Assembly: GCF_023264855.1 (NCBI RefSeq)
Contig: NZ_JAHFUW010000004.1
Coordinates: forward strand, 1-64,000
DNA: 64,000 nt
Origin: Herbiconiux sp.
GTDB taxonomy: Bacteria; Actinomycetota; Actinomycetes; Actinomycetales; Microbacteriaceae
Direction: 5' to 3'
How positions within the stretch are numbered: position 1 is the stretch's first letter; each line of letters opens with the position of its first letter. The notes beneath the pieces are model-generated. The model had not been told where the DNA came from and made no database searches. It saw only the letters and a list, made by a program, of their open reading frames with translations. Below, piece by piece: positions 1 to 64,000 of the stretch. A program made the position numbers and the translations under genes.

Positions 1-1
1 G

Positions 2-547
2 GCGCTGTGGGTCGTGGACACCAAGAAGGAGCACCTCGCGATCGACGAGGCCAAGAAGCTGGGCATCCCGGTCATCGGCATCCTCGACACCAACTGCGAC
101 CCCGACGAGGTCACCTACCCCATCCCGGGTAACGACGACGCGATCCGCTCCGTCGCCCTGCTGACCCGCATCGTGGCCGACGCCGCCGCCGAGGGCCTCA
201 TCCAGCGCCACCAGAAGCCCGAGGAGACCGGCAACGTGTCCGCCGTCGAGCCGCTGGCCGAGTGGGAGCGCGAGCTGCTTCAGGCCTCCGAGAACCCGCA
301 GAGCGAGGCCGAGAAGATCGAGGCCGTCGACGGCGAGATCTCCGGTGAGGTCGACACCGAGGCCGTCGCCGAGGTCATCGCCGCCGAGGTCCCCGTCGAA
401 GAGAACGACGCCGACGCGGCTGCTGCCGCCGATCTGGCCGAGATCACCGACGAGTCCCTCGTGGTCGAGCACCAGGTCGTCTCCGACGAGGCCGCTGAGG
501 CCAAGCTCGAGGCCGAGGCCACCGACGCCGAGAAGGCCGCCAAGTAA
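2..547 (+). CDS. rpsB: 30S ribosomal protein S2 (3' part; start lies before the window)
   Basis: This is the C-terminal 181 residues of ribosomal protein S2 of the small subunit. The reading frame is open from base 2 and begins inside the conserved [11 protein letters not shown] segment, followed by [17 protein letters not shown] and the [11 protein letters not shown] motif, which are typical of S2. The protein ends in an acidic, Ala/Glu-rich tail of roughly 100 residues, as seen in high-GC Gram-positives; E. coli S2 lacks such a tail. It is followed by tsf after 106 bases, the usual rpsB-tsf pair. A GTG at base 14 is an internal valine and not the start. Confidence 0.97.
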
Positions 548-653
548 TCATCCGGCACGGTGTCATCCACACCGCGTCATCCCGCCGTCACCACGGTGAG
601 GTAGCGTGACCCGCGAAACGGGCCGCGCGATATTTCAAGGAGTCTGAAACAAC

Positions 654-1481
654 ATGGCAACAATCAGCCTGGCTGATGTCAAGGCGCTGCGCGAGCAGCT
701 CGGAACCGGCATGGTCGACACCAAGAACGCTCTGGTCGAGGCCGACGGCGACATGGAGAAGGCCGTCGAGATCCTGCGTCTCAAGGGTGCGAAGGGCAAC
801 GCGAAGCGTGCCGACCGCTCCACGAGCGAAGGCCTCGTCGCCGCGAAGGAAGGCGACGGCGCCGCGACGCTGATCGAGCTCGCCTGCGAGACCGACTTCG
901 TCGCGAAGGGCGAGAAGTTCATCGCCCTCGCCGACAAGGTGCTCGAGGCCACGTTCGCCGCCGGTGCGTCGACCGTCGAGGAGGCCCTCGCGGCCCCCGC
1001 CGACGGCAAGACCGTCGCCGACGTGATCAACGACGAGGCCGCCATCCTCGGTGAGAAGATCGAGTTGCGCCGCATCTCGCGTCTCACCGGCGACGCCTTC
1101 GAGATCTACCTGCACAAGACCTCCAAAGACCTGCCCCCGCAGGTCGGCGTGGTCGTGGCGTACACCGGATCCGACGCCGAGACCGCTCGCAGCATCGCGC
1201 AGCACATCTCGTTCGCCGACCCGCAGTACCTCGCTCGCGAAGACGTGCCCGCCGAGGCCGTCGAGAAGGAGCGCGCGATCGTGACCGAGATCTCGAAGAA
1301 CGAGGGCAAGCCCGAAGCGGCTCTGCCCAAGATCGTCGAGGGTCGCGTCACCGCCTTCTTCAAGCAGGTCGCCCTGCTCGAGCAGGACTACGCGAAGGAC
1401 AACAAGCTCTCCGTGTCGAAGGTGCTGGCCGACGCCGGCATCCAGGTGACCGGCTTCGCCCGCTTCAAGGTCGGCGCGTAA
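654..1481 (+). CDS. tsf: Elongation factor Ts
   Basis: EF-Ts, 275 residues, the nucleotide exchange factor that recycles EF-Tu from GDP to GTP form in the cytoplasm. The N-terminal UBA-like segment (residues 1-45) contains LREQLGTGMVDTKNAL, and the core EF-Tu contact motif TDFVA is at residues 80-84. Full length compares well with actinobacterial EF-Ts. The ATG is preceded by AAGGAG at 637-642. It lies between rpsB and pyrH, and a strong hairpin terminator follows at 1514-1543, so rpsB-tsf probably ends there while pyrH has its own promoter. Confidence 0.98.
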   Translation: MATISLADVKALREQLGTGMVDTKNALVEADGDMEKAVEILRLKGAKGNAKRADRSTSEGLVAAKEGDGAATLIELACETDFVAKGEKFIALADKVLEATFAAGASTVEEALAAPADGKTVADVINDEAAILGEKIELRRISRLTGDAFEIYLHKTSKDLPPQVGVVVAYTGSDAETARSIAQHISFADPQYLAREDVPAEAVEKERAIVTEISKNEGKPEAALPKIVEGRVTAFFKQVALLEQDYAKDNKLSVSKVLADAGIQVTGFARFKVGA

Positions 1482-1513
1482 GCAGATCCCGTAGTGGACT
1501 AGAGCACCGGATG

Positions 1514-1543
1514 GGGCTCGGATCGATCGATCCGAGCCCTTTT
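1514..1543 (+). terminator. Rho-independent terminator after tsf
   Basis: An 11-bp perfect stem (GGGCTCGGATC pairing with GATCCGAGCCC) with a GATC loop is followed directly by TTTT. It lies 32 bases after the tsf stop and before pyrH. Confidence 0.9.
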
Positions 1544-1620
1544 CCCTGCCCGGGCGCGCCCGTGAGGCGCGCCGGAACCCGATAGCCTGGGCACAGGCAT
1601 GACGAGAGGATGCATCACGG

Positions 1621-2343
1621 ATGTCGGAACCGGAACAGAAGCGCAGAGTACTCCTGAAACTGTCCGGTGAGGCGTTCGGTGGCGGCGCCCTCGGCGTGAA
1701 CCCCGACGTGGTGAGCGGGCTGGCCCGCGAGATCGCCGAAGCCGCCCGTGAGGTGGAGGTCGCGATCGTCGTCGGCGGCGGCAACTTCTTCCGCGGCGCC
1801 GAGCTCTCGCTGCGCGGCATGGACCGCGGCCGGGCCGACTACATGGGGATGCTCGGCACCGTCATGAACGCCCTCGCCCTGCAGGACTTCCTCGAGCAGG
1901 CCGGCGCCGAGACCCGCGTGCAGAGCGCCATCTCGATGACCCAGGTCGCCGAGCCCTACATCCCACGCCGCGCCATCCGCCACCTCGAGAAGGGCCGCGT
2001 GGTCATCTTCGGTGCCGGTGCGGGCCTGCCCTACTTCTCCACCGACACCGTCTCCGCCCAGCGTGCGCTCGAGATCCACGCCGATGAGGTGCTCGTGGCC
2101 AAGAACGGCGTCGACGGCGTGTACTCGGCCGATCCGCGGATCGTTCCGGATGCGGTGAAGCTCGACACCCTCACCTACAACGACGCCCTGGTGCAGGGTC
2201 TCAAAGTGGTCGACTCGACCGCCTTCAGCCTGTGCATGGACAACGGCATGCCGATGCACGTGTTCGGCATGGAGCCGGCCGGCAACGTGGCGAAGGCCAT
2301 CCGCGGCGAGCGGATCGGCACCCTCGTGGCGACGTCCCACTGA
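1621..2343 (+). CDS. pyrH: UMP kinase
   Basis: Uridylate kinase, 240 residues, phosphorylates UMP to UDP in pyrimidine nucleotide synthesis; cytoplasmic hexamer of the amino-acid-kinase fold. Visible motifs are [11 protein letters not shown] (residues 11-21), the glycine-rich [10 protein letters not shown] (50-59) and [10 protein letters not shown]. Length matches bacterial PyrH. The ATG is preceded by a GAGAGGAT stretch. frr follows after 58 bases, the conserved pyrH-frr-cdsA order. The long antisense reading frames here are shadows. Confidence 0.98.
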
Positions 2344-2401
2344 TTCCGCGCCATGCGGCACTGACTACACTGAAGAGCACGAACCACCGAAGGAGTTCCC
2401 C

Positions 2402-2956
2402 GTGATCGCGGATGTACTGGCGGATGCCACCGACCGAATGAACAAGGCCGTCGAGGTCACCAAGGACGACTTCTCGAGTGTGCGCACCGGGCGCGCGAAC
2501 CCGGCGATGTTCCAGAAGATCCTGGTCTCCTACTACGGCACGCCGACGCCGCTGGAGCAGCTCGCCTCGCTGCAGAACCAGGAGGCCCGCACCCTCCTCG
2601 TGACGCCCTACGACAAGAGCGCGCTGCGCGACATCGAGCAGGCCATCCGCGACGTACCGAACCTCGGCGCCCAGCCGAACAACGACGGCACGATCATCCG
2701 CGTCACCCTTCCCGACCTCACCGAGGAGCGTCGTAAGGAGTATGTGAAGATCGTGCGCACCAAGGCTGAAGACGGCAAGGTCTCGATCCGCAACATCCGG
2801 CGCAAGGCCAAGGACGACCTCGACGCGCTGAAGAGCGAGGTCGGCGACGACGAGGTGGCGCGCGGCGAGAAGGAGCTCGAGGTCATCACCAAGAAGTCCG
2901 TCGACGCCGTCGACGACGCCCTGAAGCGCAAGGAAGCCGAACTCCTCGAGGTCTGA
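2402..2956 (+). CDS. frr: Ribosome recycling factor
   Basis: RRF, 184 residues, works with EF-G to split post-termination ribosomes. The conserved [13 protein letters not shown] segment near residue 25 and the coiled-coil C-terminal half ([23 protein letters not shown]) are present, and length is standard. The start is GTG at 2402, chosen because AAGGAG lies just upstream (about 2390-2395). cdsA begins 16 bases after the stop, so the two are likely co-transcribed. Confidence 0.98.
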
Positions 2957-2972
2957 CCTCGATCGGCCGAGA

Positions 2973-3929
2973 ATGAGCCACGAACCGGGTCCCAGCCGGA
3001 CGCCCCCTACCCGGCGGCCGCGCTCGTTGTCGCGCGCCGACATCCAGGCGCAGGTGCGGGCGCGCAAAGAGCAGTTCGACGAGGCCAACGAGAAGATCAC
3101 GGCCCGCTCCGGCCGCAACCTCGTGTCGGCGATCCTGATCGGCGTCGTGCTCGCCGGGGTCATGGTGTTGAGCCTGGTGCTGCTGAAGCAGGTGTTCATG
3201 GTGGTGGCCGTGATCCTGGTCGCCTTCGGCACGCTGGAGCTCGCGAACGCGCTGCGGCACGCGAACATCCATGTGCCGCGCATCCCCACGGTGATCGCGG
3301 GCGTGGCGATGGTGCCGGCGGCCTACTACTGGGGTGCTACCGGTCAGTGGCTCGTCGCCCTCGCCGGCATCCTGCTCGTGGTGCTCTGGCGGCTGATCGA
3401 GGTGGCGTTCATCCCGCCGCGGCCCACCGCCGTCGGGGTGTTGCGCGACCTCGCCGCCAGCACCTTCGTGCAGGTCTACGTCTCGTTCCTCGGCAGCATC
3501 GCCGTGCTGCTCGCCTCGAAAGACGGCGGGCAGTGGTGGGTTCTGGCCTTCATCGTCACCGTGGTGCTGGTGGATGTCGGGGCGTACGCCACCGGCCTCA
3601 ACTTCGGCAAGCATCCGATGGCCCCCACCATCAGCCCCAAGAAGACCTGGGAGGGTTTCGCGGGCGCCGCCGTGGCCGCCCTGATCGGCGGCGTGCTTCT
3701 GGCGATCTTCATGCTCGGGCAGCCCTGGTGGTTCGGCCTGATCTTCGGCGCCGTGATCACCTTCACCGCCACCGTGGGCGACCTGTGCGAGTCGCTGCTG
3801 AAGCGCGACATCGGCATCAAGGACATGAGCTCGTGGCTTCCTGGGCACGGCGGATTCCTCGACCGGCTCGACTCGATCCTGCCCTCCGCCGCCGCCGCGT
3901 ACGTGCTCTGGGTCGTTTTCGCAGGCTGA
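2973..3929 (+). CDS. cdsA: Phosphatidate cytidylyltransferase
   Basis: CDP-diacylglycerol synthase, 318 residues. It converts phosphatidic acid and CTP to CDP-diacylglycerol, the precursor of membrane phospholipids. After a roughly 50-residue basic, charged N-terminus come about eight hydrophobic membrane segments. The family signature near the C-terminus is clear: SLLKRDIGIKDMSSWLPGHG followed by GFLDRLDS. The ATG overlaps no neighbour and lies 16 bases after frr. The N-terminal tail (RRPRSLSRADIQAQVRARKEQFDEA) is longer than in E. coli CdsA. Confidence 0.96.
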   Translation: MSHEPGPSRTPPTRRPRSLSRADIQAQVRARKEQFDEANEKITARSGRNLVSAILIGVVLAGVMVLSLVLLKQVFMVVAVILVAFGTLELANALRHANIHVPRIPTVIAGVAMVPAAYYWGATGQWLVALAGILLVVLWRLIEVAFIPPRPTAVGVLRDLAASTFVQVYVSFLGSIAVLLASKDGGQWWVLAFIVTVVLVDVGAYATGLNFGKHPMAPTISPKKTWEGFAGAAVAALIGGVLLAIFMLGQPWWFGLIFGAVITFTATVGDLCESLLKRDIGIKDMSSWLPGHGGFLDRLDSILPSAAAAYVLWVVFAG

Positions 3930-3956
3930 TCCGGCGGCTACTGGCACAATAGAGCC

Positions 3957-4514
3957 GTGACCGTACCGTTCCCCCGCACCCGAAACTCGAGCCTCGGCTA
4001 CGACGTGGCCGAGGTCGACGACTTCTTGATGAAGGCCCGTCAGGCCTACGACGAGCGCAAAGCCGAAGCCGCGGGCGAGGTGCTGACCGCCGAGGTGGTG
4101 CGCACCACGGCCTTCTCGATGCAGAAGGGCGGGTACTACCCCCCGGCCGTCGACGCGGCCCTGGAGCGGCTGGAAGACGCCTTCGCCCTGCGCGAGCGCG
4201 ACCGCGCCTATCAGGCCGTCGGCGACGCGGCCTGGTACGAGCAGACCCGCGAGAAGGCCGGGGAGATCCTGGCCCGCCTCGAGCGGCCCGACCGCGAGAA
4301 GTTCAGCGGCGCGGGCTTTCTGCGTGTGGGCTACCACCAGAAAGACGTCGACGCCTTCGCCGACCAGCTGGTCGAGTACTTCCGTGCGGGGGCCCCGGTC
4401 TCGGTGTCGGATGTGCGGACCGCCGTGTTCCGCTCGCGCCGCGGCGGATACAGCGAGACGCAGGTCGACGCGGTGCTCGACGCCGTGGTCGACGTGATGC
4501 TCGCCGTGCGCTGA
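3957..4514 (+). CDS. DivIVA-domain protein
   Basis: A 185-residue protein with DivIVA-like motifs. The N-terminal motif RNSSLGYDVAEVDDFL (residues 9-24) resembles the lipid-binding and targeting start of DivIVA/Wag31. Two further motifs of the same kind follow: GFLRVGYHQKDVDAFADQL near residue 125 and RRGGYSETQVDAVLDAVVD near 165. It lacks the long coiled coil of true Wag31, so it is a DivIVA-domain paralogue rather than the main polar growth organiser. The start is GTG 3957. It lies 27 bases after cdsA and may be in the same transcript. A role at membranes or in growth-site organisation is inference. Confidence 0.85.
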   Translation: MTVPFPRTRNSSLGYDVAEVDDFLMKARQAYDERKAEAAGEVLTAEVVRTTAFSMQKGGYYPPAVDAALERLEDAFALRERDRAYQAVGDAAWYEQTREKAGEILARLERPDREKFSGAGFLRVGYHQKDVDAFADQLVEYFRAGAPVSVSDVRTAVFRSRRGGYSETQVDAVLDAVVDVMLAVR

Positions 4515-4649
4515 CCCGGCCGCATCCTCACCGGCCGGCGAGGCAAGCAAGATCCTTTCATCCGGGCGGGGATTTCGCGCGTGACGTCGCAGAATCCTGC
4601 GTTTACATTTCGATCACGTAAAGATCCCTCATTTCGCGGTGTCCCCCGC

Positions 4650-4679
4650 TTGGGGCACGTCGTTCTGTGTGTTAACTAT
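4650..4679 (+). promoter_or_regulatory. Possible promoter of the peptide ABC operon
   Basis: TTGGGG at 4650-4655 and TAACTAT at 4673-4679 are separated by 17 bases, 78 bases before the ATG of the binding protein. This 242-base gap holds no gene and is less GC-rich than its surroundings. The match to a sigma-70-type promoter is only moderate. Confidence 0.35.
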
Positions 4680-4756
4680 GTCTTCACAGCACACGCGAGT
4701 CGTCCGCGCATCGTCGCGCCCGGCACGCTCACACACAGGAAGAGGTTTCTGCGGAT

Positions 4757-6376
4757 ATGACATCCCCAACCCCATTCATCCGGCGCACTCTCGTGATCGC
4801 CGCCGGCACGGCCGCGTTCGCCCTCGTCCTCAGCGGCTGCGCCGCCGGCGGCGGCACCACCACCTCGGGTGACGCGCTGATCGTCGGCACCACCGACAAG
4901 GTCACCACCCTCGACCCGGCGGGCTCGTACGACAACGGCTCGTTCGCCGTGATGAACCAGGTCTTCCCGTTCCTGATGAACACCCCCTACGGCAGCCCGG
5001 ATGTCGAGCCCGACATCGCCGAGAGCGCCGAATTCACCGGCCCCACCGAGTACACGGTGAAGCTCAAGGAGGGCCTGACCTTCGCCAACGGCAACGAGCT
5101 CACCTCCTCCGACGTGAAGTTCACCTTCGACCGCGACATCGCGATCGCCGACCCCAACGGTCCGTCGTCGCTGCTCTACAACCTCGACAGCGTCGACGCA
5201 CCCGACGACCTCACCGTGGTGTTCAACCTCAAGAACCCCGACGACCAGGTCTTCCCGCAGATCCTCTCCAGCCCCGCCGGCCCGATCGTCGACGAGGAGG
5301 TCTTCTCGGCCGACTCGATCACCTCCGATGAAGACATCGTCAAGGGCGAGGCCTTCGCCGGCCAGTACAAGATCACCAGCTACGACTTCAACAACCTGAT
5401 CTCGTACGAGCCCTTCGACGGCTACAAGGGCGTTTTGCCGCCCGCTGAGTCGTCGATCAACGCCAAGTACTACGCCGACTCGTCCAACCTCAAGCTCGAC
5501 GTGCAGGAGGGCAACATCGACGTGGCGTTCCGCAGCCTCTCGGCCACCGACGTCGACGACCTCTCGGGCAACGACGCGGTGAAGGTCTACGACGGCCCCG
5601 GCGGCGAGATCCGCTACATCACGTTCAACTTCAACACGCAGCCCTTCGGCGCCACCACGGGCGAGGCCGACCCGGCCAAGGCCCTGGCCGTGCGCCAGGC
5701 CGTCGCCGACCTGATCGACCGCGACGAGATCGCCGACCAGGTCTACAAGGGCACCTACACCCCGCTGTACTCCTTCGTGCCGGCCGGCCTCACCGGCGCC
5801 ACCGAGGTGCTGAAAGACACCTACGGCGACGGATCGGGCGGCCCCTCGGTCGACAAGGCGACGCAGACCCTCACGGCGGCGGGCATCACCACCCCCGTCG
5901 AGCTGAACCTGCAGTACAGCCCCGACCACTACGGCCCCTCCTCGGGCGACGAGTACGCACTGATCAAAGACCAGCTCGAGACCTCGGGCCTGTTCACGGT
6001 CAACCTGCAGTCGACCGAGTGGGTGCAGTACGCGAAGGACCGCACGGCCGACCTCTACCCGGCCTACCAGCTGGGCTGGTTCCCCGACTACTCCGACGCC
6101 GACAACTACCTGACGCCGTTCTTCCTCAAGGAGAACTTCCTCGGCAACCACTACGACAACCCCGAGGTCAACGACCTCATCCTGCAGCAGGCCTCCACGG
6201 CCGACCCGGCCGAGCGCCAGTCGATCATCGAGGAGATCCAGACGAAGGAGGCCGCCGACCTGTCGACGGTTCCCTACCTGCAGGGCGCCCAGGTGGCCGT
6301 GGCGGGAACGGATGTCGGCGGGGTCACCCTCGACGCGTCGTTCAAGTTCCGCTACGCACCCCTGACCAAGGGATAG
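4757..6376 (+). CDS. Peptide/nickel-type ABC transporter substrate-binding lipoprotein
   Basis: A 539-residue extracytoplasmic solute receptor of the SBP_bac_5 (OppA/DppA) family. A basic n-region, a hydrophobic stretch and the lipobox LSGC (Cys28) indicate lipid anchoring outside the membrane. The mature protein shows family hallmarks such as VTTLDPAGSYDNGSF, DVEPDIAESAEF and YTVKLKEGLTFANGNELTSS. A GGAAGAGG-like ribosome site precedes the ATG. Two permeases and a fused double ATPase follow, completing an importer. The substrate cannot be read from sequence; oligopeptides are the family default. A hairpin at 6389-6420 separates it from the permeases and may raise receptor expression relative to the rest. 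Confidence 0.93.
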   Translation: MTSPTPFIRRTLVIAAGTAAFALVLSGCAAGGGTTTSGDALIVGTTDKVTTLDPAGSYDNGSFAVMNQVFPFLMNTPYGSPDVEPDIAESAEFTGPTEYTVKLKEGLTFANGNELTSSDVKFTFDRDIAIADPNGPSSLLYNLDSVDAPDDLTVVFNLKNPDDQVFPQILSSPAGPIVDEEVFSADSITSDEDIVKGEAFAGQYKITSYDFNNLISYEPFDGYKGVLPPAESSINAKYYADSSNLKLDVQEGNIDVAFRSLSATDVDDLSGNDAVKVYDGPGGEIRYITFNFNTQPFGATTGEADPAKALAVRQAVADLIDRDEIADQVYKGTYTPLYSFVPAGLTGATEVLKDTYGDGSGGPSVDKATQTLTAAGITTPVELNLQYSPDHYGPSSGDEYALIKDQLETSGLFTVNLQSTEWVQYAKDRTADLYPAYQLGWFPDYSDADNYLTPFFLKENFLGNHYDNPEVNDLILQQASTADPAERQSIIEEIQTKEAADLSTVPYLQGAQVAVAGTDVGGVTLDASFKFRYAPLTKG

Positions 6377-6388
6377 CTCGAACAGACG

Positions 6389-6420
6389 GAAAGGGCGGCC
6401 GGATCACCGGTCGCCCTTTC
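6389..6420 (+). terminator. Intercistronic hairpin after the binding-protein gene
   Basis: A 14-bp stem with one G-U pair (GAAAGGGCGGCCGG with CCGGTCGCCCTTTC) and an ATCA loop lies 12 bases after the stop. The descending arm ends in TTTC, so it could be a partial terminator or an mRNA-stabilising stem. Confidence 0.75.
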
Positions 6421-6484
6421 CTGCGGCATCCGCCCACCCGAGAGGCCCTGATGACTGCCCGGGCCCGATGACTGATTGGCAACG

Positions 6485-7570
6485 ATGACAACGAGTCTGC
6501 TCCCGACCGACACCCCGTCGGTCGTCGCTCCCAAGCCCAAGAGCGCCGGGGGAGGGCTGGGCCGCTACCTTCTGGTGCGGTTCCTGCTGATCTTCCCGAC
6601 CATCTTCATCCTGGTCACCCTGGTCTTCGTGCTGATGCGCACCATCGGCGACCCGATCACCGCGGCGCAGGGCGGGCGGCTCACGGCCGATCAGCTGCAG
6701 GAGCGCATCCACGAGGCCGGCTACGACCGGCCCGTGCTGGTGCAGTACTTCGAGTATCTGGGGCAGGTGTTCACCGGCAACTTCGGCAACACCATCAGCG
6801 ACAACCGCCCCGTCACCGAGGTGCTGCTCACCTACGGCGGCGCCACCCTCGAGCTCGCCTTCTACGCGCTCATCATCGCCTTCATCGTGGGCATCCCGCT
6901 CGGGATGCTCGCCGCGGCCCACCGCGACAAGCTGCCGGACGCCGTGCTGCGCATCCTCGCCATCCTCTGGTACGCCACTCCCGTCTTCTTCGCGGGCATG
7001 CTGATGAAGCTCGTCTTCTCGGTCTATCTGCAGTGGCTGCCGGTGGCCGGGCGGGCGACCACCCGCACCGAGCTCTCGATGCAGACCCTGCCGAACAAGA
7101 CGGGCATCTACCTCGTCGACGCGATCCAGCTCGGTTCCCCGGCGGCCATCGGCGACGTGCTGGCGCACGCCGTGCTGCCCGGCATCACGCTCGGTCTGCT
7201 GACGGCGGGCGTCTTCCTGCGCCTGGTGCGCACCAACGTGATCGGCACCCTCGGTACCGACTACGTGGATGCCGCCCGCTCACGCGGGGTGAGCGAGTTC
7301 CGTCTGGTGCGCAAGCACGCCTACCGGCCGGCGCTCATCCCGATCATCACGGTGATCGGCCTGCAGATCGCGCTGCTGCTGGGCGGTGCGGTGCTCACCG
7401 AGACCACCTTCGAGTGGAAGGGCCTCGGCTTCCAGCTCGCCGGCTACCTCGCCGCCCGCGACTTCGTGGCCGTGCAGGGCATCGTGGCGTTGCTCGCCGT
7501 GATCGTGGCCGTGACCAACTTCATCGTCGACGTGATCGCGGCGCTGATCGACCCGCGCGTGAGGTATTGA
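6485..7570 (+). CDS. Peptide ABC transporter permease (DppB/OppB type)
   Basis: An inner-membrane permease of about 361 residues, first of the two channel subunits. After a short cytoplasmic head it has a hydrophobic segment, then a periplasmic-type loop with GYDRPVLVQYFEYLGQVFTGNFG, typical of OppB, and five further membrane segments. The EAA loop that docks the ATPase is DYVDAARSRGVSEFRLVRKH. I prefer ATG 6485 to the in-frame TTG at 6476; neither has a clear ribosome site. The next permease starts one base after the stop, so they are translationally coupled. Confidence 0.93.
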   Translation: MTTSLLPTDTPSVVAPKPKSAGGGLGRYLLVRFLLIFPTIFILVTLVFVLMRTIGDPITAAQGGRLTADQLQERIHEAGYDRPVLVQYFEYLGQVFTGNFGNTISDNRPVTEVLLTYGGATLELAFYALIIAFIVGIPLGMLAAAHRDKLPDAVLRILAILWYATPVFFAGMLMKLVFSVYLQWLPVAGRATTRTELSMQTLPNKTGIYLVDAIQLGSPAAIGDVLAHAVLPGITLGLLTAGVFLRLVRTNVIGTLGTDYVDAARSRGVSEFRLVRKHAYRPALIPIITVIGLQIALLLGGAVLTETTFEWKGLGFQLAGYLAARDFVAVQGIVALLAVIVAVTNFIVDVIAALIDPRVRY

Positions 7571-7571
7571 G

Positions 7572-8621
7572 ATGACCACCGAGACCACCGAGACCGCCGG
7601 GTCCGCACCGGCCACGCCACCGGCCCGGCCCTCCCTGCTGAGCCGGCTCCCCGTGCTCAAGCAGCTGCGCCAGAGCGTGGGCCTGCAGCGCGGGATGCTC
7701 GTCACCGGCCTGAGCCTCACCGCCATCTTCATCCTGGTGGCCGCCTTCGCGCCGCTGATCGCCCCGTACGGCTTCGCCCAGCTGCGGGATGCCTCCGGCC
7801 CGTTCGGTGCGCAGCAGCCGCCGAGCGCCGCCCACATCATGGGCACCACCGTCGGCGGCTACGACGTGTTCTCGCGCGTGATCTGGGGCGCCCAGACCGC
7901 CATCCTGGTGATCGTGATCGCCGTGGTGTTCTCGATCATCGCGGGCATCCTGCTCGGCGTCGTGTCGGGCTACCTGGGCGGCTGGCTCGACCGCGTGCTC
8001 GTGGTGATCGGCGACGCCATCTACGCGTTCCCCTCGCTGCTCCTGGCCATCGTGCTGTCGATCGTGATCAGCGGCGGCCAGTCGAGCCTCTGGGGCGGCA
8101 TCTTCGCGGCGGCTCTGTCGATCACGGTGGTGTTCATCCCGCAGTACTACCGGGTCATCCGGGCCGAGACGATCCGCATCAAGGCCGAACCCTTCGTGGA
8201 GTCGGCGAAGATGCTGGGCGCCTCGACGCCGCGCATCATGTTCCGGCACGTTCTGCGCAACGCCACCCGCACGCTGCCGATCATCTTCACGCTGAACGCC
8301 TCCGAGGCGCTGCTGACCCTCGCCGGGCTCGGCTTCCTCGGCTTCGGCATCGAGCCGACGGCCGCCGCCGAGTGGGGCTACGACCTCAACAAGGCGCTGT
8401 CGGACGTGACCAGCGGCATCTGGTGGACGGCCCTGTATCCGGGCCTCGCGATCGTGCTCGCCGTGCTCGGCATCACCCTGGTGGGCGAGAGCATGAACGA
8501 CCTGGCCGACCCGCGCCTGCGCGGACGCAAGCGCGTCAAGGCGGTGGCCGGGGCGCCCTCGGCGACCTCGGTCGACACCACCCTGCCCTCCGACGTCGAG
8601 ATCCGCGAGGAGAACGCATGA
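7572..8621 (+). CDS. Peptide ABC transporter permease (DppC/OppC type)
   Basis: A 349-residue second channel subunit of the importer. It shows an N-terminal membrane anchor near residue 45, the OppC-type loop MGTTVGGYDVFSRVIWGAQTA, and five more membrane segments. The EAA motif is EPFVESAKMLGASTPRIMFRH. The last 40 residues (after DLADPRLRGR) form a charged tail longer than usual. Its stop overlaps the ATG of the ATPase gene (ATGA), a sign of coupled translation. Confidence 0.93.
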   Translation: MTTETTETAGSAPATPPARPSLLSRLPVLKQLRQSVGLQRGMLVTGLSLTAIFILVAAFAPLIAPYGFAQLRDASGPFGAQQPPSAAHIMGTTVGGYDVFSRVIWGAQTAILVIVIAVVFSIIAGILLGVVSGYLGGWLDRVLVVIGDAIYAFPSLLLAIVLSIVISGGQSSLWGGIFAAALSITVVFIPQYYRVIRAETIRIKAEPFVESAKMLGASTPRIMFRHVLRNATRTLPIIFTLNASEALLTLAGLGFLGFGIEPTAAAEWGYDLNKALSDVTSGIWWTALYPGLAIVLAVLGITLVGESMNDLADPRLRGRKRVKAVAGAPSATSVDTTLPSDVEIREENA

Positions 8622-10435
8622 GCACCGTCAACACCACGAACAGCGGTGGCGGCCCGCGCGGCGACCGTCAGCCGAAGGCCGATCCGCGGGGCACCGGCCC
8701 CGTCGTCACCATCGACGACCTCGCCATCTCGTTCGCCACGGATGCCGGCGCCGTGCGCGCCGTCGACGGCGTGAGCCTCACCGTGAACCGCGGCGAAGTG
8801 CTCGCCATCGTGGGCGAGAGCGGCAGCGGCAAGTCCGTCACGGCCAAGTCGATCCTGGGCCTGCTGCCCGAGACGGCCACCACGAGCGGCGCGATCGTGC
8901 TCTCCAACCGCGCCGGCACGGCCACGAACGACGTGGTCACGCTGAGCCAGGGCCAGCTGCGTGCGGTGCGCGGCTCGGACGTGTCGATGGTGTTCCAGGA
9001 GCCCTCCACGGCCCTCAACCCCGTCTTCACCGTCGGTTGGCAGATCGCCGAGGGACTGCGCGCGCACAGCGGGCAGCGGCTCTCCAAGGCCGAGGCGAAG
9101 CGCGAGGCGATCGAGATCCTGCGCAAGGTGGGCATCCCCGATCCGGAGACCCGGGTCGACCACTACCCGCACCAGTTCTCGGGCGGCCAGAAGCAGCGCG
9201 TCGTGATCGCGGCGGCGCTCGTGCTGAACCCCGGCCTGATCGTGGCCGACGAGCCGACCACGGCCCTGGACGTGACCGTGCAGGCCGAGATCCTCGAGCT
9301 GCTGCGGCGGCTGCGCGACGAGTTCGGCACGGCGATCGTGCTGATCACGCACAACATGGGTGTGGTGGCCGATCTCGCCGACCGGGTCGTGGTGATGTAC
9401 CAGGGCAAGGTCGTGGAGGAGGCGGATGCGGCGACGCTGTTCGCCGATCCCCAGGCCGACTACACCAAGCGGCTGCTCGCGGCCGTGCCGCGGATCGGCC
9501 AGGGCCGCGTGCGCACCGAGGAGCGCGCCCGGCAGCGGGCTCTGCGCACCGACGAGCACACGGCCGCCGGCACGAACGAGGAGACGGTGGTCGAGGCCTC
9601 GCACCTCACGATCGAGTACCCGGGCCGGTTCGGCCGCAAGGGCTTCCGGGCCGTGAACGACGTGTCGTTCCGCATCGGCGCCGGCGAGGTGCTGGGGCTG
9701 GTGGGGGAGAGCGGATCGGGCAAGACCACGATCGGCCGGGCCATCGGCGGCCTCACCCGCATCTCGGGCGGCTCGCTGAAGGTGCTCGGCTTCGAGATGC
9801 TCGACTTCTCGGAGCGGCGCTTCAAGCCCCTACGGGCCGACATCGGCTTCGTGTTCCAGGATCCGGCGGCGAGCTTCAACCCGCTGCTCACGATCGCCGA
9901 CGCGGTGGCCGAGCCCCTGATCATCCATGGCCGGGCCGCGAACCCGGCGGGCGCGCGCAAGCGGGTCGACGAGCTGCTCGAGGCGGTGCAGCTGCCCAAG
10001 AGCTACGGCGACCGCTTCCCGCACGAACTCAGCGGCGGGCAGCGCCAGCGCGCGAGCCTGGCGCGCGGCCTCGCGCTCGAGCCGAAGCTGCTGATCGCCG
10101 ACGAGCCCACCTCGGCTCTCGACGTCTCGGTGCAGGCGAAGGTGCTCGAGCTGTTCGCCGAGCTGCAGCTCGAGCTGGGCTTCGCGGCCCTGTTCATCAG
10201 CCACGACCTGGCCGTGATCGACGTGCTGGCCGACCGGATCGCGGTTCTCTACCACGGTGCTCTGGTGGAGGAAGGGACCGGCGCCGAGGTGCTCGATCAC
10301 CCGAAGAACGCCTACACGAAGCGGCTGCTGGCCTCCCTTCCGGTGCCGGATCCGGTGCAGCAGGCCGAGCGTCGGCGACTGCTGGCGGCCTTGGAATCCG
10401 CTCCGACCTCGGGAGAACCCGCATCCATGGGCTAA
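8618..10435 (+). CDS. Fused double ATPase of the peptide ABC transporter (DppD-DppF type)
   Basis: A 605-residue ATPase with two complete nucleotide-binding domains that drive the importer. Domain 1 has Walker A GESGSGKS (residues 66-73), signature FSGGQKQR and Walker B LIVADEPTT. Domain 2 has GESGSGKTT, LSGGQRQRAS and LLIADEPTS. Each domain ends with the oligopeptide-type C-terminal element (YTKRLLAAVP; YTKRLLASLPVP). In E. coli these are two proteins; the fusion is common in actinobacteria. The start ATG 8618 overlaps the stop of the upstream permease; longer in-frame openings run into that gene and are rejected. Confidence 0.95.
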   Translation: MSTVNTTNSGGGPRGDRQPKADPRGTGPVVTIDDLAISFATDAGAVRAVDGVSLTVNRGEVLAIVGESGSGKSVTAKSILGLLPETATTSGAIVLSNRAGTATNDVVTLSQGQLRAVRGSDVSMVFQEPSTALNPVFTVGWQIAEGLRAHSGQRLSKAEAKREAIEILRKVGIPDPETRVDHYPHQFSGGQKQRVVIAAALVLNPGLIVADEPTTALDVTVQAEILELLRRLRDEFGTAIVLITHNMGVVADLADRVVVMYQGKVVEEADAATLFADPQADYTKRLLAAVPRIGQGRVRTEERARQRALRTDEHTAAGTNEETVVEASHLTIEYPGRFGRKGFRAVNDVSFRIGAGEVLGLVGESGSGKTTIGRAIGGLTRISGGSLKVLGFEMLDFSERRFKPLRADIGFVFQDPAASFNPLLTIADAVAEPLIIHGRAANPAGARKRVDELLEAVQLPKSYGDRFPHELSGGQRQRASLARGLALEPKLLIADEPTSALDVSVQAKVLELFAELQLELGFAALFISHDLAVIDVLADRIAVLYHGALVEEGTGAEVLDHPKNAYTKRLLASLPVPDPVQQAERRRLLAALESAPTSGEPASMG

Positions 10436-10438
10436 AAT
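10433..10438 (+). promoter_or_regulatory. Possible -10 box for a leaderless transcript
   Basis: TAAAAT lies 10 bases before the GTG start at 10449, so a transcript would start within a few bases of the start codon. No good -35 box is visible around 10410. Leaderless mRNAs are common in actinobacteria; the call is inference. Confidence 0.3.
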
Positions 10439-10448
10439 CGGACGAATC

Positions 10449-11141
10449 GTGGCAAAGCACTCCCAGACCGTCGTGCGCCCGCAGTCCGTCTCCCCGGCTC
10501 GTGGCGCCGCTCGGCGAACCGGCAATCCGGGTCGGGTCGCTCTGCAGATCGTCGGACTCGCGGCCGTGTCGGCCTGTTTGTTCGTGACGGCCGTGGCCCC
10601 GAACCTGAACGCTGCGCCCGCCTCGGCCTCGTTCGACGGCGACTTCGCCCAGAGCAGTGTCTCGACCCAGAAACTCGACGTGAGCGGCTCGGTCGCGGCC
10701 TCGGTGTTCCGCGACGCGTACTCGGTGACCGAGGCGCCCAAGCCGATCATCGTCGAGGCCGCGGTTCCGACGGCAGGCTCGTCGGCGTCGTCCTCCTCCG
10801 ACGACGGATGCCCCAACCCCGACCTCGCGACGGCCGACCCGGGCGGCGCCCAGGCCATCGCCCAGACCCTGGCGGCCGAGCGCGGCTGGACCGGCGCGCA
10901 GTTCGACGCGCTGATCGCCCTGTGGAGCCGCGAGTCCGGCTGGCGGGTGAACGCCCTGAACAGCTCCAGCTGCGCCTACGGCATCCCCCAGGCGCTACCG
11001 GGCTCGAAGATGGCCTCGGCCGGCGCCGACTGGCAGACGAACCCCGCCACGCAGATCCTCTGGGGCTTCGGCTACATCGCCGGCCGGTACGGCGATCCGA
11101 TCTCGGCCCTTGCGCATTCCGACGCGAACCACTGGTATTGA
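10449..11141 (+). CDS. Secreted lysozyme-fold (SLT-like) protein, copy 1
   Basis: A 230-residue exported protein resembling actinobacterial transglycosylase-like proteins that cut peptidoglycan. A basic start and a hydrophobic segment (residues 33-50, VALQIVGLAAVSACLFVTAV) form a signal peptide or anchor. A Ser/Ala linker follows, then a C-terminal domain with ALWSRESGWRVNA, in which the Glu of RESGW is the probable catalytic acid, and YGIPQALPGSKM. The downstream gene (11147) is a paralogue sharing RESGW and the whole YGIPQALPGSKM-like block. GTG 10449 is chosen because upstream codons overlap the ATPase gene. Confidence 0.8.
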   Translation: MAKHSQTVVRPQSVSPARGAARRTGNPGRVALQIVGLAAVSACLFVTAVAPNLNAAPASASFDGDFAQSSVSTQKLDVSGSVAASVFRDAYSVTEAPKPIIVEAAVPTAGSSASSSSDDGCPNPDLATADPGGAQAIAQTLAAERGWTGAQFDALIALWSRESGWRVNALNSSSCAYGIPQALPGSKMASAGADWQTNPATQILWGFGYIAGRYGDPISALAHSDANHWY

Positions 11142-11146
11142 GAGCG

Positions 11147-11803
11147 ATGTCCCTCAACCGAACCACCACCAACCCCGTCGTGCGCACGGGGCTTCAGGTG
11201 ATGGCGTTCGGCGTGGCCGCCGCCTTCGTGATGCTGTTCGCGGTCGACCCGCACTCCGTCGGCGCGAACGCCTCGGAAGACTTCGCCCCCGAGATCACGG
11301 CCTCCGCCGGCGACGCGCAGTCGCTCGAGGTAGCTGCGGGTGCGGGCCTCTCCGTGAGCCGCGACGGGTACACCGTCACCGAGGCCCCGCCGCCCCCTCC
11401 GCCGGCTCCCGAGCCGGTCGCGGTGTCGATCCCGGTGTCGACCGGAGGCGCCGCCGCTGCGTCGGGCGGATGCACGGCGAACGTCGTGCCCACGCCGGGC
11501 CCGCCCGCCGCCGGCAGCCTGCAAGACATCGCCTACCAGGCGGTCATGGGCTACGGCTGGGGCATCGACAACTACTACTACCTGCTGGCTCTGTGGAACC
11601 GGGAGTCCGGCTGGAACCCCGAGGCGCACAATGCCTCCTCGGGCGCCCACGGCATCCCTCAGGCCCTCCCGGGCAGCAAGATGGGGCCGGGCTGGGAGTC
11701 CGACCCCAACGTGCAGATCAACTGGGGTCTGCAGTACATCGCGGGCGTGTACGGCACGCCCTGTGAGGCGTGGGCCTCGTCGGAGGACCGTGGCTGGTAC
11801 TGA
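11147..11803 (+). CDS. Secreted lysozyme-fold (SLT-like) protein, copy 2
   Basis: A 218-residue paralogue of the preceding gene. It has an N-terminal hydrophobic segment (VVRTGLQVMAFGVAAAFVML), a motif SRDGYTVTEAP matching FRDAYSVTEAP of copy 1, and a proline-rich linker (EAPPPPPPAPEP). The C-terminal domain has ALWNRESGWNPEAHN with the presumed catalytic Glu and HGIPQALPGSKMGPGW. It starts five bases after copy 1 stops, so the pair arose by tandem duplication and is probably co-expressed. Substrate (peptidoglycan) is inferred from the family. Confidence 0.8.
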   Translation: MSLNRTTTNPVVRTGLQVMAFGVAAAFVMLFAVDPHSVGANASEDFAPEITASAGDAQSLEVAAGAGLSVSRDGYTVTEAPPPPPPAPEPVAVSIPVSTGGAAAASGGCTANVVPTPGPPAAGSLQDIAYQAVMGYGWGIDNYYYLLALWNRESGWNPEAHNASSGAHGIPQALPGSKMGPGWESDPNVQINWGLQYIAGVYGTPCEAWASSEDRGWY

Positions 11804-11879
11804 GCCGGCGATCGTGGCTCCGGCCGGGCGGCCGTTCGTGAGATTCAGGTGGGGTACCGGGGCTCAGTAGGCTGAGCGC

Positions 11880-13520
11880 ATGAAACCCGAGCTCGTGGCC
11901 GTGGTGTGCCTGATCATCCTGGTGGGCGTCTCGGCTCTGGCCCCCAAGCTGCGCCTGGCGACGCCCATCCTGCTCGTGGTGATCGGCATCGGCATCTCGT
12001 TGATCCCGGGTGTGCCGCCGATCCACGTGCCCTCGGAGATCATCCTGGCCGGCGTGCTGCCGCCGCTGCTGTACTCCTCGGCGATCAACCTGCCGCTGGT
12101 CGACTTCCGCCGCAACGTCGGCTCGATCGCGGTGCTCTCGGTGCTGCTGGTGATCGTGAGCGCGCTGATCACGGGCTTCCTGCTGTACATGATCCTGCCC
12201 GACCTGAACCTCGCGGCCGCCATCGCGCTCGGCGCGGTGATCAGCCCGACGGATGCCGTGGCCGCCACCTCGATCGGCAAACGCCTGGGGCTTCCGCCGA
12301 GGCTCGTGGCGGTGCTGGAGGGGGAGAGTCTCGTGAACGACGCCTCCGCTCTGGTGCTGCTGCGCACGGCCATCGCGGCCTCGGCCGGTGCGGTGGCGAT
12401 GAGCGGCTTCGGCGGCGTGGCCGTCGACTTCGGCTACTCCTCGGTCGTGGCGGCGGCCGTGGGGCTCGTGGTCGGCATCGTGACCGTGTTCTTCCGTGCC
12501 AAGCTCACCGACTCGGTGCTCACCACGGCCGTGTCGTTCGTCATCCCCTTCATCGCCTACATCCCCGCCGAGGCGATCGGCGCCTCCGGGGTGCTCGCCG
12601 TGGTGGTGGCCGGCCTCTACACGGGTCATCAAGGAGCCCGGTACTTCTCGGCCTCGACGCGCATCAGCGAGCGGCTGAACTGGCGCACCATCCAGTTCCT
12701 GCTCGAGAACGGCGTGTTCCTGCTGATGGGGCTCGAGATCAAAGACATCGTCGTCGACGCCGTGCAGCAGAGCGACCGGGGCGCCGCCGACCTCGACGCG
12801 ATCGGGGCCGTACTGCTCGGCCTGCTCGCCGCGGCCGTGCTCTTCGTCATCCGCTTCCTCTTCGTGGGGCCGCTGCTGGCCGCACAGCGGCTGCGCGCGC
12901 ACCGGAAGGACCCGGAGAGCATCGAGGCCAAGGAGGCCACCGGCTGGCGGGGCGGGCTGGTGCTCACCTGGGCCGGGATGCGCGGGGTGGTCACCGTGGC
13001 GGCCGCCCAGTCGCTGCCGGAGTCGACGCCGTATCGCAGCCAGCTCATCCTGATCGCCTTCACCGTGTCGATCGTGACGCTGATCGCACAGGGCGGCACC
13101 CTGCCGTGGATCATCAGGCTCACGAAGCTCCGTGGGGTGGACGAGGCGGCCGACCACGCCGAGTTCGCCCAGCTGGTGGACGAACTGCGCTCGGCCGGCC
13201 TGCAGGTGCTCGAGTCGCCCGCGCTGAGCCTGCCGAGCGGCGATGTGGTGGACGAGAGCGTGGTGGACCGGGTGCGCAGCGACGCCGACCTGCGCAGCGA
13301 GTCGGCGTGGGAGCGTGCCCATTCGGCCGAAGCCGAGGGCGTGGCCCCGCATCGGCAGTACCGCATCTTGAGGCTGGAGGTGCTCAAGGCCGAGCGGGTG
13401 GCGCTGCTGGACGCCCGCGGACGGGGCGTCTACGCGTCGCGCATCCTGGTACGGGCGCAGGTGATGCTCGACCAGGAGGAGTCGCGGCTGCAGCAGAACG
13501 AGGGCTCCGAGCCGCACTGA
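11880..13520 (+). CDS. Na+/H+ antiporter, CPA1 (NhaP-like) family
   Basis: A 546-residue membrane antiporter exchanging protons for sodium or similar cations. About twelve hydrophobic segments are visible. The ion-site motifs are SPTDAVA and GESLVNDASALV (the ND pair), both diagnostic of CPA1. The hydrophilic C-terminus from about residue 410 (DEAADHAEFAQLVDELRSAG onward) is the cytoplasmic regulatory tail. The ATG is preceded by a small palindrome, GCTCAGTAGGCTGAGC, with no strong ribosome site. It is transcribed with the same polarity as its neighbours but has a 76-base gap upstream. Confidence 0.9.
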   Translation: MKPELVAVVCLIILVGVSALAPKLRLATPILLVVIGIGISLIPGVPPIHVPSEIILAGVLPPLLYSSAINLPLVDFRRNVGSIAVLSVLLVIVSALITGFLLYMILPDLNLAAAIALGAVISPTDAVAATSIGKRLGLPPRLVAVLEGESLVNDASALVLLRTAIAASAGAVAMSGFGGVAVDFGYSSVVAAAVGLVVGIVTVFFRAKLTDSVLTTAVSFVIPFIAYIPAEAIGASGVLAVVVAGLYTGHQGARYFSASTRISERLNWRTIQFLLENGVFLLMGLEIKDIVVDAVQQSDRGAADLDAIGAVLLGLLAAAVLFVIRFLFVGPLLAAQRLRAHRKDPESIEAKEATGWRGGLVLTWAGMRGVVTVAAAQSLPESTPYRSQLILIAFTVSIVTLIAQGGTLPWIIRLTKLRGVDEAADHAEFAQLVDELRSAGLQVLESPALSLPSGDVVDESVVDRVRSDADLRSESAWERAHSAEAEGVAPHRQYRILRLEVLKAERVALLDARGRGVYASRILVRAQVMLDQEESRLQQNEGSEPH

Positions 13521-13581
13521 GTTCGGCATCCGGTGCCACCTGGCCGGCCGCGCCTCCCGCGCGCCTCGTAGGATTGAGGGC

Positions 13582-13881
13582 ATGCCCCGCAGCAACCGAC
13601 CCCGCCGCCGTGCGGGCGGAGGCGACGAGGAGGAGTCGGGCCTGGAACGGATGATGGCCGGCTGGCGGCGCACCGAGGTGCGACGCGACGGGGTCTGGAA
13701 CGTGCAGCCCGTCTCCGCGGCCTCGGCCACGAAGGACTACATCTGCCCCGGATGCGGCAAGACGGTGACGCCGGGCGTCGCGCACCTGGTGACCTGGCGC
13801 GCCGACGGCGTGATGGGCGACGCCAGCGACCTCGCCGCCCGCCGCCACTGGCACACCCACTGCTGGAAGATCGGAGCCTGA
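13582..13881 (+). CDS. Small zinc-knuckle protein of unknown function
   Basis: A 99-residue cytoplasmic protein. The N-terminus is basic (PRSNRPRRRAGG), and the second half has CPGC and, 40 residues later, HWHTHC, which together could bind one zinc ion. Similar small proteins occur widely in actinobacteria, often mislabelled ATP/GTP-binding; no nucleotide-binding motif is visible here. Its stop nearly touches the ATG of the hydrolase gene at 13884, so the two are likely translated from one mRNA. No function is assigned. Confidence 0.75.
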   Translation: MPRSNRPRRRAGGGDEEESGLERMMAGWRRTEVRRDGVWNVQPVSAASATKDYICPGCGKTVTPGVAHLVTWRADGVMGDASDLAARRHWHTHCWKIGA

Positions 13882-13883
13882 GG

Positions 13884-14624
13884 ATGCCTGACGAATCGAA
13901 CGCCGCCGAACCGATCGAGATCCGCGCCGGCACCGAGCTGCCCGCCCGGCGCGAGGAGATCGAGCTGCACACGAGCGACGGGCTCACCCTCGTCGGTGAG
14001 CTGGCGCTGCCGCTGAGCGGCGCGCCGGCGGCCACCCTGGTGACGCTGCATCCGCTGCCCACCCACGGCGGCTTCATGGACTCGCACGTGCTGCGCAAGG
14101 CTGCCGCACGTCTGCCCGCCCTCGCCGATCTCGCCGTGCTGCGCTTCAACTTGCGCGGCGTCACCTCGCCCAGGGGCACCAGCGACGGCGCCTTCGACGG
14201 GGGAGAGTCGGAGCGCTTCGACGTGGAGGCGGCGATGCGCTTCGTCGAAGAGCGCGGGCTGCCGCATCCGTGGCTCGTCGGCTGGTCGTTCGGCACCGAG
14301 CTGACGTTGCGCTACGGAGCGCAGTACCCGATCGACGGCGCCATCCTGCTCTCACCGCCGCTGCACCGGGCGAGCGCCGAGGAGGTGGCCGCCTGGGAGG
14401 GCAACGGCAAGCGCCTCGTGGCGATCGTTCCCGAGCTCGACGACTACCTGCGCCCCGACGAGGCCCGCGAACGGTTCGCCTCGGTGCCGAGCATGGAGCT
14501 CGTGGCGGTGGAGGGCGGCAAGCACCTCTGGGTGGGTGAGCAGCAGGTGCGGCGCGTGCTGAACGAGATCGTGGCGCGCGTCAATGCCGCCGCGTATCCG
14601 CTGCCGACGAGTTACGTTCCCTAG
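13884..14624 (+). CDS. Alpha/beta-fold hydrolase
   Basis: A 246-residue cytoplasmic hydrolase. The nucleophile elbow is GWSFG (Ser135), LHPLPTHGG supplies the oxyanion region near residue 55, and GGKHLWVGE near the C-terminus holds the probable catalytic His. It resembles the small YfbB/dienelactone-hydrolase-like proteins with an LHPHP-type motif; the substrate is unknown. ATG 13884 follows the previous stop by two bases. Its TAG stop shares the tetranucleotide CTAG (14621-14624) with the TAG stop of the gene on the other strand. Confidence 0.8.
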   Translation: MPDESNAAEPIEIRAGTELPARREEIELHTSDGLTLVGELALPLSGAPAATLVTLHPLPTHGGFMDSHVLRKAAARLPALADLAVLRFNLRGVTSPRGTSDGAFDGGESERFDVEAAMRFVEERGLPHPWLVGWSFGTELTLRYGAQYPIDGAILLSPPLHRASAEEVAAWEGNGKRLVAIVPELDDYLRPDEARERFASVPSMELVAVEGGKHLWVGEQQVRRVLNEIVARVNAAAYPLPTSYVP

Positions 14625-15676
14625 CGTTCATTCTGGATCGGGATGACGACCTGCTTGATGATGAGCAGGATCGACGCCGCGATCGGGATGGCCACGAGCG
14701 CGCCCAGCACTCCGAGCAGCGTGCCACCGGCCAGCGCCGCGATCACCACGATCGAGCCCGGCACCGAGACGGCCCGGTTCATGATCTTGGGGCTCAGCAG
14801 GTAGGCCTCCACCTGCATGTAGATGATGTAGTAGATCGCGGCGATCAGCGCGGTCAACGGCGATCCGAGGCCGGGGATGAGGCAGACCAGCACGATGATC
14901 GTCGACCCCGAGATGGTTCCCACCAGCGGGATCAGCGAGAGCATCCCGGCCAGGAACGCCAGCACGGCCGAGAACGGCGCCTGGATGATCGACAGGAAGA
15001 TGAAGCTCAGGATGCCGTTGCAGAGCGCGAGGGTGATCTGGCCCACGACGTAGCGGCCGACCGCTCCGGTGACCTGCTCGCTCAGGTCGGCGAAGCGCTC
15101 ACGCTTGGACGCGGGCACCAGGCGGTAGACGGAGCGCTTCATGCCGGGCAGCGAGGCGGTGAAGTACAGGGTGAGGATCAGCACGATGACGGCGCCGAAG
15201 AACCCGCTGGCGACGCCGATGCCCACCTGGAGCGCGCCACCGGCCAGAGCCGTGACGTTGCCGGCATCCGCGAAGTAGTCGACGACCGCCTTGTAGACCT
15301 CGTTCACGTCGATGAACCCGCCGAGGCCCTCGGTGACCGAATCGCGCCACTTCTGGTCGAGAACCTGGTTGGCGATGGTGGGCACCAGGTCGATCAGCTG
15401 GGAGATCTGCTCGACGATGATGGGCACCACGGCGAACACCAGGCCTGTGAAGACGCCCAGAACCGCCACCAAGACGGTGAGGATGGCCAGCCAGCGCGGC
15501 CAGCGGTTGCGCTCGAGCCAGGAGATGATCGGATCCAGGCCCAGCGCGACGAAGATCGCGACGCCGATGTAGGTGAGGATCGTGGCCAGAGACACCACGG
15601 CACCAAGGATCAGAAGGCCGACACCGACGCCGAGCGTGGCGACGATGCCGAGGGTGAACGCATTCTGGATCTTCAC
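14621..15676 (-). CDS. AI-2E family transporter (UPF0118)
   Basis: A 351-residue polytopic membrane protein with about eight hydrophobic segments. It has the family pattern GLDPIISWLERNRWPRWLA near residue 50, a long soluble loop in the middle (residues 90-150), and a C-terminal PGSIVVIAALAGGTLLGVLGA block. Members export varied small molecules or act as ion antiporters; the AI-2 role of the E. coli protein should not be assumed. The gene is convergent with the hydrolase and divergent from 15857. An AATAGGAT-like -10 may lie near 15719-15726 on the minus strand. Confidence 0.85.
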   Translation of the reverse strand: MKIQNAFTLGIVATLGVGVGLLILGAVVSLATILTYIGVAIFVALGLDPIISWLERNRWPRWLAILTVLVAVLGVFTGLVFAVVPIIVEQISQLIDLVPTIANQVLDQKWRDSVTEGLGGFIDVNEVYKAVVDYFADAGNVTALAGGALQVGIGVASGFFGAVIVLILTLYFTASLPGMKRSVYRLVPASKRERFADLSEQVTGAVGRYVVGQITLALCNGILSFIFLSIIQAPFSAVLAFLAGMLSLIPLVGTISGSTIIVLVCLIPGLGSPLTALIAAIYYIIYMQVEAYLLSPKIMNRAVSVPGSIVVIAALAGGTLLGVLGALVAIPIAASILLIIKQVVIPIQNER

Positions 15677-15856
15677 GGCTGGCTCCCTCGACTGCGCCGG
15701 TGGGGTGGGCGTCGTCCAATCCTATTGGGCGCAGAAGATCACGATCGGGCATCGGTCCACGGCGATTCCCGGCCCCGGTGAATGCCGCCTGAACGTACGC
15801 TGTGGGGGAAGGCGTGCCGCATCGGCTATCTTTTAATGTCCCTGTCAGGAGTCTTC

Positions 15857-17689
15857 GTGCGCTTTATCTTCGCCATCTTCGCCTTCATCATCGCGACCGC
15901 GCTGATCGGCGCCGGCATCGCGCAGCGAACCGTGTTCCTCCCACCGTCCACGGTGGCGGCCACGGTGAAGCTGCAGGGCGACGCGCCCTACGCGATGATC
16001 GACTCCGAGACGCTGCGCACGCACACCGGAAAACAGACCCTCGTGCTCTCCGGCAGCGACACCGTGTTCGCCGCCTACGGCCGCACGTCCGACATCGAGG
16101 CCTGGCTGAACGGTTCGGCGTACACCGCCATCGGGTACGACGAGGCCTCCGGAAATCTCACCGCCACCGACGTCGCGGCCGACCCCGACGGCGCCGACAA
16201 CGTGGCCAGCGGATCGGCCGACCCGGCCGGCAGCGACCTCTGGCTCGAGCAGTTCAGCACCGAAGAGGCCATGTACCGCACGGTCAATCTGCCCGCCGGG
16301 TACTCCGTCATCATCGCGTCCGACGGATCGGCGCCGGCTCCCACGAACATCAGCATCTCCTGGCCGATCCCGAACGCCACCCCGTGGGTGGGCCCGCTGC
16401 TGACCGCCGGCGTGGTGTTCCTGCTGGCCGGGCTGGTGCTGCTGGTGCTCGGCCTCCTGCACCTGCGGCGCTCGCAGCGCCCCCGTCGCAAGCCCCCCGC
16501 ACTGCCGAAGGGCAAGCGTTTCTCGCCGTCGCGCACGAACGCCATCGAGTCGGGCGTGCGCCGCAGCCGGCGCTCGATCGCCCCGCGGATCGCCATCCCG
16601 GTCGCGCTCGTCTCCGTGCTCGCCCTGGGCGGCTGCTCCGCCGACTACTGGCCCCAGGCGGCCGAGCCGGTGGCCACCGACGGCGCGGTCGCGACCGCCG
16701 CCGCATCCGACTCCGCCGACGCGACGCCCGACCCCGCGGCCACGCCCGGTGCCGACGCCGAGCCCACCGAGGCGATCGACGACGACACCCCCACGCCCGC
16801 CGTCACCGAGGCGCAGCTCGAGGCGATCGTCTCCACCATCTCCACCACCACGGCCGAGGCGGATGCCGCCTCCAGCGCCGATGCGCTCGCCGCCCGCTTC
16901 TCGGGCCCGGCCCTCGAGCTGCGCAGCGCCACCTACGCCATCCGCGCGGCCTACCCGGAGTACCCGGCCCCGCAGGCCATCCCGGCCGGTCCGCTGCAGG
17001 TCGTGCTGCCGCAGGCGAGCAGCACCTGGCCGAAGTCGGTGTTCACCATCCTGCAGGGCGAGGACACCACCGTTCCGCCGGTCGCGCTGATGCTGGTGCA
17101 GGAGACCCCGCGGTCGAACTACAAGGTCTACTACGAGATCACGCTCGAGCCCGACACGGAACTGCCCCCGGTGGCGGCGGCGAGCGTGGGCACCTCGGTG
17201 CTGGCGCCCGACACCAAGCTGCTGAAGATGACGCCGGATGAGCTGAAGACGGCCTACGCCGACATCCTCTCGGTGGGCGATTCCAGCCAGTACATCGACC
17301 TGATCGACGCCACCGGCGACACCCTGCGCACCCAGGTGGGCGTCGACTACAAGAACGCCAAGAAGGCCGCCCTGCCGACGACGGCCACGATCGACTTCGC
17401 CCAGGTGGCCGGCACCGGCGAGAACATCGCGCTCGCGACCAGCGGATCCGGTGCGCTCGTGGCCGTCGACCTGCGCGAGTCGGAGACGGTGAAGCCGGTC
17501 GAGTCCGGAGCCACCGTGAGCCCCGAGGGCGCCGTGAAGGCCCTCTCGGGTGTGACGGAGACCGCCAAGGGCGCCGAGGCCGTCTACGACTACCAGTTGC
17601 TGTTCTACATCCCGCCGTCGGGTGACACCGCGAAGGCCCAACTGCTCGGGTTCACCCAGGGACTCATCCAAGCCAAGGAGTTGCCGTGA
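15857..17689 (+). CDS. Membrane protein fused in frame to a lipoprotein-like domain, unknown function
   Basis: A 610-residue open frame. GTG 15857 is preferred because AGGAG sits five bases upstream; ATG 15836 and 15782 are longer alternatives. Residues 3-22 form a first membrane segment. An extracytoplasmic region follows, with a second strong segment (about 175-200) and a very basic loop. Then comes a complete lipoprotein signal: RRSRRSIAPR, a hydrophobic stretch and LALGGC (Cys260). The remaining 350 residues are Ala/Asp/Thr-rich then globular, with no family I recognise. An in-frame GTG at 16556 would start a 377-residue lipoprotein. The stop overlaps the GTG of the next gene. Confidence 0.75.
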   Translation: MRFIFAIFAFIIATALIGAGIAQRTVFLPPSTVAATVKLQGDAPYAMIDSETLRTHTGKQTLVLSGSDTVFAAYGRTSDIEAWLNGSAYTAIGYDEASGNLTATDVAADPDGADNVASGSADPAGSDLWLEQFSTEEAMYRTVNLPAGYSVIIASDGSAPAPTNISISWPIPNATPWVGPLLTAGVVFLLAGLVLLVLGLLHLRRSQRPRRKPPALPKGKRFSPSRTNAIESGVRRSRRSIAPRIAIPVALVSVLALGGCSADYWPQAAEPVATDGAVATAAASDSADATPDPAATPGADAEPTEAIDDDTPTPAVTEAQLEAIVSTISTTTAEADAASSADALAARFSGPALELRSATYAIRAAYPEYPAPQAIPAGPLQVVLPQASSTWPKSVFTILQGEDTTVPPVALMLVQETPRSNYKVYYEITLEPDTELPPVAAASVGTSVLAPDTKLLKMTPDELKTAYADILSVGDSSQYIDLIDATGDTLRTQVGVDYKNAKKAALPTTATIDFAQVAGTGENIALATSGSGALVAVDLRESETVKPVESGATVSPEGAVKALSGVTETAKGAEAVYDYQLLFYIPPSGDTAKAQLLGFTQGLIQAKELP

Positions 17690-18669
17690 GCATGCCCCCG
17701 CCCTCCGCCGCCGGTAACCTGCGCGGAGCCGTCGACCTGTCGTCGCTCGTGAACCGCGCGAATGCCCCCGCGGGCGCCGCTGCAGCACCAGGCGCTGCCG
17801 GTGCCGGTGCGCCCGCCACGGGGGTTCCGGCCGGTGCCCTGCCCTCCCTCGTGCTGCAGGGCGACGACGCCACCTTCACCCAGTTCATCGAACTCTCGAA
17901 CACGGTTCCCGTGATCGTCGACCTCAAGGCCGACTGGGCAGAGGCGAGCGTCGAACTCACCGCCGTGCTCGAGAAGGTCGTCACCGAGTACGCCGGCCGC
18001 CTCGTGCTGGTCGGCGTCGACGCCCAGGCGAACCCCCAGCTGGCGCAGGCCTTCCAGGCCCAGTCCGTGCCCACGGTCGCCGCCCTCGTCGGCGGGCGCC
18101 CGGTCTCCCTCTTCCAGGGCGGCTACCCCGAAGAAGAGGTGCGCGCCGTGCTCGAGCAGGTGCTCCAGCTGGCCGCCCAGAACGGCGTCACCGGCACGGT
18201 CACCGTCCCCGGCCTCGACCCCGACGCCCCCACCCCCGAGCCCGTCGAAGAACCCCTGCCCCCGCACCACGCGGAAGCCTACGACGCCATCGCCAATGGC
18301 GACTACGCCACCGCCATCGCCGAGTACCAGACAGCGATCGCCCAGAACCCCCGAGATGCACTAGCCGTGGCGGGCCTGGCCCAAGTGAGGTTGCTCGACC
18401 GCCTCGACGGCAAGTCCCTAGACGAGATCCGCGCGGCGGCAGCATCCGCCCCCGAAGACCTGGACGCCCAACTCCTAGTAGCCGACCTAGACCTCTCCGG
18501 CGGCCACGTCGAAGACGCCTTCGCCCGCCTCCTAGACCTCTTCCCCAAACAGGATCAGCCCTCCAAAGACACCATCCGAACCCGCCTCCTCGAATACTTC
18601 GAGGTAGTAGGCACCGAAGATCCGCGCGTTGCAGCAGCCCGCCGCCGCCTAGCAGCCCTCCTCTACTGA
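17686..18669 (+). CDS. Thioredoxin-fold/TPR protein of the CnoX (YbbN) type, lacking active-site cysteines
   Basis: A 327-residue cytoplasmic protein. After an Ala/Pro-rich start, residues 55-165 form a thioredoxin domain (VPVIVDLKADWAEASVE, then SVPTVAALVGGRP with the cis-proline). The redox motif WCxxC is replaced by WAEAS (84-88), so it cannot do disulfide chemistry. Residues 210-325 are TPR-like helices (DAIANGDYATAIAEYQTAI). E. coli CnoX also has a degenerate site and acts as a holdase that delivers clients to chaperones; a similar role is inference. GTG 17686 overlaps the previous stop. The last 330 bases have unusual codons, with six CTAG tetramers. Confidence 0.82.
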   Translation: MSMPPPSAAGNLRGAVDLSSLVNRANAPAGAAAAPGAAGAGAPATGVPAGALPSLVLQGDDATFTQFIELSNTVPVIVDLKADWAEASVELTAVLEKVVTEYAGRLVLVGVDAQANPQLAQAFQAQSVPTVAALVGGRPVSLFQGGYPEEEVRAVLEQVLQLAAQNGVTGTVTVPGLDPDAPTPEPVEEPLPPHHAEAYDAIANGDYATAIAEYQTAIAQNPRDALAVAGLAQVRLLDRLDGKSLDEIRAAAASAPEDLDAQLLVADLDLSGGHVEDAFARLLDLFPKQDQPSKDTIRTRLLEYFEVVGTEDPRVAAARRRLAALLY

Positions 18670-18690
18670 CGCGAAGCGTCCCCGAGCGTA

Positions 18691-18775
18691 GCGAAGGGGG
18701 CCGGATATTCGCTCCCCGCCGCCTTTGAGCTCCGCTCAACCCCTAGGCGGGGAGTGAATATCCGGCCCCCTTCGC
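18691..18775. terminator. Large hairpin between convergent genes
   Basis: A perfect 20-bp inverted repeat (18691-18710 with 18756-18775) is extended inward by one G-U pair and nine more pairs. This gives a stem of about 30 bp around a loop of some 25 bases. It lies between the stops of the CnoX-like gene and glgB and can fold in either transcript. There is no U-tract, and the arms begin with GCGAAGGGGG. Confidence 0.8.
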
Positions 18776-18800
18776 GTCCTCCAAGCCGAAGGCCCGACAC

Positions 18801-21020
18801 TTACCCCCTACGCGGCTTCAGATACAGGGCTGCCAGGGGCGGGAGAGTCAGTTCCACCGAGGCAGGCCGCCCCGACCACGGCACGTACTCCGCCTCGACC
18901 GATCCGTAGTTCCCCACGCCCGACCCGCCATACTCCGCAGCATCCGTGTTCACGAGCTCGTCCCAGCGCCCGCCGAACGGCAGCCCCACGCGGTACGGCC
19001 CGACCGGCTGCCCAGAGAAGTTCATCAGAATCGCGATCGGGTTGCCGTCGGAGTCCCAGCGCAGGAACGACACCAGGTTCTGCGACGACGATCCGCCGTC
19101 GATCCACTCGAACCCCGAGGGCTCGTTGTCGAGTGCCCACAGGGCCGGGTTCTCTTTGTAGACCCGGTTGAGGTGCCCCACGAGCCCGAGCAGCTGCTGG
19201 TGCACCGGCTGGTCGAGGATCCACCAGTCGAGCCCGCGCTCCTCGCTCCATTCGGACGGCTGCCCGAACTCCTGCCCCATGAACAGCAGCTGCTTGCCAG
19301 GATGCGCCCACATGAAGCCGAGGTAGGCGCGCAGGTTGGCGAGCTTCTGCCAGTGGTCGCCGGGCATCTTGTGCAGCAGCGAGCCCTTGCCGTGCACGAC
19401 CTCGTCGTGCGAGATCGGCAGCATGAAGTTCTCGCTGAAGGCGTAGAGGAACGAGAAGGTGATTTCGCCGTGGTGGTACTGGCGGTACATCGGGTCTTGC
19501 TCGATGTAGGCCAGGGTGTCGTGCATCCAGCCCATGTTCCACTTCATGCCGAAGCCGAGGCCGCCGCGGCTGGTGGCGTGCGTGACGCCGGGCCACGAGG
19601 TCGACTCCTCGGCGATCATCACGATGCCGGGGTACTTGCGGTACGCCGTCGCGTTGACCTCCTGCAGCATGCTGATGGCCTCGAGGTTCTCGCGCCCGCC
19701 GTACTGGTTGGGCAGCCACTCGCCCTCCTTGCGGGAGTAGTCGAGGTAGAGCATGGAGGCGACGGCATCCACCCGCAGGCCGTCGATGTGGAACTCCTCG
19801 AACCAGTAGAGCGCGTTCGCCACGAGGAAGTTGCGCACCTGGCTGTTGCCGAAGTCGAACACGAGCGTGCCCCAGTCGGGCTGCTCGCCGCGGCGCGGGT
19901 CGGAGTGCTCGTAGAGCGCCTGCCCGTCGAAGCGGGCGAGCGCCCACTCGTCTTTCGGGAAGTGCCCGGGCACCCAGTCCACCAGCACACCGATGCCGGC
20001 CTGGTGCAGGCGGTCGATCAGGTAGCGCAGGTCGTCGGGGTTGCCGAACCGCGAGCTCGGCGCGTAATACCCGGTGACCTGATAGCCCCACGATCCGCCG
20101 AACGGATGCTCCGCGAGCGGCATGAACTCCACGTGCGTGAACCCCAGGTGCTGCAGGTAGGGGATCAGCTCGTCGGCGAGCGTGCGGTAGTCGAGCCCGA
20201 GCTTCCACGAGCCGACGTGCATCTCGTACACGCTCATCGGGTTGATGTGCGGGTTCGTGGCCGCGCGAGCGGTCATCCATTCGCCGTCCGCCCATTCGTA
20301 CGACGTGGTGTTGATCTTCGAGGCCGTCAGCGGCGGCACCTCGGTGGCGCGGGCCATCGGGTCGGCGCGGGAGACCCAGCGGCCGTCCTGCGTGAGGATC
20401 TCGAACTTGTAGTTGCTGCCGGCGCCGAGGGCGGGGATGAACAGCTCCCAGACGCCGGTGCTGCCGAGGCTGCGCATGGAGTGGCGCACGCCGTCCCAGC
20501 CGTTGAAGTCGCCGATCACCCGCACGGCCTGGGCGTGCGGGGCCCAGACGGCGAAGGCGGTGCCGACCGTCACGGTGTCGACGCCCTGCTTCTCTTCGAC
20601 GCGCGAGCCGAGAACGTCCCACAGGCGCTCGTGCCGGCCCTCGCCGATCAGGTGCAGGTCGAGTTCGCCGAGTGTGGGGGAGTAGCGGTAGGGGTCATCC
20701 GCGGTCCAGACGCTGCCGTCGTCGTAGCGCGCCTCGATCTCGTAGTCGTTGAGACCGGTGAGCGTGAAGCCCTGCCAGATGCCGCCCCAGAGGTGCGTGA
20801 GCTGCGCGCGGGCGCCGTTGGAGAGAACCGCACTGACCTCCTCGGCGAGCGGGCGGAGGGTGCGGATGACCGTGATCGGGTCGGAGACGCCTTCTGCGTT
20901 CACGAGGTGCTGCCCGAGCACCTCGTGCGGGTTGTAGTACGAGCCGGTGGAGATGCGGTTCAGCACGTCTTCCGGGATCTCGGGGAGGGTGAGGGCGGTT
21001 GCGCCGTCGGGAAGGGGCAT
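18801..21020 (-). CDS. glgB: 1,4-alpha-glucan branching enzyme
   Basis: A 739-residue GH13 enzyme that cuts alpha-1,4 chains and re-attaches them as alpha-1,6 branches. An N-terminal CBM48-type region (about residues 120-220, [16 protein letters not shown]) precedes the barrel. Catalytic motifs are [12 protein letters not shown] (Asp nucleophile), MIAEESTSW (acid Glu) and ISHDEVVHG. Length matches GlgB with both N-terminal modules. Its ATG overlaps the TGA of glgE by one base, so glgE-glgB is an operon. In the GlgE pathway this branching acts on the linear chains GlgE makes. Confidence 0.97.
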
Positions 21021-23251
21021 CAGAGTTCGCCGCTTTCAGGGTCGGATTCGGGGGAGTCGGATGCGGGCAGGTCGCGGGTGACCTGGAAGACGTGTGCCGG
21101 CTGGCTGAACGCGTCGAGTCGCACGTAGTTGTCGGTGCCCCACTGCCAGACGTTGCCGGAGAGCAGGTCGGTGACGGCGAAGGTGCTGCCCTCGGGCAGA
21201 CCGAGTTCGGGCAGGTTGAGACGCACGGTGGTCTCGCGCACCGAGTGCGGGTCGACGTTCACCACCACGAGGATCGTGTCGGCGACCCCGTCGGGACTGA
21301 ACTCGGCCGGCAGGTGCTTGGAGTAGACCACGATCGAGTCGTCGTCACTGCCGTGGAAGCGCAGGTTGCGCAACTGGCCGAGGGCCGGATGCGCCCGGCG
21401 GATGGCGTTCAGCCGCGTGATGTCGGCGGCGATCGACCGGCCTGCGGCCTCGGCGGCCAGGAAGTCGCGCGGCTTGTACTCGTACTTCTCGTTGTCGAGG
21501 TTCTCCTCGGCGCCGGGACGGGCCACGTTCTCGATCAGCTCGTAGCCCGAGTAGACGCCCCAGGTGGGGGCGCCGGTGGCCGCCAGCACCGCGCGGATGC
21601 GGTACGCCGGCATCCCGCCGAACTGCAGGTACTCGGTGAGGATGTCGGGCGTGTTCACGAACAGATTGGGGCGGAAGAAGGCATCCGTCTCCTGCGCCAG
21701 ACCGGTGAAGAACTCCTCGATCTCGGTGCGGGTGTTGCGCCAGGTGAAGTACGTGTACGACTGCTGGAAACCGACCTTCGCGAGCCCCTGCATGGCCGCC
21801 GGGCGGGTGAAGGCCTCGGCGAGGAAGACGACCTCCGGATGCGCGGTGTTGACCTCGTGGATGATCCACTCCCAGAAGTCGAGCGGCTTCGTGTGCGGGT
21901 TGTCGACGCGGAAGATGTGCACGCCGAGCGCGATCCAGTGCTCGAGGATGCGCAGCGACTCGGCCCGGATGCCCGCGGGATCGTTGTCGAAGTTGATCGG
22001 GTAGATGTCTTGGTACTTCTTCGGCGGGTTCTCGGCGTAGGCGATCGAGCCGTCGGGCAGCGTGGTGAACCACTCCGGGTGCTCCTTCACCCACGGGTGG
22101 TCGGGCGAGGCCTGGAGGGCGAAGTCGAGCGCCACCTCGAGGCCGGCTTTCGCGGCCTCCTCGACGAAGAGGCGGAAGTCGTCTTCGGTGCCGAGGTCGG
22201 GGTGCACGGCGTCGTGACCGCCGGCGGCCGAGCCGATGGCCCAGGGCGAGCCCGGGTCGCCGGGCTGCGGGTCGAGTGTGTTGTTACGGCCCTTGCGGAA
22301 CGCCTCGCCGATCGGGTGGATCGGCGGCAGGTAGAGCACGTCGAAGCCCATGTCCGCGACGTCGGCCAGGCGGCCGGCCGCGGTGCGGAAGGTTCCGCTC
22401 GTCCAGGTGCCGTCTTCGGCCTGCTCGGCGCCGATCGAGCGGGGGAAGAACTCGTACCAGGCGCCGGAGCCGGCGAGCGTGCGCTCGACCCGGAGCGCGT
22501 GCCAGTCGGAGTGCGTGACTAGGCTCTCGGCGGGGCGGATGCGCAGTGCCTCGTGCACGGCCTCGCTGTAGGCGGGGGCGAGCCGCTCGGGCACGGGGCC
22601 TTCGGGCAGCTGCAGCGAGGCGGAGACCTCGGCGAAGAGCTGACGTTCTCCGGCCGGGCGGTGCTCCTCGCCGGCCAGGCGGGTGAAGAGCCGGGCGCCG
22701 AGCGCGAGCATCAGCTCGACGTCGATCCCGGCGTTGATCTTCACCTCGGCGTTGTGCTCCCAGGTGGCGTAGTCGTCGGAGTACGCGCGGATTCGGAATC
22801 GCCAGGCGCCCTCGGAGGTGACCTGGGCGACGCCCCGCCACTCGTCGTCCCAGCTGTAGGTGCGGGTGAGCGGACGGTCGATCACGGTGCCGTCGGGTGC
22901 CTCGAGCTCGAGGTGCGCGCCCACGGCGTCGTGGCCCTCGCGGAACACCAGGGCGCCGAACGGGATGACCTCGCCCACGTAGCCCTTGGCGGGCCAGCGG
23001 CCGCCCTCCACCTGCGGGAAGACGCTGAGGATGGGGATGCGGCCGATCGAGGGCGTGAAGGTCTCCGCGGGAGCGCGCGTCGGCGCGGGTGCGGCGGGCG
23101 CGGTGCTCGCGGCGGAGGTCACCGGTGCGGCCGCGGGCGCAGCATCCGGAACCGGCTTGGCCTTGGACGGCACCGAGGCCGCTTTCGACTTCGCGCTGGC
23201 ACGCCCTTTGGGAGTGCCGGAGGACGGGGGTTGCTTGCCTGTAGCTGCCAC
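21020..23251 (-). CDS. glgE: Alpha-1,4-glucan:maltose-1-phosphate maltosyltransferase
   Basis: A 743-residue GH13_3 enzyme transferring maltosyl units from maltose-1-phosphate to growing alpha-glucan. After a 65-residue low-complexity Lys/Ala/Pro head come [14 protein letters not shown], the core [20 protein letters not shown], the nucleophile motif [13 protein letters not shown], and the acid in [11 protein letters not shown]. The start is GTG 23251; the head makes it longer than the characterised enzymes of about 700 residues. Usual partners treS and maltokinase are absent here; glgB directly follows and glgP is divergent, 124 bases away. Maltose-1-phosphate would have to come from elsewhere, for example a GlgM-type GlgA. 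Confidence 0.95.
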
Positions 23252-23375
23252 ACTCAGACCCTACCGAGAACAGCGGTGCCCGCAACGTGTTCACGACCTG
23301 GTAACAGCTCTGGCTTAGGCTGGCGGGGTCGATCGGGGCCCTACCCATGGCCCTCCCCCTGAAGGAGACTCTCAC

Positions 23376-26024
23376 GTGAAGGCGATTCGCAGGTTCACCG
23401 TCCGTTCCGTGCTGCCGGAGTCGCTCTCGGCGCTCGGCGAGCTGGCCGCCAATCTGCGCTGGGCCTGGCACCAGCCGACGAGGCAGATCTTCGCGCACAT
23501 CTCGCCCGACGACTGGGCCGCGACCCACGGCGACCCCGTCGCCCTTCTGGGAGCGGTGCGACCCGAGCGGTTGGAGCAGCTCGCGGCCGATCCGGGGTTC
23601 GTTGCCTGGGCCGACAGCCTGCGCGAAGACCTCGCCGCCTATCTGCGCGAGCCCCGCTGGTACCAAGGGCTCGAGGGGGCGCGCCCGCGGTCGATCGGCT
23701 ACTTCTCGCCGGAGTTCGGCATCGCGGCCGCCCTGCCGCAGTACTCGGGAGGCCTCGGCATCCTGGCCGGCGACCACCTGAAGGCGGCCTCGGACCTCGG
23801 CGTGCCGATCATCGGCGTTGGCCTGTTCTACCGCTCGGGGTACTTCTCGCAGGCGATCTCGCGCGACGGCTGGCAGGAGGAGAGCTACCCCGTGCTCGAC
23901 CCCGACGGACTGCCGCTGTCGGTGCTGCGGATGGCCGACGGGTCGCCGGCGCAGATCGTGCTGGCGCTGCCGGACGACCGCGCCCTCTACGCCCGCATCT
24001 GGCAGGCCCAGGTGGGCCGCGTGCGCCTGCTGCTGCTGGACACCGACATCCCCGACAACTCCGACGAGCTGCGCTCGGTCACCGACCGGCTCTACGGCGG
24101 CGGCGGCGAGCACCGCCTGCTGCAGGAGCTGCTGCTCGGCATCGGCGGAGTGCGGGCCATCGAGGTGGTCTCCGAGCTGACGGATGCCCCGATGCCCGAG
24201 GTGTACCACACCAACGAGGGGCACGCCGGGTTCCTGGGGCTCGAGCGTATCTCGACGCTGATCGGCGGGGGGCTCTCGTTCGACGAGGCGCTGCAGGTGG
24301 TGCGCGCGGGCACCGTGTTCACCACGCACACGCCGGTGCCCGCAGGCATCGACCGCTTCGAGCGGGGCTTGATCGAGAGGTACTTCTCGACCGACATGCT
24401 GCCGGGGCTCGAGGCTCCGTCGGTGCTGGCTCTGGGGGCCGAGGACTACGAGGGCGGGTCGCCCGACGTGTTCAACATGGCCGTGATGGGGCTGCGGCTG
24501 GGCCAGCGCGCCAACGGCGTCTCGGTGCTGCACGGCGAGGTGAGCCGCGGGATGTTCGCCGGGCTGTGGCCGGGATTCGACCGCTCCGACGTGCCGATCA
24601 CCTCGGTGACCAACGGTGTGCACGCACCCACCTGGACCGACCCGCTGCTGCAGGAGCTGGCCCGCACGAAGCTCGGCACGGGCGACACCACGACGGCCGA
24701 CTGGGCCTCGGACGCCGTCACCGACGGCGAGCTCTGGCGGGTGCGCGGCGACATGCGGCGCCAGCTCGTGCACGACGCCCGGCGCCGGGTCACCGAGGCC
24801 TGGCGGGAGCAGAACCCCGATTCCATCCCGCCGGCCTGGTTCCAGAACCTGCTCGACCCCGAGGTGCTCACCATCGGCTTCGCGCGGCGGGTGCCGACGT
24901 ACAAGCGCCTCACGCTGATGCTGCACGACCCCGAGCGGCTGAAGTCGATCCTGCTGAACCCGGAACGGCCGATCCAGCTGGTGATCGCCGGCAAGTCGCA
25001 TCCGGCCGACGAAGAGGGCAAGCGGCTGATCCAGAAGCTCGTGCAGTTCGCCTCCGATCCGTCCGTCCGCCAGCGGATCGTGTTCTTGCCGAACTACGAC
25101 ATCGGGATGGCGCAGCTGCTGTACCCGGGCACCGACGTGTGGCTGAACAACCCGCTGCGGCTGCTGGAGGCCTGTGGCACCTCGGGCATGAAGGCGGCGC
25201 TGAACGGCGGGCTGAACCTGTCGATCCTCGACGGCTGGTGGAACGAGTACTACGACGGCGAGAACGGCTGGGCCATCCCCACCGCCGACTCGGCGGGGGA
25301 TGCGGCCGAGCGCGACGCGCTCGAGGCCGAGGCGCTCTACGACTTGATGGAGAACCAGGTCGCGCCGCGGTTCTACGATCGCGACGCCGACGGCATCCCG
25401 CAGCACTGGATGCAGTCGATCCGGCACACGCTCGCCACGCTCTCGCCCGAGCTGTCGGCCGAGCGGATGGTGCGCGAGTACGTGCAGCGGCTCTACATCC
25501 CGGCCGCGACCGCCGAGCGGGCGATGACGGTGGACGACCACTCGGCGGCGCGATCCCTGTCGCAGTGGAAGGATCGCGTGCGCGCGGCGTGGCCCGGTGT
25601 GGCCGTGCTGCACGTGGAGTCGGGCGGGCTCGACGACACGCCCCAGGTGGGCGACGAGCTGCACGTGCGCGCCCACATCCAGCTGGGCGGGCTGTCGCCG
25701 CACGACGTGGCGGTGGAGGTCGTCTACGGGCAGGCGGTGCACGGCGACGACCTCAGCGACCCGGCCGTGGCCGAGCTGAGCACGCCGCACGCGCGCTCCG
25801 CCCCGGCGGCGGCGGGCGGTGCGGAGACGGGCGGGGCGGATCTGACGGATGCGGCCGCCGCGGCCGACGCCGACGAGCCCGCAGAGGTGCCTTCGGAACT
25901 CGTGTACTCGGGAACGGTCGCGCTCTCCCGCGCGGGCTCCTTCGGCTACACCGTCCGGGTGGTCCCGAAGCACGCGAACCTGGCCTCAGAGGCCGAGCTC
26001 GGCCTCATCGCGGTGGCGCACTGA
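23376..26024 (+). CDS. glgP: Alpha-glucan phosphorylase
   Basis: An 882-residue phosphorylase releasing glucose-1-phosphate from alpha-1,4-glucan. The N-terminal DUF3417 region (residues 1-115, SALGELAANLRWAWHQPT) marks the actinobacterial GlgP branch. Core motifs are FSPEFGIAAALPQYSGGLGI, FTTHTPVPAGIDRF and the PLP-site block ACGTSGMKAALNGGLN with its lysine. The start is GTG 23376 with AAGGAG 10 bases upstream. It is divergent from glgE. The 3' end overlaps the convergent tetR gene by 20 bases. A 45-residue Ala/Gly/Asp-rich insertion lies near residue 820. Confidence 0.95.
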   Translation: MKAIRRFTVRSVLPESLSALGELAANLRWAWHQPTRQIFAHISPDDWAATHGDPVALLGAVRPERLEQLAADPGFVAWADSLREDLAAYLREPRWYQGLEGARPRSIGYFSPEFGIAAALPQYSGGLGILAGDHLKAASDLGVPIIGVGLFYRSGYFSQAISRDGWQEESYPVLDPDGLPLSVLRMADGSPAQIVLALPDDRALYARIWQAQVGRVRLLLLDTDIPDNSDELRSVTDRLYGGGGEHRLLQELLLGIGGVRAIEVVSELTDAPMPEVYHTNEGHAGFLGLERISTLIGGGLSFDEALQVVRAGTVFTTHTPVPAGIDRFERGLIERYFSTDMLPGLEAPSVLALGAEDYEGGSPDVFNMAVMGLRLGQRANGVSVLHGEVSRGMFAGLWPGFDRSDVPITSVTNGVHAPTWTDPLLQELARTKLGTGDTTTADWASDAVTDGELWRVRGDMRRQLVHDARRRVTEAWREQNPDSIPPAWFQNLLDPEVLTIGFARRVPTYKRLTLMLHDPERLKSILLNPERPIQLVIAGKSHPADEEGKRLIQKLVQFASDPSVRQRIVFLPNYDIGMAQLLYPGTDVWLNNPLRLLEACGTSGMKAALNGGLNLSILDGWWNEYYDGENGWAIPTADSAGDAAERDALEAEALYDLMENQVAPRFYDRDADGIPQHWMQSIRHTLATLSPELSAERMVREYVQRLYIPAATAERAMTVDDHSAARSLSQWKDRVRAAWPGVAVLHVESGGLDDTPQVGDELHVRAHIQLGGLSPHDVAVEVVYGQAVHGDDLSDPAVAELSTPHARSAPAAAGGAETGGADLTDAAAAADADEPAEVPSELVYSGTVALSRAGSFGYTVRVVPKHANLASEAELGLIAVAH

Positions 26025-26640
26025 CGCCGCCGCGCGCCGGGGTGGCGGCCTTCAGCGGCGGGTGCGAGCGGCGGATGAGGTCGAGCTTCTCGGGGAAGAC
26101 GGCGCCCATCAGCTCCTGCACAGCGGGGTCGCTGTCGTAGTCGTCGAACAGGCGCACCCCGAGCACGACGTTGGCGAGCATCCCGCCCGCCAGGAACTCG
26201 GAGGCCTCGGGGGCGTCCATGCCGCCCTCCTCGCGGAGCAGCTGGTACACCTCCATGAAGCCGCAGCGCGCGGCCGGGCCGATCACCGGATCGGCGCCGA
26301 GCGCGAAGGCGTGCATCAGGCAGAGCAGGATGCCGCGGTTGGCGGTGAGCTCGAAGTACGCGAGCCCCAGCCTGCGCTGCAGCGGAAGGTCGGGATCGCC
26401 GGCGATCGCAGTGCGGAACGCCTGCATGATGGCGTCGAGCGCCCGGCCGAGCACGTCTAGGAAGAGCTGCTCCTTGGTGCCGAACATCCGCACCACGTAG
26501 GGCTGGCTGACGCCCGCCGCGCGCGCGATCATGTCGGTCGTCGCTCCCGCGTAGCCGAGATCGCCGAACACCGTCATCGCGGCATCCAGCACCAGCTCGC
26601 GACGCTCTTCGGACGGCATCCGGGATCGTTTCTCGCTCAC
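26005..26640 (-). CDS. TetR/AcrR family repressor, probably controlling the adjacent MFS pump
   Basis: A 211-residue regulator. The N-terminal helix-turn-helix spans about residues 12-58 (LVDAAMTVFGDLGYAGATT-like, then IARAAGVSQPYVVRMFGTKE). The C-terminal half is a helical ligand domain. The start is GTG 26640; ATG 26619 is an alternative. It is divergent from the MFS gene at 26720, and a palindrome with GTAATC/GATTAC half-sites lies between them. The arrangement is the classic TetR-efflux pair, so local repression released by an exported compound is the likely logic. Confidence 0.9.
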   Translation of the reverse strand: MSEKRSRMPSEERRELVLDAAMTVFGDLGYAGATTDMIARAAGVSQPYVVRMFGTKEQLFLDVLGRALDAIMQAFRTAIAGDPDLPLQRRLGLAYFELTANRGILLCLMHAFALGADPVIGPAARCGFMEVYQLLREEGGMDAPEASEFLAGGMLANVVLGVRLFDDYDSDPAVQELMGAVFPEKLDLIRRSHPPLKAATPARGGVSAPPR

Positions 26641-26642
26641 AC

Positions 26643-26672
26643 TTGACAGGGTATCAGTCGATTACTTACGGT
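26643..26672 (+). promoter_or_regulatory. Likely promoter of the MFS gene
   Basis: TTGACA at 26643-26648 is followed 18 bases later by TACGGT (26667-26672). A GATTAC half-site (26660-26665) lies in the spacer just before the -10, so a repressor bound there would block RNA polymerase. Confidence 0.45.
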
Positions 26673-26679
26673 GATCTTT

Positions 26680-26695
26680 GTAATCATCCGATTAC
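26680..26695. promoter_or_regulatory. Probable TetR operator
   Basis: GTAATC-ATCC-GATTAC is a 16-bp palindrome with 6-bp arms in the 79-base gap between the divergent tetR and MFS genes. A further GATTAC at 26660-26665 makes a third half-site. The region is AT-rich against its surroundings. Confidence 0.65.
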
Positions 26696-26719
26696 CTAAG
26701 TCTTTCGAAGGAGTCGCTC

Positions 26720-28171
26720 ATGGCACTCACCGAAGCGGTGGAACCCGTCTCCGCCCCGCTCGACGCGACGGCGGTTCCCGCCCCGCGTCGCCGTATCCCG
26801 ATCTGGCTCGCCATCGTGGCCGCGAGCATCCCGATGTTCATGGCCACGCTCGACAACCTCGTCGTCACCAGCGCCCTGCCGGTGCTCGGCCGCGAGCTGA
26901 ACGCCTCGATCGAGCAGCTGCAGTGGTTCGTGAACGCCTACACGCTGAGCTTTGCCACGTTCATGCTGCTCGCCGTGGCGCTCGGTGACCGCCTCGGCCG
27001 GCGGAACGTCTTCATCGCCGGGATCGCCCTGTTCACCGTGGCATCCGCTCTCTGCGCCATCAGCACCGAGCCGTGGATGCTGATCGCCGCCCGCGCCGTG
27101 CAGGGCGTGGGGGCGGCCGCGCTGATGCCGCTGTCGCTGACGCTGCTCGTGGGGTCGGTGAGTGCGCGGTTCCGTCCGTTGGCGATCGGCATCTGGGGCG
27201 GCATCTCGGGCCTCGGCGTGGCGCTCGGCCCGCTGATCGGCGGGGCCGTGATCCAGGGCTGGAACTGGGATGCGATCTTCTGGCTGAACGTGCCCGTGGG
27301 CATCCTGAGCGTGCCGCTGGTGCTGTTCGCGCTGCCGAATTCGTTCGGGGCCCGGCTGCGGGCCGACGTGGTGGGCGTGCTGCTGGCGGGGCTCGGCGTG
27401 CTCGGGATCGTCTACGGGATCGTGCGGGGCAACGACGCGGGCTGGGGGAGCCTCGAGGTCGTGGGAGCGCTCGCCGCCGGTGTCGTGCTGATGGCGGCGT
27501 TCATCCTGTGGGAGCGCCGGGTGCCGAACCCGCTGCTGCCGCTGCGGCTGTTCCGCGACCGCTCGTTCACCGTGGCGAACATCGTCGGTCTCACGTTCAG
27601 CTTCGGCATCTTCGGGTCGGTGTTCATCCTGATCCAGTACCTGCAGATCGTCGGCGGCGCGACCCCGCTCGAGGCCGGCGTGATGACCATGCCGTGGACG
27701 CTCGCACCGATGGTGATCGCGCCCCTGGCCGGGATGATCGCGCCGCGCGTCGGCACGCGCCTGCTCGTGGTCGTGGGGCTGCTGCTGCAGGGCACGGGTG
27801 TGGCGTGGCTCGCGGCGGTGATGTCGACCACCCTCGACTACGGCGTGCTCGTGCCGGCGTTCGTGTTCGCCGGCGTCGGCATGGGACTGGTCTTCGCCCC
27901 CATCTCGACGGCGGTGCTGGCGAACATGACCCCGGCCGACAACGCCAAGGCCTCGGGCACCAACTCCACCCTCCGCGAGATCGGCGTGGCTCTCGGTATC
28001 GCCGTCCTCACGGCGGTCTTCACGGGCGCCGGTGGCACCTTCACCCCCACCGGCTACGTCGCGGCAGCCGTCCCCGCGATCGCAGTAGGCGCCGCAGTCC
28101 TCTTCGCGGCCGCTCTCCTGGCCCTCCTACTCCCCGCAGGCAAGGGCACCCCCCTCGCCGCAGCCCACTAG
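26720..28171 (+). CDS. MFS efflux transporter, DHA2 (EmrB/QacA-like)
   Basis: A 483-residue drug:proton antiporter with about fourteen hydrophobic segments. It has the family motifs FMATLDNLVVTSALPVLGRE (motif D1), ALGDRLGRRNVFI (motif A) and the motif C block GGISGLGVALGPLIGGAVI. AAGGAG lies just before the ATG. The divergent TetR gene probably represses it. The last 200 bases switch to CTC, CTA, GTA and GCA codons and become C-rich, as also seen at the end of the CnoX-like gene. The exported compound is unknown. Confidence 0.92.
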   Translation: MALTEAVEPVSAPLDATAVPAPRRRIPIWLAIVAASIPMFMATLDNLVVTSALPVLGRELNASIEQLQWFVNAYTLSFATFMLLAVALGDRLGRRNVFIAGIALFTVASALCAISTEPWMLIAARAVQGVGAAALMPLSLTLLVGSVSARFRPLAIGIWGGISGLGVALGPLIGGAVIQGWNWDAIFWLNVPVGILSVPLVLFALPNSFGARLRADVVGVLLAGLGVLGIVYGIVRGNDAGWGSLEVVGALAAGVVLMAAFILWERRVPNPLLPLRLFRDRSFTVANIVGLTFSFGIFGSVFILIQYLQIVGGATPLEAGVMTMPWTLAPMVIAPLAGMIAPRVGTRLLVVVGLLLQGTGVAWLAAVMSTTLDYGVLVPAFVFAGVGMGLVFAPISTAVLANMTPADNAKASGTNSTLREIGVALGIAVLTAVFTGAGGTFTPTGYVAAAVPAIAVGAAVLFAAALLALLLPAGKGTPLAAAH

Positions 28172-28190
28172 CCGTGCCCCAGCGCCCGCA

Positions 28191-28380
28191 GTCTCAGGGC
28201 GTGCGGCAAGGCGTCCGCAGTCTCAGGGTGTGGGGTGGAGCATCCGGAGCCTCGGGGCGAGGGAGCAGTACCCGAAGTCTCGGGGAGTGGGGTGGAGCCC
28301 GCGAAGCCTCCGAAGCGTCAGGGCGCGAGGTCGAGCACCCGAAGTCTCAGGGCGCGAGGTCGAGCATCCAAAGTCTCAGG
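28191..28380. repeat. 29-bp tandem minisatellite, six units plus partial units
   Basis: Units start at 28191, 28220, 28249 (28 bp), 28277, 28315 and 28344, with a 9-bp partial unit at 28306 and a final partial at 28373. Each unit begins GTCTCAGGG (or GCCTCGGGG) and ends CATCCGGA/CACCCGAA. There are no unique spacers, so it is not a CRISPR array. Confidence 0.9.
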
Positions 28381-28399
28381 CCGTACTCAATGACCCAAG

Positions 28400-28520
28400 G
28401 TGAGCGTGTGGCCGACGGGTGCGAGCGAAGCCCGCGCCCGTCGACCGCGCGCTCACATGTCGCGCGGCGCCGGGCAGGGACCGGCGCAGCCCGGTCACGC
28501 CGAGCGAAGCCCGGCGCGAC
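28400..28520. terminator. Two hairpins between MFS and glgX
   Basis: GTGAGCG (28400-28406) pairs with CGCTCAC (28450-28456), with an inner GACGGG/CCCGTC stem. A second imperfect stem joins 28459-28475 to GCCCGGCGCGAC (28509-28520). There is no U-tract; they may terminate both convergent transcripts. Confidence 0.5.
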
Positions 28521-28543
28521 CGGCAGCTAACACAGCCAAACTT

Positions 28544-30610
28544 CTAGACAGCCCGATACAGCTGAAGCGACGCAGCCGCGACACTCACGCTCTCGCCCGG
28601 AGTGAATCTGGGAAGAACAGCGTCGTGGTGGTGGGGTTCAGGCGCATCCTGAGCCGAATCCCACAACAATTCATACGCCGACACCCCGTCGTGCACGGGC
28701 AGCGTCACCGTGATCGGCGCCTCCACCCCGTGAATCACCGTCAGGATCCGGTTGAACGGCTCATGCTCGGGCGTGGAGGCCGCCACGTACACGAGTGTGC
28801 GGTTCTCGGGGGAGTTCCAGTCGCTGATCGACATCGACTCGCCGGCGGCGTCGTACCAGTCCATCTGGCTGGCGCTGGGCGTGCGCTCGCCGAACACGCC
28901 GTACCGCACGGGCCGCAGCGCGGGGTTCTCACGGCGCACGCGCAGCAGGTGCTGGGTGGTGCGCCAGAGGTCTTTCTGCCAGGTGCGGCGGTCCCAGCTG
29001 ATCCAGGTCAGTTCGGAGTCGTGGCAGTAGGCGTTGTTGTTGCCCTTCTGGGAGCGGCCGAACTCGTCGCCGGCGGTGATCATCGGCACACCGGCCGAGA
29101 GAAGCAGCGTGCCCATCAGGTTGCGCATGGCCCGGCGCCGCGACTGCTCGATCGGCCGCGAGGTGGTCGGTCCCTCGATGCCGTGGTTGTACGACATGTT
29201 GTTGTCGGTGCCGTCGCGGTTGGCCTCGCCGTTGCCCACGTTGTGCTTGACGTTGTAGGCGGTGAGGTCGGCGAGCGTGAAGCCGTCGTGGGCGGTCACG
29301 AAGTTGACGCTCGCGAGCGGGCCGCGCTGCTGCGAGAAGGTGTTCGACGATCCGGCGATCCGGGTGGCGAGCATCCCGACCCCGTCGCCGGGGTTGCCGT
29401 TCTCGCGGATCGACTTGATGTCGCGCAGCCAGAACTTGCGCATCCGGTCGCGGAAGCGGTCGTTCCACTCCGACCAGCCGTCGGGGAAGTTGCCGGTCTG
29501 CCAGCCGCCCATGCCCACGTCCCACGGCTCGGCGATCATCTTCACGCCGGCGAGTTCGGGATCCGAGACGATGCCGGTGATCAGCGGATGCTGCGGGTCG
29601 TAGTAATGGTCGCCGTTCCGCCCCAGCGTGGCCGCCAGGTCGAAGCGGAAGCCGTCGATCTGCACCTCGTTCGCCCAGTACGTGAGGGAATCGAGGATGA
29701 GCCGGGTGACGGCGGGGGTCGCGGTGTCGATCGAGTTGCCGCATCCGGTGACGTCGACGTAGTCGCCGCGGGCCGTCTGCCGATAGTAGGAGGCGTTGTC
29801 GATGCCGCGGAAGCTCGTGGTCGGGCCCATCCGCCCCTCTTCGGCGGTGTGGTTGTACACCACGTCGAGCAGCACCTCGAGGCCGGCCTCGTGCAGCAGC
29901 TTCACCATGCCCTTGAACTCGCGCAGGATGGCGCTCGGCCCCTCGGCCTGCGCGGCCTTCGAGGCGTAGAGGTTGTGCGGGGCGAAGAAGCCGAGCGTGT
30001 TGTAGCCCCAGTAGTTGCTGAGCCCCTGCTTCTGCAGGCGCTGCTCGCTCACGAACGCGTGCACGGGCAGCAGCTGGATGGCGGTGACGCCGAGGCTCTT
30101 GAGATAGCCGATGCTCGACTCGTGGGCGAGCCCGGCGTAGGTGCCGCGCAGGTTCTCGGGGATGCGGCTGTTGATCTTGCTGAGGCCCTTCACGTGGGCC
30201 TCGTAGATGACGGTGTGGTCGAGGGGGGTGTTCGGCTTGGTGACGCCGTTCCAGTTGAACTCCTCGTCGACCACGACGCTCCGGAACTCGCGGCCCGAGC
30301 GCACGATGCCGCGGGAGTAGGGGTCGAGCAGCGGGATGCCCGGGTCGAAGGCGTTCTGCGGATGCTCGGCACCCGTCGGGCCGTCGACCTTCAGCGTGTA
30401 GCGGCGGCCGGGGATCAGCGAGCGCGAACGGCCGGTCCACACACCGTTCGCGTCGCGGGTGAGCGGCACCGACTTGTAGACCCAGTTCGGGTCTTTGTGG
30501 TCGTAGAGGCAGAGGTCGATGCTCGTGGCGTTCTCGGACCAGACGCGCAGTTCTCCGCCATGGGACGTCAGACGAACGCCGAGCCGAGCGAGGGGGTCGG
30601 CCGGGGTCAT
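28544..30610 (-). CDS. glgX: Glycogen debranching enzyme GlgX, copy 1
   Basis: A 688-residue GH13_11 isoamylase-type enzyme that removes alpha-1,6 branches from phosphorylase-trimmed glycogen. It has an N-terminal CBM48-like domain (LRVWSENATSIDLCLYD) and the barrel motifs [14 protein letters not shown] (nucleophile), MIAEPWDVG (acid) and [13 protein letters not shown]. The start is ATG 30610; the frame continues upstream, but that part would overlap the divergent gene and lacks homology. A second GlgX (53426-55627) has the same motifs. Copy 1 stands alone, with a divergent desulfurase gene 134 bases away. Confidence 0.93.
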   Translation of the reverse strand: MTPADPLARLGVRLTSHGGELRVWSENATSIDLCLYDHKDPNWVYKSVPLTRDANGVWTGRSRSLIPGRRYTLKVDGPTGAEHPQNAFDPGIPLLDPYSRGIVRSGREFRSVVVDEEFNWNGVTKPNTPLDHTVIYEAHVKGLSKINSRIPENLRGTYAGLAHESSIGYLKSLGVTAIQLLPVHAFVSEQRLQKQGLSNYWGYNTLGFFAPHNLYASKAAQAEGPSAILREFKGMVKLLHEAGLEVLLDVVYNHTAEEGRMGPTTSFRGIDNASYYRQTARGDYVDVTGCGNSIDTATPAVTRLILDSLTYWANEVQIDGFRFDLAATLGRNGDHYYDPQHPLITGIVSDPELAGVKMIAEPWDVGMGGWQTGNFPDGWSEWNDRFRDRMRKFWLRDIKSIRENGNPGDGVGMLATRIAGSSNTFSQQRGPLASVNFVTAHDGFTLADLTAYNVKHNVGNGEANRDGTDNNMSYNHGIEGPTTSRPIEQSRRRAMRNLMGTLLLSAGVPMITAGDEFGRSQKGNNNAYCHDSELTWISWDRRTWQKDLWRTTQHLLRVRRENPALRPVRYGVFGERTPSASQMDWYDAAGESMSISDWNSPENRTLVYVAASTPEHEPFNRILTVIHGVEAPITVTLPVHDGVSAYELLWDSAQDAPEPHHHDAVLPRFTPGESVSVAAASLQLYRAV

Positions 30611-30744
30611 GAGACTTAGAGTAGTTGCAGGCGTGTTGCCGCCTGAAATCGTGCCGATCGGGGCGTCTGCGCCGGTCGGGCCCTTGCTCTTATTCCTCTT
30701 CCTCGTTCCCATCCCTCGCTCCCTCCCTCCCAGGATCGCCCCCG

Positions 30745-32130
30745 ATGCCCGTCTACCTCGACCACGCGGCCACCACGCCGATGCGGCCCGCCGCGCGTGC
30801 CGCCTACGTCGACGCGCTGGGCGTGGTGGGCAACCCGTCGTCGATCCACAGCCAGGGGCAGGAGGCGAAACGCCTGCTCGAGGAGTCACGCGAGGTGGTG
30901 GCGGGCTCGCTCGGCGCCGAGCCGATCGAGGTGATCTTCACCTCGGGCGGCACCGAGTCGATCAACCTGGGCATCAAGGGGCTGTGGTGGAAGCGGCAGG
31001 CGACGGATGCTACCGCTGTGGCATCAGGGGGCCGTCCCGTCATCCTCGCCCCGGGTGGCGAGCACCACGCCACGGTCGATGCGATCGAATGGCTGGTGCG
31101 GCACGAAGGCGCTTCGGTGGTGTGGCTGCCCATCGACGGCGTCGGGCGGCTGGCGCCCGCCGTGCTCGAGGCGGCGCTCGCGGAGCACGGCGCATCCGTG
31201 GCTCTGGTGACGCTGCTCTGGGCCAACAACGAGGTGGGGACGGTTCAGGATGTCGCGGCTCTCGTGGCGGTCGCGCGGTCGCACGGCGTGCCGGTGCACG
31301 TCGACGCGGTGGCGGCGTACGGGTACCTTCCGATCGAGTTCGCGGCGGTGGGGGCGGATGCGCTGAGCGTGTCGGCGCACAAGATCGGCGGGCCCGTGGG
31401 GATCGGCGCGCTCGTGCTGGCGCGCCGCAGCGAGGTGGAGCCGCTCATCCACGGCGGCAACCAGCAGCGCGTGCGCTCCGGCACCCAAGACGTGGCGGGC
31501 GCGGTGGCGTTCGCTGCGGCGGCCGCAGAAGTGACCCGCGAGCTGGGTGCTGCGGCGAGCGCCCGTGCCGGGCAGCGCCCCGTGGTGGCCGGCGCCGTGA
31601 GCGCGGGCGACGGCGCTGGAGGCGCGGGGGTGGCGGGCCTCGCGGACGCGCGTGCCGCAGTGGGGAGTGGCCTGAGTGCGGGCGCCGGCGGTGAAGGCGC
31701 GGCGGGGTTCGTGGCATCCGGGTCGCCATTCGTCGACGAGCTCGCCGCCTTGCGCGACCGCCTGATCGCGGGAGTTCAGGAGGCCGTGCCCGGGGCTGTT
31801 CTGCGGGGCGACCCCTCGCCCGAGGGGCGACTGCCGGGCAACGTGCACTTCACGTTCCCGGGGGCGCAGGGCGATTCGCTGCTGTTCCTGCTCGACATGG
31901 CGGGCTTCTCGGTCTCCACGGGCTCGGCCTGCCAGGCCGGGGTGCCCGAGGTCTCGCACGTGCTCACCGCGATGGGCGTGCCCGAGCCCGAGGCCCTCGG
32001 TGCCCTCCGTTTCACCCTCGGCCACGGAACCACCCCCGCCGAAGTCGACGCCCTCGTGGCCGCACTCCCCGCGGCCTACGCCGCGGCCTCCCGTGCAGGC
32101 CTCTCCACCCGCGCCCCCTCCACCCCCTGA
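30745..32130 (+). CDS. Cysteine desulfurase (NifS/IscS family)
   Basis: A 461-residue PLP enzyme that moves sulfur from cysteine to a protein-bound persulfide. Key parts are YLDHAATTPMRP at the start, GEHHAT (104-109), the PLP lysine in SAHKIGGP (Lys213), RSGTQDVAGA, and the sulfur-carrying cysteine in STGSACQAG (Cys396). It is longer than the usual 380-400 residues because of a Gly/Ala-rich insertion at about 268-327. The thiouridylase gene mnmA, which needs this sulfur, lies 2.7 kb downstream. The gene lacks a clear ribosome site; ATG 30745 matches the family start. Confidence 0.92.
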   Translation: MPVYLDHAATTPMRPAARAAYVDALGVVGNPSSIHSQGQEAKRLLEESREVVAGSLGAEPIEVIFTSGGTESINLGIKGLWWKRQATDATAVASGGRPVILAPGGEHHATVDAIEWLVRHEGASVVWLPIDGVGRLAPAVLEAALAEHGASVALVTLLWANNEVGTVQDVAALVAVARSHGVPVHVDAVAAYGYLPIEFAAVGADALSVSAHKIGGPVGIGALVLARRSEVEPLIHGGNQQRVRSGTQDVAGAVAFAAAAAEVTRELGAAASARAGQRPVVAGAVSAGDGAGGAGVAGLADARAAVGSGLSAGAGGEGAAGFVASGSPFVDELAALRDRLIAGVQEAVPGAVLRGDPSPEGRLPGNVHFTFPGAQGDSLLFLLDMAGFSVSTGSACQAGVPEVSHVLTAMGVPEPEALGALRFTLGHGTTPAEVDALVAALPAAYAAASRAGLSTRAPSTP

Positions 32131-32134
32131 ACTT

Positions 32135-32196
32135 TCGTTTGGTCGCAATTTCGTGCGAAAAGCGCGTTCGGTGGACACGAAATTGCGACCGAACGA
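32135..32196. repeat. Palindromic element, 5' copy of unit A
   Basis: Arms 32135-32155 and 32176-32196 match at 20 of 21 positions (core GGTCGCAATTTCGTG) around a 20-base centre. It begins five bases after the desulfurase stop and ends 61 bases before the DUF559 gene start. A near copy of the left arm lies just after that gene at 33213. Confidence 0.9.
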
Positions 32197-32257
32197 TCAT
32201 CGCTCGCCCCGAGGGCTGTGGATAACGGGCCAGGAAGGGAAGGGTGAGAGGCACACT

Positions 32258-33208
32258 GTGCGGGTGCCACGACGTGTTCCTCTGCCTGACGGGTTCGAAC
32301 GAGGGGCGTTCTCTGTGCGCGCGGGGCACGATGCGGGGCTCACCGCGACGCGGATGCGGGGCGGCGACCTGCTGCGGCCGTATCCGGGTGCGCGCATTCC
32401 GGCCAGCGCGCCGCCGATGACTCACCGTGAGCTCTGCGCGGCCTACCTCCTGCGCAGCCCCGAGGGGCAGTTCTTCAGCCACGTGACGGCAGCGCGCCTC
32501 TGGCGTATCCCACTGCCGCTTCGTCTCGAGGCCGAGCGCGCGTTGGATGTGGGGGTGGTGAAGCCGCTGCCGGTGCCGCGACTCCGAGGGATACGGGGGC
32601 ATCGACTCACCGGCACGGGCTTGACGATCGTGCGTCGATACGGGCTCCCTGTAGCGGATGCCGCATCCACCTGGTGTCAGCTCGGTACCGTGCTCGACCA
32701 CGACGACCTGGTGGCAGCGGGTGACCACCTGGTGCGTTGCCCCCGCAAACAGGAACGCGGCGAACGGCGGCCATACGTTCGGCTCGACCACCTGCGATCC
32801 GTCGCGCTGTCCCGCCGAGGCCCGGGCGGACGTGCCCTGCGGGAGGCCGCCGCCGATGTGCGCGAGGGAGCGGACTCGCGCCGGGAGTCGCTGCTGCGTC
32901 TCCTGCTCGTGCGCGCAGGCCTGCCCGAACCCGAGCTCAACCAGGAGATCTTCGACGATCGCGGCCACTCGCTCGGCTTCGCCGACATGCTGTACCGCAC
33001 CCAGCGCGTCGTCGTCGAGTACGACGGCGACCAGCATCGAACCGACTACGACCAGTTCGAGAAGGACGCGGTCCGCCTCGACGACTTCCGCCATCGCGCC
33101 CACCACCACGTGGTCCAAGTGCGCAAGAAGGGCCTGTCCGAGCATCCGCAGGACACCGTGGCCCGCGTGCGCGAGGCTCTCGCCCGAGCCGACCCTTCGA
33201 GCTCGTGA
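32258..33208 (+). CDS. Winged-helix (AbiEi-like) plus DUF559/VSR-like nuclease-domain protein, gene A
   Basis: A 316-residue protein. Residues 1-90 look like the AbiEi-type winged-helix region (LTATRMRGGDLLRPYPGAR, GQFFSHVTAARLW). The middle holds the conserved DHDDLVAAGDHLVR. The C-terminal 110 residues match DUF559: ESLLRLLLVRAGLPEPELN, GFADMLY and VVVEYDGDQHRTDYDQ, whose Asp and Glu fit the PD-(D/E)xK/VSR endonuclease fold. GTG 32258 is chosen because upstream codons cross the palindrome. Gene B (56216-57154) is a clear paralogue. No AbiEii toxin gene is adjacent. Nuclease activity is inferred. Confidence 0.8.
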   Translation: MRVPRRVPLPDGFERGAFSVRAGHDAGLTATRMRGGDLLRPYPGARIPASAPPMTHRELCAAYLLRSPEGQFFSHVTAARLWRIPLPLRLEAERALDVGVVKPLPVPRLRGIRGHRLTGTGLTIVRRYGLPVADAASTWCQLGTVLDHDDLVAAGDHLVRCPRKQERGERRPYVRLDHLRSVALSRRGPGGRALREAAADVREGADSRRESLLRLLLVRAGLPEPELNQEIFDDRGHSLGFADMLYRTQRVVVEYDGDQHRTDYDQFEKDAVRLDDFRHRAHHHVVQVRKKGLSEHPQDTVARVREALARADPSSS

Positions 33209-33212
33209 GTGA

Positions 33213-33270
33213 TCGTTTGGTCGCAAATTCGGGCTCAAAACCTCGGCCGAACACACATTTTTGCGACCAA
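33213..33270. repeat. Palindromic element, 3' copy of unit A
   Basis: TTGGTCGCAAA (33217-33227) pairs with TTTGCGACCAA (33260-33270). The left arm 33213-33233 matches the left arm of the upstream copy at 19 of 21 positions. It starts four bases after the stop of gene A. Confidence 0.88.
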
Positions 33271-33399
33271 TGGGGGATCGGCCGCGCGGGGTAGGGCGCG
33301 CGGGGGATGTGGGTGGTGGGAGGGACTCGTAGCGTGGAGGGACAGCGCAGTTCGGGATGCGGGTGCCCCAGGGGCGGCCGGGATCGGGAGGAGCGGGAG

Positions 33400-33704
33400 A
33401 TGCAGGGCGAGGGCGAGAACACGGGAACGGGCTCCGGAACGGGGAGCAGGATGCTGCGAGGCGATCAGAACTCGACGTGGTTCTTCGTGGGGGCCACGTT
33501 CGCGTTCGCGGCAGCGGCGTGGAGCTTCACGGGGCGGCTGCACCTCGTCGGGGGACTGCTCCTGGCGCTGGGGCGGGGTTGATCGCCGTCGGCATCTACG
33601 TCTGGCAGCGTCCGATCGATCGCGAGCGGGCCGGCATCGTTCCGCCGGAAGGCGCGTCTCCTGGCGGAGCCGCGGATGGGCGCGGGGACCCGCCGCGCAT
33701 CTAG
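33400..33704 (+). pseudogene. Small two-helix membrane protein interrupted by a frameshift
   Basis: ATG 33400 has GGAGGAG nearby upstream. The frame reads a charged head, then a membrane segment (STWFFVGATFAFAAAAWSF) and LHLVGGLLLALG, and stops at 33580-33582. In the next frame the sequence goes on as GAGLIAVGIYVWQRPIDRERAG and ends at 33704. One extra G in the GGGG run at 33570-33573 would join both into a roughly 101-residue two-helix protein. It is either a real one-base deletion or a sequencing error. No function is known. Confidence 0.6.
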
Positions 33705-33770
33705 GCTGCAGCGTCGCGCCCGGCTCCGCAGAGCATCGGGCTGAGCGGCCCAACGGGCCCAGCGGCCCGG

Positions 33771-34757
33771 CTACAGGTTCAGCGAGGTCACCACGGCCAG
33801 GTGGTCGGAATCGCCGACGCGCAGCGTCGAGTTCGACGTGAACGCCATGCCGCGCTGCAGCACGTGGTCGGGGCGGGTGACGGGCATCGAAGCGGGCCAG
33901 GTGAAACCGAAACCGCCATCCGTCTGGTTCGCCTCGCTCAGGGTGCCGAAGAGGCCGGCCATGTTGCGGTCGGAACTGCCGGCGTTGAAGTCGCCGATCA
34001 TCAGCAGGCGCGCGTTCTCGTCGCGCGGAACGTAGTCGGCCAGGTTCGCGAGCATCTCGTCGCGGGTGGCGTGGTCGTCGGGGCGAGCGGATGCGGCGTG
34101 CACCACGTAGATGCTGACCAGTCCTGAGGGGGTCGAGAGGTCGGCCGCGATGCCTCGCTGCCAGCCGAGTCCGAGATCCAGAGCCTGGGCGTTCTCGATC
34201 GGGTAGGCGCTCCACACCCCGACCGTTCCGATGCCGTACGAATAGGGATAGCTCTCGCTGAGCACGCCCTCGACCGCGGCGCGCCCCTCGTCGTCCATCT
34301 CCTGCATGGCGATCACCTGCGCACCGGTCGCGGCCAGCGCCCGGGCCGACTCGGCGGCCGTGCCCGATCCGGCCTCCACGTTCTGGCTGGCGACGGTGAG
34401 CGAGTCTCCGGATGCCGCGGGCGCGCTCCACGAGAGCGGCACGATCGCGGGCACGAACATCGCGCCCCACACGACGGCCGGCACGAGCGCCGCGATCACG
34501 GCCCCCTTGCTGCGGGTGATGAGCGCGGCGATCAGCACGACCGGGATGGCCAGGCCGACCCAGGGGAGGGCCGACTCGAACAGCAGCGACAGCCCGAACA
34601 GTTCGGGAACCAGCACGTGCAACCCCAGCGACACCGCGAGAAGCAGCGCGAGCACGCACACCCCCACCGCCGCCCCCGTGCGGGTTCGGGGCCGGCGTCG
34701 CGGGCTGGCGGCCCGGGTCTCGCGCGGCGCCTCGAGCAGTGCTGACATCGCACTCAT
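33771..34757 (-). CDS. Endonuclease/exonuclease/phosphatase (EEP) family membrane protein
   Basis: A 328-residue protein with three N-terminal membrane segments (about residues 25-110), followed by an exported EEP domain. Visible EEP motifs are [24 protein letters not shown] (metal-binding Glu), [26 protein letters not shown] (catalytic Asp/Asn) and the final [13 protein letters not shown]. This arrangement resembles actinobacterial membrane-anchored EEP proteins; the substrate may be a phosphodiester, nucleic acid or lipid. ATG 34757 and ATG 34748 are both possible; neither has a good ribosome site. It is divergent from mnmA, 109 bases away. Confidence 0.85.
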
Positions 34758-34866
34758 TCTGCACCGCGACGCTGGGCATTTCCCCGAATTGCGGTGCGAA
34801 TCGCCCGTAGTTCCGGTGGCGACCGCCCACCGTTCCACTGTCGGACGCCCGCCGTATGCTGGAACC

Positions 34867-38435
<3,569 letters not shown>

Positions 38436-38475
38436 AATTACCGCACACCCCTCGCGAACAGAACACCGGAGCACC

Positions 38476-38775
38476 ATGTCCGAAATCACTCAGGAGCAGG
38501 TCGCGCATCTCGCGAACCTCGCTCGGATCGCCTTGACTCCCGCCGAGATCGAGAGCCTCACGAAGGAGCTCGGCTCGATCGTCGACAATGTCGCGAAGGT
38601 GTCGGAGGTGGCCACGGCCGACGTGCCGGCCACCAGCCACCCCATCCCGCTGCAGAACGTCTACCGCGACGACGTGCCCGGAAATACCCTCACCACCGAG
38701 CAGGCGCTCGCCGGCGCCCCCGACCACGACGGTTCGCGCTTCCGCGTGACCGCGATCCTGGGAGAAGAGCAGTGA
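38476..38775 (+). CDS. gatC: Asp-tRNA(Asn)/Glu-tRNA(Gln) amidotransferase subunit C
   Basis: A 99-residue GatC, the small subunit that wraps around GatA and stabilises the GatCAB complex. It has the family pattern [20 protein letters not shown] near the start and LREDxP-like YRDDVPGN. The ATG lies 41 bases after ligA. Its TGA overlaps the GTG start of gatA (GTGA), so the three gat genes are one operon in the order C-A-B. Confidence 0.97.
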
Positions 38776-40316
38776 CGAACCAGCAGCACGAGATCGTGCG
38801 CCTGTCCGCCGCGGCCCTGGCCGAGAAGCTCACCGCCGGGGAGCTCTCCTCCGTCGAGGCCACGAAGGCCCACCTCGACCGCATCACCGCGGTCGACCCC
38901 GATGTGCACGCCTTCCTGCACACGGCCCCCGAGCTGAGCCTGGCCACTGCGGCCCGCATCGACGAGCGCCGCGCTGCGGGCGAGTCGCTGCATCCGCTGG
39001 CCGGCGTGCCGATCGCGATCAAAGACGTGATCGTCACCAACGACATGCCCACCACGAGCGGATCGAAGATCCTCGAGGGCTGGGTTCCGCCCTACGACGC
39101 GACCGTCATGACGAAGCTCCGCGCCGCCGGCCTGGTGCCGATCGGCAAGACCAACATGGACGAGTTCGCGATGGGCTCCTCCACCGAGCACTCCGCCTAC
39201 GGTCCCACCCACAACCCGTGGGACCTCGAGCGCATCCCGGGCGGCTCGGGGGGCGGATCGGCGGCGGCCGTCGCCGCGTTCGAAGCCCCTCTCGCGCTCG
39301 GCAGCGACACGGGCGGCTCGATCCGCCAGCCCGCGCACGTCACCGGCACCGTCGGCGTGAAGCCCACCTACGGCGGCGTGAGCCGCTACGGCGCGATCGC
39401 GCTGGCCTCCAGCCTCGACCAGATCGGCCCCGTGAGCCGCACCGTGCTCGACTCGGCGCTGCTGCACGACATCATCGGCGGGCACGACCCGCTCGACTCC
39501 ACCTCGCTCACCGACCAGTGGCCGAGCATGGCCGAGGCCGTGCGCCGCGCCGACGTGAAGGGTCTCAAGATCGGCGTCATCCGCGAGCTCGACGGCGAGG
39601 GCTTCCAGCCCGGCGTGCTCGAGCGCTTCCGCGAGGCGCTCGACATCCTGGCCGCTGCGGGCGCGGAGATCACCGAGGTGAACCTGCCGAGCCTGGAGTA
39701 CGCCATCTCGGCCTACTACCTGATCATGCCGGCCGAGGCCTCGTCCAACCTGGCCAAGTTCGACTCCGTGCGCTTCGGCCTGCGGGTCAACCCGCCCGGC
39801 GGCGGCACCGTCGAAGACGTGATGTCGGCCACGCGCGAGGCCGGCTTCGGCGCCGAGGCCAAGCGCCGCATCATCCTCGGCACCTACGCCCTCAGCGCCG
39901 GTTACTACGACGCCTATTACGGCAGCGCGCAGAAGGTGCGCACGCTCGTGCAGCGCGACTTCGCCGCCGCCTTCGCGGGCGTCGACGTGCTGGTCTCGCC
40001 GACCGCGCCCACCACCGCGTTCAAGCTCGGCCAGAACGACGGCGACCCGATGGCGATGTACCTCAACGACATCGCCACCATCCCGGCGAACCTCGCCGGA
40101 ATCCCCGGCATCTCGCTGCCCGTGGGCCTGGCTGCGGAGGACGGGCTGCCGGTCGGCATCCAGTTCCTCGCCCCCGCCCGCGAAGACGCCCGCCTCTACA
40201 CCGTCGGCGGCGCGCTTGAGCGCCTGCTCGAAGAGAAGTGGGGTCACACCCTGATCAGCCAGGCCCCGGATCTCGCCCCCGGCGAGATGACCGCCGCAGA
40301 AGAAGGAGCCGTCTGA
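38772..40316 (+). CDS. gatA: Asp-tRNA(Asn)/Glu-tRNA(Gln) amidotransferase subunit A
   Basis: A 514-residue glutaminase/amidase subunit supplying ammonia to GatB so that mischarged Glu-tRNA(Gln) is converted to Gln-tRNA(Gln). The amidase triad is clear: the Lys of [13 protein letters not shown], and the two serines in [12 protein letters not shown] and [13 protein letters not shown]. The start is GTG 38772 overlapping gatC. Its stop overlaps the ATG of gatB. Presence of the operon implies no glutaminyl-tRNA synthetase, as in most actinobacteria. Confidence 0.98.
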
Positions 40317-41833
40317 TGGCCAAGGCCGCACTGATGGACTACGACAAGGCCCTCGAGCTGTTCGAGCCGGTGCTCGGCTTCGAGGTGCACGTCGAGCTCT
40401 CCACGAAGACCAAGATGTTCTCGAGCGCCCCGAACTACTTCGGCGGCGAGCCCAACACGAACATCACGCCCACCTGCCTCGGCCTCCCCGGCTCGCTGCC
40501 GGTGGTGAACGGCCAGGCCGTGCGCTACTCGATCAGCCTGGGCCTCGCGCTCGGCTGCTCGATCGCCCCCTCGAGCCGCTTCGCGCGCAAGAACTACTTC
40601 TACCCCGACCTGGCGAAGAACTACCAGATCTCGCAGTTCGACGAGCCCATCGCCTTCGGCGGCTCGGTCGACGTCGAGCTGCCCGACGGCCGCATGTTCA
40701 CGGTGCCGATCGAGCGCGCGCACATGGAGGAGGATGCCGGCAAGCTCACCCACGTAGGTGGCGCGACCGGTCGCATCCAGGGTGCCGAGTACTCGCTCGT
40801 CGACTACAACCGCGCCGGCGTTCCGCTGGTCGAGATCGTCACCGACATCATCTACGGCGCCGAGAAGGATGCTCCGGAGCTGGCCAAGGCGTACGTCTCG
40901 ACCATCCGCGACATCGTCGTGTCGCTCGGCATCTCCGAGGCCCGGATGGAGCGCGGCAACCTGCGCTGCGACGCGAACATCTCGCTGCGCCCGCGCACCG
41001 TGCCCGGCGAGCCGCCGGCGCCGCTCGGCACCCGCACCGAGACCAAGAACGTGAATTCGCTGCGTTCGGTGGAGCGGGCCATCCGCTACGAGATCCAGCG
41101 CCAGGCGGCCATCCTGGCCGACGGTGGCACGATCACGCAGGAGACGCGGCACTGGCACGAAGACACCGGCACCACCTCTGCCGGTCGTCCGAAGTCGGAT
41201 GCCGACGACTACCGGTACTTCCCCGAGCCCGACCTGCTGCCGGTCGTGCCCTCGCTCGAGCTGATCGAAGAGCTGCGTGCCGCACTGCCCGAGCCGCCGG
41301 CCGCGCGCCGTCGCCGGCTGAAGGCCGAGTGGGGCTTCACCGACCTCGAGTTCCAAGACGTGCAGAACGCCGGACTGCTGGTCGAGGTCGCCTCGACGGT
41401 ATCGGCGGGAGCGTCGCCGCAGGCCGCCCGCAAGTGGTGGTCGGGCGAGATCTCGCGCATCGCGAACGCCCGCTCGGCCGAGCCCTCCGCCCTGGTGACG
41501 CCGACGGATGTCGCGGCTCTTGTGGCCCTCGTCGACAGCGGTGCGCTGAACGACCGCCTCGCCCGCCAGGTTCTCGAGGGCGTCATCGACGGCGAGGGCA
41601 CCCCGCAGGAGGTCGTCGACGCCCGTGGGCTCGCCGTGGTCTCCGACGACGGGGCGCTGATCGCCGCGATCGACGAAGCCCTCGCCGCCCAGCCCGACGT
41701 GCTCGCGAAGATCAAAGACGGCAAGGTGCAGGCCGCCGGCGCCGTCATCGGTGCGGTCATGAAGGCCATGAAGGGCCAGGCCGACGCCGCGCGCGTGCGC
41801 GAGCTCGTCCTGGAGCGCGCCGCCGCCTCCTGA
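40316..41833 (+). CDS. gatB: Asp-tRNA(Asn)/Glu-tRNA(Gln) amidotransferase subunit B
   Basis: A 505-residue tRNA-binding kinase/transamidase subunit. The catalytic cradle has [18 protein letters not shown], then [14 protein letters not shown]. Further motifs are [28 protein letters not shown] and [14 protein letters not shown]. The C-terminal YqeY-like tail domain begins near residue 400. ATG 40316 is joined to the gatA stop (TGATG). The upstream extension of the frame lies inside gatA and is rejected. Confidence 0.98.
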
Positions 41834-41918
41834 CCCCGAGCCCCAGCGAGGCTCGTCGGCGCCTGAGGGGCCAAGGAGGCGCTCCGGGAGTGTCGGTGGT
41901 GGGCCGTAGCGTGAGGGC

Positions 41919-42455
41919 ATGGAAGTCGTTATCGCCCAGATCCTCGTCACCACCACGAGCGTCACCGCCGGTGCGCTGCTCGCGCTGCTGATCGACCGCG
42001 GCAAGAGCCGCCGCACCGAGAAGGCCGCCGAGATCAACGCGCTGCGGCTGCTCAGCCTCGAGGTGGCCTCACGGCGCGCGCTCGCGCCCGAGCAGCTGGC
42101 GGGGCCGGTGTCGCTCGACCGGGCCGACCCCGATTCCGACCTCAACCGGGTGCGGCGTTCGGTCGTGCTGCTGCGCAAAGACGTGCGCACCGCCCGGCAG
42201 TCGTTGCGGCCGCGCTCGGCCGCCTGGGGCACGCTCAACGCGATGGTCGCGGCCTGCAACGTCTTTCTCGAGGCCGTCGACGAGCATCCGTCGGCCCTGG
42301 TCACAGAGCTCGAGGCGCTCCGGATGCAGCTCGACACCCTGCAGCGCGAACTCTGCCTCAGCCACCCGCGCGATCTGGTGTATCTGCCGGCGGGTTCGGC
42401 CGCCTACGCGGCCAGGCGGTCGTCGCGCCCGGTGAGCGCGAGCAGCCGTGACTGA
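41919..42455 (+). CDS. Hypothetical protein with one N-terminal membrane helix
   Basis: A 178-residue protein I do not recognise. Residues 3-25 (VVIAQILVTTTSVTAGALLAL) form a membrane helix. The remainder is charged and mostly helical, with basic residues right after the helix (DRGKSRRTEKAAE), so the bulk is probably cytoplasmic. ATG 41919 follows GTGAGGG. The last 52 bases overlap the convergent gene at 42404, so the true C-terminus is well defined but tightly packed. No function is proposed. Confidence 0.6.
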   Translation: MEVVIAQILVTTTSVTAGALLALLIDRGKSRRTEKAAEINALRLLSLEVASRRALAPEQLAGPVSLDRADPDSDLNRVRRSVVLLRKDVRTARQSLRPRSAAWGTLNAMVAACNVFLEAVDEHPSALVTELEALRMQLDTLQRELCLSHPRDLVYLPAGSAAYAARRSSRPVSASSRD

Positions 42456-43021
42456 AGCGGGGCGTCGTAGGGCACCGGCACCGGAGACGCGAACAGGCCG
42501 CTGGCACGCAGAGTCGCCTCCTGCGGAGCGAACACGGTCCAGACCGCCTCGATCAGCTCCTCGTCGAGGCTCTCGTTGGTGTTCACGGCGCGCGCCAGAT
42601 CCCAGGTGTGGATGGTGACATCCGAGACCTGCTCCTTGAGGTAGTCGATCATGTCGACCGTGTCGTAGGAGAGCCGCACCCGATCGGCGGGGGAGGCGTC
42701 GTGCCAAGCAGTGGTGGCCGCCAGCGAGTAGAGGCGCCACTCCTGGCGGAGGTCGTCCTCCAGCGGGCGGAGGCGGCTGCGGGCGTGGCCGGTCTCCAGC
42801 CCCGAGAGCAGCCACGGAACCCACTGCTGCTCTTCGACCACGTGCGCCACGAGGTCGCGCACGCTCCACTCGGTGTCGGGAGTCGGGGCCTCCCAGTCGG
42901 TGATGGCCGCGAGGCGCACCTCGAACTCGCGGTGGGCCCGGCGCTGCAGGCGCAGCCACTGGGTGATCTCGGCCGAAACCTCGGCGCTGGTCGGTGTCGG
43001 GGCAGGGGTGGGCGTGGTCAT
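42404..43021 (-). CDS. DinB/maleylpyruvate-isomerase-like protein (TIGR03086 type)
   Basis: A 205-residue four-helix-bundle protein of the mycothiol-dependent/DinB-like superfamily. Typical sequence is WEAPTPDTEWSVRDLVAHVVEEQQWVP, where the histidine of LVAHV is a usual metal ligand, and VTIHTWDLARAV with a second histidine. Members act as mycothiol-dependent enzymes or have unknown roles; the substrate is unknown. ATG 43021 has AGGAG six bases upstream. Its 3' end overlaps the previous gene by 52 bases. Confidence 0.78.
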   Translation of the reverse strand: MTTPTPAPTPTSAEVSAEITQWLRLQRRAHREFEVRLAAITDWEAPTPDTEWSVRDLVAHVVEEQQWVPWLLSGLETGHARSRLRPLEDDLRQEWRLYSLAATTAWHDASPADRVRLSYDTVDMIDYLKEQVSDVTIHTWDLARAVNTNESLDEELIEAVWTVFAPQEATLRASGLFASPVPVPYDAPLQSRLLALTGRDDRLAA

Positions 43022-43154
43022 CGTTGCTCCTATCGGCCTTGCGGTCTCTGGTGTCAATGCGGCGACAGCGGGCCGCATTCCGAGGAACGCCTCCATGATG
43101 CACCCGATTCGCGCTCAGCGAACAGAGCCGGATGCCGCACGCTAGCGTTGACGG

Positions 43155-43655
43155 ATGCACACCGTCCGCCCGCTGACCCCCGCCGACCTGCCGCACCTGC
43201 TGGTGCTGAACACGGCCGCCGTGCCCGCCGTGAACGAGATCGACCTCGTCGAGATGACCGAGCTGGTGGCGCAGTCGCGGCTCGCCGTCGCCGTGGTCGA
43301 CGACGAGCATCCGGATGCCGTGCTCGGCTTCGTGCTGGCTCTCCCGCCGGGCCTGCAGTACGCCAGCGAGAACTACCGCTGGTTCAGCGCTCGTGGCGAG
43401 GCGTTTCTCTACGTCGACCGGATCGTGGTGGGCGACGGGCAGCGCGGGGCGGGGCTGGGTGCTCTGCTGTACGAGGCGGTGTTCGATGCGGCGGCCGCCG
43501 ACGGGGCATCCGAGGTCGACTGCGAGGTCAACGTCGAACCCCCGAACCCCGGATCGCTGCGCTTCCACGGCCGCCTGGGCTTCGCCGAGGTGGGCCGCCA
43601 GGCCACCAAGGGCGGCTCGGTCGTCGTGGCGCTGCTCGCCCGCCCACTCGGCTGA
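43155..43655 (+). CDS. GNAT-family N-acetyltransferase
   Basis: A 166-residue acetyltransferase. The acetyl-CoA-binding motif A is VDRIVVGDGQRGAGLGALLY (R/Q-x-x-G-x-G/A type), followed by the C-terminal CEVNVEPPNPGSLRFHGRLGF, typical of the fold. The target (small molecule or protein) is not evident. It is divergent from the TIGR03086-type gene (133 bases) and convergent with the MprF-like gene. A 15-bp tandem repeat begins 11 bases after its stop. Confidence 0.88.
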   Translation: MHTVRPLTPADLPHLLVLNTAAVPAVNEIDLVEMTELVAQSRLAVAVVDDEHPDAVLGFVLALPPGLQYASENYRWFSARGEAFLYVDRIVVGDGQRGAGLGALLYEAVFDAAAADGASEVDCEVNVEPPNPGSLRFHGRLGFAEVGRQATKGGSVVVALLARPLG

Positions 43656-43666
43656 CGATCGGCCCC

Positions 43667-43720
43667 GCGGCACCGCCACCAGCGGCACCGCCACCAGTGG
43701 CACCGCCACCCGCGGCACCG
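43667..43720. repeat. 15-bp tandem repeat, three units plus a partial
   Basis: Units at 43667, 43682 and 43697 (GCGGCACCGCCACCA and two near copies) are followed by a partial unit from 43712. They fill the 72-base convergent gap between the GNAT and MprF-like genes. Confidence 0.85.
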
Positions 43721-43727
43721 CAGAGCG

Positions 43728-46322
43728 TCAATCGCGCGAGGCGAGGGTGCGCAGCGCCTGCCGGGCAGAGAGTGTGGGCAGGTAGGCGCGGCCGAGCGCC
43801 AGGCCGATGGCCGGCAGCGTGAGCGGGTCGCGGTACACGAGGTAGAGCTGTGCGAACTCGGGCCGGAACTTCATCTTGAACCGCAGCAGCGAACGGAAGC
43901 CGTAGACCGGCTCCAGCGTGCGACTGAGGAACGGCAGGATGCCTGCGGCCGGCGCCGCGCCGGGGGCGGTGCCCGCGGAGGCCCCGGCATCCGCCACCGC
44001 GAGCGGCGCCCCCGACAGGCTCACGAACGCGACCCCCTCGTCGCGGGCCCGAAGGATCGTCTGCGCGATCAAGAACTCCATCAGCCCGTTCATGCTCGAC
44101 GGCCCACGGCGCATGAAGTCGAGCGTCCAGCCCACCACCACTCCGTCCGAGAAGGTCGGCAGCCAGCTGGTCACACCCTGCACCCGGTCGTCCGGCCCGA
44201 TCGCGACCATCAGCCGCACCTCGGGGTCCATCAGCTCGTCCACGCCGCCGAGCGTGAAGCCCATCTCGGGCAGATCCTTCTCGGCCACCCAGAGCTCCGA
44301 GATCTCCCGGATCTGCGCACTGTGGAACGCCCCCAGCTGCGCGTACGGCAACCACTCGGCCCGCACGCCCTCCTTCGCCGCCCGGTTGATCGAGGTGCGG
44401 ATGTCTTGCATCTTCTTGCCGTCGGTCGACCAGCCCCGGGCATCCACCACCGTCTCCTCGGCCACCTGCATCGATGCCCAGCCGCCCTCGGCCAGGTGCT
44501 CGCGCAGCGAGCGGGTGACCGAGTAGAACGCCGGCGTCCAGCCTCGATCGGCGCAGAACGTGCTGAACGCGAGCGCGGTCTCCGGATGCGACGCCGGCGG
44601 CCCGAGCGGATCCCCGGTCGTGATCGCCACCCCTCCGATCACGCGGTAGGCGACCGCGCCGCCGGAGGGCGCGAACCAGTAGTGGTTGCCCGGCCAGGTG
44701 GTCATCCACGAGAGGGTGCCGCCCGATCCGCTCACCAGGAGGTCCCGGATGCGCGCCTCGTCGCTCGAGGATCCGCGCGGCCGGCTGCGCATCCCGAGCA
44801 TGGCGACCACGATCAGCGCTCCCCAGAACACCGCTCCCACCCACTGCGAGGCGATCACGGCGACGGGGCCGGTGGGGAAGATGTCGGCGGGCTCGAACGA
44901 CACGAAGCCGACCGGCACGAAGCGCTCGGGCAGGTCGAGCAGCAGGTCGCCGACCGAGGCGACGGGGGAGAACTGGTCGCGCACCGCGACGACGATCGCG
45001 AGGTAGAGCAGCGAGATGCCGGCGAACAGGCCCACGGCGAGACCCGCGAATCGCGCCGTGGCCCGGGTTCCGTGCTCGGCCGGGAACAGCCGGATCGAGG
45101 CCACGAGCGCGGCCGCGATGGCCAGCGGCACGAGGGCCGAGACGATCTCGAACACCCGGTAGTCGTCGGCGGCGGCCGTCTGGAAGGTGCTGAACTCGCT
45201 CGAGGAGAGCAGCGGCAGAAAGCCGAAGTACACCGCGGCCAGCAGCGAGAGCGCGAGGTTGATGCCGACCGCGAACCACAGGGCCACCCGGCGCCCGCGC
45301 TGGATGCCCCAGGCCGACACCAGCAGGGCGACGAGCGGGAGCAGGGTGAGCGCCACGGCGCCGGGCCCGTCCAGGCGGGACAGCGCCAGTGCGTCGACGC
45401 AGTGCCGGGAGTAGTCGCCGGTCTGGCAGCGCGCCGCGATGGTGGCGTAGTCGCGCAGGGGATCGCGGAACAGCAGCCCGAGCGGGTTCAGCACGCCGTT
45501 CCCGCTCGGCGAGACGATCGTGACCAGCGGGCCGAGGGCGGTGACCGCCACGACCGCCGCCAGCAGCGTGCGGGCCTCCCGCCGGGTCGCGCGCGGGCGG
45601 CGCACGACGATCGGCGTGTGCGCCATCGCCATCCCGAGCAGCAGGCCCACGATGGCCGCGAACAGCCGGAACAGGTCGGAGGGCTGCCCCGAATACAGCA
45701 CGAACACCAGGATGACGGTGAAGCCCACGATCCGGATGCGGCGTTTCAGCAGCGGGCCGGCGAAGGCGCTCGCGGCCATCACCACGCCCGCCAGCGCGAT
45801 CACCGGATCGACGGTGCGGTGCACCCGGGTGATCTCGGCCGAGTACAGGTCGAGCACGAGACCGAGGGCCTGCGTGGTGAGGCCGAGCAGGATGCCCACC
45901 ACGGTCACCACCACGAAGGCGATCGCGGTGCGCAGGTGCCCCATTCGCCGCTCCGACCAGCCCATGCCGACGATCAGGGCGATCAGCACGACGGCGAGCA
46001 CGACCGGGTTCCAGACGAAGAACACCGAGGTGAGGGTGGAGATCCAGTCGTGGCGCACGAAGACGGCGTCGAAGCCGGTCGCGACGAAGTCGTCGACCCC
46101 GGTGCGGGCGCGGCCGGGACGCAGTAACAGCCGCACCAGGCTGGCCGCAAGCACCAGGGCCACCACCACCCAGGTGACGGGGATGGAGCGCGCGCGGGCC
46201 CGCATCCGCCTGGCCAGGGATGCGGGCGGTGCGGCTGCGGGCTGTGCGGGCGGTGCGGGTGCTACGGGTGCGGGATCCTGGGCAGGCCCCGCCGAACCGG
46301 ATGCGGCCGGTGCGGGCGTCAT
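43728..46322 (-). CDS. MprF-like membrane protein with DUF2156 (aminoacyl-lipid synthase) domain
   Basis: An 864-residue protein. A Pro/Ala-rich head is followed by about thirteen membrane segments (residues 50-520) and then a soluble C-terminal DUF2156 domain. That domain is a double GNAT fold used to transfer an amino acid from tRNA to a membrane lipid. Characteristic pieces are NHYWFAPSGGAVAYRVIGGVAIT-like sequence, GDPLGPP, FYSVTRSLREHLAE, and VYGFRSLLRFKMKFRPEF near the end. Such enzymes modify phosphatidylglycerol with Lys or Ala and change surface charge. The start ATG 46322 overlaps the TGA of the upstream esterase gene, so they are co-translated. Confidence 0.87.
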   Translation of the reverse strand: MTPAPAASGSAGPAQDPAPVAPAPPAQPAAAPPASLARRMRARARSIPVTWVVVALVLAASLVRLLLRPGRARTGVDDFVATGFDAVFVRHDWISTLTSVFFVWNPVVLAVVLIALIVGMGWSERRMGHLRTAIAFVVVTVVGILLGLTTQALGLVLDLYSAEITRVHRTVDPVIALAGVVMAASAFAGPLLKRRIRIVGFTVILVFVLYSGQPSDLFRLFAAIVGLLLGMAMAHTPIVVRRPRATRREARTLLAAVVAVTALGPLVTIVSPSGNGVLNPLGLLFRDPLRDYATIAARCQTGDYSRHCVDALALSRLDGPGAVALTLLPLVALLVSAWGIQRGRRVALWFAVGINLALSLLAAVYFGFLPLLSSSEFSTFQTAAADDYRVFEIVSALVPLAIAAALVASIRLFPAEHGTRATARFAGLAVGLFAGISLLYLAIVVAVRDQFSPVASVGDLLLDLPERFVPVGFVSFEPADIFPTGPVAVIASQWVGAVFWGALIVVAMLGMRSRPRGSSSDEARIRDLLVSGSGGTLSWMTTWPGNHYWFAPSGGAVAYRVIGGVAITTGDPLGPPASHPETALAFSTFCADRGWTPAFYSVTRSLREHLAEGGWASMQVAEETVVDARGWSTDGKKMQDIRTSINRAAKEGVRAEWLPYAQLGAFHSAQIREISELWVAEKDLPEMGFTLGGVDELMDPEVRLMVAIGPDDRVQGVTSWLPTFSDGVVVGWTLDFMRRGPSSMNGLMEFLIAQTILRARDEGVAFVSLSGAPLAVADAGASAGTAPGAAPAAGILPFLSRTLEPVYGFRSLLRFKMKFRPEFAQLYLVYRDPLTLPAIGLALGRAYLPTLSARQALRTLASRD

Positions 46323-47623
46323 CGGTTGAGGCCCCAATGATCCGCGATCAGGTCCAGTCCCTTCTCGAACACGTAGGACCAGGTGGTGGCGTCGTGCGCG
46401 CTGCCCTGCGCCTCGATGTAGGTGGCCGTCATGCCCGCCGCCTGTGCGTCGGCGTAGAGCGTCTTGATGCCGGGGAGGTAGGCGGTGTCTTCGCTGCCGA
46501 CACCGAACACCGCGAACATGTCGCTGTACGGCGCGTTCGCCGCCATGATCGAGGCGGGCTTGGCGGCCTCGTACTTCGCCGCATCGCCGCCGAAGCCCTG
46601 GGCGGTGGCGTTCTGCTCGTCGTGGATGCGCGGATACTCCTCGCCCGAGGCATCCAGGATCGCCGCGAACAGCTCAGGATGCGCCGCCCCCAGCTGGATC
46701 GAACAGGTGCCGCCCTGCGAGAGACCGCCGATGCCCCAGTAGTGCGGGCCGTCGAGCACCGGGAGGTTCGCCTTCATCCAGGCCGGCACGTCGACGGTGA
46801 GGTAGGTGGCCGAGTTGCCGAGCGGCGAGTCGACGCACATCGGATTGACATCGGGCGCACCCAGCTGGTCGGGCGAGACCACGATCGGGGCGAGGCCCTG
46901 GTGCGCGGCGGCGTAGGTGTCGAGGCTGGCCTGCAGCTTGGCGGTCTTCAGCGGATCGTCGGGGCTGCCGGGCTGGCCGGAGAGCATGATCAGCACCGGC
47001 AGCTTCGGCGGGTTCGCGGTGAGGGCGGCCGGCGGCAGGTAGACCACGGCGGGCCGGGCGTCGAATCCGGAGGTCGTGCCCGGGATCGTCACGCTGCTCA
47101 CGCTGCCGGTGGTGGGCATGCCGGCCGGGGCGGTCCAGGTGGCGATCGAGGCCGTCGCGGTGTTGAGCTTCGGCAGCTCGGCGGAGTAGGCACTGATCCC
47201 CAGCGCGCTGCGGATGGTGGTGTACTGCCCGAAGTCGATGTTGATGCTCATCGCCGCGGTCGCCACGAACAGCACCACGGCCAGCACGGAGGCGATCATC
47301 CGGCGCCAGGTTCCCCGCCAGAAAGAGGCGAGGGCCATCGCGCTGGCGCCGAATCCGACGACGATCCAGATGCGGGCCACCACCGTGAGCTCGGCTCCGA
47401 AGAGGTTGAGCTGGTCGGAGAGCAGCCAGGTGAGGAAGAGGCCGAGGGCGCCGCCCAGCACCGCGACGACGACGGCGACGCCGAACCAGGGCAGACGGCG
47501 CCAGCGCGGGCCGGGCACGACGAACAGCAGCAGGAGCGCGGTGACGGCGGCGGCCGCGTAGACGGCGACCACGAAGGGACCGGAGAGGATTCCGATGTCG
47601 AGGATGACATTCACGGGATTCAC
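46319..47623 (-). CDS. Membrane-anchored esterase (Esterase D/mycolyltransferase-like fold)
   Basis: A 434-residue protein with four N-terminal membrane helices (residues 10-130) and an outside alpha/beta-hydrolase domain of the putative-esterase family. The nucleophile elbow is GGLSQGGTCS, earlier is VLIMLSGQPGSPDD, and the histidine of QGSAHDATTW is the likely catalytic base. It forms an operon with the MprF-like gene, so it may hydrolyse or remodel the aminoacylated lipid made there; this is inference from context. The start is GTG 47623; an in-frame GTG at 47614 is possible. Confidence 0.82.
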   Translation of the reverse strand: MNPVNVILDIGILSGPFVVAVYAAAAVTALLLLFVVPGPRWRRLPWFGVAVVVAVLGGALGLFLTWLLSDQLNLFGAELTVVARIWIVVGFGASAMALASFWRGTWRRMIASVLAVVLFVATAAMSINIDFGQYTTIRSALGISAYSAELPKLNTATASIATWTAPAGMPTTGSVSSVTIPGTTSGFDARPAVVYLPPAALTANPPKLPVLIMLSGQPGSPDDPLKTAKLQASLDTYAAAHQGLAPIVVSPDQLGAPDVNPMCVDSPLGNSATYLTVDVPAWMKANLPVLDGPHYWGIGGLSQGGTCSIQLGAAHPELFAAILDASGEEYPRIHDEQNATAQGFGGDAAKYEAAKPASIMAANAPYSDMFAVFGVGSEDTAYLPGIKTLYADAQAAGMTATYIEAQGSAHDATTWSYVFEKGLDLIADHWGLNR

Positions 47624-47841
47624 GGGCGAGGGATCCTGTCGATTCGGTCGTGCACCGGGCGGCGGCCTGGCGTCGATCAGTATTTTCCCCTGGTCTGGGT
47701 GAAGTCTGGGAGGTTGGGGCGCTCGGGGCGGGGTGTGTCGGATGCGGGGACGCGCGCTCGTGGGGCGGCCTACCCGCCGCGCAGCCGGCGGTGTGGTCGC
47801 GGCGCGGTCACGGTGTCGGTGGTGGGACGTAGGCTCGAGGC

Positions 47842-49110
47842 ATGTCCACCGAGCCGCGCGCCCACGCGAGCGGGAGCAGCGGGCCGGCCGAGCCGAGTCC
47901 GCCCATCCTGCACGTCGACATGGACGCGTTCTTCGCGTCGGTCGAACTGCTCTCCCACCCCGAACTCGCGGGCAAGCCGGTGATCGTCGGTGGCCGCTCC
48001 GGGCGAGCCGTCGTCACCAGCGCGACCTACGAGGCACGGGCTTTCGGCGTGCACTCCGCCATGCCGGTCGGGGCGGCCCTGCGGCTGTGCCCGAAGGCCG
48101 TGGTGCTCGAGCCGCACATGCAGCTCTACCGCGACTACTCGCGGCAGGTGATGGCGATCTTCCGCTCCGTCACGCCGCACGTCGAACCCCTCAGCATCGA
48201 TGAGGCGTTCCTGGACGTCGCCGGCGCGCGCCGCCTGCTCGGGGAGTCCGACGAGATCGCCCGGCGCCTGCGCGCCCAGGTGTTCGCCGAGACGGGGCTG
48301 CCGTGCTCGGTGGGGGTGGCGCCCACCAAGTTCATGGCCAAGCTCGCCTCCGGGCGGGCCAAGCCCGACGGGATGCTCGTCATCCGGCCGTCGGAGGTGC
48401 TCGCGTATCTGCATCCGCTGCCCGTGCGCGCGCTCTGGGGTGTGGGCGGGAGCACCGCCGAGCGGCTCGAGCGGCTGGGGCTGCGCACCGTCGGCGACAT
48501 CGCCGAGACCCCGCTGGATGCGCTCATCCGGACGGTCGGTGCGGCCTCCGGCGAGAAACTGCACGAACTGGCGCTCGGCATCGACACCCGGCAGGTGCTG
48601 CCGCCCTCGCAGGAGAAGAGCGTGGGGCACGAGCGCACCTTCGACGTCGACGAGCGCTCGCCGGAGGTGCTGCGCCGCGAGCTGCTCGACCAGTCCAACC
48701 GGGTCGCCGTGCGCCTGCGCGCGGCCGGGCTGGTGGGCAAGACCGTGGCCCTGAAACTGCGCTTCGCCGACTTCACGACGATCTCGCGCTCACGCACACT
48801 GTCCGAGCCCACCGACCTCGGGCGTCGCATCTACGACGAGATCTCGGCGGTCTTTGACGCGGTCGGCACCCGCGGCGACGCGATCCGCCTGATCGGCGTG
48901 CGCGTCGAGCAGCTCTCCGAGGCCGGAGGAACAGTGCATCAGCCTTCCCTCTGGGCCGACGAGACCGTCCCGTCGGAGGGCTGGCACGACGCAGAGCGCA
49001 CCATCGACCGCGTGACGGCCCGTTTCGGCACCGACATCGTGCGTCCGGCGTCTTTGGTGAATGCGCCGCGCTCAGGCGAAACCGCCGAGCGGAACGGTAC
49101 CCGGCGCTAG
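47842..49110 (+). CDS. dinB: DNA polymerase IV (Y family)
   Basis: A 422-residue translesion polymerase. The palm motifs are ILHVDMDAFFASVELL (first metal-binding Asp) and EPLSIDEAFLDVAGARRLLG (second acidic pair). LPCSVGVAPTKFMAKLAS and the helix-hairpin-helix GVGGSTAERLERLGLRTVGD follow, then a C-terminal little-finger domain. No LexA-type box is obvious upstream in the GC-rich 218-base gap. A long perfect palindrome (49123-49210) lies directly after the stop. Confidence 0.94.
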   Translation: MSTEPRAHASGSSGPAEPSPPILHVDMDAFFASVELLSHPELAGKPVIVGGRSGRAVVTSATYEARAFGVHSAMPVGAALRLCPKAVVLEPHMQLYRDYSRQVMAIFRSVTPHVEPLSIDEAFLDVAGARRLLGESDEIARRLRAQVFAETGLPCSVGVAPTKFMAKLASGRAKPDGMLVIRPSEVLAYLHPLPVRALWGVGGSTAERLERLGLRTVGDIAETPLDALIRTVGAASGEKLHELALGIDTRQVLPPSQEKSVGHERTFDVDERSPEVLRRELLDQSNRVAVRLRAAGLVGKTVALKLRFADFTTISRSRTLSEPTDLGRRIYDEISAVFDAVGTRGDAIRLIGVRVEQLSEAGGTVHQPSLWADETVPSEGWHDAERTIDRVTARFGTDIVRPASLVNAPRSGETAERNGTRR

Positions 49111-49122
49111 CAACAGCGTGAC

Positions 49123-49210
49123 GGTTCGGTTCGAAAAAGCTGCAATTCAGCCATAGTGAGGCCGTATACGGGGTCGCTCTGCGTTATTTGCAGCTTTTTC
49201 GAACCGAACC
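49123..49210. repeat. Perfect 23-bp inverted repeat around a 42-base centre
   Basis: Arms 49123-49145 and 49188-49210 are exact reverse complements (core TTCGAAAAAGCTGCAA). The element fills the convergent gap between dinB and treZ. It has no U-tract, its loop is too long for a normal terminator, and no target duplication is visible. Confidence 0.9.
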
Positions 49211-49228
49211 CCTCGGGAATGGACGGAG

Positions 49229-51034
49229 TCAGTCTGCGGGGCGAGTCACCAGCACCGAACGGGGTGCGGCCTCCGTGGGCGTCGCGCCGGCAGCCGGCGC
49301 GGGCTCGCCGCGGAGCGCCGCTCGCGACTCGAAGAGCACCTCGCCGAGGCGCGGGGCGATGCGCGCGAGGGGGCGCGGCTCGTCGGAGAGGTTCACCACC
49401 AGCACGAGGCCGGGGCGCTCCAGCGTGAGCCAGCGCTCGTCGTCGTCGAAGTCGACGCGCACGTCGGCGAGGCGCACCGAGTCGCCCGCGGGCAGGGTGG
49501 CCCGGATCGCGGCCAGGCTGCGGTACACCTCGAGCATGGCGGCGTGCTCCGGATGCGCGGCATCCGTGAGCTCCGACCAGTCCAGCTTCGAGTTCTCGAA
49601 CGTCGACGGCTCCTGCGGATCGGGCACCACATCCGGGTCCCAGCCCATCTTGGCGAATTCGCTGATGCGGCCCTTCGCGGTGGCCTCGCCGAGCTCCGGC
49701 TCCGGATGCGAGGTGAAGAACTGCCACGGGGTCGGCGCGGCCCACTCCTCGCCCATGAACAGCATCGGGGTGAACGGCCCGAGCAGGGTGAGGGCGGCCG
49801 CGATGGCCAGTGCTTCGGCATCGAGCGTGGCCGTGAGGCGGTCGCCCACGGCCCGGTTGCCGATCTGATCGTGGTTCTGCGAGGCCACCACGAGCCGCCA
49901 GGGAGCGGTCGCCGCCCGGTCGAGCTCGACGCCGTGCGTCTTCTCGCGGAAGCTCGAGTACGTGCCGTCGTGGAAGAACCCGCGCGTGAGCACCTTCGCC
50001 AGCGCCCCCACCGAGTCGAAGTCGGCGTAGTAGCCCGTGGTCTCCCCGGTGAGGTTGACGTGCACGGCGTGGTGGAAGTCGTCGCTCCACTGCCCGTCGA
50101 GCCCGTGACCGCCCTCGGCCCGTGCCGTGAACATCACCGGGTCGTTCAGATCCGATTCGGCGATCAGCTGGCGCCGGATGCCGCTGCGCTCCGAGAGCTC
50201 CTCCACCTCGGCGGCCAGCTCGGCCAGCAGGTGGGTGGGGGAGCCGTCGACCAGCGCGTGCACCGCATCCAGGCGCAGTCCGTCGACGTGGTACTCCTCG
50301 AGCCACATCAGGGCGTTGTCGAGGATGAACCGGCGCACCTCCTCGGAGCCCTCGTGGTCGAGGTTCACCGAGACGCCCCAGGTGTTGCTGTTCTTGTCGT
50401 TCAGGTACGGGCCGAACAGCGGCAGGTAGTTGCCGCTCGGGCCGAGGTGGTTGTAGACCACGTCCTGGATGACCGCGAGACCGGCCGCGTGGCAGGCGTC
50501 GACGAAGCGGCGGTAGGCATCCGGGCCCCCGTAGCCCTCGTGCACGGTGAACCACGCGACGCCGTCGTAGCCCCAGTTGTGGGTGCCGTTGAAGCCGTTC
50601 ACCGGCAGCAGCTCGACGTGGGTGACGCCGATCGAGCGCAGGTGGTCGAGGCGGCCGGCTGCGGCCTCCAGCGTGCCCTCGGGCGTGAACGTACCGAGGT
50701 GCAGCTCGTAGATCTCGGCGCGGTCCAGGGGCAGGCCGGCCCAGTCGCCGTCCTGCCAGGCGTACGAGGCGGGGTCGTCGGTCTGCGAGAGGCCGTGCAC
50801 GCCGTCGGGCTGGCGGCGCGAGCGCGGGTCGGGGTAGGGGCCGTCGCCGTCGAGCAGGAAACCGTAGTGCAGGCCCGGCGCCCAGGGCACGTCGGGGCCG
50901 GAGACCCACCAGCCGCCGTCGGTCGCGGTCAGCGGATGCGCGCGGTAGCCGGCGGGCTCGGCGCCGTCGGCGAGAACCAGCTCGACGGTGGCGGCGCGGG
51001 GTGCCCAGACGCGGAAGGCGGTCGGGTTCGTCAT
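49229..51034 (-). CDS. treZ: Malto-oligosyltrehalose trehalohydrolase
   Basis: A 601-residue GH13_10 enzyme cleaving trehalose from the end of the malto-oligosyltrehalose made by TreY. It has an N-terminal beta domain ([18 protein letters not shown]) and the barrel motifs [26 protein letters not shown] (nucleophile Asp), [10 protein letters not shown] (acid) and [14 protein letters not shown]. Length is typical. Its ATG overlaps the treY stop (ATGA), placing it last in the operon glgX-treY-treZ. Confidence 0.96.
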
Positions 51035-53412
51035 TCGTCGATCCTCTGCAGTAGGGCAACGGGGTAGCGTTCGAGCAGCAGGGCGAGCCGGATGCCGCCG
51101 TCGCCGTGCTCGGCACCGTAGAGACGCCCGGTGAGCGTGTCGACGTAGCCGTTGCGGGCGCTAGGGAGCTCGAGTGTGGTGTCGTCCCACCCGCCCCGGC
51201 GCTCGAGGCCGAGAGGCAGGCGGGTGGCGACGGTGATCGCCCCGCCCCGGTCGAAGGCCAGCACGTGGCCGGCGGCGCTGCCGCGCGCCTCGAGCGGCAC
51301 GTAGTCGGTGAACAGCTCGGGCCGGTCGCGGCGCAGCCGCAGGGCAGCCGACACCACGAGCAGCTTGGCCGCCCCGAGATCGTCGGGCTCGCCCGCCGAC
51401 CCGGCGAACTCCGGTGATTCGCCGGCGTCCTGCTGCTCGAGCAGGTCGGCGCGCACGCTGTAGTCGACCGGGCGCCGGTTGTCGGGGTCGACCAGCGAGT
51501 GGTCCCAGAGCTCGGTGCCCTGGTAGACATCCGGAACCCCGGTGGTGGTGAGCTGCACGAGCTTCTGCGACAGCGAGGTGCTGCGGCCGGCCCGCCGAAC
51601 CGCCTCCGCACGAGCCTGCAGGGCGGCTCCGGCGATCGGATCGACGTACACCGAGTCGACCGCGGCCTGCATCTGCGCCTCGAAGGTCTCGTTCACGGCG
51701 AGCCATCCCGTGGACGTGCCCGCCTCGCGCGACGCCTTCGTCGCGTAGTCCTGCGCGCGGGAACGGTCCAGCGGCCAGGTGCCGAGCAGCGCCTGCCAGA
51801 GCAGGTTCTCGAACGGGCCGTCGCCGAGCGGATGCGTCCGGCGCAGCTCGGCGAGGGTGGCGGCCCAGGCATCCGGATCCTCCGCCAGCGCGGTGATGCG
51901 CGCCCGGGTGTCTTCCGAGCGCTTGGTGTCGTGCGTGGAGAGCGTGGTCATGGCGCCGGGCAGCGTGTCGAGCCGGCGCCGCTGCAGGGCGTGGAACCGC
52001 TCGACGTCGACCGCGAACTCGTCGGGCTCGGCTCCCACCTCGTTCAGGCTCGTGAGGCGCGACCAGCGGTAGAACGCGGTGTCTTCGACGCCCTTGGCCA
52101 TCACCATGCCGGAGGTCTGCTGGAAGCGGGCGCCGGCAGCCCCGCCGGTGCGGGCGAGCACGGCGGCGACCTCCTCGAGAACCGGTCGCAGTTCCGGGCG
52201 GTGTTCGAGGGAGCGGGCGAGCGCCGTGTCGAGGTGCTCCTGCCCGGCGGGCAGGTACGAGCGGTACACCGGGAAGCAGGCCAGCAGTTCGGCGAGGGCA
52301 TCCCACACCGTCTCGGAGGCGGTCGGCGTCGGCGGACCGCCGTCGCGCTCGATGTCCCGGGCCAGCCGGCGAACCTCCGACTGCAGGATGCCGTCGGCCA
52401 CCGCCCGTTTGGTGTCGTGGATGAGCTCGGGGTAGCTGCCCGGCTCGGGGACGACGGGGGAGTCCTGCCGCAGCTCGGCCGCGAGCGCGTCGAGCGCGGC
52501 CTCGCCCGCAGCATCCACGAACACCCGGTCGATGCCGGCCAGAGCGTCGTAGCCCGTGGTTCCGGCCGTCGCCCAGTCGGTCTCCAGCGGCTCGTCGCCC
52601 TCGAGGATCTTCTCGACCAGCACGTAGGCGCCCCCGGTCAGCTCGGCGAGCCGGTCGAGGTACCCCTTAGGGTCGGCGAGTCCGTCGGGGTGGTCGACCC
52701 GAAGCCCGTCGACCAGTCCCTCGCGGAACCAGCGACCGATCTCGGCGTGCGACTCGTCGAACACCCGCGGCTCCTCCACCCGGATCGCCGCGAGGGTCGA
52801 CACCGCGAAGAAGCGGCGGTAGTTCAGCTCGCTGCCCTCGCGGCGCCAGTTCACCAGCTCGTAGTGCTGGCGGTCGTGCACCTCCTGAGCGGAGGCTCCG
52901 TCGTCGGCCGTGCCGGGAGCGATCGGATACGCGTTGTCGTAGTACCGCAGCACGGGCTCGGCCCCGCTGCGGTCGATCTCGAGAGCCTCCACCGAGTCGT
53001 CGCCGAGCACGGGAATGCGGATGCGGCCGCCGCCCGCGTCCCAGTCCACGTCGAAGGCTCCGGCCATGCGCGATTCCCGGCCGCCCGCAAGCAGCTCCCA
53101 CCACCACGGGTTCTGCGACGGGGTCGCCACGCCCACGTGGTTGGGCACGATGTCGACGAGCACGCCGAGCCCGGCCTCGTGCGCCGCCTCCGAGAGGGCG
53201 CGCAGCCCGTCGGGCCCGCCGCGCGACTCGTCCACCCGCGAGTGGTCGGTGACGTCGTAGCCGTGCTGCGACCCCTCCTCGGCCTGCAGGATCGGCGACA
53301 GGTACACCCAGTCCGCCCCGAGGCGGGCGAGGTAGGGAACCAGACGCGCCGCATCCCACAGGGTGAAGTCGGCGGTCAGCTGGAGGCGGTAGGTGGAGCG
53401 GGGAACGCGCAT
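51031..53412 (-). CDS. treY: Malto-oligosyltrehalose synthase
   Basis: A 793-residue GH13_26 enzyme that turns the reducing end of alpha-glucan chains into an alpha,alpha-1,1 trehalosyl end. Motifs are [54 protein letters not shown] and [18 protein letters not shown]. The start is ATG 53412. It lies between glgX copy 2 (14 bases upstream) and treZ (overlapping), a complete TreXYZ-type set that yields trehalose from glycogen. Confidence 0.96.
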
Positions 53413-53425
53413 CCGGAATCTCTTT

Positions 53426-55627
53426 CTAGCCGGCTGAGGGGATGGACGGCGTGATCTGACCAGCCGCGTCGGCCGCCGCGGTGAGCGAAGCCGCCACCGA
53501 GTGGTCGGGTTCGACCTCGAGCTCGCGGTGGACGCGCAGCACCACCATCGAGCGTGCCCCGACTGTGAGCTGCCCGCCAGCCTCGAACACCTGGGAATCC
53601 GCTGCTTCTCCCGCGGTGTCGATCACCACGTCCCAGCTCGGCGCGTACTCGGCCGAGGGGAGGGTGAACTCCTGGTCTTCGTCGTGGGCGTTGAAGTAGA
53701 GCAGGAAGTTCACGTCGCTGAGCGGATTGCCCCGCGGATCGCGCGCCCGGATGCCCTGGCCGTTGAGGAACACGCCGACCGATCGCGACAGCGACGAGTC
53801 CCATTCCTCGGGCTGCATCTCGGTGGCGTCTTCGTTCAGCCAAGCGATGTCGGGCAGCGGCTCGCCCTTGCCGCGCTTGACGGGGCGGCCGTCGAAGAAG
53901 CGGCTGCGCCGGAACGTCGGATGCTCCTTCCGCAGCCGGGTGACCGCGGCCGTGAACTCGATCAGCGGCTGGTCTTCGCTGTCCCAGTGCACCCAGGTGA
54001 GCGGCGAGTCCTGGGCGTAGGTGTTGTTGTTGCCGTTCTGCGTGCGGCCGAGCTCGTCGCCGTGCAGCAGCATGGGCACGCCCTGCGAGAGCAGCATGGT
54101 GGCGATGAAGTTGCGCTGCTGGCGGGCGCGCAGGGTGAGCACCTTCGGGTCGTCGGTGGGGCCCTCGACACCGCAGTTCCACGAGCGGTTGTGCGATTCG
54201 CCGTCGTTGTTGTCTTCACCGTTGGCGTCGTTGTGCTTCTCGTTGTAGCTCACCAGGTCGCGCAGGGTGAATCCGTCGTGCGCGGTGACGAAGTTGATGC
54301 TGGCCACCGGGCGGCGGCCGGAGTGCTCGTAGAGGTCGGCGCTGCCGGTGAAGCGGCTCGCGAACTCGCCGAGGGTGGAGGGCTCGCCGCGCCAGAAGTC
54401 GCGCACGGTGTCGCGGTACTTGCCGTTCCACTCCGTCCACTGCGGCGGGAAGTTGCCCACCTGGTAGCCGCCGGGGCCCACGTCCCACGGCTCGGCGATG
54501 AGCTTCACCTGCGACACCACGGGGTCTTGCTGCACGAGCTCGAAGAAGGTCGACAGCCGGTCGACGTCGTAGAACTCGCGCGCCAGGGCGCTGGCCAGGT
54601 CGAAGCGGAAGCCGTCGACGTGCATCTCGGTCACCCAGTAGCGCAGCGAATCCATGATGAGCTGCAGGGAGTGCGGATGCCGCACGTTGAGGGTGTTGCC
54701 GGTGCCCGTGTAGTCCATGTAGTACCGCTGATCGTCTTCCATCAGGCGGTAGTAGGCGGCGTTGTCGATGCCGCGGAAGCTCAGGGTGGGGCCGAGGTGG
54801 TTGCCCTCGGCGGTGTGGTTGTACACCACGTCGAGGATGACCTCGATGCCGGCCGCGTGCAGCGACTTCACCATGCCCTTGAACTCCTGCACCTGCTGAC
54901 CGCGGTCGCCGGTGGAGGAGTAGGTGTTCTGCGGGGCGAAGAAGCCGATGGTGTTGTAGCCCCAGTAGTTGCTGAGGCCCTTGTCGAGCAGCGTGCTGTC
55001 GTTCACGAACTGGTGCACGGGCATCAGCTCGATGGCGGTGATGCCGAGCTTCAGCAGGTGCTCGATGACGGCCGGATGCGCGACGCCCGCATACGTGCCG
55101 CGCTGCTCCTTCGGCACCTCGGGATGCAGCGCGGTGAGGCCCTTGACGTGCGCCTCGTAGATCACGCTCTGGCTGTAAGGGATGCGCAGCTTGCGGTCGC
55201 CCGCCCAGTCGAAGAACGGGTTGATCACCACGCCGTAGGTCATGTGCTTGGCGGAGTCCTGGTCGTTCTGGGAGTCCGGGTCGCCGAAGTTGTACGAGAA
55301 CAGCGACTGGTCCCAGTCGATGGCGCCGCTGGTCGCCTTGGCGTAGGGGTCGAGCAATAGCTTGTTGGGGTTCGCCCGATTGCCGTTCGACGGGTCGTAG
55401 TCGCCGTGCACGCGGTAGCCGTAGCGCTGGCCCGGCTGCACCTGCGGGAGGTACGCGTGCCAGACGAAGGCGTCCACCTCGGTCAGTTCCACCCGGGTCT
55501 CGGCGCCCTTGTCGCCGAACAAGCAGAGCTCCACCCGGTGTGCCGCCTCACTGAAGAGGGCGAAGTTGGTTCCGCTCCCGTCGTAGGTGGCGCCGAGCGG
55601 GTAGGCCGATCCTGGCCATGACTGCAT
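53426..55627 (-). CDS. glgX: Glycogen debranching enzyme GlgX/TreX, copy 2
   Basis: A 733-residue GH13_11 debranching enzyme. The N-terminal domain begins [20 protein letters not shown]. Barrel motifs are [14 protein letters not shown] (nucleophile), [14 protein letters not shown] (acid) and [17 protein letters not shown] 55627 is chosen because AGGAG lies seven bases upstream; longer openings lack a ribosome site. As the first gene of glgX-treY-treZ it is the TreX that feeds linear chains to TreY. It is longer than copy 1 by 45 residues and clearly diverged from it. Confidence 0.95.
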
Positions 55628-55727
55628 GTGATCTCCTGTCGATTCGGAGTTCACGCTACCGGGTTCCGACTGGGCGACCACCGGCGCACCCCTACCCCGG
55701 CGGTGGTGATCGCGGTAGCGTATGCCC

Positions 55728-56105
55728 ATGGCGAACCTCGTGGACACCCTGACCGACGCGACGAAATCCATCGGAGTCGGAGCGGCTTACGGCGCTCCGG
55801 TCGAGATCGACGGTGTCAGCATCGTTCCTGTCGCACTGGTGTGGGCCGGCTTCGGCGGCGGCAACGGCACCACCAACGGCAACGCCAACGTGCCCACCGA
55901 TGTCTCGCGCCCCCTGATGGGCGGCGAAGCCGGTGGCGAGGGCTTCGGCGGCGGCGGTCTCAGCGTGCCGATCGGCGCGTACGTCAAGACCGGCAGCACG
56001 GCCACCTTCCAGCCGAACCTCATCTCGCTGCTCGCGGTCTCCATCCCGGTCATCGTCACCGCCGGCTGGTCGCTCTCGCGCATCATCCGAGCGCTCAAGA
56101 AGTAG
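55728..56105 (+). CDS. GerW/YtfJ family protein
   Basis: A 125-residue small protein of the GerW (sporulation YtfJ) family, with VDTLTDATKSIGVGAAYGAPVE-like start, GVSIVPVALVWAGFGGG, a Gly-rich middle, and a C-terminal membrane helix (ISLLAVSIPVIVTAGWSLS) ending in a basic tail. In Bacillus, GerW affects spore germination; actinobacterial homologues are widespread in non-sporulating species, with unknown role. ATG 55728 and ATG 55722 are both in frame. It is divergent from glgX copy 2 and convergent with gene B. Confidence 0.85.
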   Translation: MANLVDTLTDATKSIGVGAAYGAPVEIDGVSIVPVALVWAGFGGGNGTTNGNANVPTDVSRPLMGGEAGGEGFGGGGLSVPIGAYVKTGSTATFQPNLISLLAVSIPVIVTAGWSLSRIIRALKK

Positions 56106-56165
56106 CCTGCCCGGGCCGACGGCGCCCCGCCCGGTCTGTCCCGCCCTAGTCACCCTCCAGCCCTC

Positions 56166-56224
56166 GCGACTTGCCACAACTTGTGGCAAGTGGGCGTGTT
56201 TCCGGGCGACTTCTGTCAAGTCGC
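56166..56224. repeat. Palindromic element, 3' copy of unit B
   Basis: ACTTGCCACAA (56169-56179) and TTGTGGCAAGT (56181-56191) form a perfect palindrome around one base. GCGACTTG (56166-56173) also pairs with CAAGTCGC (56217-56224). The element overlaps the stop codon of gene B (56216-56218). Positions 56167-56224 match 57285-57342 at 46 of 58 bases. Confidence 0.9.
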
Positions 56225-57154
56225 GGGTCGCTCGGGCCAGCCGAGCATGTGCATTCGGTCGCGGATGCGAGTGAGGGCGGGGAGGCCCGTGCCGGTGAGG
56301 GAGAGCTTGCCGAACCGCAGCACGTGCTCGCCTTCATCGCGGAGCGAGTCCAGCCGGATGACGTCCCGCGCGTACTGCTTGTCGTTCGTGCGGTGCTGCT
56401 CGCCGTCGTATTCGACGACCAGACGCAGACCGGGGTAGTACAGGTCCACCCACGCGATCCGCGCGCCTGCCGAATCGTGGATCGGTACATCCGTCAGGGG
56501 CTCGGGCAGCCCGTCGTCCACCATGAGCAGCCGCAGTCGGGTCTCTTGCGGCGAATCGACACCGGTGCGGACGCGGTCGAGTGCGAGTGTCGCGTTCCGC
56601 CGCCCTCGACCGCCGTAGCGAGCCGTCCGCCCGGCCAGTTCCTCGATGGTGGCGAAGGGTCTGGGGTCGCCTGGAACGGGAAAGTGCGGCGTGCGCACGA
56701 GGTAATCGCCCGCGGCCACGAGGTCGTAGTGATCGAGAGTCGTTGCGAGATGCAGCCAGGTGGAGACGGGATCCGCCACCGCGAGACCATGGCGCGACCG
56801 GATGCCCACGCGCTGGTCCTCGAACTGATGCCCGATGACTCCGTGCACCCGTGGTGCCCGCGACGGTGCGTGCGCCGCCACGTGAAGGGACTCAGCAGGA
56901 TGCCAGGGCGGAAGCGGGACACCCCAGATGCGCGCGGCGGTCGTATGACTGAAGAACTGGCCCGGGCGTTGCAGCGCCGCGTAGGCCCGGCACCGCGACT
57001 CGAGACCGACCGGAACCCGGGCTTCCACCCTCACGCCGCGGTGCGGCCGACGAAGATCCCTCTCGCGCATCCGGCGTTCGCTGAGACCGGCACGTCGGCC
57101 CTCCTCCAGGGTGAACGGTTCGCCCTGAAGAGAGGCTGGTATCTGGGTTCGCAC
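56216..57154 (-). CDS. Winged-helix (AbiEi-like) plus DUF559/VSR-like nuclease-domain protein, gene B
   Basis: A 312-residue paralogue of gene A. The N-terminal region has GLSERRMRERDLRRPHRGVR and GQFFSHTTAARIWGVPLP (gene A: GQFFSHVTAARLWRIPLP). The middle has LDHYDLVAAGDYLVR. The C-terminal DUF559 domain has ETRLRLLMVDDGLPEPLTD, WVDLYYPG and LVVEYDGEQHRTNDKQ, with the acidic residues expected of a VSR/PD-(D/E)xK nuclease. The start is GTG 57154; no strong ribosome site is seen. The stop lies inside the 3' palindrome. No partner toxin or antitoxin gene is adjacent. DNA cleavage is inferred only. Confidence 0.8.
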   Translation of the reverse strand: MRTQIPASLQGEPFTLEEGRRAGLSERRMRERDLRRPHRGVRVEARVPVGLESRCRAYAALQRPGQFFSHTTAARIWGVPLPPWHPAESLHVAAHAPSRAPRVHGVIGHQFEDQRVGIRSRHGLAVADPVSTWLHLATTLDHYDLVAAGDYLVRTPHFPVPGDPRPFATIEELAGRTARYGGRGRRNATLALDRVRTGVDSPQETRLRLLMVDDGLPEPLTDVPIHDSAGARIAWVDLYYPGLRLVVEYDGEQHRTNDKQYARDVIRLDSLRDEGEHVLRFGKLSLTGTGLPALTRIRDRMHMLGWPERPAT

Positions 57155-57256
57155 GCAGCAAGCATGACCTCATCCGCCCGCCGACGACCGTTCTCCACAG
57201 CAACTCCTCTCCTGAACGTTCTATCCCCAACCGCGCACGGAGCGAGAGTGTCGACG

Positions 57257-57342
57257 ACTTGGCAGAAGTCGCCGCAATCACGCCCGACTTGCCACAAGTT
57301 GTGGCAAGCCGCTCCGCTTTAGGGCGACTTCTGCCAAGTGGC
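57257..57342. repeat. Palindromic element, 5' copy of unit B
   Basis: Outer arms ACTTGGCAGAAGTCGCC (57257-57273) and its exact complement (57323-57339) enclose CTTGCCACAA-G-TTGTGGCAAG (57288-57308). Bases 57285-57342 are a direct copy (46 of 58) of the element at the gene B stop. It ends about 100 bases upstream of the gene B start. Confidence 0.9.
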
Positions 57343-57420
57343 GGGGACGCGAGGGGACCGGGAGGGGAGAGCGAGTGGGGCGGGGATGGGATTGAGGAGG
57401 GACGGGAGCTAGAGCAGAGC

Positions 57421-57440
57421 GGGGCGGGGCGGGGCGGGGG
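57421..57440 (+). promoter_or_regulatory. G-quadruplex motif in the spacer of the riboswitch promoter
   Basis: Four runs of at least four G, separated by single C, stand directly before TAGGAT (57441-57446), a good -10 box. A transcript would start near 57453, at the riboswitch. The G-runs occupy the spacer and -35 area. Confidence 0.6.
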
Positions 57441-57452
57441 TAGGATGGCGGC

Positions 57453-57542
57453 ACACGGGAGTCCGGTGAGCCGGGCTGAGAGGAAGGTTCTCAACCTTCG
57501 ACCGTCGAACCTGATCTGGATCATGCCAGCGCAGGGAGGCAT
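57453..57542 (+). ncRNA. TPP riboswitch (THI element)
   Basis: The conserved THI-box parts are present in order: the GGGAG-type 5' strand, CCGGGCTGAGAGG, then CCGTCGAACCTGATCTGGAT and ATGCCAGCGCAGGGAGG. The helix with AAGGTT/AACCTT is the variable P3 arm. It senses thiamine pyrophosphate and precedes ykoE by about 100 bases, so thiamine sufficiency should shut off the ECF transporter. Confidence 0.95.
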
Positions 57543-57610
57543 CTCTCGCCGCAGGTGGCGGATCCGTGAGCCGCAGCAACGGTTCACGAGTCCACCACGG
57601 CGGCAAACCC

Positions 57611-57638
57611 GTGCCCCTTCCACCGACTGAAAGGGCAC
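57611..57638 (+). promoter_or_regulatory. Probable riboswitch expression platform (ribosome-site sequestering hairpin)
   Basis: GTGCCCCTT (57611-57619) pairs with AAAGGGCAC (57630-57638) at eight of nine positions. This buries GAAAGGG (57629-57635), the ribosome-binding site eight bases before the GTG start at 57644. It suggests control at translation. Confidence 0.6.
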
Positions 57639-57643
57639 GATCA

Positions 57644-58288
57644 GTGCACGCCACCACCACCACCACCGTCCGTTCGACGAAACCTGCCTCAGGCGCCGGC
57701 CGCCGCGGAAGCTACCGCTGGCGGGTCGTCGACATCGTCGTCGCCAGCGTCATCGGGGTCGCCTCCGGCCTCATCTTCTGGGTCTGGGGCCTCACCTACA
57801 CGCCGCTCAGCACCGGCCTCGAGGCACTACTGCCCGGCGCGCAGGGCCTGACCGGCGGCGTCTGGCTCTTCGCCGGCGTGCTCGGCGGCCTGATCGTGCG
57901 AAAGCCGGGCGCCGCCCTCTTCACCGAGCTGGTCGCCGCGATCGTCTCGGCCCTGGTCGGCACCCAGTGGGGCGTTCTCACGCTCGTCTCCGGCCTCGTG
58001 CAGGGGCTCGGCGCCGAGATCGTCTTCGCGATCTTCCTCTACGCCAACTACCGCGTCTACGTGGCCGTGCTGGCGGGTGCGGGCGCGGGTCTCGCCATGG
58101 GCATCAACGACTCGATCTTCTGGTACGCGGGCAACAGCGCCGACTTCAAGACGATCTACATCATCTGCGGCACGATCGGCGGCGCCGTCATCGCCGGCCT
58201 GCTCTCCTGGATCGTCGTGCGAGCGCTGGCCCGCACCGGCGCGCTGAACCGCTTCGCCGCCGGACGCGAGGTCACGGCGAGGGTCTAG
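57644..58288 (+). CDS. ykoE: Thiamine-regulated ECF transporter substrate-binding subunit, YkoE family
   Basis: A 214-residue integral membrane S-component with about five hydrophobic segments: VVDIVVASVIGVASGLIFWVWG, PGAQGLTGGVWLFAGVLGG, FTELVAAIVSALVGTQWG, GLVQGLGAEIVFAIF and IYIICGTIGGAVIAGLLSWIV. These are the YkoE-family hallmarks. It captures hydroxymethylpyrimidine or thiamine for the ATPase and EcfT modules downstream. The GTG at 57644 is chosen because GAAAGGG precedes it; an upstream GTG at 57566 would lie between riboswitch and hairpin. Control by the TPP riboswitch supports the substrate class. Confidence 0.92.
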   Translation: MHATTTTTVRSTKPASGAGRRGSYRWRVVDIVVASVIGVASGLIFWVWGLTYTPLSTGLEALLPGAQGLTGGVWLFAGVLGGLIVRKPGAALFTELVAAIVSALVGTQWGVLTLVSGLVQGLGAEIVFAIFLYANYRVYVAVLAGAGAGLAMGINDSIFWYAGNSADFKTIYIICGTIGGAVIAGLLSWIVVRALARTGALNRFAAGREVTARV

Positions 58289-58301
58289 CAGGTCACCGAG
58301 A

Positions 58302-60065
58302 ATGCCCTCGCGCGTGCCCGCGAACACCCAGGCCGATGCCGTCGCCGACGGTTCGGCTGCGGGTGCGTCCCTGCGCGCCTCCGGCTGGGGCTGGCGGCAC
58401 GCGGGACGCGCGGCCTGGGCGCTGCGCGGACTCGACCTGGCGATCGAACCGGGCGAGCGCGTGCTGCTGCTCGGCGCATCCGGGGCCGGCAAGTCCACCC
58501 TGCTGCAGGCCTTCGCCGCAGTGCTGGGCGGCGCCGACGAGGGTGAGGAGGAGGGCGAGCTCACCGTCGACGGGATGCCGCCCGCGAGCATCCGGGGCCG
58601 CGCCGGTCTGGTGCTGCAGGACCCGGATTCGCAGATCGTGCTCGCCCGCGTGGGCGACGACGTGGCGTTCGGCTGCGAGAACCTCGGCGTGCCCCGCCAC
58701 GAGATCTGGCCGCGCGTCGACGCCGCCCTCGAGGCCGTGGGTCTCGGTTCTGCGGGATCGGATGCGGCGCCGGGGCGGGGCTCCGGGCTCGACCGCGCGC
58801 ATCCGACCTCCGAGCTCTCCGGCGGCCAGAAGCAGCGGGTGGCGCTCGCCGGCGTGGTGGCCATGCGCCCCGGCATCCTGTTGCTCGACGAGCCGACCGC
58901 GAACCTCGATCCCGGAGGCGTCGAAGAGGTGCGGGATGCCGTGGCCGGCGTGCTGCGCGAGTCGGGCGCGACGTTCGTGGTGGTCGAGCACCGCGTCGAC
59001 GTGTGGCTCGAGGTGGTCGACCGGGTGATCGTGCTGGCGCCGGGCGGGGGAGTGCTCGCCGACGGAGCTCCGGATGCGGTGCTTGGTGCCCGCGGGGCCG
59101 AGCTGGCCGCCGACGGCGTGTGGGTGCCCGGTCAGGACCCGCTCGGCGGTGCGCCCGTGCGCACGCGCGAGCGGACTCTTCCTTCACATGAGCCGGCGTC
59201 GGTCCCGGCGTCGGCGCCCGAGCTCCTCCTCAGCACCCACGACCTCGCCGTCGCACGCATGCCCGGCCGTCCGGTCGCGAGCGGGATCGACCTCGAGATC
59301 AGGTCGGACACCGCCACCGCGCTCACCGGCCCGAACGGTGCCGGCAAGACCACGCTCGCGCTCACTCTGGCCGGCTTGCTCCCGCCGGAGGGCGGCGAGG
59401 TCAGCGCGAGCGATGCCCTCAGAGCCGAGTCCGGCCATCCGGATGCCCCGACTCCGGATGCGCCGCGATCGGCGTGGCGGCCCGGTCGCCGGCGACCCCG
59501 CGCACCCGGCCCCGATCCCCTCTCCTGGAGCTCCCGTCAGCTGCTCACCCGCATCGGCGTCGTCTTCCAAGACCCCGAGCACCAGTTCGTCACCGGCACC
59601 GTGCGCGGCGAGCTCGAGGTCTCGCTCAAGGCGCTGGGACTCGGCCACGACGAGATCGCCGAACGGGTGCACGAGGTCTCGGATCGCCTCCGGCTCGGCT
59701 CTCTTCTCGCCGCGAACCCGTACACGCTCTCCGGCGGCGAGAAGCGCCGCCTCTCGGTGGCCTCGGCGCTCGTGGCACGGCCGCGCATCCTGATCCTCGA
59801 CGAGCCCACCTTCGGTCAGGACTCCCGCACCTGGGCCGAGCTGGTGCGCCTGCTCGCCGAGCAGATGCGGCGCGGCACGGCCGTGGTGGCCGTGACCCAC
59901 GACCGTGCGTTCATCGAGGCGCTCGCCGACCACGAACTCGTGATCGGCGGCCGTTCGACGCCCACGAGTGCGACGCCCACGAGTGCGACGCCCACGAGTG
60001 CGACGCCCGCGAGCGCGACGACCGCGAGCGCGACCCCCACGAGCGCTCCGGCGGCTCCCGAATGA
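58302..60065 (+). CDS. ykoD: ECF transporter double ATPase, YkoD type
   Basis: A 587-residue ATPase with two nucleotide-binding domains that power the ECF transporter. Domain 1: Walker A GASGAGKST, VLQDPDSQIVLARVGDDVAFG (typical EcfA Q-loop), signature LSGGQKQRVALAG and LLLDEPTANLD. Domain 2: GPNGAGKTT, VFQDPEHQFVTGTVRGEL, LSGGEKRRLSVAS and LILDEPTFGQD. The last 30 residues are Thr/Pro/Ser/Ala pentapeptide repeats from a 15-bp DNA repeat. It starts 13 bases after ykoE, and its TGA overlaps the ATG of the EcfT gene. Confidence 0.94.
   Translation: MPSRVPANTQADAVADGSAAGASLRASGWGWRHAGRAAWALRGLDLAIEPGERVLLLGASGAGKSTLLQAFAAVLGGADEGEEEGELTVDGMPPASIRGRAGLVLQDPDSQIVLARVGDDVAFGCENLGVPRHEIWPRVDAALEAVGLGSAGSDAAPGRGSGLDRAHPTSELSGGQKQRVALAGVVAMRPGILLLDEPTANLDPGGVEEVRDAVAGVLRESGATFVVVEHRVDVWLEVVDRVIVLAPGGGVLADGAPDAVLGARGAELAADGVWVPGQDPLGGAPVRTRERTLPSHEPASVPASAPELLLSTHDLAVARMPGRPVASGIDLEIRSDTATALTGPNGAGKTTLALTLAGLLPPEGGEVSASDALRAESGHPDAPTPDAPRSAWRPGRRRPRAPGPDPLSWSSRQLLTRIGVVFQDPEHQFVTGTVRGELEVSLKALGLGHDEIAERVHEVSDRLRLGSLLAANPYTLSGGEKRRLSVASALVARPRILILDEPTFGQDSRTWAELVRLLAEQMRRGTAVVAVTHDRAFIEALADHELVIGGRSTPTSATPTSATPTSATPASATTASATPTSAPAAPE
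59958..60047 (+). repeat. 15-bp in-frame tandem repeat, six units
   Basis: The first three units (59958, 59973, 59988) are identical, ACGCCCACGAGTGCG; three diverged units follow to 60047. They encode TPTSA-type pentapeptides at the C-terminus of the ATPase, after the second domain is complete. Confidence 0.92.
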
Positions 60066-60844
60066 GCGTCCTCACCCCCGCTCGCGCAACCGGCCGGATC
60101 ACCCGCATCAACCCGGTGGCGAAGCTCGCGGCCTCCCTAGTGCTCAGCGCCTTCCTGCTCGTCACCATCGACTGGGTGTCGGCGGCCGTCGCGCTCGCCC
60201 TGGAGAGCATCCTGTTCGCCTGGGCGGGCCTCGGCGCCCGCGCCTTCTTCCGTCGCACCATCGCCATCTGGATCGCCGCCCCGCTGGCGGGCATCACGAC
60301 CCTCCTGTACGGCGTCACCGACGGGCAGATCTACTTCCAGTTCTGGCTGATCCACATCAGCGACGGATCGATCGCGCTCGCCATCGCCACCGTGCTGCGC
60401 ATCCTGGCCATCGGGCTGCCCGCGGTCGTGCTGTTCGCCACCATCGACCCCACCGATCTCGCCGACGGCCTGGCGCAGGTCTGGCACCTGCCGAGCCGTT
60501 TCGTGCTCGGCGCGCTGGCCGGCATGCGCCTGATCGGCCTCTTCCTGCAGGACTGGCGCCACCTCGAACTGGCCCGGCGTGCCCGCGGTCTCGGCGACAC
60601 CGGCCGCATCCGCCGGTTCGCCGGTCAGGCCTTCGCACTGCTCGTGCTCTCGCTGCGCCGTGGCAGCAAGCTCGCCACGGCCATGGAGGCCCGGGGCTTC
60701 GGCGGCGACACGGTGCGCACCTGGGCGCGCCCCTCGACCTTCGGTGCCGCGGAGTGGCTGCTCGTCGTCATCGGCGCGGCCATCGGCGCGACCGCGCTCG
60801 CCGTGGCGACGGTCTCCGGTTCGCTGAACTTCGTGATCGGCTGA
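60062..60844 (+). CDS. ykoC: ECF transporter transmembrane subunit EcfT, YkoC type
   Basis: A 260-residue T-component linking the S-component to the two ATPase domains. It has about five hydrophobic segments and the two Ala-Arg-Gly type coupling motifs: ELARRARGLGD near residue 170 and TAMEARGFGGDTVRTW near 210. INPVAKLAASLVLS at the start is typical of EcfT. The ATG overlaps the preceding TGA, completing the ykoE-ykoD-ykoC operon under the TPP riboswitch. Confidence 0.94.
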   Translation: MSVLTPARATGRITRINPVAKLAASLVLSAFLLVTIDWVSAAVALALESILFAWAGLGARAFFRRTIAIWIAAPLAGITTLLYGVTDGQIYFQFWLIHISDGSIALAIATVLRILAIGLPAVVLFATIDPTDLADGLAQVWHLPSRFVLGALAGMRLIGLFLQDWRHLELARRARGLGDTGRIRRFAGQAFALLVLSLRRGSKLATAMEARGFGGDTVRTWARPSTFGAAEWLLVVIGAAIGATALAVATVSGSLNFVIG

Positions 60845-60860
60845 GGGGGCGAGGCGCAGC

Positions 60861-61382
60861 ATGACCGTGATCCTGATCGACGGACCGAGCGGCTCGGGCA
60901 AGACCGAACTGGCGCTCCGGATGCGCGACGGCTGGGCGGGCGAGGACCGCCCGACGCTGCTGCACCTCGACGACGTCTATCCGGGCTGGGACGGGTTGGA
61001 GGCGGCGAGCGTGCAGATCACCGAGCACGTGCTCCTTCCCTTCCGCGAGCAGAGGATGGGCCGGGACCGGATCGGCGGCGAGCACCGCGCCCCGCGATGG
61101 CAGCGGTACGACTGGGTCGCCGAGCGCGCCGTCGAATGGCACGAGATCGATCCCGCCCTGCCGCTGATCGTCGAGGGCTGCGGGGCGCTCAGCCGGCGGA
61201 ATGCGCGGCTCGCCGACATCCGTATCTGGGTGGAGGCGGATGACGCCGTGCGAAAAGACCGCGCTCTCGCCCGGGACGGCGATCCGTACGCCCGGGAATG
61301 GGACCGCTGGGAGGCGCAGTGGCAGGCGTTCATCCGGCGCGAGAACCCGCGGGCACTGGCGACGCTGGTCGTGGCGACCTGA
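60861..61382 (+). CDS. P-loop NTPase resembling uridine kinase
   Basis: A 173-residue cytoplasmic protein with Walker A GPSGSGKTEL (residues 8-17), LLHLDDVYPGWDGLE in the position of the kinase Walker B and substrate region, and PLIVEGCGALSR. The arrangement resembles the uridine kinase/pantothenate kinase-type P-loop group; actinobacterial homologues are annotated only as ATP-binding proteins. It follows the EcfT gene by 16 bases and might be read through from the thiamine operon, but no thiamine link is shown. A 17-bp duplication covers its stop codon. Confidence 0.78.
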   Translation: MTVILIDGPSGSGKTELALRMRDGWAGEDRPTLLHLDDVYPGWDGLEAASVQITEHVLLPFREQRMGRDRIGGEHRAPRWQRYDWVAERAVEWHEIDPALPLIVEGCGALSRRNARLADIRIWVEADDAVRKDRALARDGDPYAREWDRWEAQWQAFIRRENPRALATLVVAT

Positions 61383-61411
61383 TCGGCGAGTCGTCCTGAT
61401 CGGCGAGTCGG
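61378..61411. repeat. 17-bp tandem duplication at the end of the kinase gene
   Basis: CCTGATCGGCGAGTCGT (61378-61394) is repeated with one change at 61395-61411. The first copy contains the TGA stop of the kinase gene. Confidence 0.8.
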
Positions 61412-61421
61412 CCGGATCCGC

Positions 61422-62708
61422 TCAGCCCGCGGTGCGCGAGTCGATGAACGCCGAGATCACGGGAACCGGGTTGGTGAGCCGCCAGAGCGGCCCGGGGTCG
61501 CCGATCCGCTGATCGAGTTCGAGCAGCACGGTCACGTCGCCGTCGGGGGTCGTGACCGTCACCGATCCGACCTGCTGCCCCTTGTTGCCGGTGGTCAAGG
61601 GGGTCGCGTCAACCGCGTACTCCAGCGGCGAGGTGACCCACAGCATCCGGCTCTCGGTCTTCGACGCCACGCCGTGCACGGTCGCTCCCCACGGGGTCGT
61701 GTAGGTCACGAAGGTCTGCCCTTCGGTCACCACGGGGGTCTGCTGCAGGGTGGAGGCCGCCGAGGAGGCGAGGGCGCTCAGGTCGGCGTCGATGGTGTCC
61801 CAGTCGGGCTCGCGCAGGAACGCGCCGTACAGGGTGACTCCCGCGCCGTCGGTGGCCCCGGCGGCGGGCACGTCGAGGGCGAACAGGAAGCAGATGCCGG
61901 CCTGGTCGGTGTAGCTGCGCGAGAGCCCGCGGTAGCCCTCGTCGGCGGCGTAGCCGGAGAGGTTGTCGACGCTGCGGTTGCCGGTGACGCGGGCGTTCTC
62001 GGCCGCCATGATCTCGGCGATCGCCGGCACCGAGAACGCGATCGCGCTGATCCTGGCCATGTCGGTGGCCGTGCTCACATCGTCTTCGTCGAGACCGGTG
62101 GTGTCGACGACGGTGGTGTCGGTCGCTCCGTGGTCGGTCAGCCAGCGGGCGGCGGCCGTGAGGTAGGCGTCGACCGATCCGAAGGCCCAGCGAGCGAGCG
62201 CGTCGGCGTGGTTGTTGCTGGAGCCCAGGAGCAGGGCCTGCAGCATCTCGCGCTGGGTCCAGCTCTCGCCCGCGGCGACCGCGACGGTGCGGGCGCTCTC
62301 CGCGGTGTACTTCTGGTATCCGGCGACGTCCTCGGCGGTGACGGTGATGGCGGGCCCGGCGTCGCCGGCGGTGAGCGGCTTCGCGTCGAGCACCACCAAG
62401 GCGGTGATCACCTTCGCGGATCCGCCGATCGGAACCGCCTCGGTGAGACCGCCGGTCGCGAACGGGGCGCTCGCCACGTCGGCCACGATGGCGCTCGCGC
62501 CGGTCTCCGGCACCACGGGGGCGGCCGAGACGGGCGCTTCTCCGGTGCTGTCGACCACGGATGCCGTGGCGGTGGGGAGCGGACCCACCAGAGTCGCAGG
62601 GCCGTACAGCCCCAGGGCCAGGATGACGACCACGCCGAGCAGGATGACGACGGCCCGCAGCGCCTTGCGCCCGGCCGTACCCGTCTGCGTGCTCGTGCTG
62701 CCTGCCAT
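61422..62708 (-). CDS. DD-carboxypeptidase-like (S11) protein with lost catalytic motifs
   Basis: A 428-residue protein with one N-terminal anchor (VVILLGVVVILALGLYG, residues 20-36) and an exported S11 penicillin-binding fold. The SxxK motif should fall at PIGGSAKVITAL, but three residues before Lys99 there is Gly96, not Ser. The SxN motif is kept (SSN, 163-165). The KTG motif is replaced by SRS (263-265) in GLSRSYTDQAGICFL. With two of three motifs lost it is unlikely to be a peptidase; a peptidoglycan-binding or regulatory role is inference. Downstream homologues in related species are labelled DacA. Confidence 0.8.
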   Translation of the reverse strand: MAGSTSTQTGTAGRKALRAVVILLGVVVILALGLYGPATLVGPLPTATASVVDSTGEAPVSAAPVVPETGASAIVADVASAPFATGGLTEAVPIGGSAKVITALVVLDAKPLTAGDAGPAITVTAEDVAGYQKYTAESARTVAVAAGESWTQREMLQALLLGSSNNHADALARWAFGSVDAYLTAAARWLTDHGATDTTVVDTTGLDEDDVSTATDMARISAIAFSVPAIAEIMAAENARVTGNRSVDNLSGYAADEGYRGLSRSYTDQAGICFLFALDVPAAGATDGAGVTLYGAFLREPDWDTIDADLSALASSAASTLQQTPVVTEGQTFVTYTTPWGATVHGVASKTESRMLWVTSPLEYAVDATPLTTGNKGQQVGSVTVTTPDGDVTVLLELDQRIGDPGPLWRLTNPVPVISAFIDSRTAG

Positions 62709-62777
62709 ACGTCCAGGCTAGGGGGCGGTGCGGGGAGTTCCCGGAGCGACGCGACACCCACGGCGTGTCGAGAGCGT

Positions 62778-63128
62778 TCAGCCCCAGCCGAGTTCGTGCA
62801 GCTTCTCGTCGTCGATTCCGTAGAAGTGGGCGATCTCGTGCACCAGGGTGATGTGCACCTGATCGCGAAGTTCGTCGAGGTCGTCGCAGACGGCCAGCAG
62901 CGGCTCGCGGAACAGGAAGATGCGGTCGGGCATCTCGCCGAAGCCGTACTGCCCGCGCTCGGTGAGCGCCACGCCGTCGTAGAGGCCGAGCAGATCGAGT
63001 GAGCCGTCTTCGGGCCGGTCTTCGATCACGAACACGACGTTGTCCAGCCCGTCGAGCATGTCGTCGGGGAGTTCGTCGAGTTCGTCGCCGACGAGCTCCT
63101 CGAAGGCCTCGGCGTCGAGCTCGATCAT
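62778..63128 (-). CDS. Zincin-like metallopeptidase family protein (possible minimal protease)
   Basis: A 116-residue cytoplasmic protein with HEIAHFYGIDDEKLHELGWG at the C-terminus: the HExxH zinc motif plus the downstream Asp/Glu of the PF06262 family. The first 30 residues are acidic. ATG 63128 is chosen because the frame upstream enters the tRNA-His terminator. These small actinobacterial and proteobacterial proteins have a thermolysin-like core; substrates are unknown. Confidence 0.85.
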   Translation of the reverse strand: MIELDAEAFEELVGDELDELPDDMLDGLDNVVFVIEDRPEDGSLDLLGLYDGVALTERGQYGFGEMPDRIFLFREPLLAVCDDLDELRDQVHITLVHEIAHFYGIDDEKLHELGWG

Positions 63129-63147
63129 GATGCTCCGATCCTGGATG

Positions 63148-63179
63148 CACAAAGGGCCCGGCGAACCGGGCCCTTTGTG
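63148..63179 (-). terminator. Terminator hairpin after tRNA-His
   Basis: A perfect 14-bp stem (CACAAAGGGCCCGG with its complement) closes on a four-base loop. It starts five bases beyond the tRNA CCA end, on the same strand, and is followed 19 bases later by the metallopeptidase start. Confidence 0.8.
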
Positions 63180-63183
63180 GCAG

Positions 63184-63260
63184 TGGGGTGAATAACGGGA
63201 CTCGAACCCGCGACATCCGGCACCACAAGCCAGCGCTCTACCAACTGAGCTATATCCACC
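63184..63260 (-). tRNA. tRNA-His (anticodon GTG)
   Basis: A full cloverleaf folds on the minus strand. The acceptor is GTGGATA with TATTCAC, the D arm starts GCTCAGTTGGTA, the anticodon stem CTGGC/GCCGG holds the loop TTGTGGT, and the T arm is GCGGG-TTCGAGT-CCCGT. The extra G at position -1 (63260) opposite C73 is the tRNA-His identity mark. CCA (63184-63186) is encoded. It lies 48 bases downstream of orn. Confidence 0.98.
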
Positions 63261-63308
63261 ATGTTCACCCGGCAAATCGTCTTTGCAGGGCAACGAAGAA
63301 ATATTCTA

Positions 63309-63929
63309 TTACAACTTCGAGCCGAATTCGCGCACGACATCGGCCGAGATGATTTTCAGGTCGGCCGAGCTCGGCCCGGGCTCGGCGATGAACACCGCTT
63401 TGCGGTAGTACTCGAGCTCGCGGATCGACTCCAGGATGTCGGCCAGGGCGCGGTGCCCGCCGGCCTTCTCGGGCGCGTTGAAGTACACCCGGGGGAACCA
63501 GCGGCGGGAGAGCTCCTTGATGGAGGAGACGTCGATGCTGCGGTAGTGCAGGTGGCCGTCGACCCGCGGCATGAACTTGGCCAGGAAGGCACGGTCGGTG
63601 CCGATCGTGTTGCCGGCCAGAGGCGCCTGCTGCGCGGTGGGCACGTGCTTCAGGATGTACTCGAGCACCTGGTATTCGGCGTCGGCGAGGCTCACCCCGT
63701 TCGGGATCTCCTCGGAGAGACCGCTCGACTCGTGCATCTTCGTGACGAAGTCGTTCATGTTGGCCAGCGCCGAGTCGTCGGGCTTGATGACGATGCTGAA
63801 GCCGGGATCGACGATGTGCAGATCGAAGTCGGTGACCACGACCGCGACCTCGACGAGTTCGTCGATGGCGAGGTCGAGTCCGGTCATCTCGCAGTCGATC
63901 CACACCAGGCGGTCGGAGGAAGAACTCAT
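63309..63929 (-). CDS. orn: Oligoribonuclease
   Basis: A 206-residue 3'-5' exonuclease of the DEDDh family that degrades two-to-five-base RNAs and finishes RNA turnover, including pGpG from cyclic di-GMP. Exo I is LVWIDCEMTGLD, Exo II is in NTIGTDRAFLAKF, Exo III in GGHRALADILESI with the catalytic His. Length is slightly above E. coli Orn (181). ATG 63929 is followed by SSSSDRLVWIDCEMTG. The orn-tRNA-His neighbourhood is common in actinobacteria. Confidence 0.97.
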   Translation of the reverse strand: MSSSSDRLVWIDCEMTGLDLAIDELVEVAVVVTDFDLHIVDPGFSIVIKPDDSALANMNDFVTKMHESSGLSEEIPNGVSLADAEYQVLEYILKHVPTAQQAPLAGNTIGTDRAFLAKFMPRVDGHLHYRSIDVSSIKELSRRWFPRVYFNAPEKAGGHRALADILESIRELEYYRKAVFIAEPGPSSADLKIISADVVREFGSKL

Positions 63930-64000
63930 GCATCGAGTCTAGGGCCGTGGACCGACAGCCGCCCGGCGCCGGCTCGCACCCGGGTGCCGCATCCGCTCTC

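Follow-up and report, generated by a model that had tools for sequence, protein, structure and literature searches.

Candidate REP/RAYT-like pairing of DUF559/Vsr-fold nuclease genes with private, dispersed palindromes in Microbacteriaceae

REP sequences are common bacterial repeats, and to our knowledge the HUH-type RAYT transposases are the only dedicated enzymes known for them. RAYT (TnpA-REP) proteins combine an HUH motif and a catalytic tyrosine with an IS200/IS605-like fold, and a GTAG tetranucleotide stands at the foot of the REP sequence. Two genes in the 64,000-nt window (the whole stretch of DNA analysed here) raise the question of whether a nuclease of a different fold can keep palindromic repeats of its own in a similar manner. 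Gene A lies on the plus strand at 32258..33208 (GTG start at 32258, stop ending at 33208) and encodes a 316 aa protein with a C-terminal DUF559/Vsr-type nuclease domain. Its paralogue B lies on the minus strand at 56216..57154 (GTG at 57154, stop at 56216; 312 aa). The proteins are 41% identical, which agrees with their original prediction as paralogues, and the unit lengths of ~1.14 kb (A) and ~1.18 kb (B) were also reproduced. The interval 32135-57342 is not a single unit, with ~23 kb of other DNA separating A from B.

Each gene was predicted to have one palindrome upstream and a second near its stop codon, and both do. The A-type palindrome upstream of gene A (32135..32196) has 21-nt arms, 95% complementary, around a 20-nt loop and ends 61 nt ahead of the start, while an A-type inverted repeat (33217..33270) begins 8 nt past the stop. 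The B-type element upstream of gene B (57252..57344), ~100 nt before the start, consists of two overlapping units, 57252-57312 on the minus strand and 57283-57344 on the plus strand, and another B-type element at the 3' end of the gene (56165..56226, plus strand) overlaps the stop codon. The palindromic blocks in these two elements span 57255-57341 and 56165-56225. The A and B palindromes differ in type, as anticipated, so that each gene is bracketed by its own. When the four palindromic stretches were folded as DNA and compared with dinucleotide shuffles, z-scores of -5.94, -4.82, -4.55 and -5.76 were obtained, and 0/200 shuffles were as good in each case. Within the window, TTGGTCGCAAW occurs three times, CTTGCCACAA four times and CGACTTGNCAGAAGT (one mismatch allowed) four times, all at the A and B genes, against a shuffle mean of 0.02 for each motif.

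The architecture first proposed for the proteins, a winged helix followed by a VSR/DUF559 domain, held for its DUF559 end and was weak for its winged helix (AbiEi at E 0.075 in B, none in A). The C-terminus of B scored 21.1 bits against DUF559, just above the cut-off of 20.6, and that of A scored 16.6 bits, under it; neither protein reached the cut-off for REase_MTES_1575. No match to A or B was returned by the NCBIfam family search, none of the phage protein families matched A, B or the related protein C, and the Pfam matches of A and B included no transposase family at E <= 1 and no DDE family. Across 73 homologues at E <= 0.01, Pfam assigned DUF559 (PF04480) to 59 and REase_MTES_1575 (PF18741) to 58, with no transposase family among the matches. 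MTES_1575 is presented in PMC3710099 as a REase domain of Vsr type that occurs in fusion with HEPN and wHTH domains, and the available portions of that account, unlike the present case, mention no palindromes or repeats.

AbiEi_4 was assigned to 2/73 homologues and, among four sister-subfamily proteins, was above the cut-off in L013 and L016, weaker in L015 and absent from L014. A winged helix in some sister-subfamily proteins, and weakly in B, is a likeness to the AbiEi antitoxins of type IV toxin-antitoxin systems, from which A and B differ in their fused nuclease domain and in having no AbiEii-like neighbour. Such a system was set aside, a Pfam scan of the 12 neighbouring ORFs of A and B having found no AbiEii-like partner. 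The same winged helix, together with the single palindrome upstream of each gene, would suit a transcription factor of AbiEi type whose nuclease fold is vestigial, the palindromes being operators, autoregulatory at its own gene and defining a regulon elsewhere. We consider this improbable, as candidate catalytic residues are invariant in the 73 proteins, the invariant positions being E204, R208, D237, G251, H254 and D264.

The AlphaFold (AF2) model of protein B was confident (pLDDT 95.5), and a Foldseek search with it suggests that the nuclease domain resembles that of the EDxHD homing endonuclease I-Bth0305I. Among nucleases, the catalytic domain of the latter (PDB 3r3p) gave the best structural match, with a prob of 1.00, TM-scores of 0.65 and 0.76 by target and E-values of 0.018 and 0.069. 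It ranked second, at E 0.018, behind a mitoribosomal chain with an E of 0.004 and an rmsd of 15.8, and there was no match at E <= 0.001. In contrast to RAYT proteins, A, B and C (P0001-P0003) have no H-hydrophobic-H motif, and the nuclease domain is of EDxHD/Vsr type; RAYT membership was set aside on the lack of the HUH motif. A median dN/dS of 0.14 over 28 overlapping pairs indicates that the protein is under purifying selection.

This structural likeness raises the prospect of a selfish homing-type nuclease that cuts alleles lacking the gene and its palindromes and spreads by repair, leaving the dispersed palindromes as cleavage sites or by-products. I-Bth0305I is reported, in the text available to us, to act as a dimer on target DNA that is nearly 60 bp long (PMC3943268), a length comparable to the ~60-bp elements found here. 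Unlike homing endonucleases of that type, A and B have no known intron nearby and are paired with dispersed palindromes. An Rfam scan of 31800-58000 yielded a TPP riboswitch (57454-57554) as its sole find, so no known intron surrounds A and B; a known RNA was set aside on the same result. Homing at a single allele would, by itself, leave many dispersed copies unexplained, and we regard this account as unlikely.

Copies of the palindromes are indeed dispersed through this genome. The B model has at least 32 matches in it, some overlapping (150 candidates were scored per genome, which makes the match counts lower bounds), and the B half-site pattern has 27, against 2 for a reversed control. All 16 B units recovered with a loose pattern (spacer 6-22 nt) share a 21-18-13 nt layout; one of 12 dispersed loci, L038, yielded no B unit with this pattern. 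Two pattern matches, C64:55215 and C30:1093, were by eye no elements and were rejected. Seven DUF559-type genes were found in the genome, and no two of them have the same palindrome beside them, whether on one side or on both. Copies elsewhere in the genome exist for six of these types; among the matches listed, type D occurs at its gene only. One C-type copy retains 98% identity across 61 nt. The B matches are palindromic, repeated and extragenic, as REP-like elements are, and the same palindrome flanks a dedicated gene.

The dispersed sites (n=36) comprise 18 convergent, 12 tandem and 1 divergent junctions, 4 sites overlapping an ORF end and 1 inside a predicted ORF; 31 were strictly intergenic according to a simple gene caller. 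For comparison, 9/43 gene pairs in the window are convergent. Operators of a transcription factor would fit poorly with the placement of most copies at the 3' ends of genes and at convergent junctions, with a single divergent site in 36, or with the more than 100 matches in some related genomes. An alternative, in which selection keeps the palindromes chiefly as bidirectional terminators or as structural elements and the nuclease polices or repairs them in a Vsr-like manner without spreading them, draws on the preference for convergent 3' ends, on the Vsr-type fold and on the purifying selection acting on the protein. It appears very unlikely, given the large differences among congeners in whether and how often the elements occur, including at gene junctions that are conserved.

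A REP/RAYT-like pairing of nuclease and palindrome was also examined across the family. Homologues are present in at least 170 of 249 genomes of Microbacteriaceae, and palindromes do surround most of those examined, as the original prediction required: 69/77 loci have one on at least one side, compared with 75/884 control windows. Up- and downstream flanks resemble each other in 61/77 loci and in 27/226 control pairs (the 77 loci include three genes of this genome; 6/83 loci were dropped for flanks of < 120 nt). Flank type tracks protein similarity, which had likewise been proposed, with a shared palindrome in 62/4176 pairs below 45% identity, 49/74 at 55-60% and 29/29 above 80%, 6/112 loci having been dropped; the high-identity counts are inflated because the majority of similar pairs come from orthologous loci and because some loci were counted twice, once per collection (e.g., L052/L136 and L053/L132, with identical palindromes). 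Non-syntenic pairs shared a palindrome in 9/19 cases at >= 55% identity (~5 independent cases) and in 0/107 at 50-55%. The synteny cut-off is lenient (99th percentile, 151), as the background itself holds syntenic pairs, and the pair L085-L087, counted as non-syntenic, scores 148. Over all pairs, protein and flank similarity correlate weakly (Spearman 0.19), since the bulk of pairs have nothing in common; the signal takes the form of a threshold at about 55% identity. One locus comparison covered 23/28 loci plus L013-L016, the other five belonging to the A/B/C subfamily, and its L217 row is misframed.

When the palindromes of 12 homologues (12 genomes, 10 genera) were searched against 14 genomes, all 150 of the matches listed (236 in all) fell in the palindrome's own genome, and those listed included none in two control genomes. 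Ten of the 12 have copies away from the gene; the other two have none among the matches listed. If the palindromes were MITEs moved by an unrelated transposase, DDE or other, and the nuclease gene lay between them by chance, they would hardly be confined in this way, nor would each of the seven DUF559-type genes of this genome have a different one. The A and C palindrome types do have terminal inverted repeats of ~20 nt, but we hold this explanation to be highly improbable. Cognate specificity between nuclease gene and palindrome is shown at the level of sequence by these comparisons and is the pattern that a REP/RAYT-like system would have.

Of the 15 congeners, three have a B gene (58-60% identity), and their B matches number at least 79, 139 and 147, while 11 of the 12 without a close B gene contain none among the candidates scored (Fisher p 0.002 across congeners). 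At four B spots, a B element was found in 2/9 orthologous stretches from B-gene genomes and 0/14 from the others, and at two A spots an A half-site was found in 0/10. Of these stretches, 20 were chosen for the most part at seemingly shorter gaps and 13 were then added; junctions whose gap approached or exceeded 900 nt, or whose two sides lay on different contigs, were left out. At two orthologous spots the B element is present in this genome as well as in the congener (G256 at C39 and G258 at C43, both genomes with more than 100 B elements), and these may be old insertions that the two have in common. Between congeners, intergenic DNA has diverged too far for a target-site duplication to be read, the insertion junctions being hidden. 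The B and C homologues compared have the chromosomal position of their counterparts in this genome, which again speaks against homing; the gene itself thus shows no movement, and gene-element co-occurrence is in part shared ancestry. REP-like logic, no more than a guess in the original prediction, is borne out in that the palindromes are dispersed and accompany the genome having the gene.

We therefore favour, as quite probable, a REP/RAYT-like system with an unrelated Vsr/EDxHD-fold nuclease. A and B would belong to a large chromosomal family of nuclease-like genes in which every gene has a palindromic element of ~60 bp to itself. Each protein would recognise its cognate palindrome, copies of which bracket the gene and scatter through the genome, mostly near gene 3' ends, and would probably nick or cut the element, perhaps as an extruded hairpin or cruciform. 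Host replication or repair would then copy it into new sites, a hydrolytic Vsr/EDxHD-fold nuclease taking the place of the HUH transposase. The upstream copy may also serve the protein in controlling its own gene. Palindrome binding, cleavage, mobilisation and autoregulation are thus roles that we infer for the A and B proteins, and a nickase or homing role, as originally suggested, is a conceivable one. It further seems rather likely that a new class of nucleases dedicated to REP sequences exists among DUF559/Vsr-fold proteins, chromosomal enzymes maintained by vertical descent and several per genome, each of which would spread and co-evolve with a private palindrome family by hydrolytic nicking.

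REP/RAYT systems, REPINs, REPtrons and TIRtrons are described, in the portions of these sources available, as palindrome-flanked genes with cognate, dispersed, non-autonomous intergenic palindromes (PMC3116915, PMC8266576, PMC3733652), and the A/B-type elements resemble them in lying near the 3' ends of convergent and tandem genes. They differ in that GTAG or CTAC occurs in 0/16 B copies, in their length of ~60 bp and in that one genome has seven genes, each with a palindrome type of its own. Enzyme, expected chemistry and element all differ from the REP systems found, the logic alone being common, and mobilisation is putative. A literature search, with most subscription journals and bioRxiv outside its reach, found no paper linking DUF559, Vsr or EDxHD nucleases with dispersed palindromes. 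If the favoured reading is true, a second, unrelated enzyme class would mean that the REP lifestyle evolved independently, with dedicated DUF559/Vsr REP nucleases as the convergent counterpart of RAYTs and a one-gene-one-palindrome code that is family-wide and genome-specific. It could then point to enzymes for REP families without a known transposase, give many DUF559 genes of unknown function a likely role and offer many natural nuclease-target pairs whose specificity is decodable.

The twelfth congener without a close B gene, G251, has at least 7 B-type matches among the candidates scored. In G155, the C type dominates among the matches listed (398 in all), and its C homologue is at the site that gene C has in this genome.

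Genes A (32258-33208, plus strand) and B (56216-57154, minus strand), both DUF559-type, encode proteins that are 41% identical, and the ~23 kb that separates them belongs to neither unit. A third paralogue, gene C (45-47% identical), lies outside the window on contig C21 of the same genome. The original prediction that paralogues A and B carry differing palindromes was borne out: both palindromes bracketing gene A share the core TTTGGTCGCAA, while the blocks bracketing gene B are based on ACTTGNCANAAGT, and the folding of all four flanking stretches far exceeds that of shuffles. In total, the genome was found to carry seven DUF559-type genes, namely A, B, C and four from a sister subfamily, each with a distinct palindrome, on both sides in five cases and on one side in two. 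Three of the four palindrome types of the sister subfamily (loci L013-L016) were seen dispersed, and some members of this subfamily have an AbiEi_4 domain.

Pattern searches of the genome returned 27 matches to ACTTGNCANAAGT and 8 to TTGGTCGCAA, versus 2 in each case with a reversed control. Sites read individually placed B units between genes on numerous contigs and A units on contigs C6, C17, C59 and C82; matches on C64 and C30 were discarded as non-elements after such reading. Extraction with a loose pattern (spacer of 6-22 nt) yielded 16 B copies, three of them inside the window, all built alike from a 21-nt palindrome and a 13-nt half-site with an 18-nt spacer between them; among 12 dispersed loci inspected, L038 alone yielded no B copy with this pattern. 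The sequence model built from these 16 copies had 32 matches in the genome, some overlapping. Same-orientation pairs of B elements, reminiscent of BIME arrays, were seen at L033 on C5 (95 nt apart) and L040 on C60 (84 nt apart). A search with all seven palindromes over 16 genomes gave 398 matches, the best ~150 of which were examined; among the matches listed, palindromes B, C, E, F and G had copies away from their gene and the D-type occurred at its own gene only, dispersed A-type copies being known from the pattern search. One C-type copy showed 98% identity across 61 nt.

Across 15 congeners, B homologues with 58-60% identity were present only in G253, G256 and G258, the best homologue in the remaining 12 reaching 50%. 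B matches, counted as lower bounds from 150 candidates scored per genome, numbered at least 79, 147 and 139 in those three genomes, respectively, and zero in 11 of the other 12. The exception, G251, has seven B-type matches though it lacks a close B gene; these may be relics after gene loss or a sign of a diverged cognate gene. This co-occurrence of gene and element gave a Fisher p of 0.002, with the genomes being related and their lineages thus not independent. Identity among top-scoring B elements was 0.78 in the Herbiconiux sp. genome, 0.87 in G258 and 0.84 in G253; across genomes it was 0.69-0.71 for the first against either of the others and 0.85 for G253 against G258. In the G155 matches listed, the C type predominates, and the C homologue of that genome occupies the same chromosomal site as gene C. 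Furthermore, palindromes of homologues from 12 genomes in 10 genera were joined as one query and searched (E <= 0.001) against those genomes and two control genomes of the same genus. All of the best 150 of 236 matches fell in the palindrome's own genome, and neither control had a match among those listed. Ten of the 12 palindromes recurred at 1 to 28 places over 400 nt away from the homologue that supplied them; those of G238 and G037 had no such copy among the matches listed.

Of 249 genomes surveyed in the bacterial family, 170 encode a homologue (E <= 1e-20). A scan of genome contigs confirmed 100 relatives, of which 80 loci were kept, mostly from Herbiconiux, Cryobacterium, Microbacterium, Naasia, Agromyces and further genera of the Microbacteriaceae. 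The flank survey rested on 77 loci for which both flanks were available, of which 74 were retrieved and three came from the Herbiconiux sp. genome; six others were excluded. As the original prediction expected, palindromes surround most homologues: 69/77 on at least one side (60 upstream, 42 downstream, 33 both), compared to 75/884 control windows. The two flanks were alike at 61/77 loci versus 27/226 control pairs. Other DUF559 loci of the genus, one row of which was misframed, had a flanking palindrome in 23/27 cases and similar flanks in 12/27. The further expectation that flank similarity tracks protein similarity was supported: at about 55% identity between proteins, a shared palindrome becomes abruptly more frequent, but pairs near or above this value are mostly orthologous, with some loci counted twice. 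Among non-syntenic pairs, the palindrome was common to 9/19 at 55% identity or more (~5 independent cases) and to 0/107 at 50-55%.

The 36 dispersed sites analysed for placement belong to types A, B, C, F and G. With genes predicted by a simple GC-frame gene caller, 18 sites were convergent, 12 tandem and one divergent; four overlapped an ORF end and one lay inside a predicted ORF. By comparison, 9 of 43 gene pairs in the window are convergent. Turnover was assessed by searching the flanks of 11 elements in eight congeners and by fetching 33 orthologous stretches at six spots, the first 20 chosen mostly because their gaps looked shorter. At the four B spots, the element was present in 2/9 stretches from B-carrying genomes (G256 at C39, G258 at C43) and 0/14 from genomes without the gene, while at two A spots an A half-site (<=1 mismatch) was found in 0/10; thus, the genes on either side persist, but the element is absent in most cases. 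These stretches do not distinguish gain from loss, and the two B elements shared with congeners could represent old insertions. Each of B and C keeps one constant chromosomal site in the homologues compared. At the B site (56216-57154; L171-L173, L051), the homologues are only ~60% identical, with neighbouring coding matches at ~72-93%; judged from these identities, the B protein apparently evolves fast relative to its neighbours. Median dN/dS was 0.14 (28 close, partly overlapping pairs).

The AlphaFold2 model of the B protein, built from 73 sequences, had a pLDDT of 95.5 and pTM of 0.91. Foldseek found no PDB match at E <= 0.001; a mitoribosomal chain ranked first (E 0.004, rmsd 15.8), and the EDxHD homing endonuclease I-Bth0305I, matched through its catalytic domain, came second (prob 1.00, E 0.018 and 0.069; TM-score 0.65 and 0.76 by target). 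The single match in a PDB-sequence profile search was the endonuclease-like protein 3hrl (E 0.0005). E204, R208, D237, G251, H254 and D264, invariant in the 73 sequences, are candidate catalytic residues.

Most likely, the predicted nuclease would bind its own palindrome and nick or cut it, after which the element would be copied by host replication or repair, as proposed for RAYTs, although the chemistry here would be hydrolytic. The proteins examined contain no HUH motif and none of the 16 B copies contains GTAG, therefore the system is not a RAYT; by analogy, it may be RAYT-like in its proposed working. Autoregulation via the upstream palindrome copy is possible. The I-Bth0305I target, reported to span nearly 60 bp (PMC3943268), is near the palindromic element in size, which is suggestive only. 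In the literature covered, which includes only a minority of subscription journals, no paper was found that ties nucleases of the DUF559, Vsr or EDxHD type to dispersed palindromes.

A Pfam scan of 12 ORFs neighbouring A and B identified no AbiEii-like ORF; they include a class-V aminotransferase, a tRNA methyl transferase-family protein, an alpha-amylase-family protein, an ABC-type permease and, downstream of gene A, an endonuclease/exonuclease/phosphatase-family protein (33774-34868, minus strand). A TPP riboswitch (57454-57554) adjoins unit B, upstream of the ABC-type permease gene.
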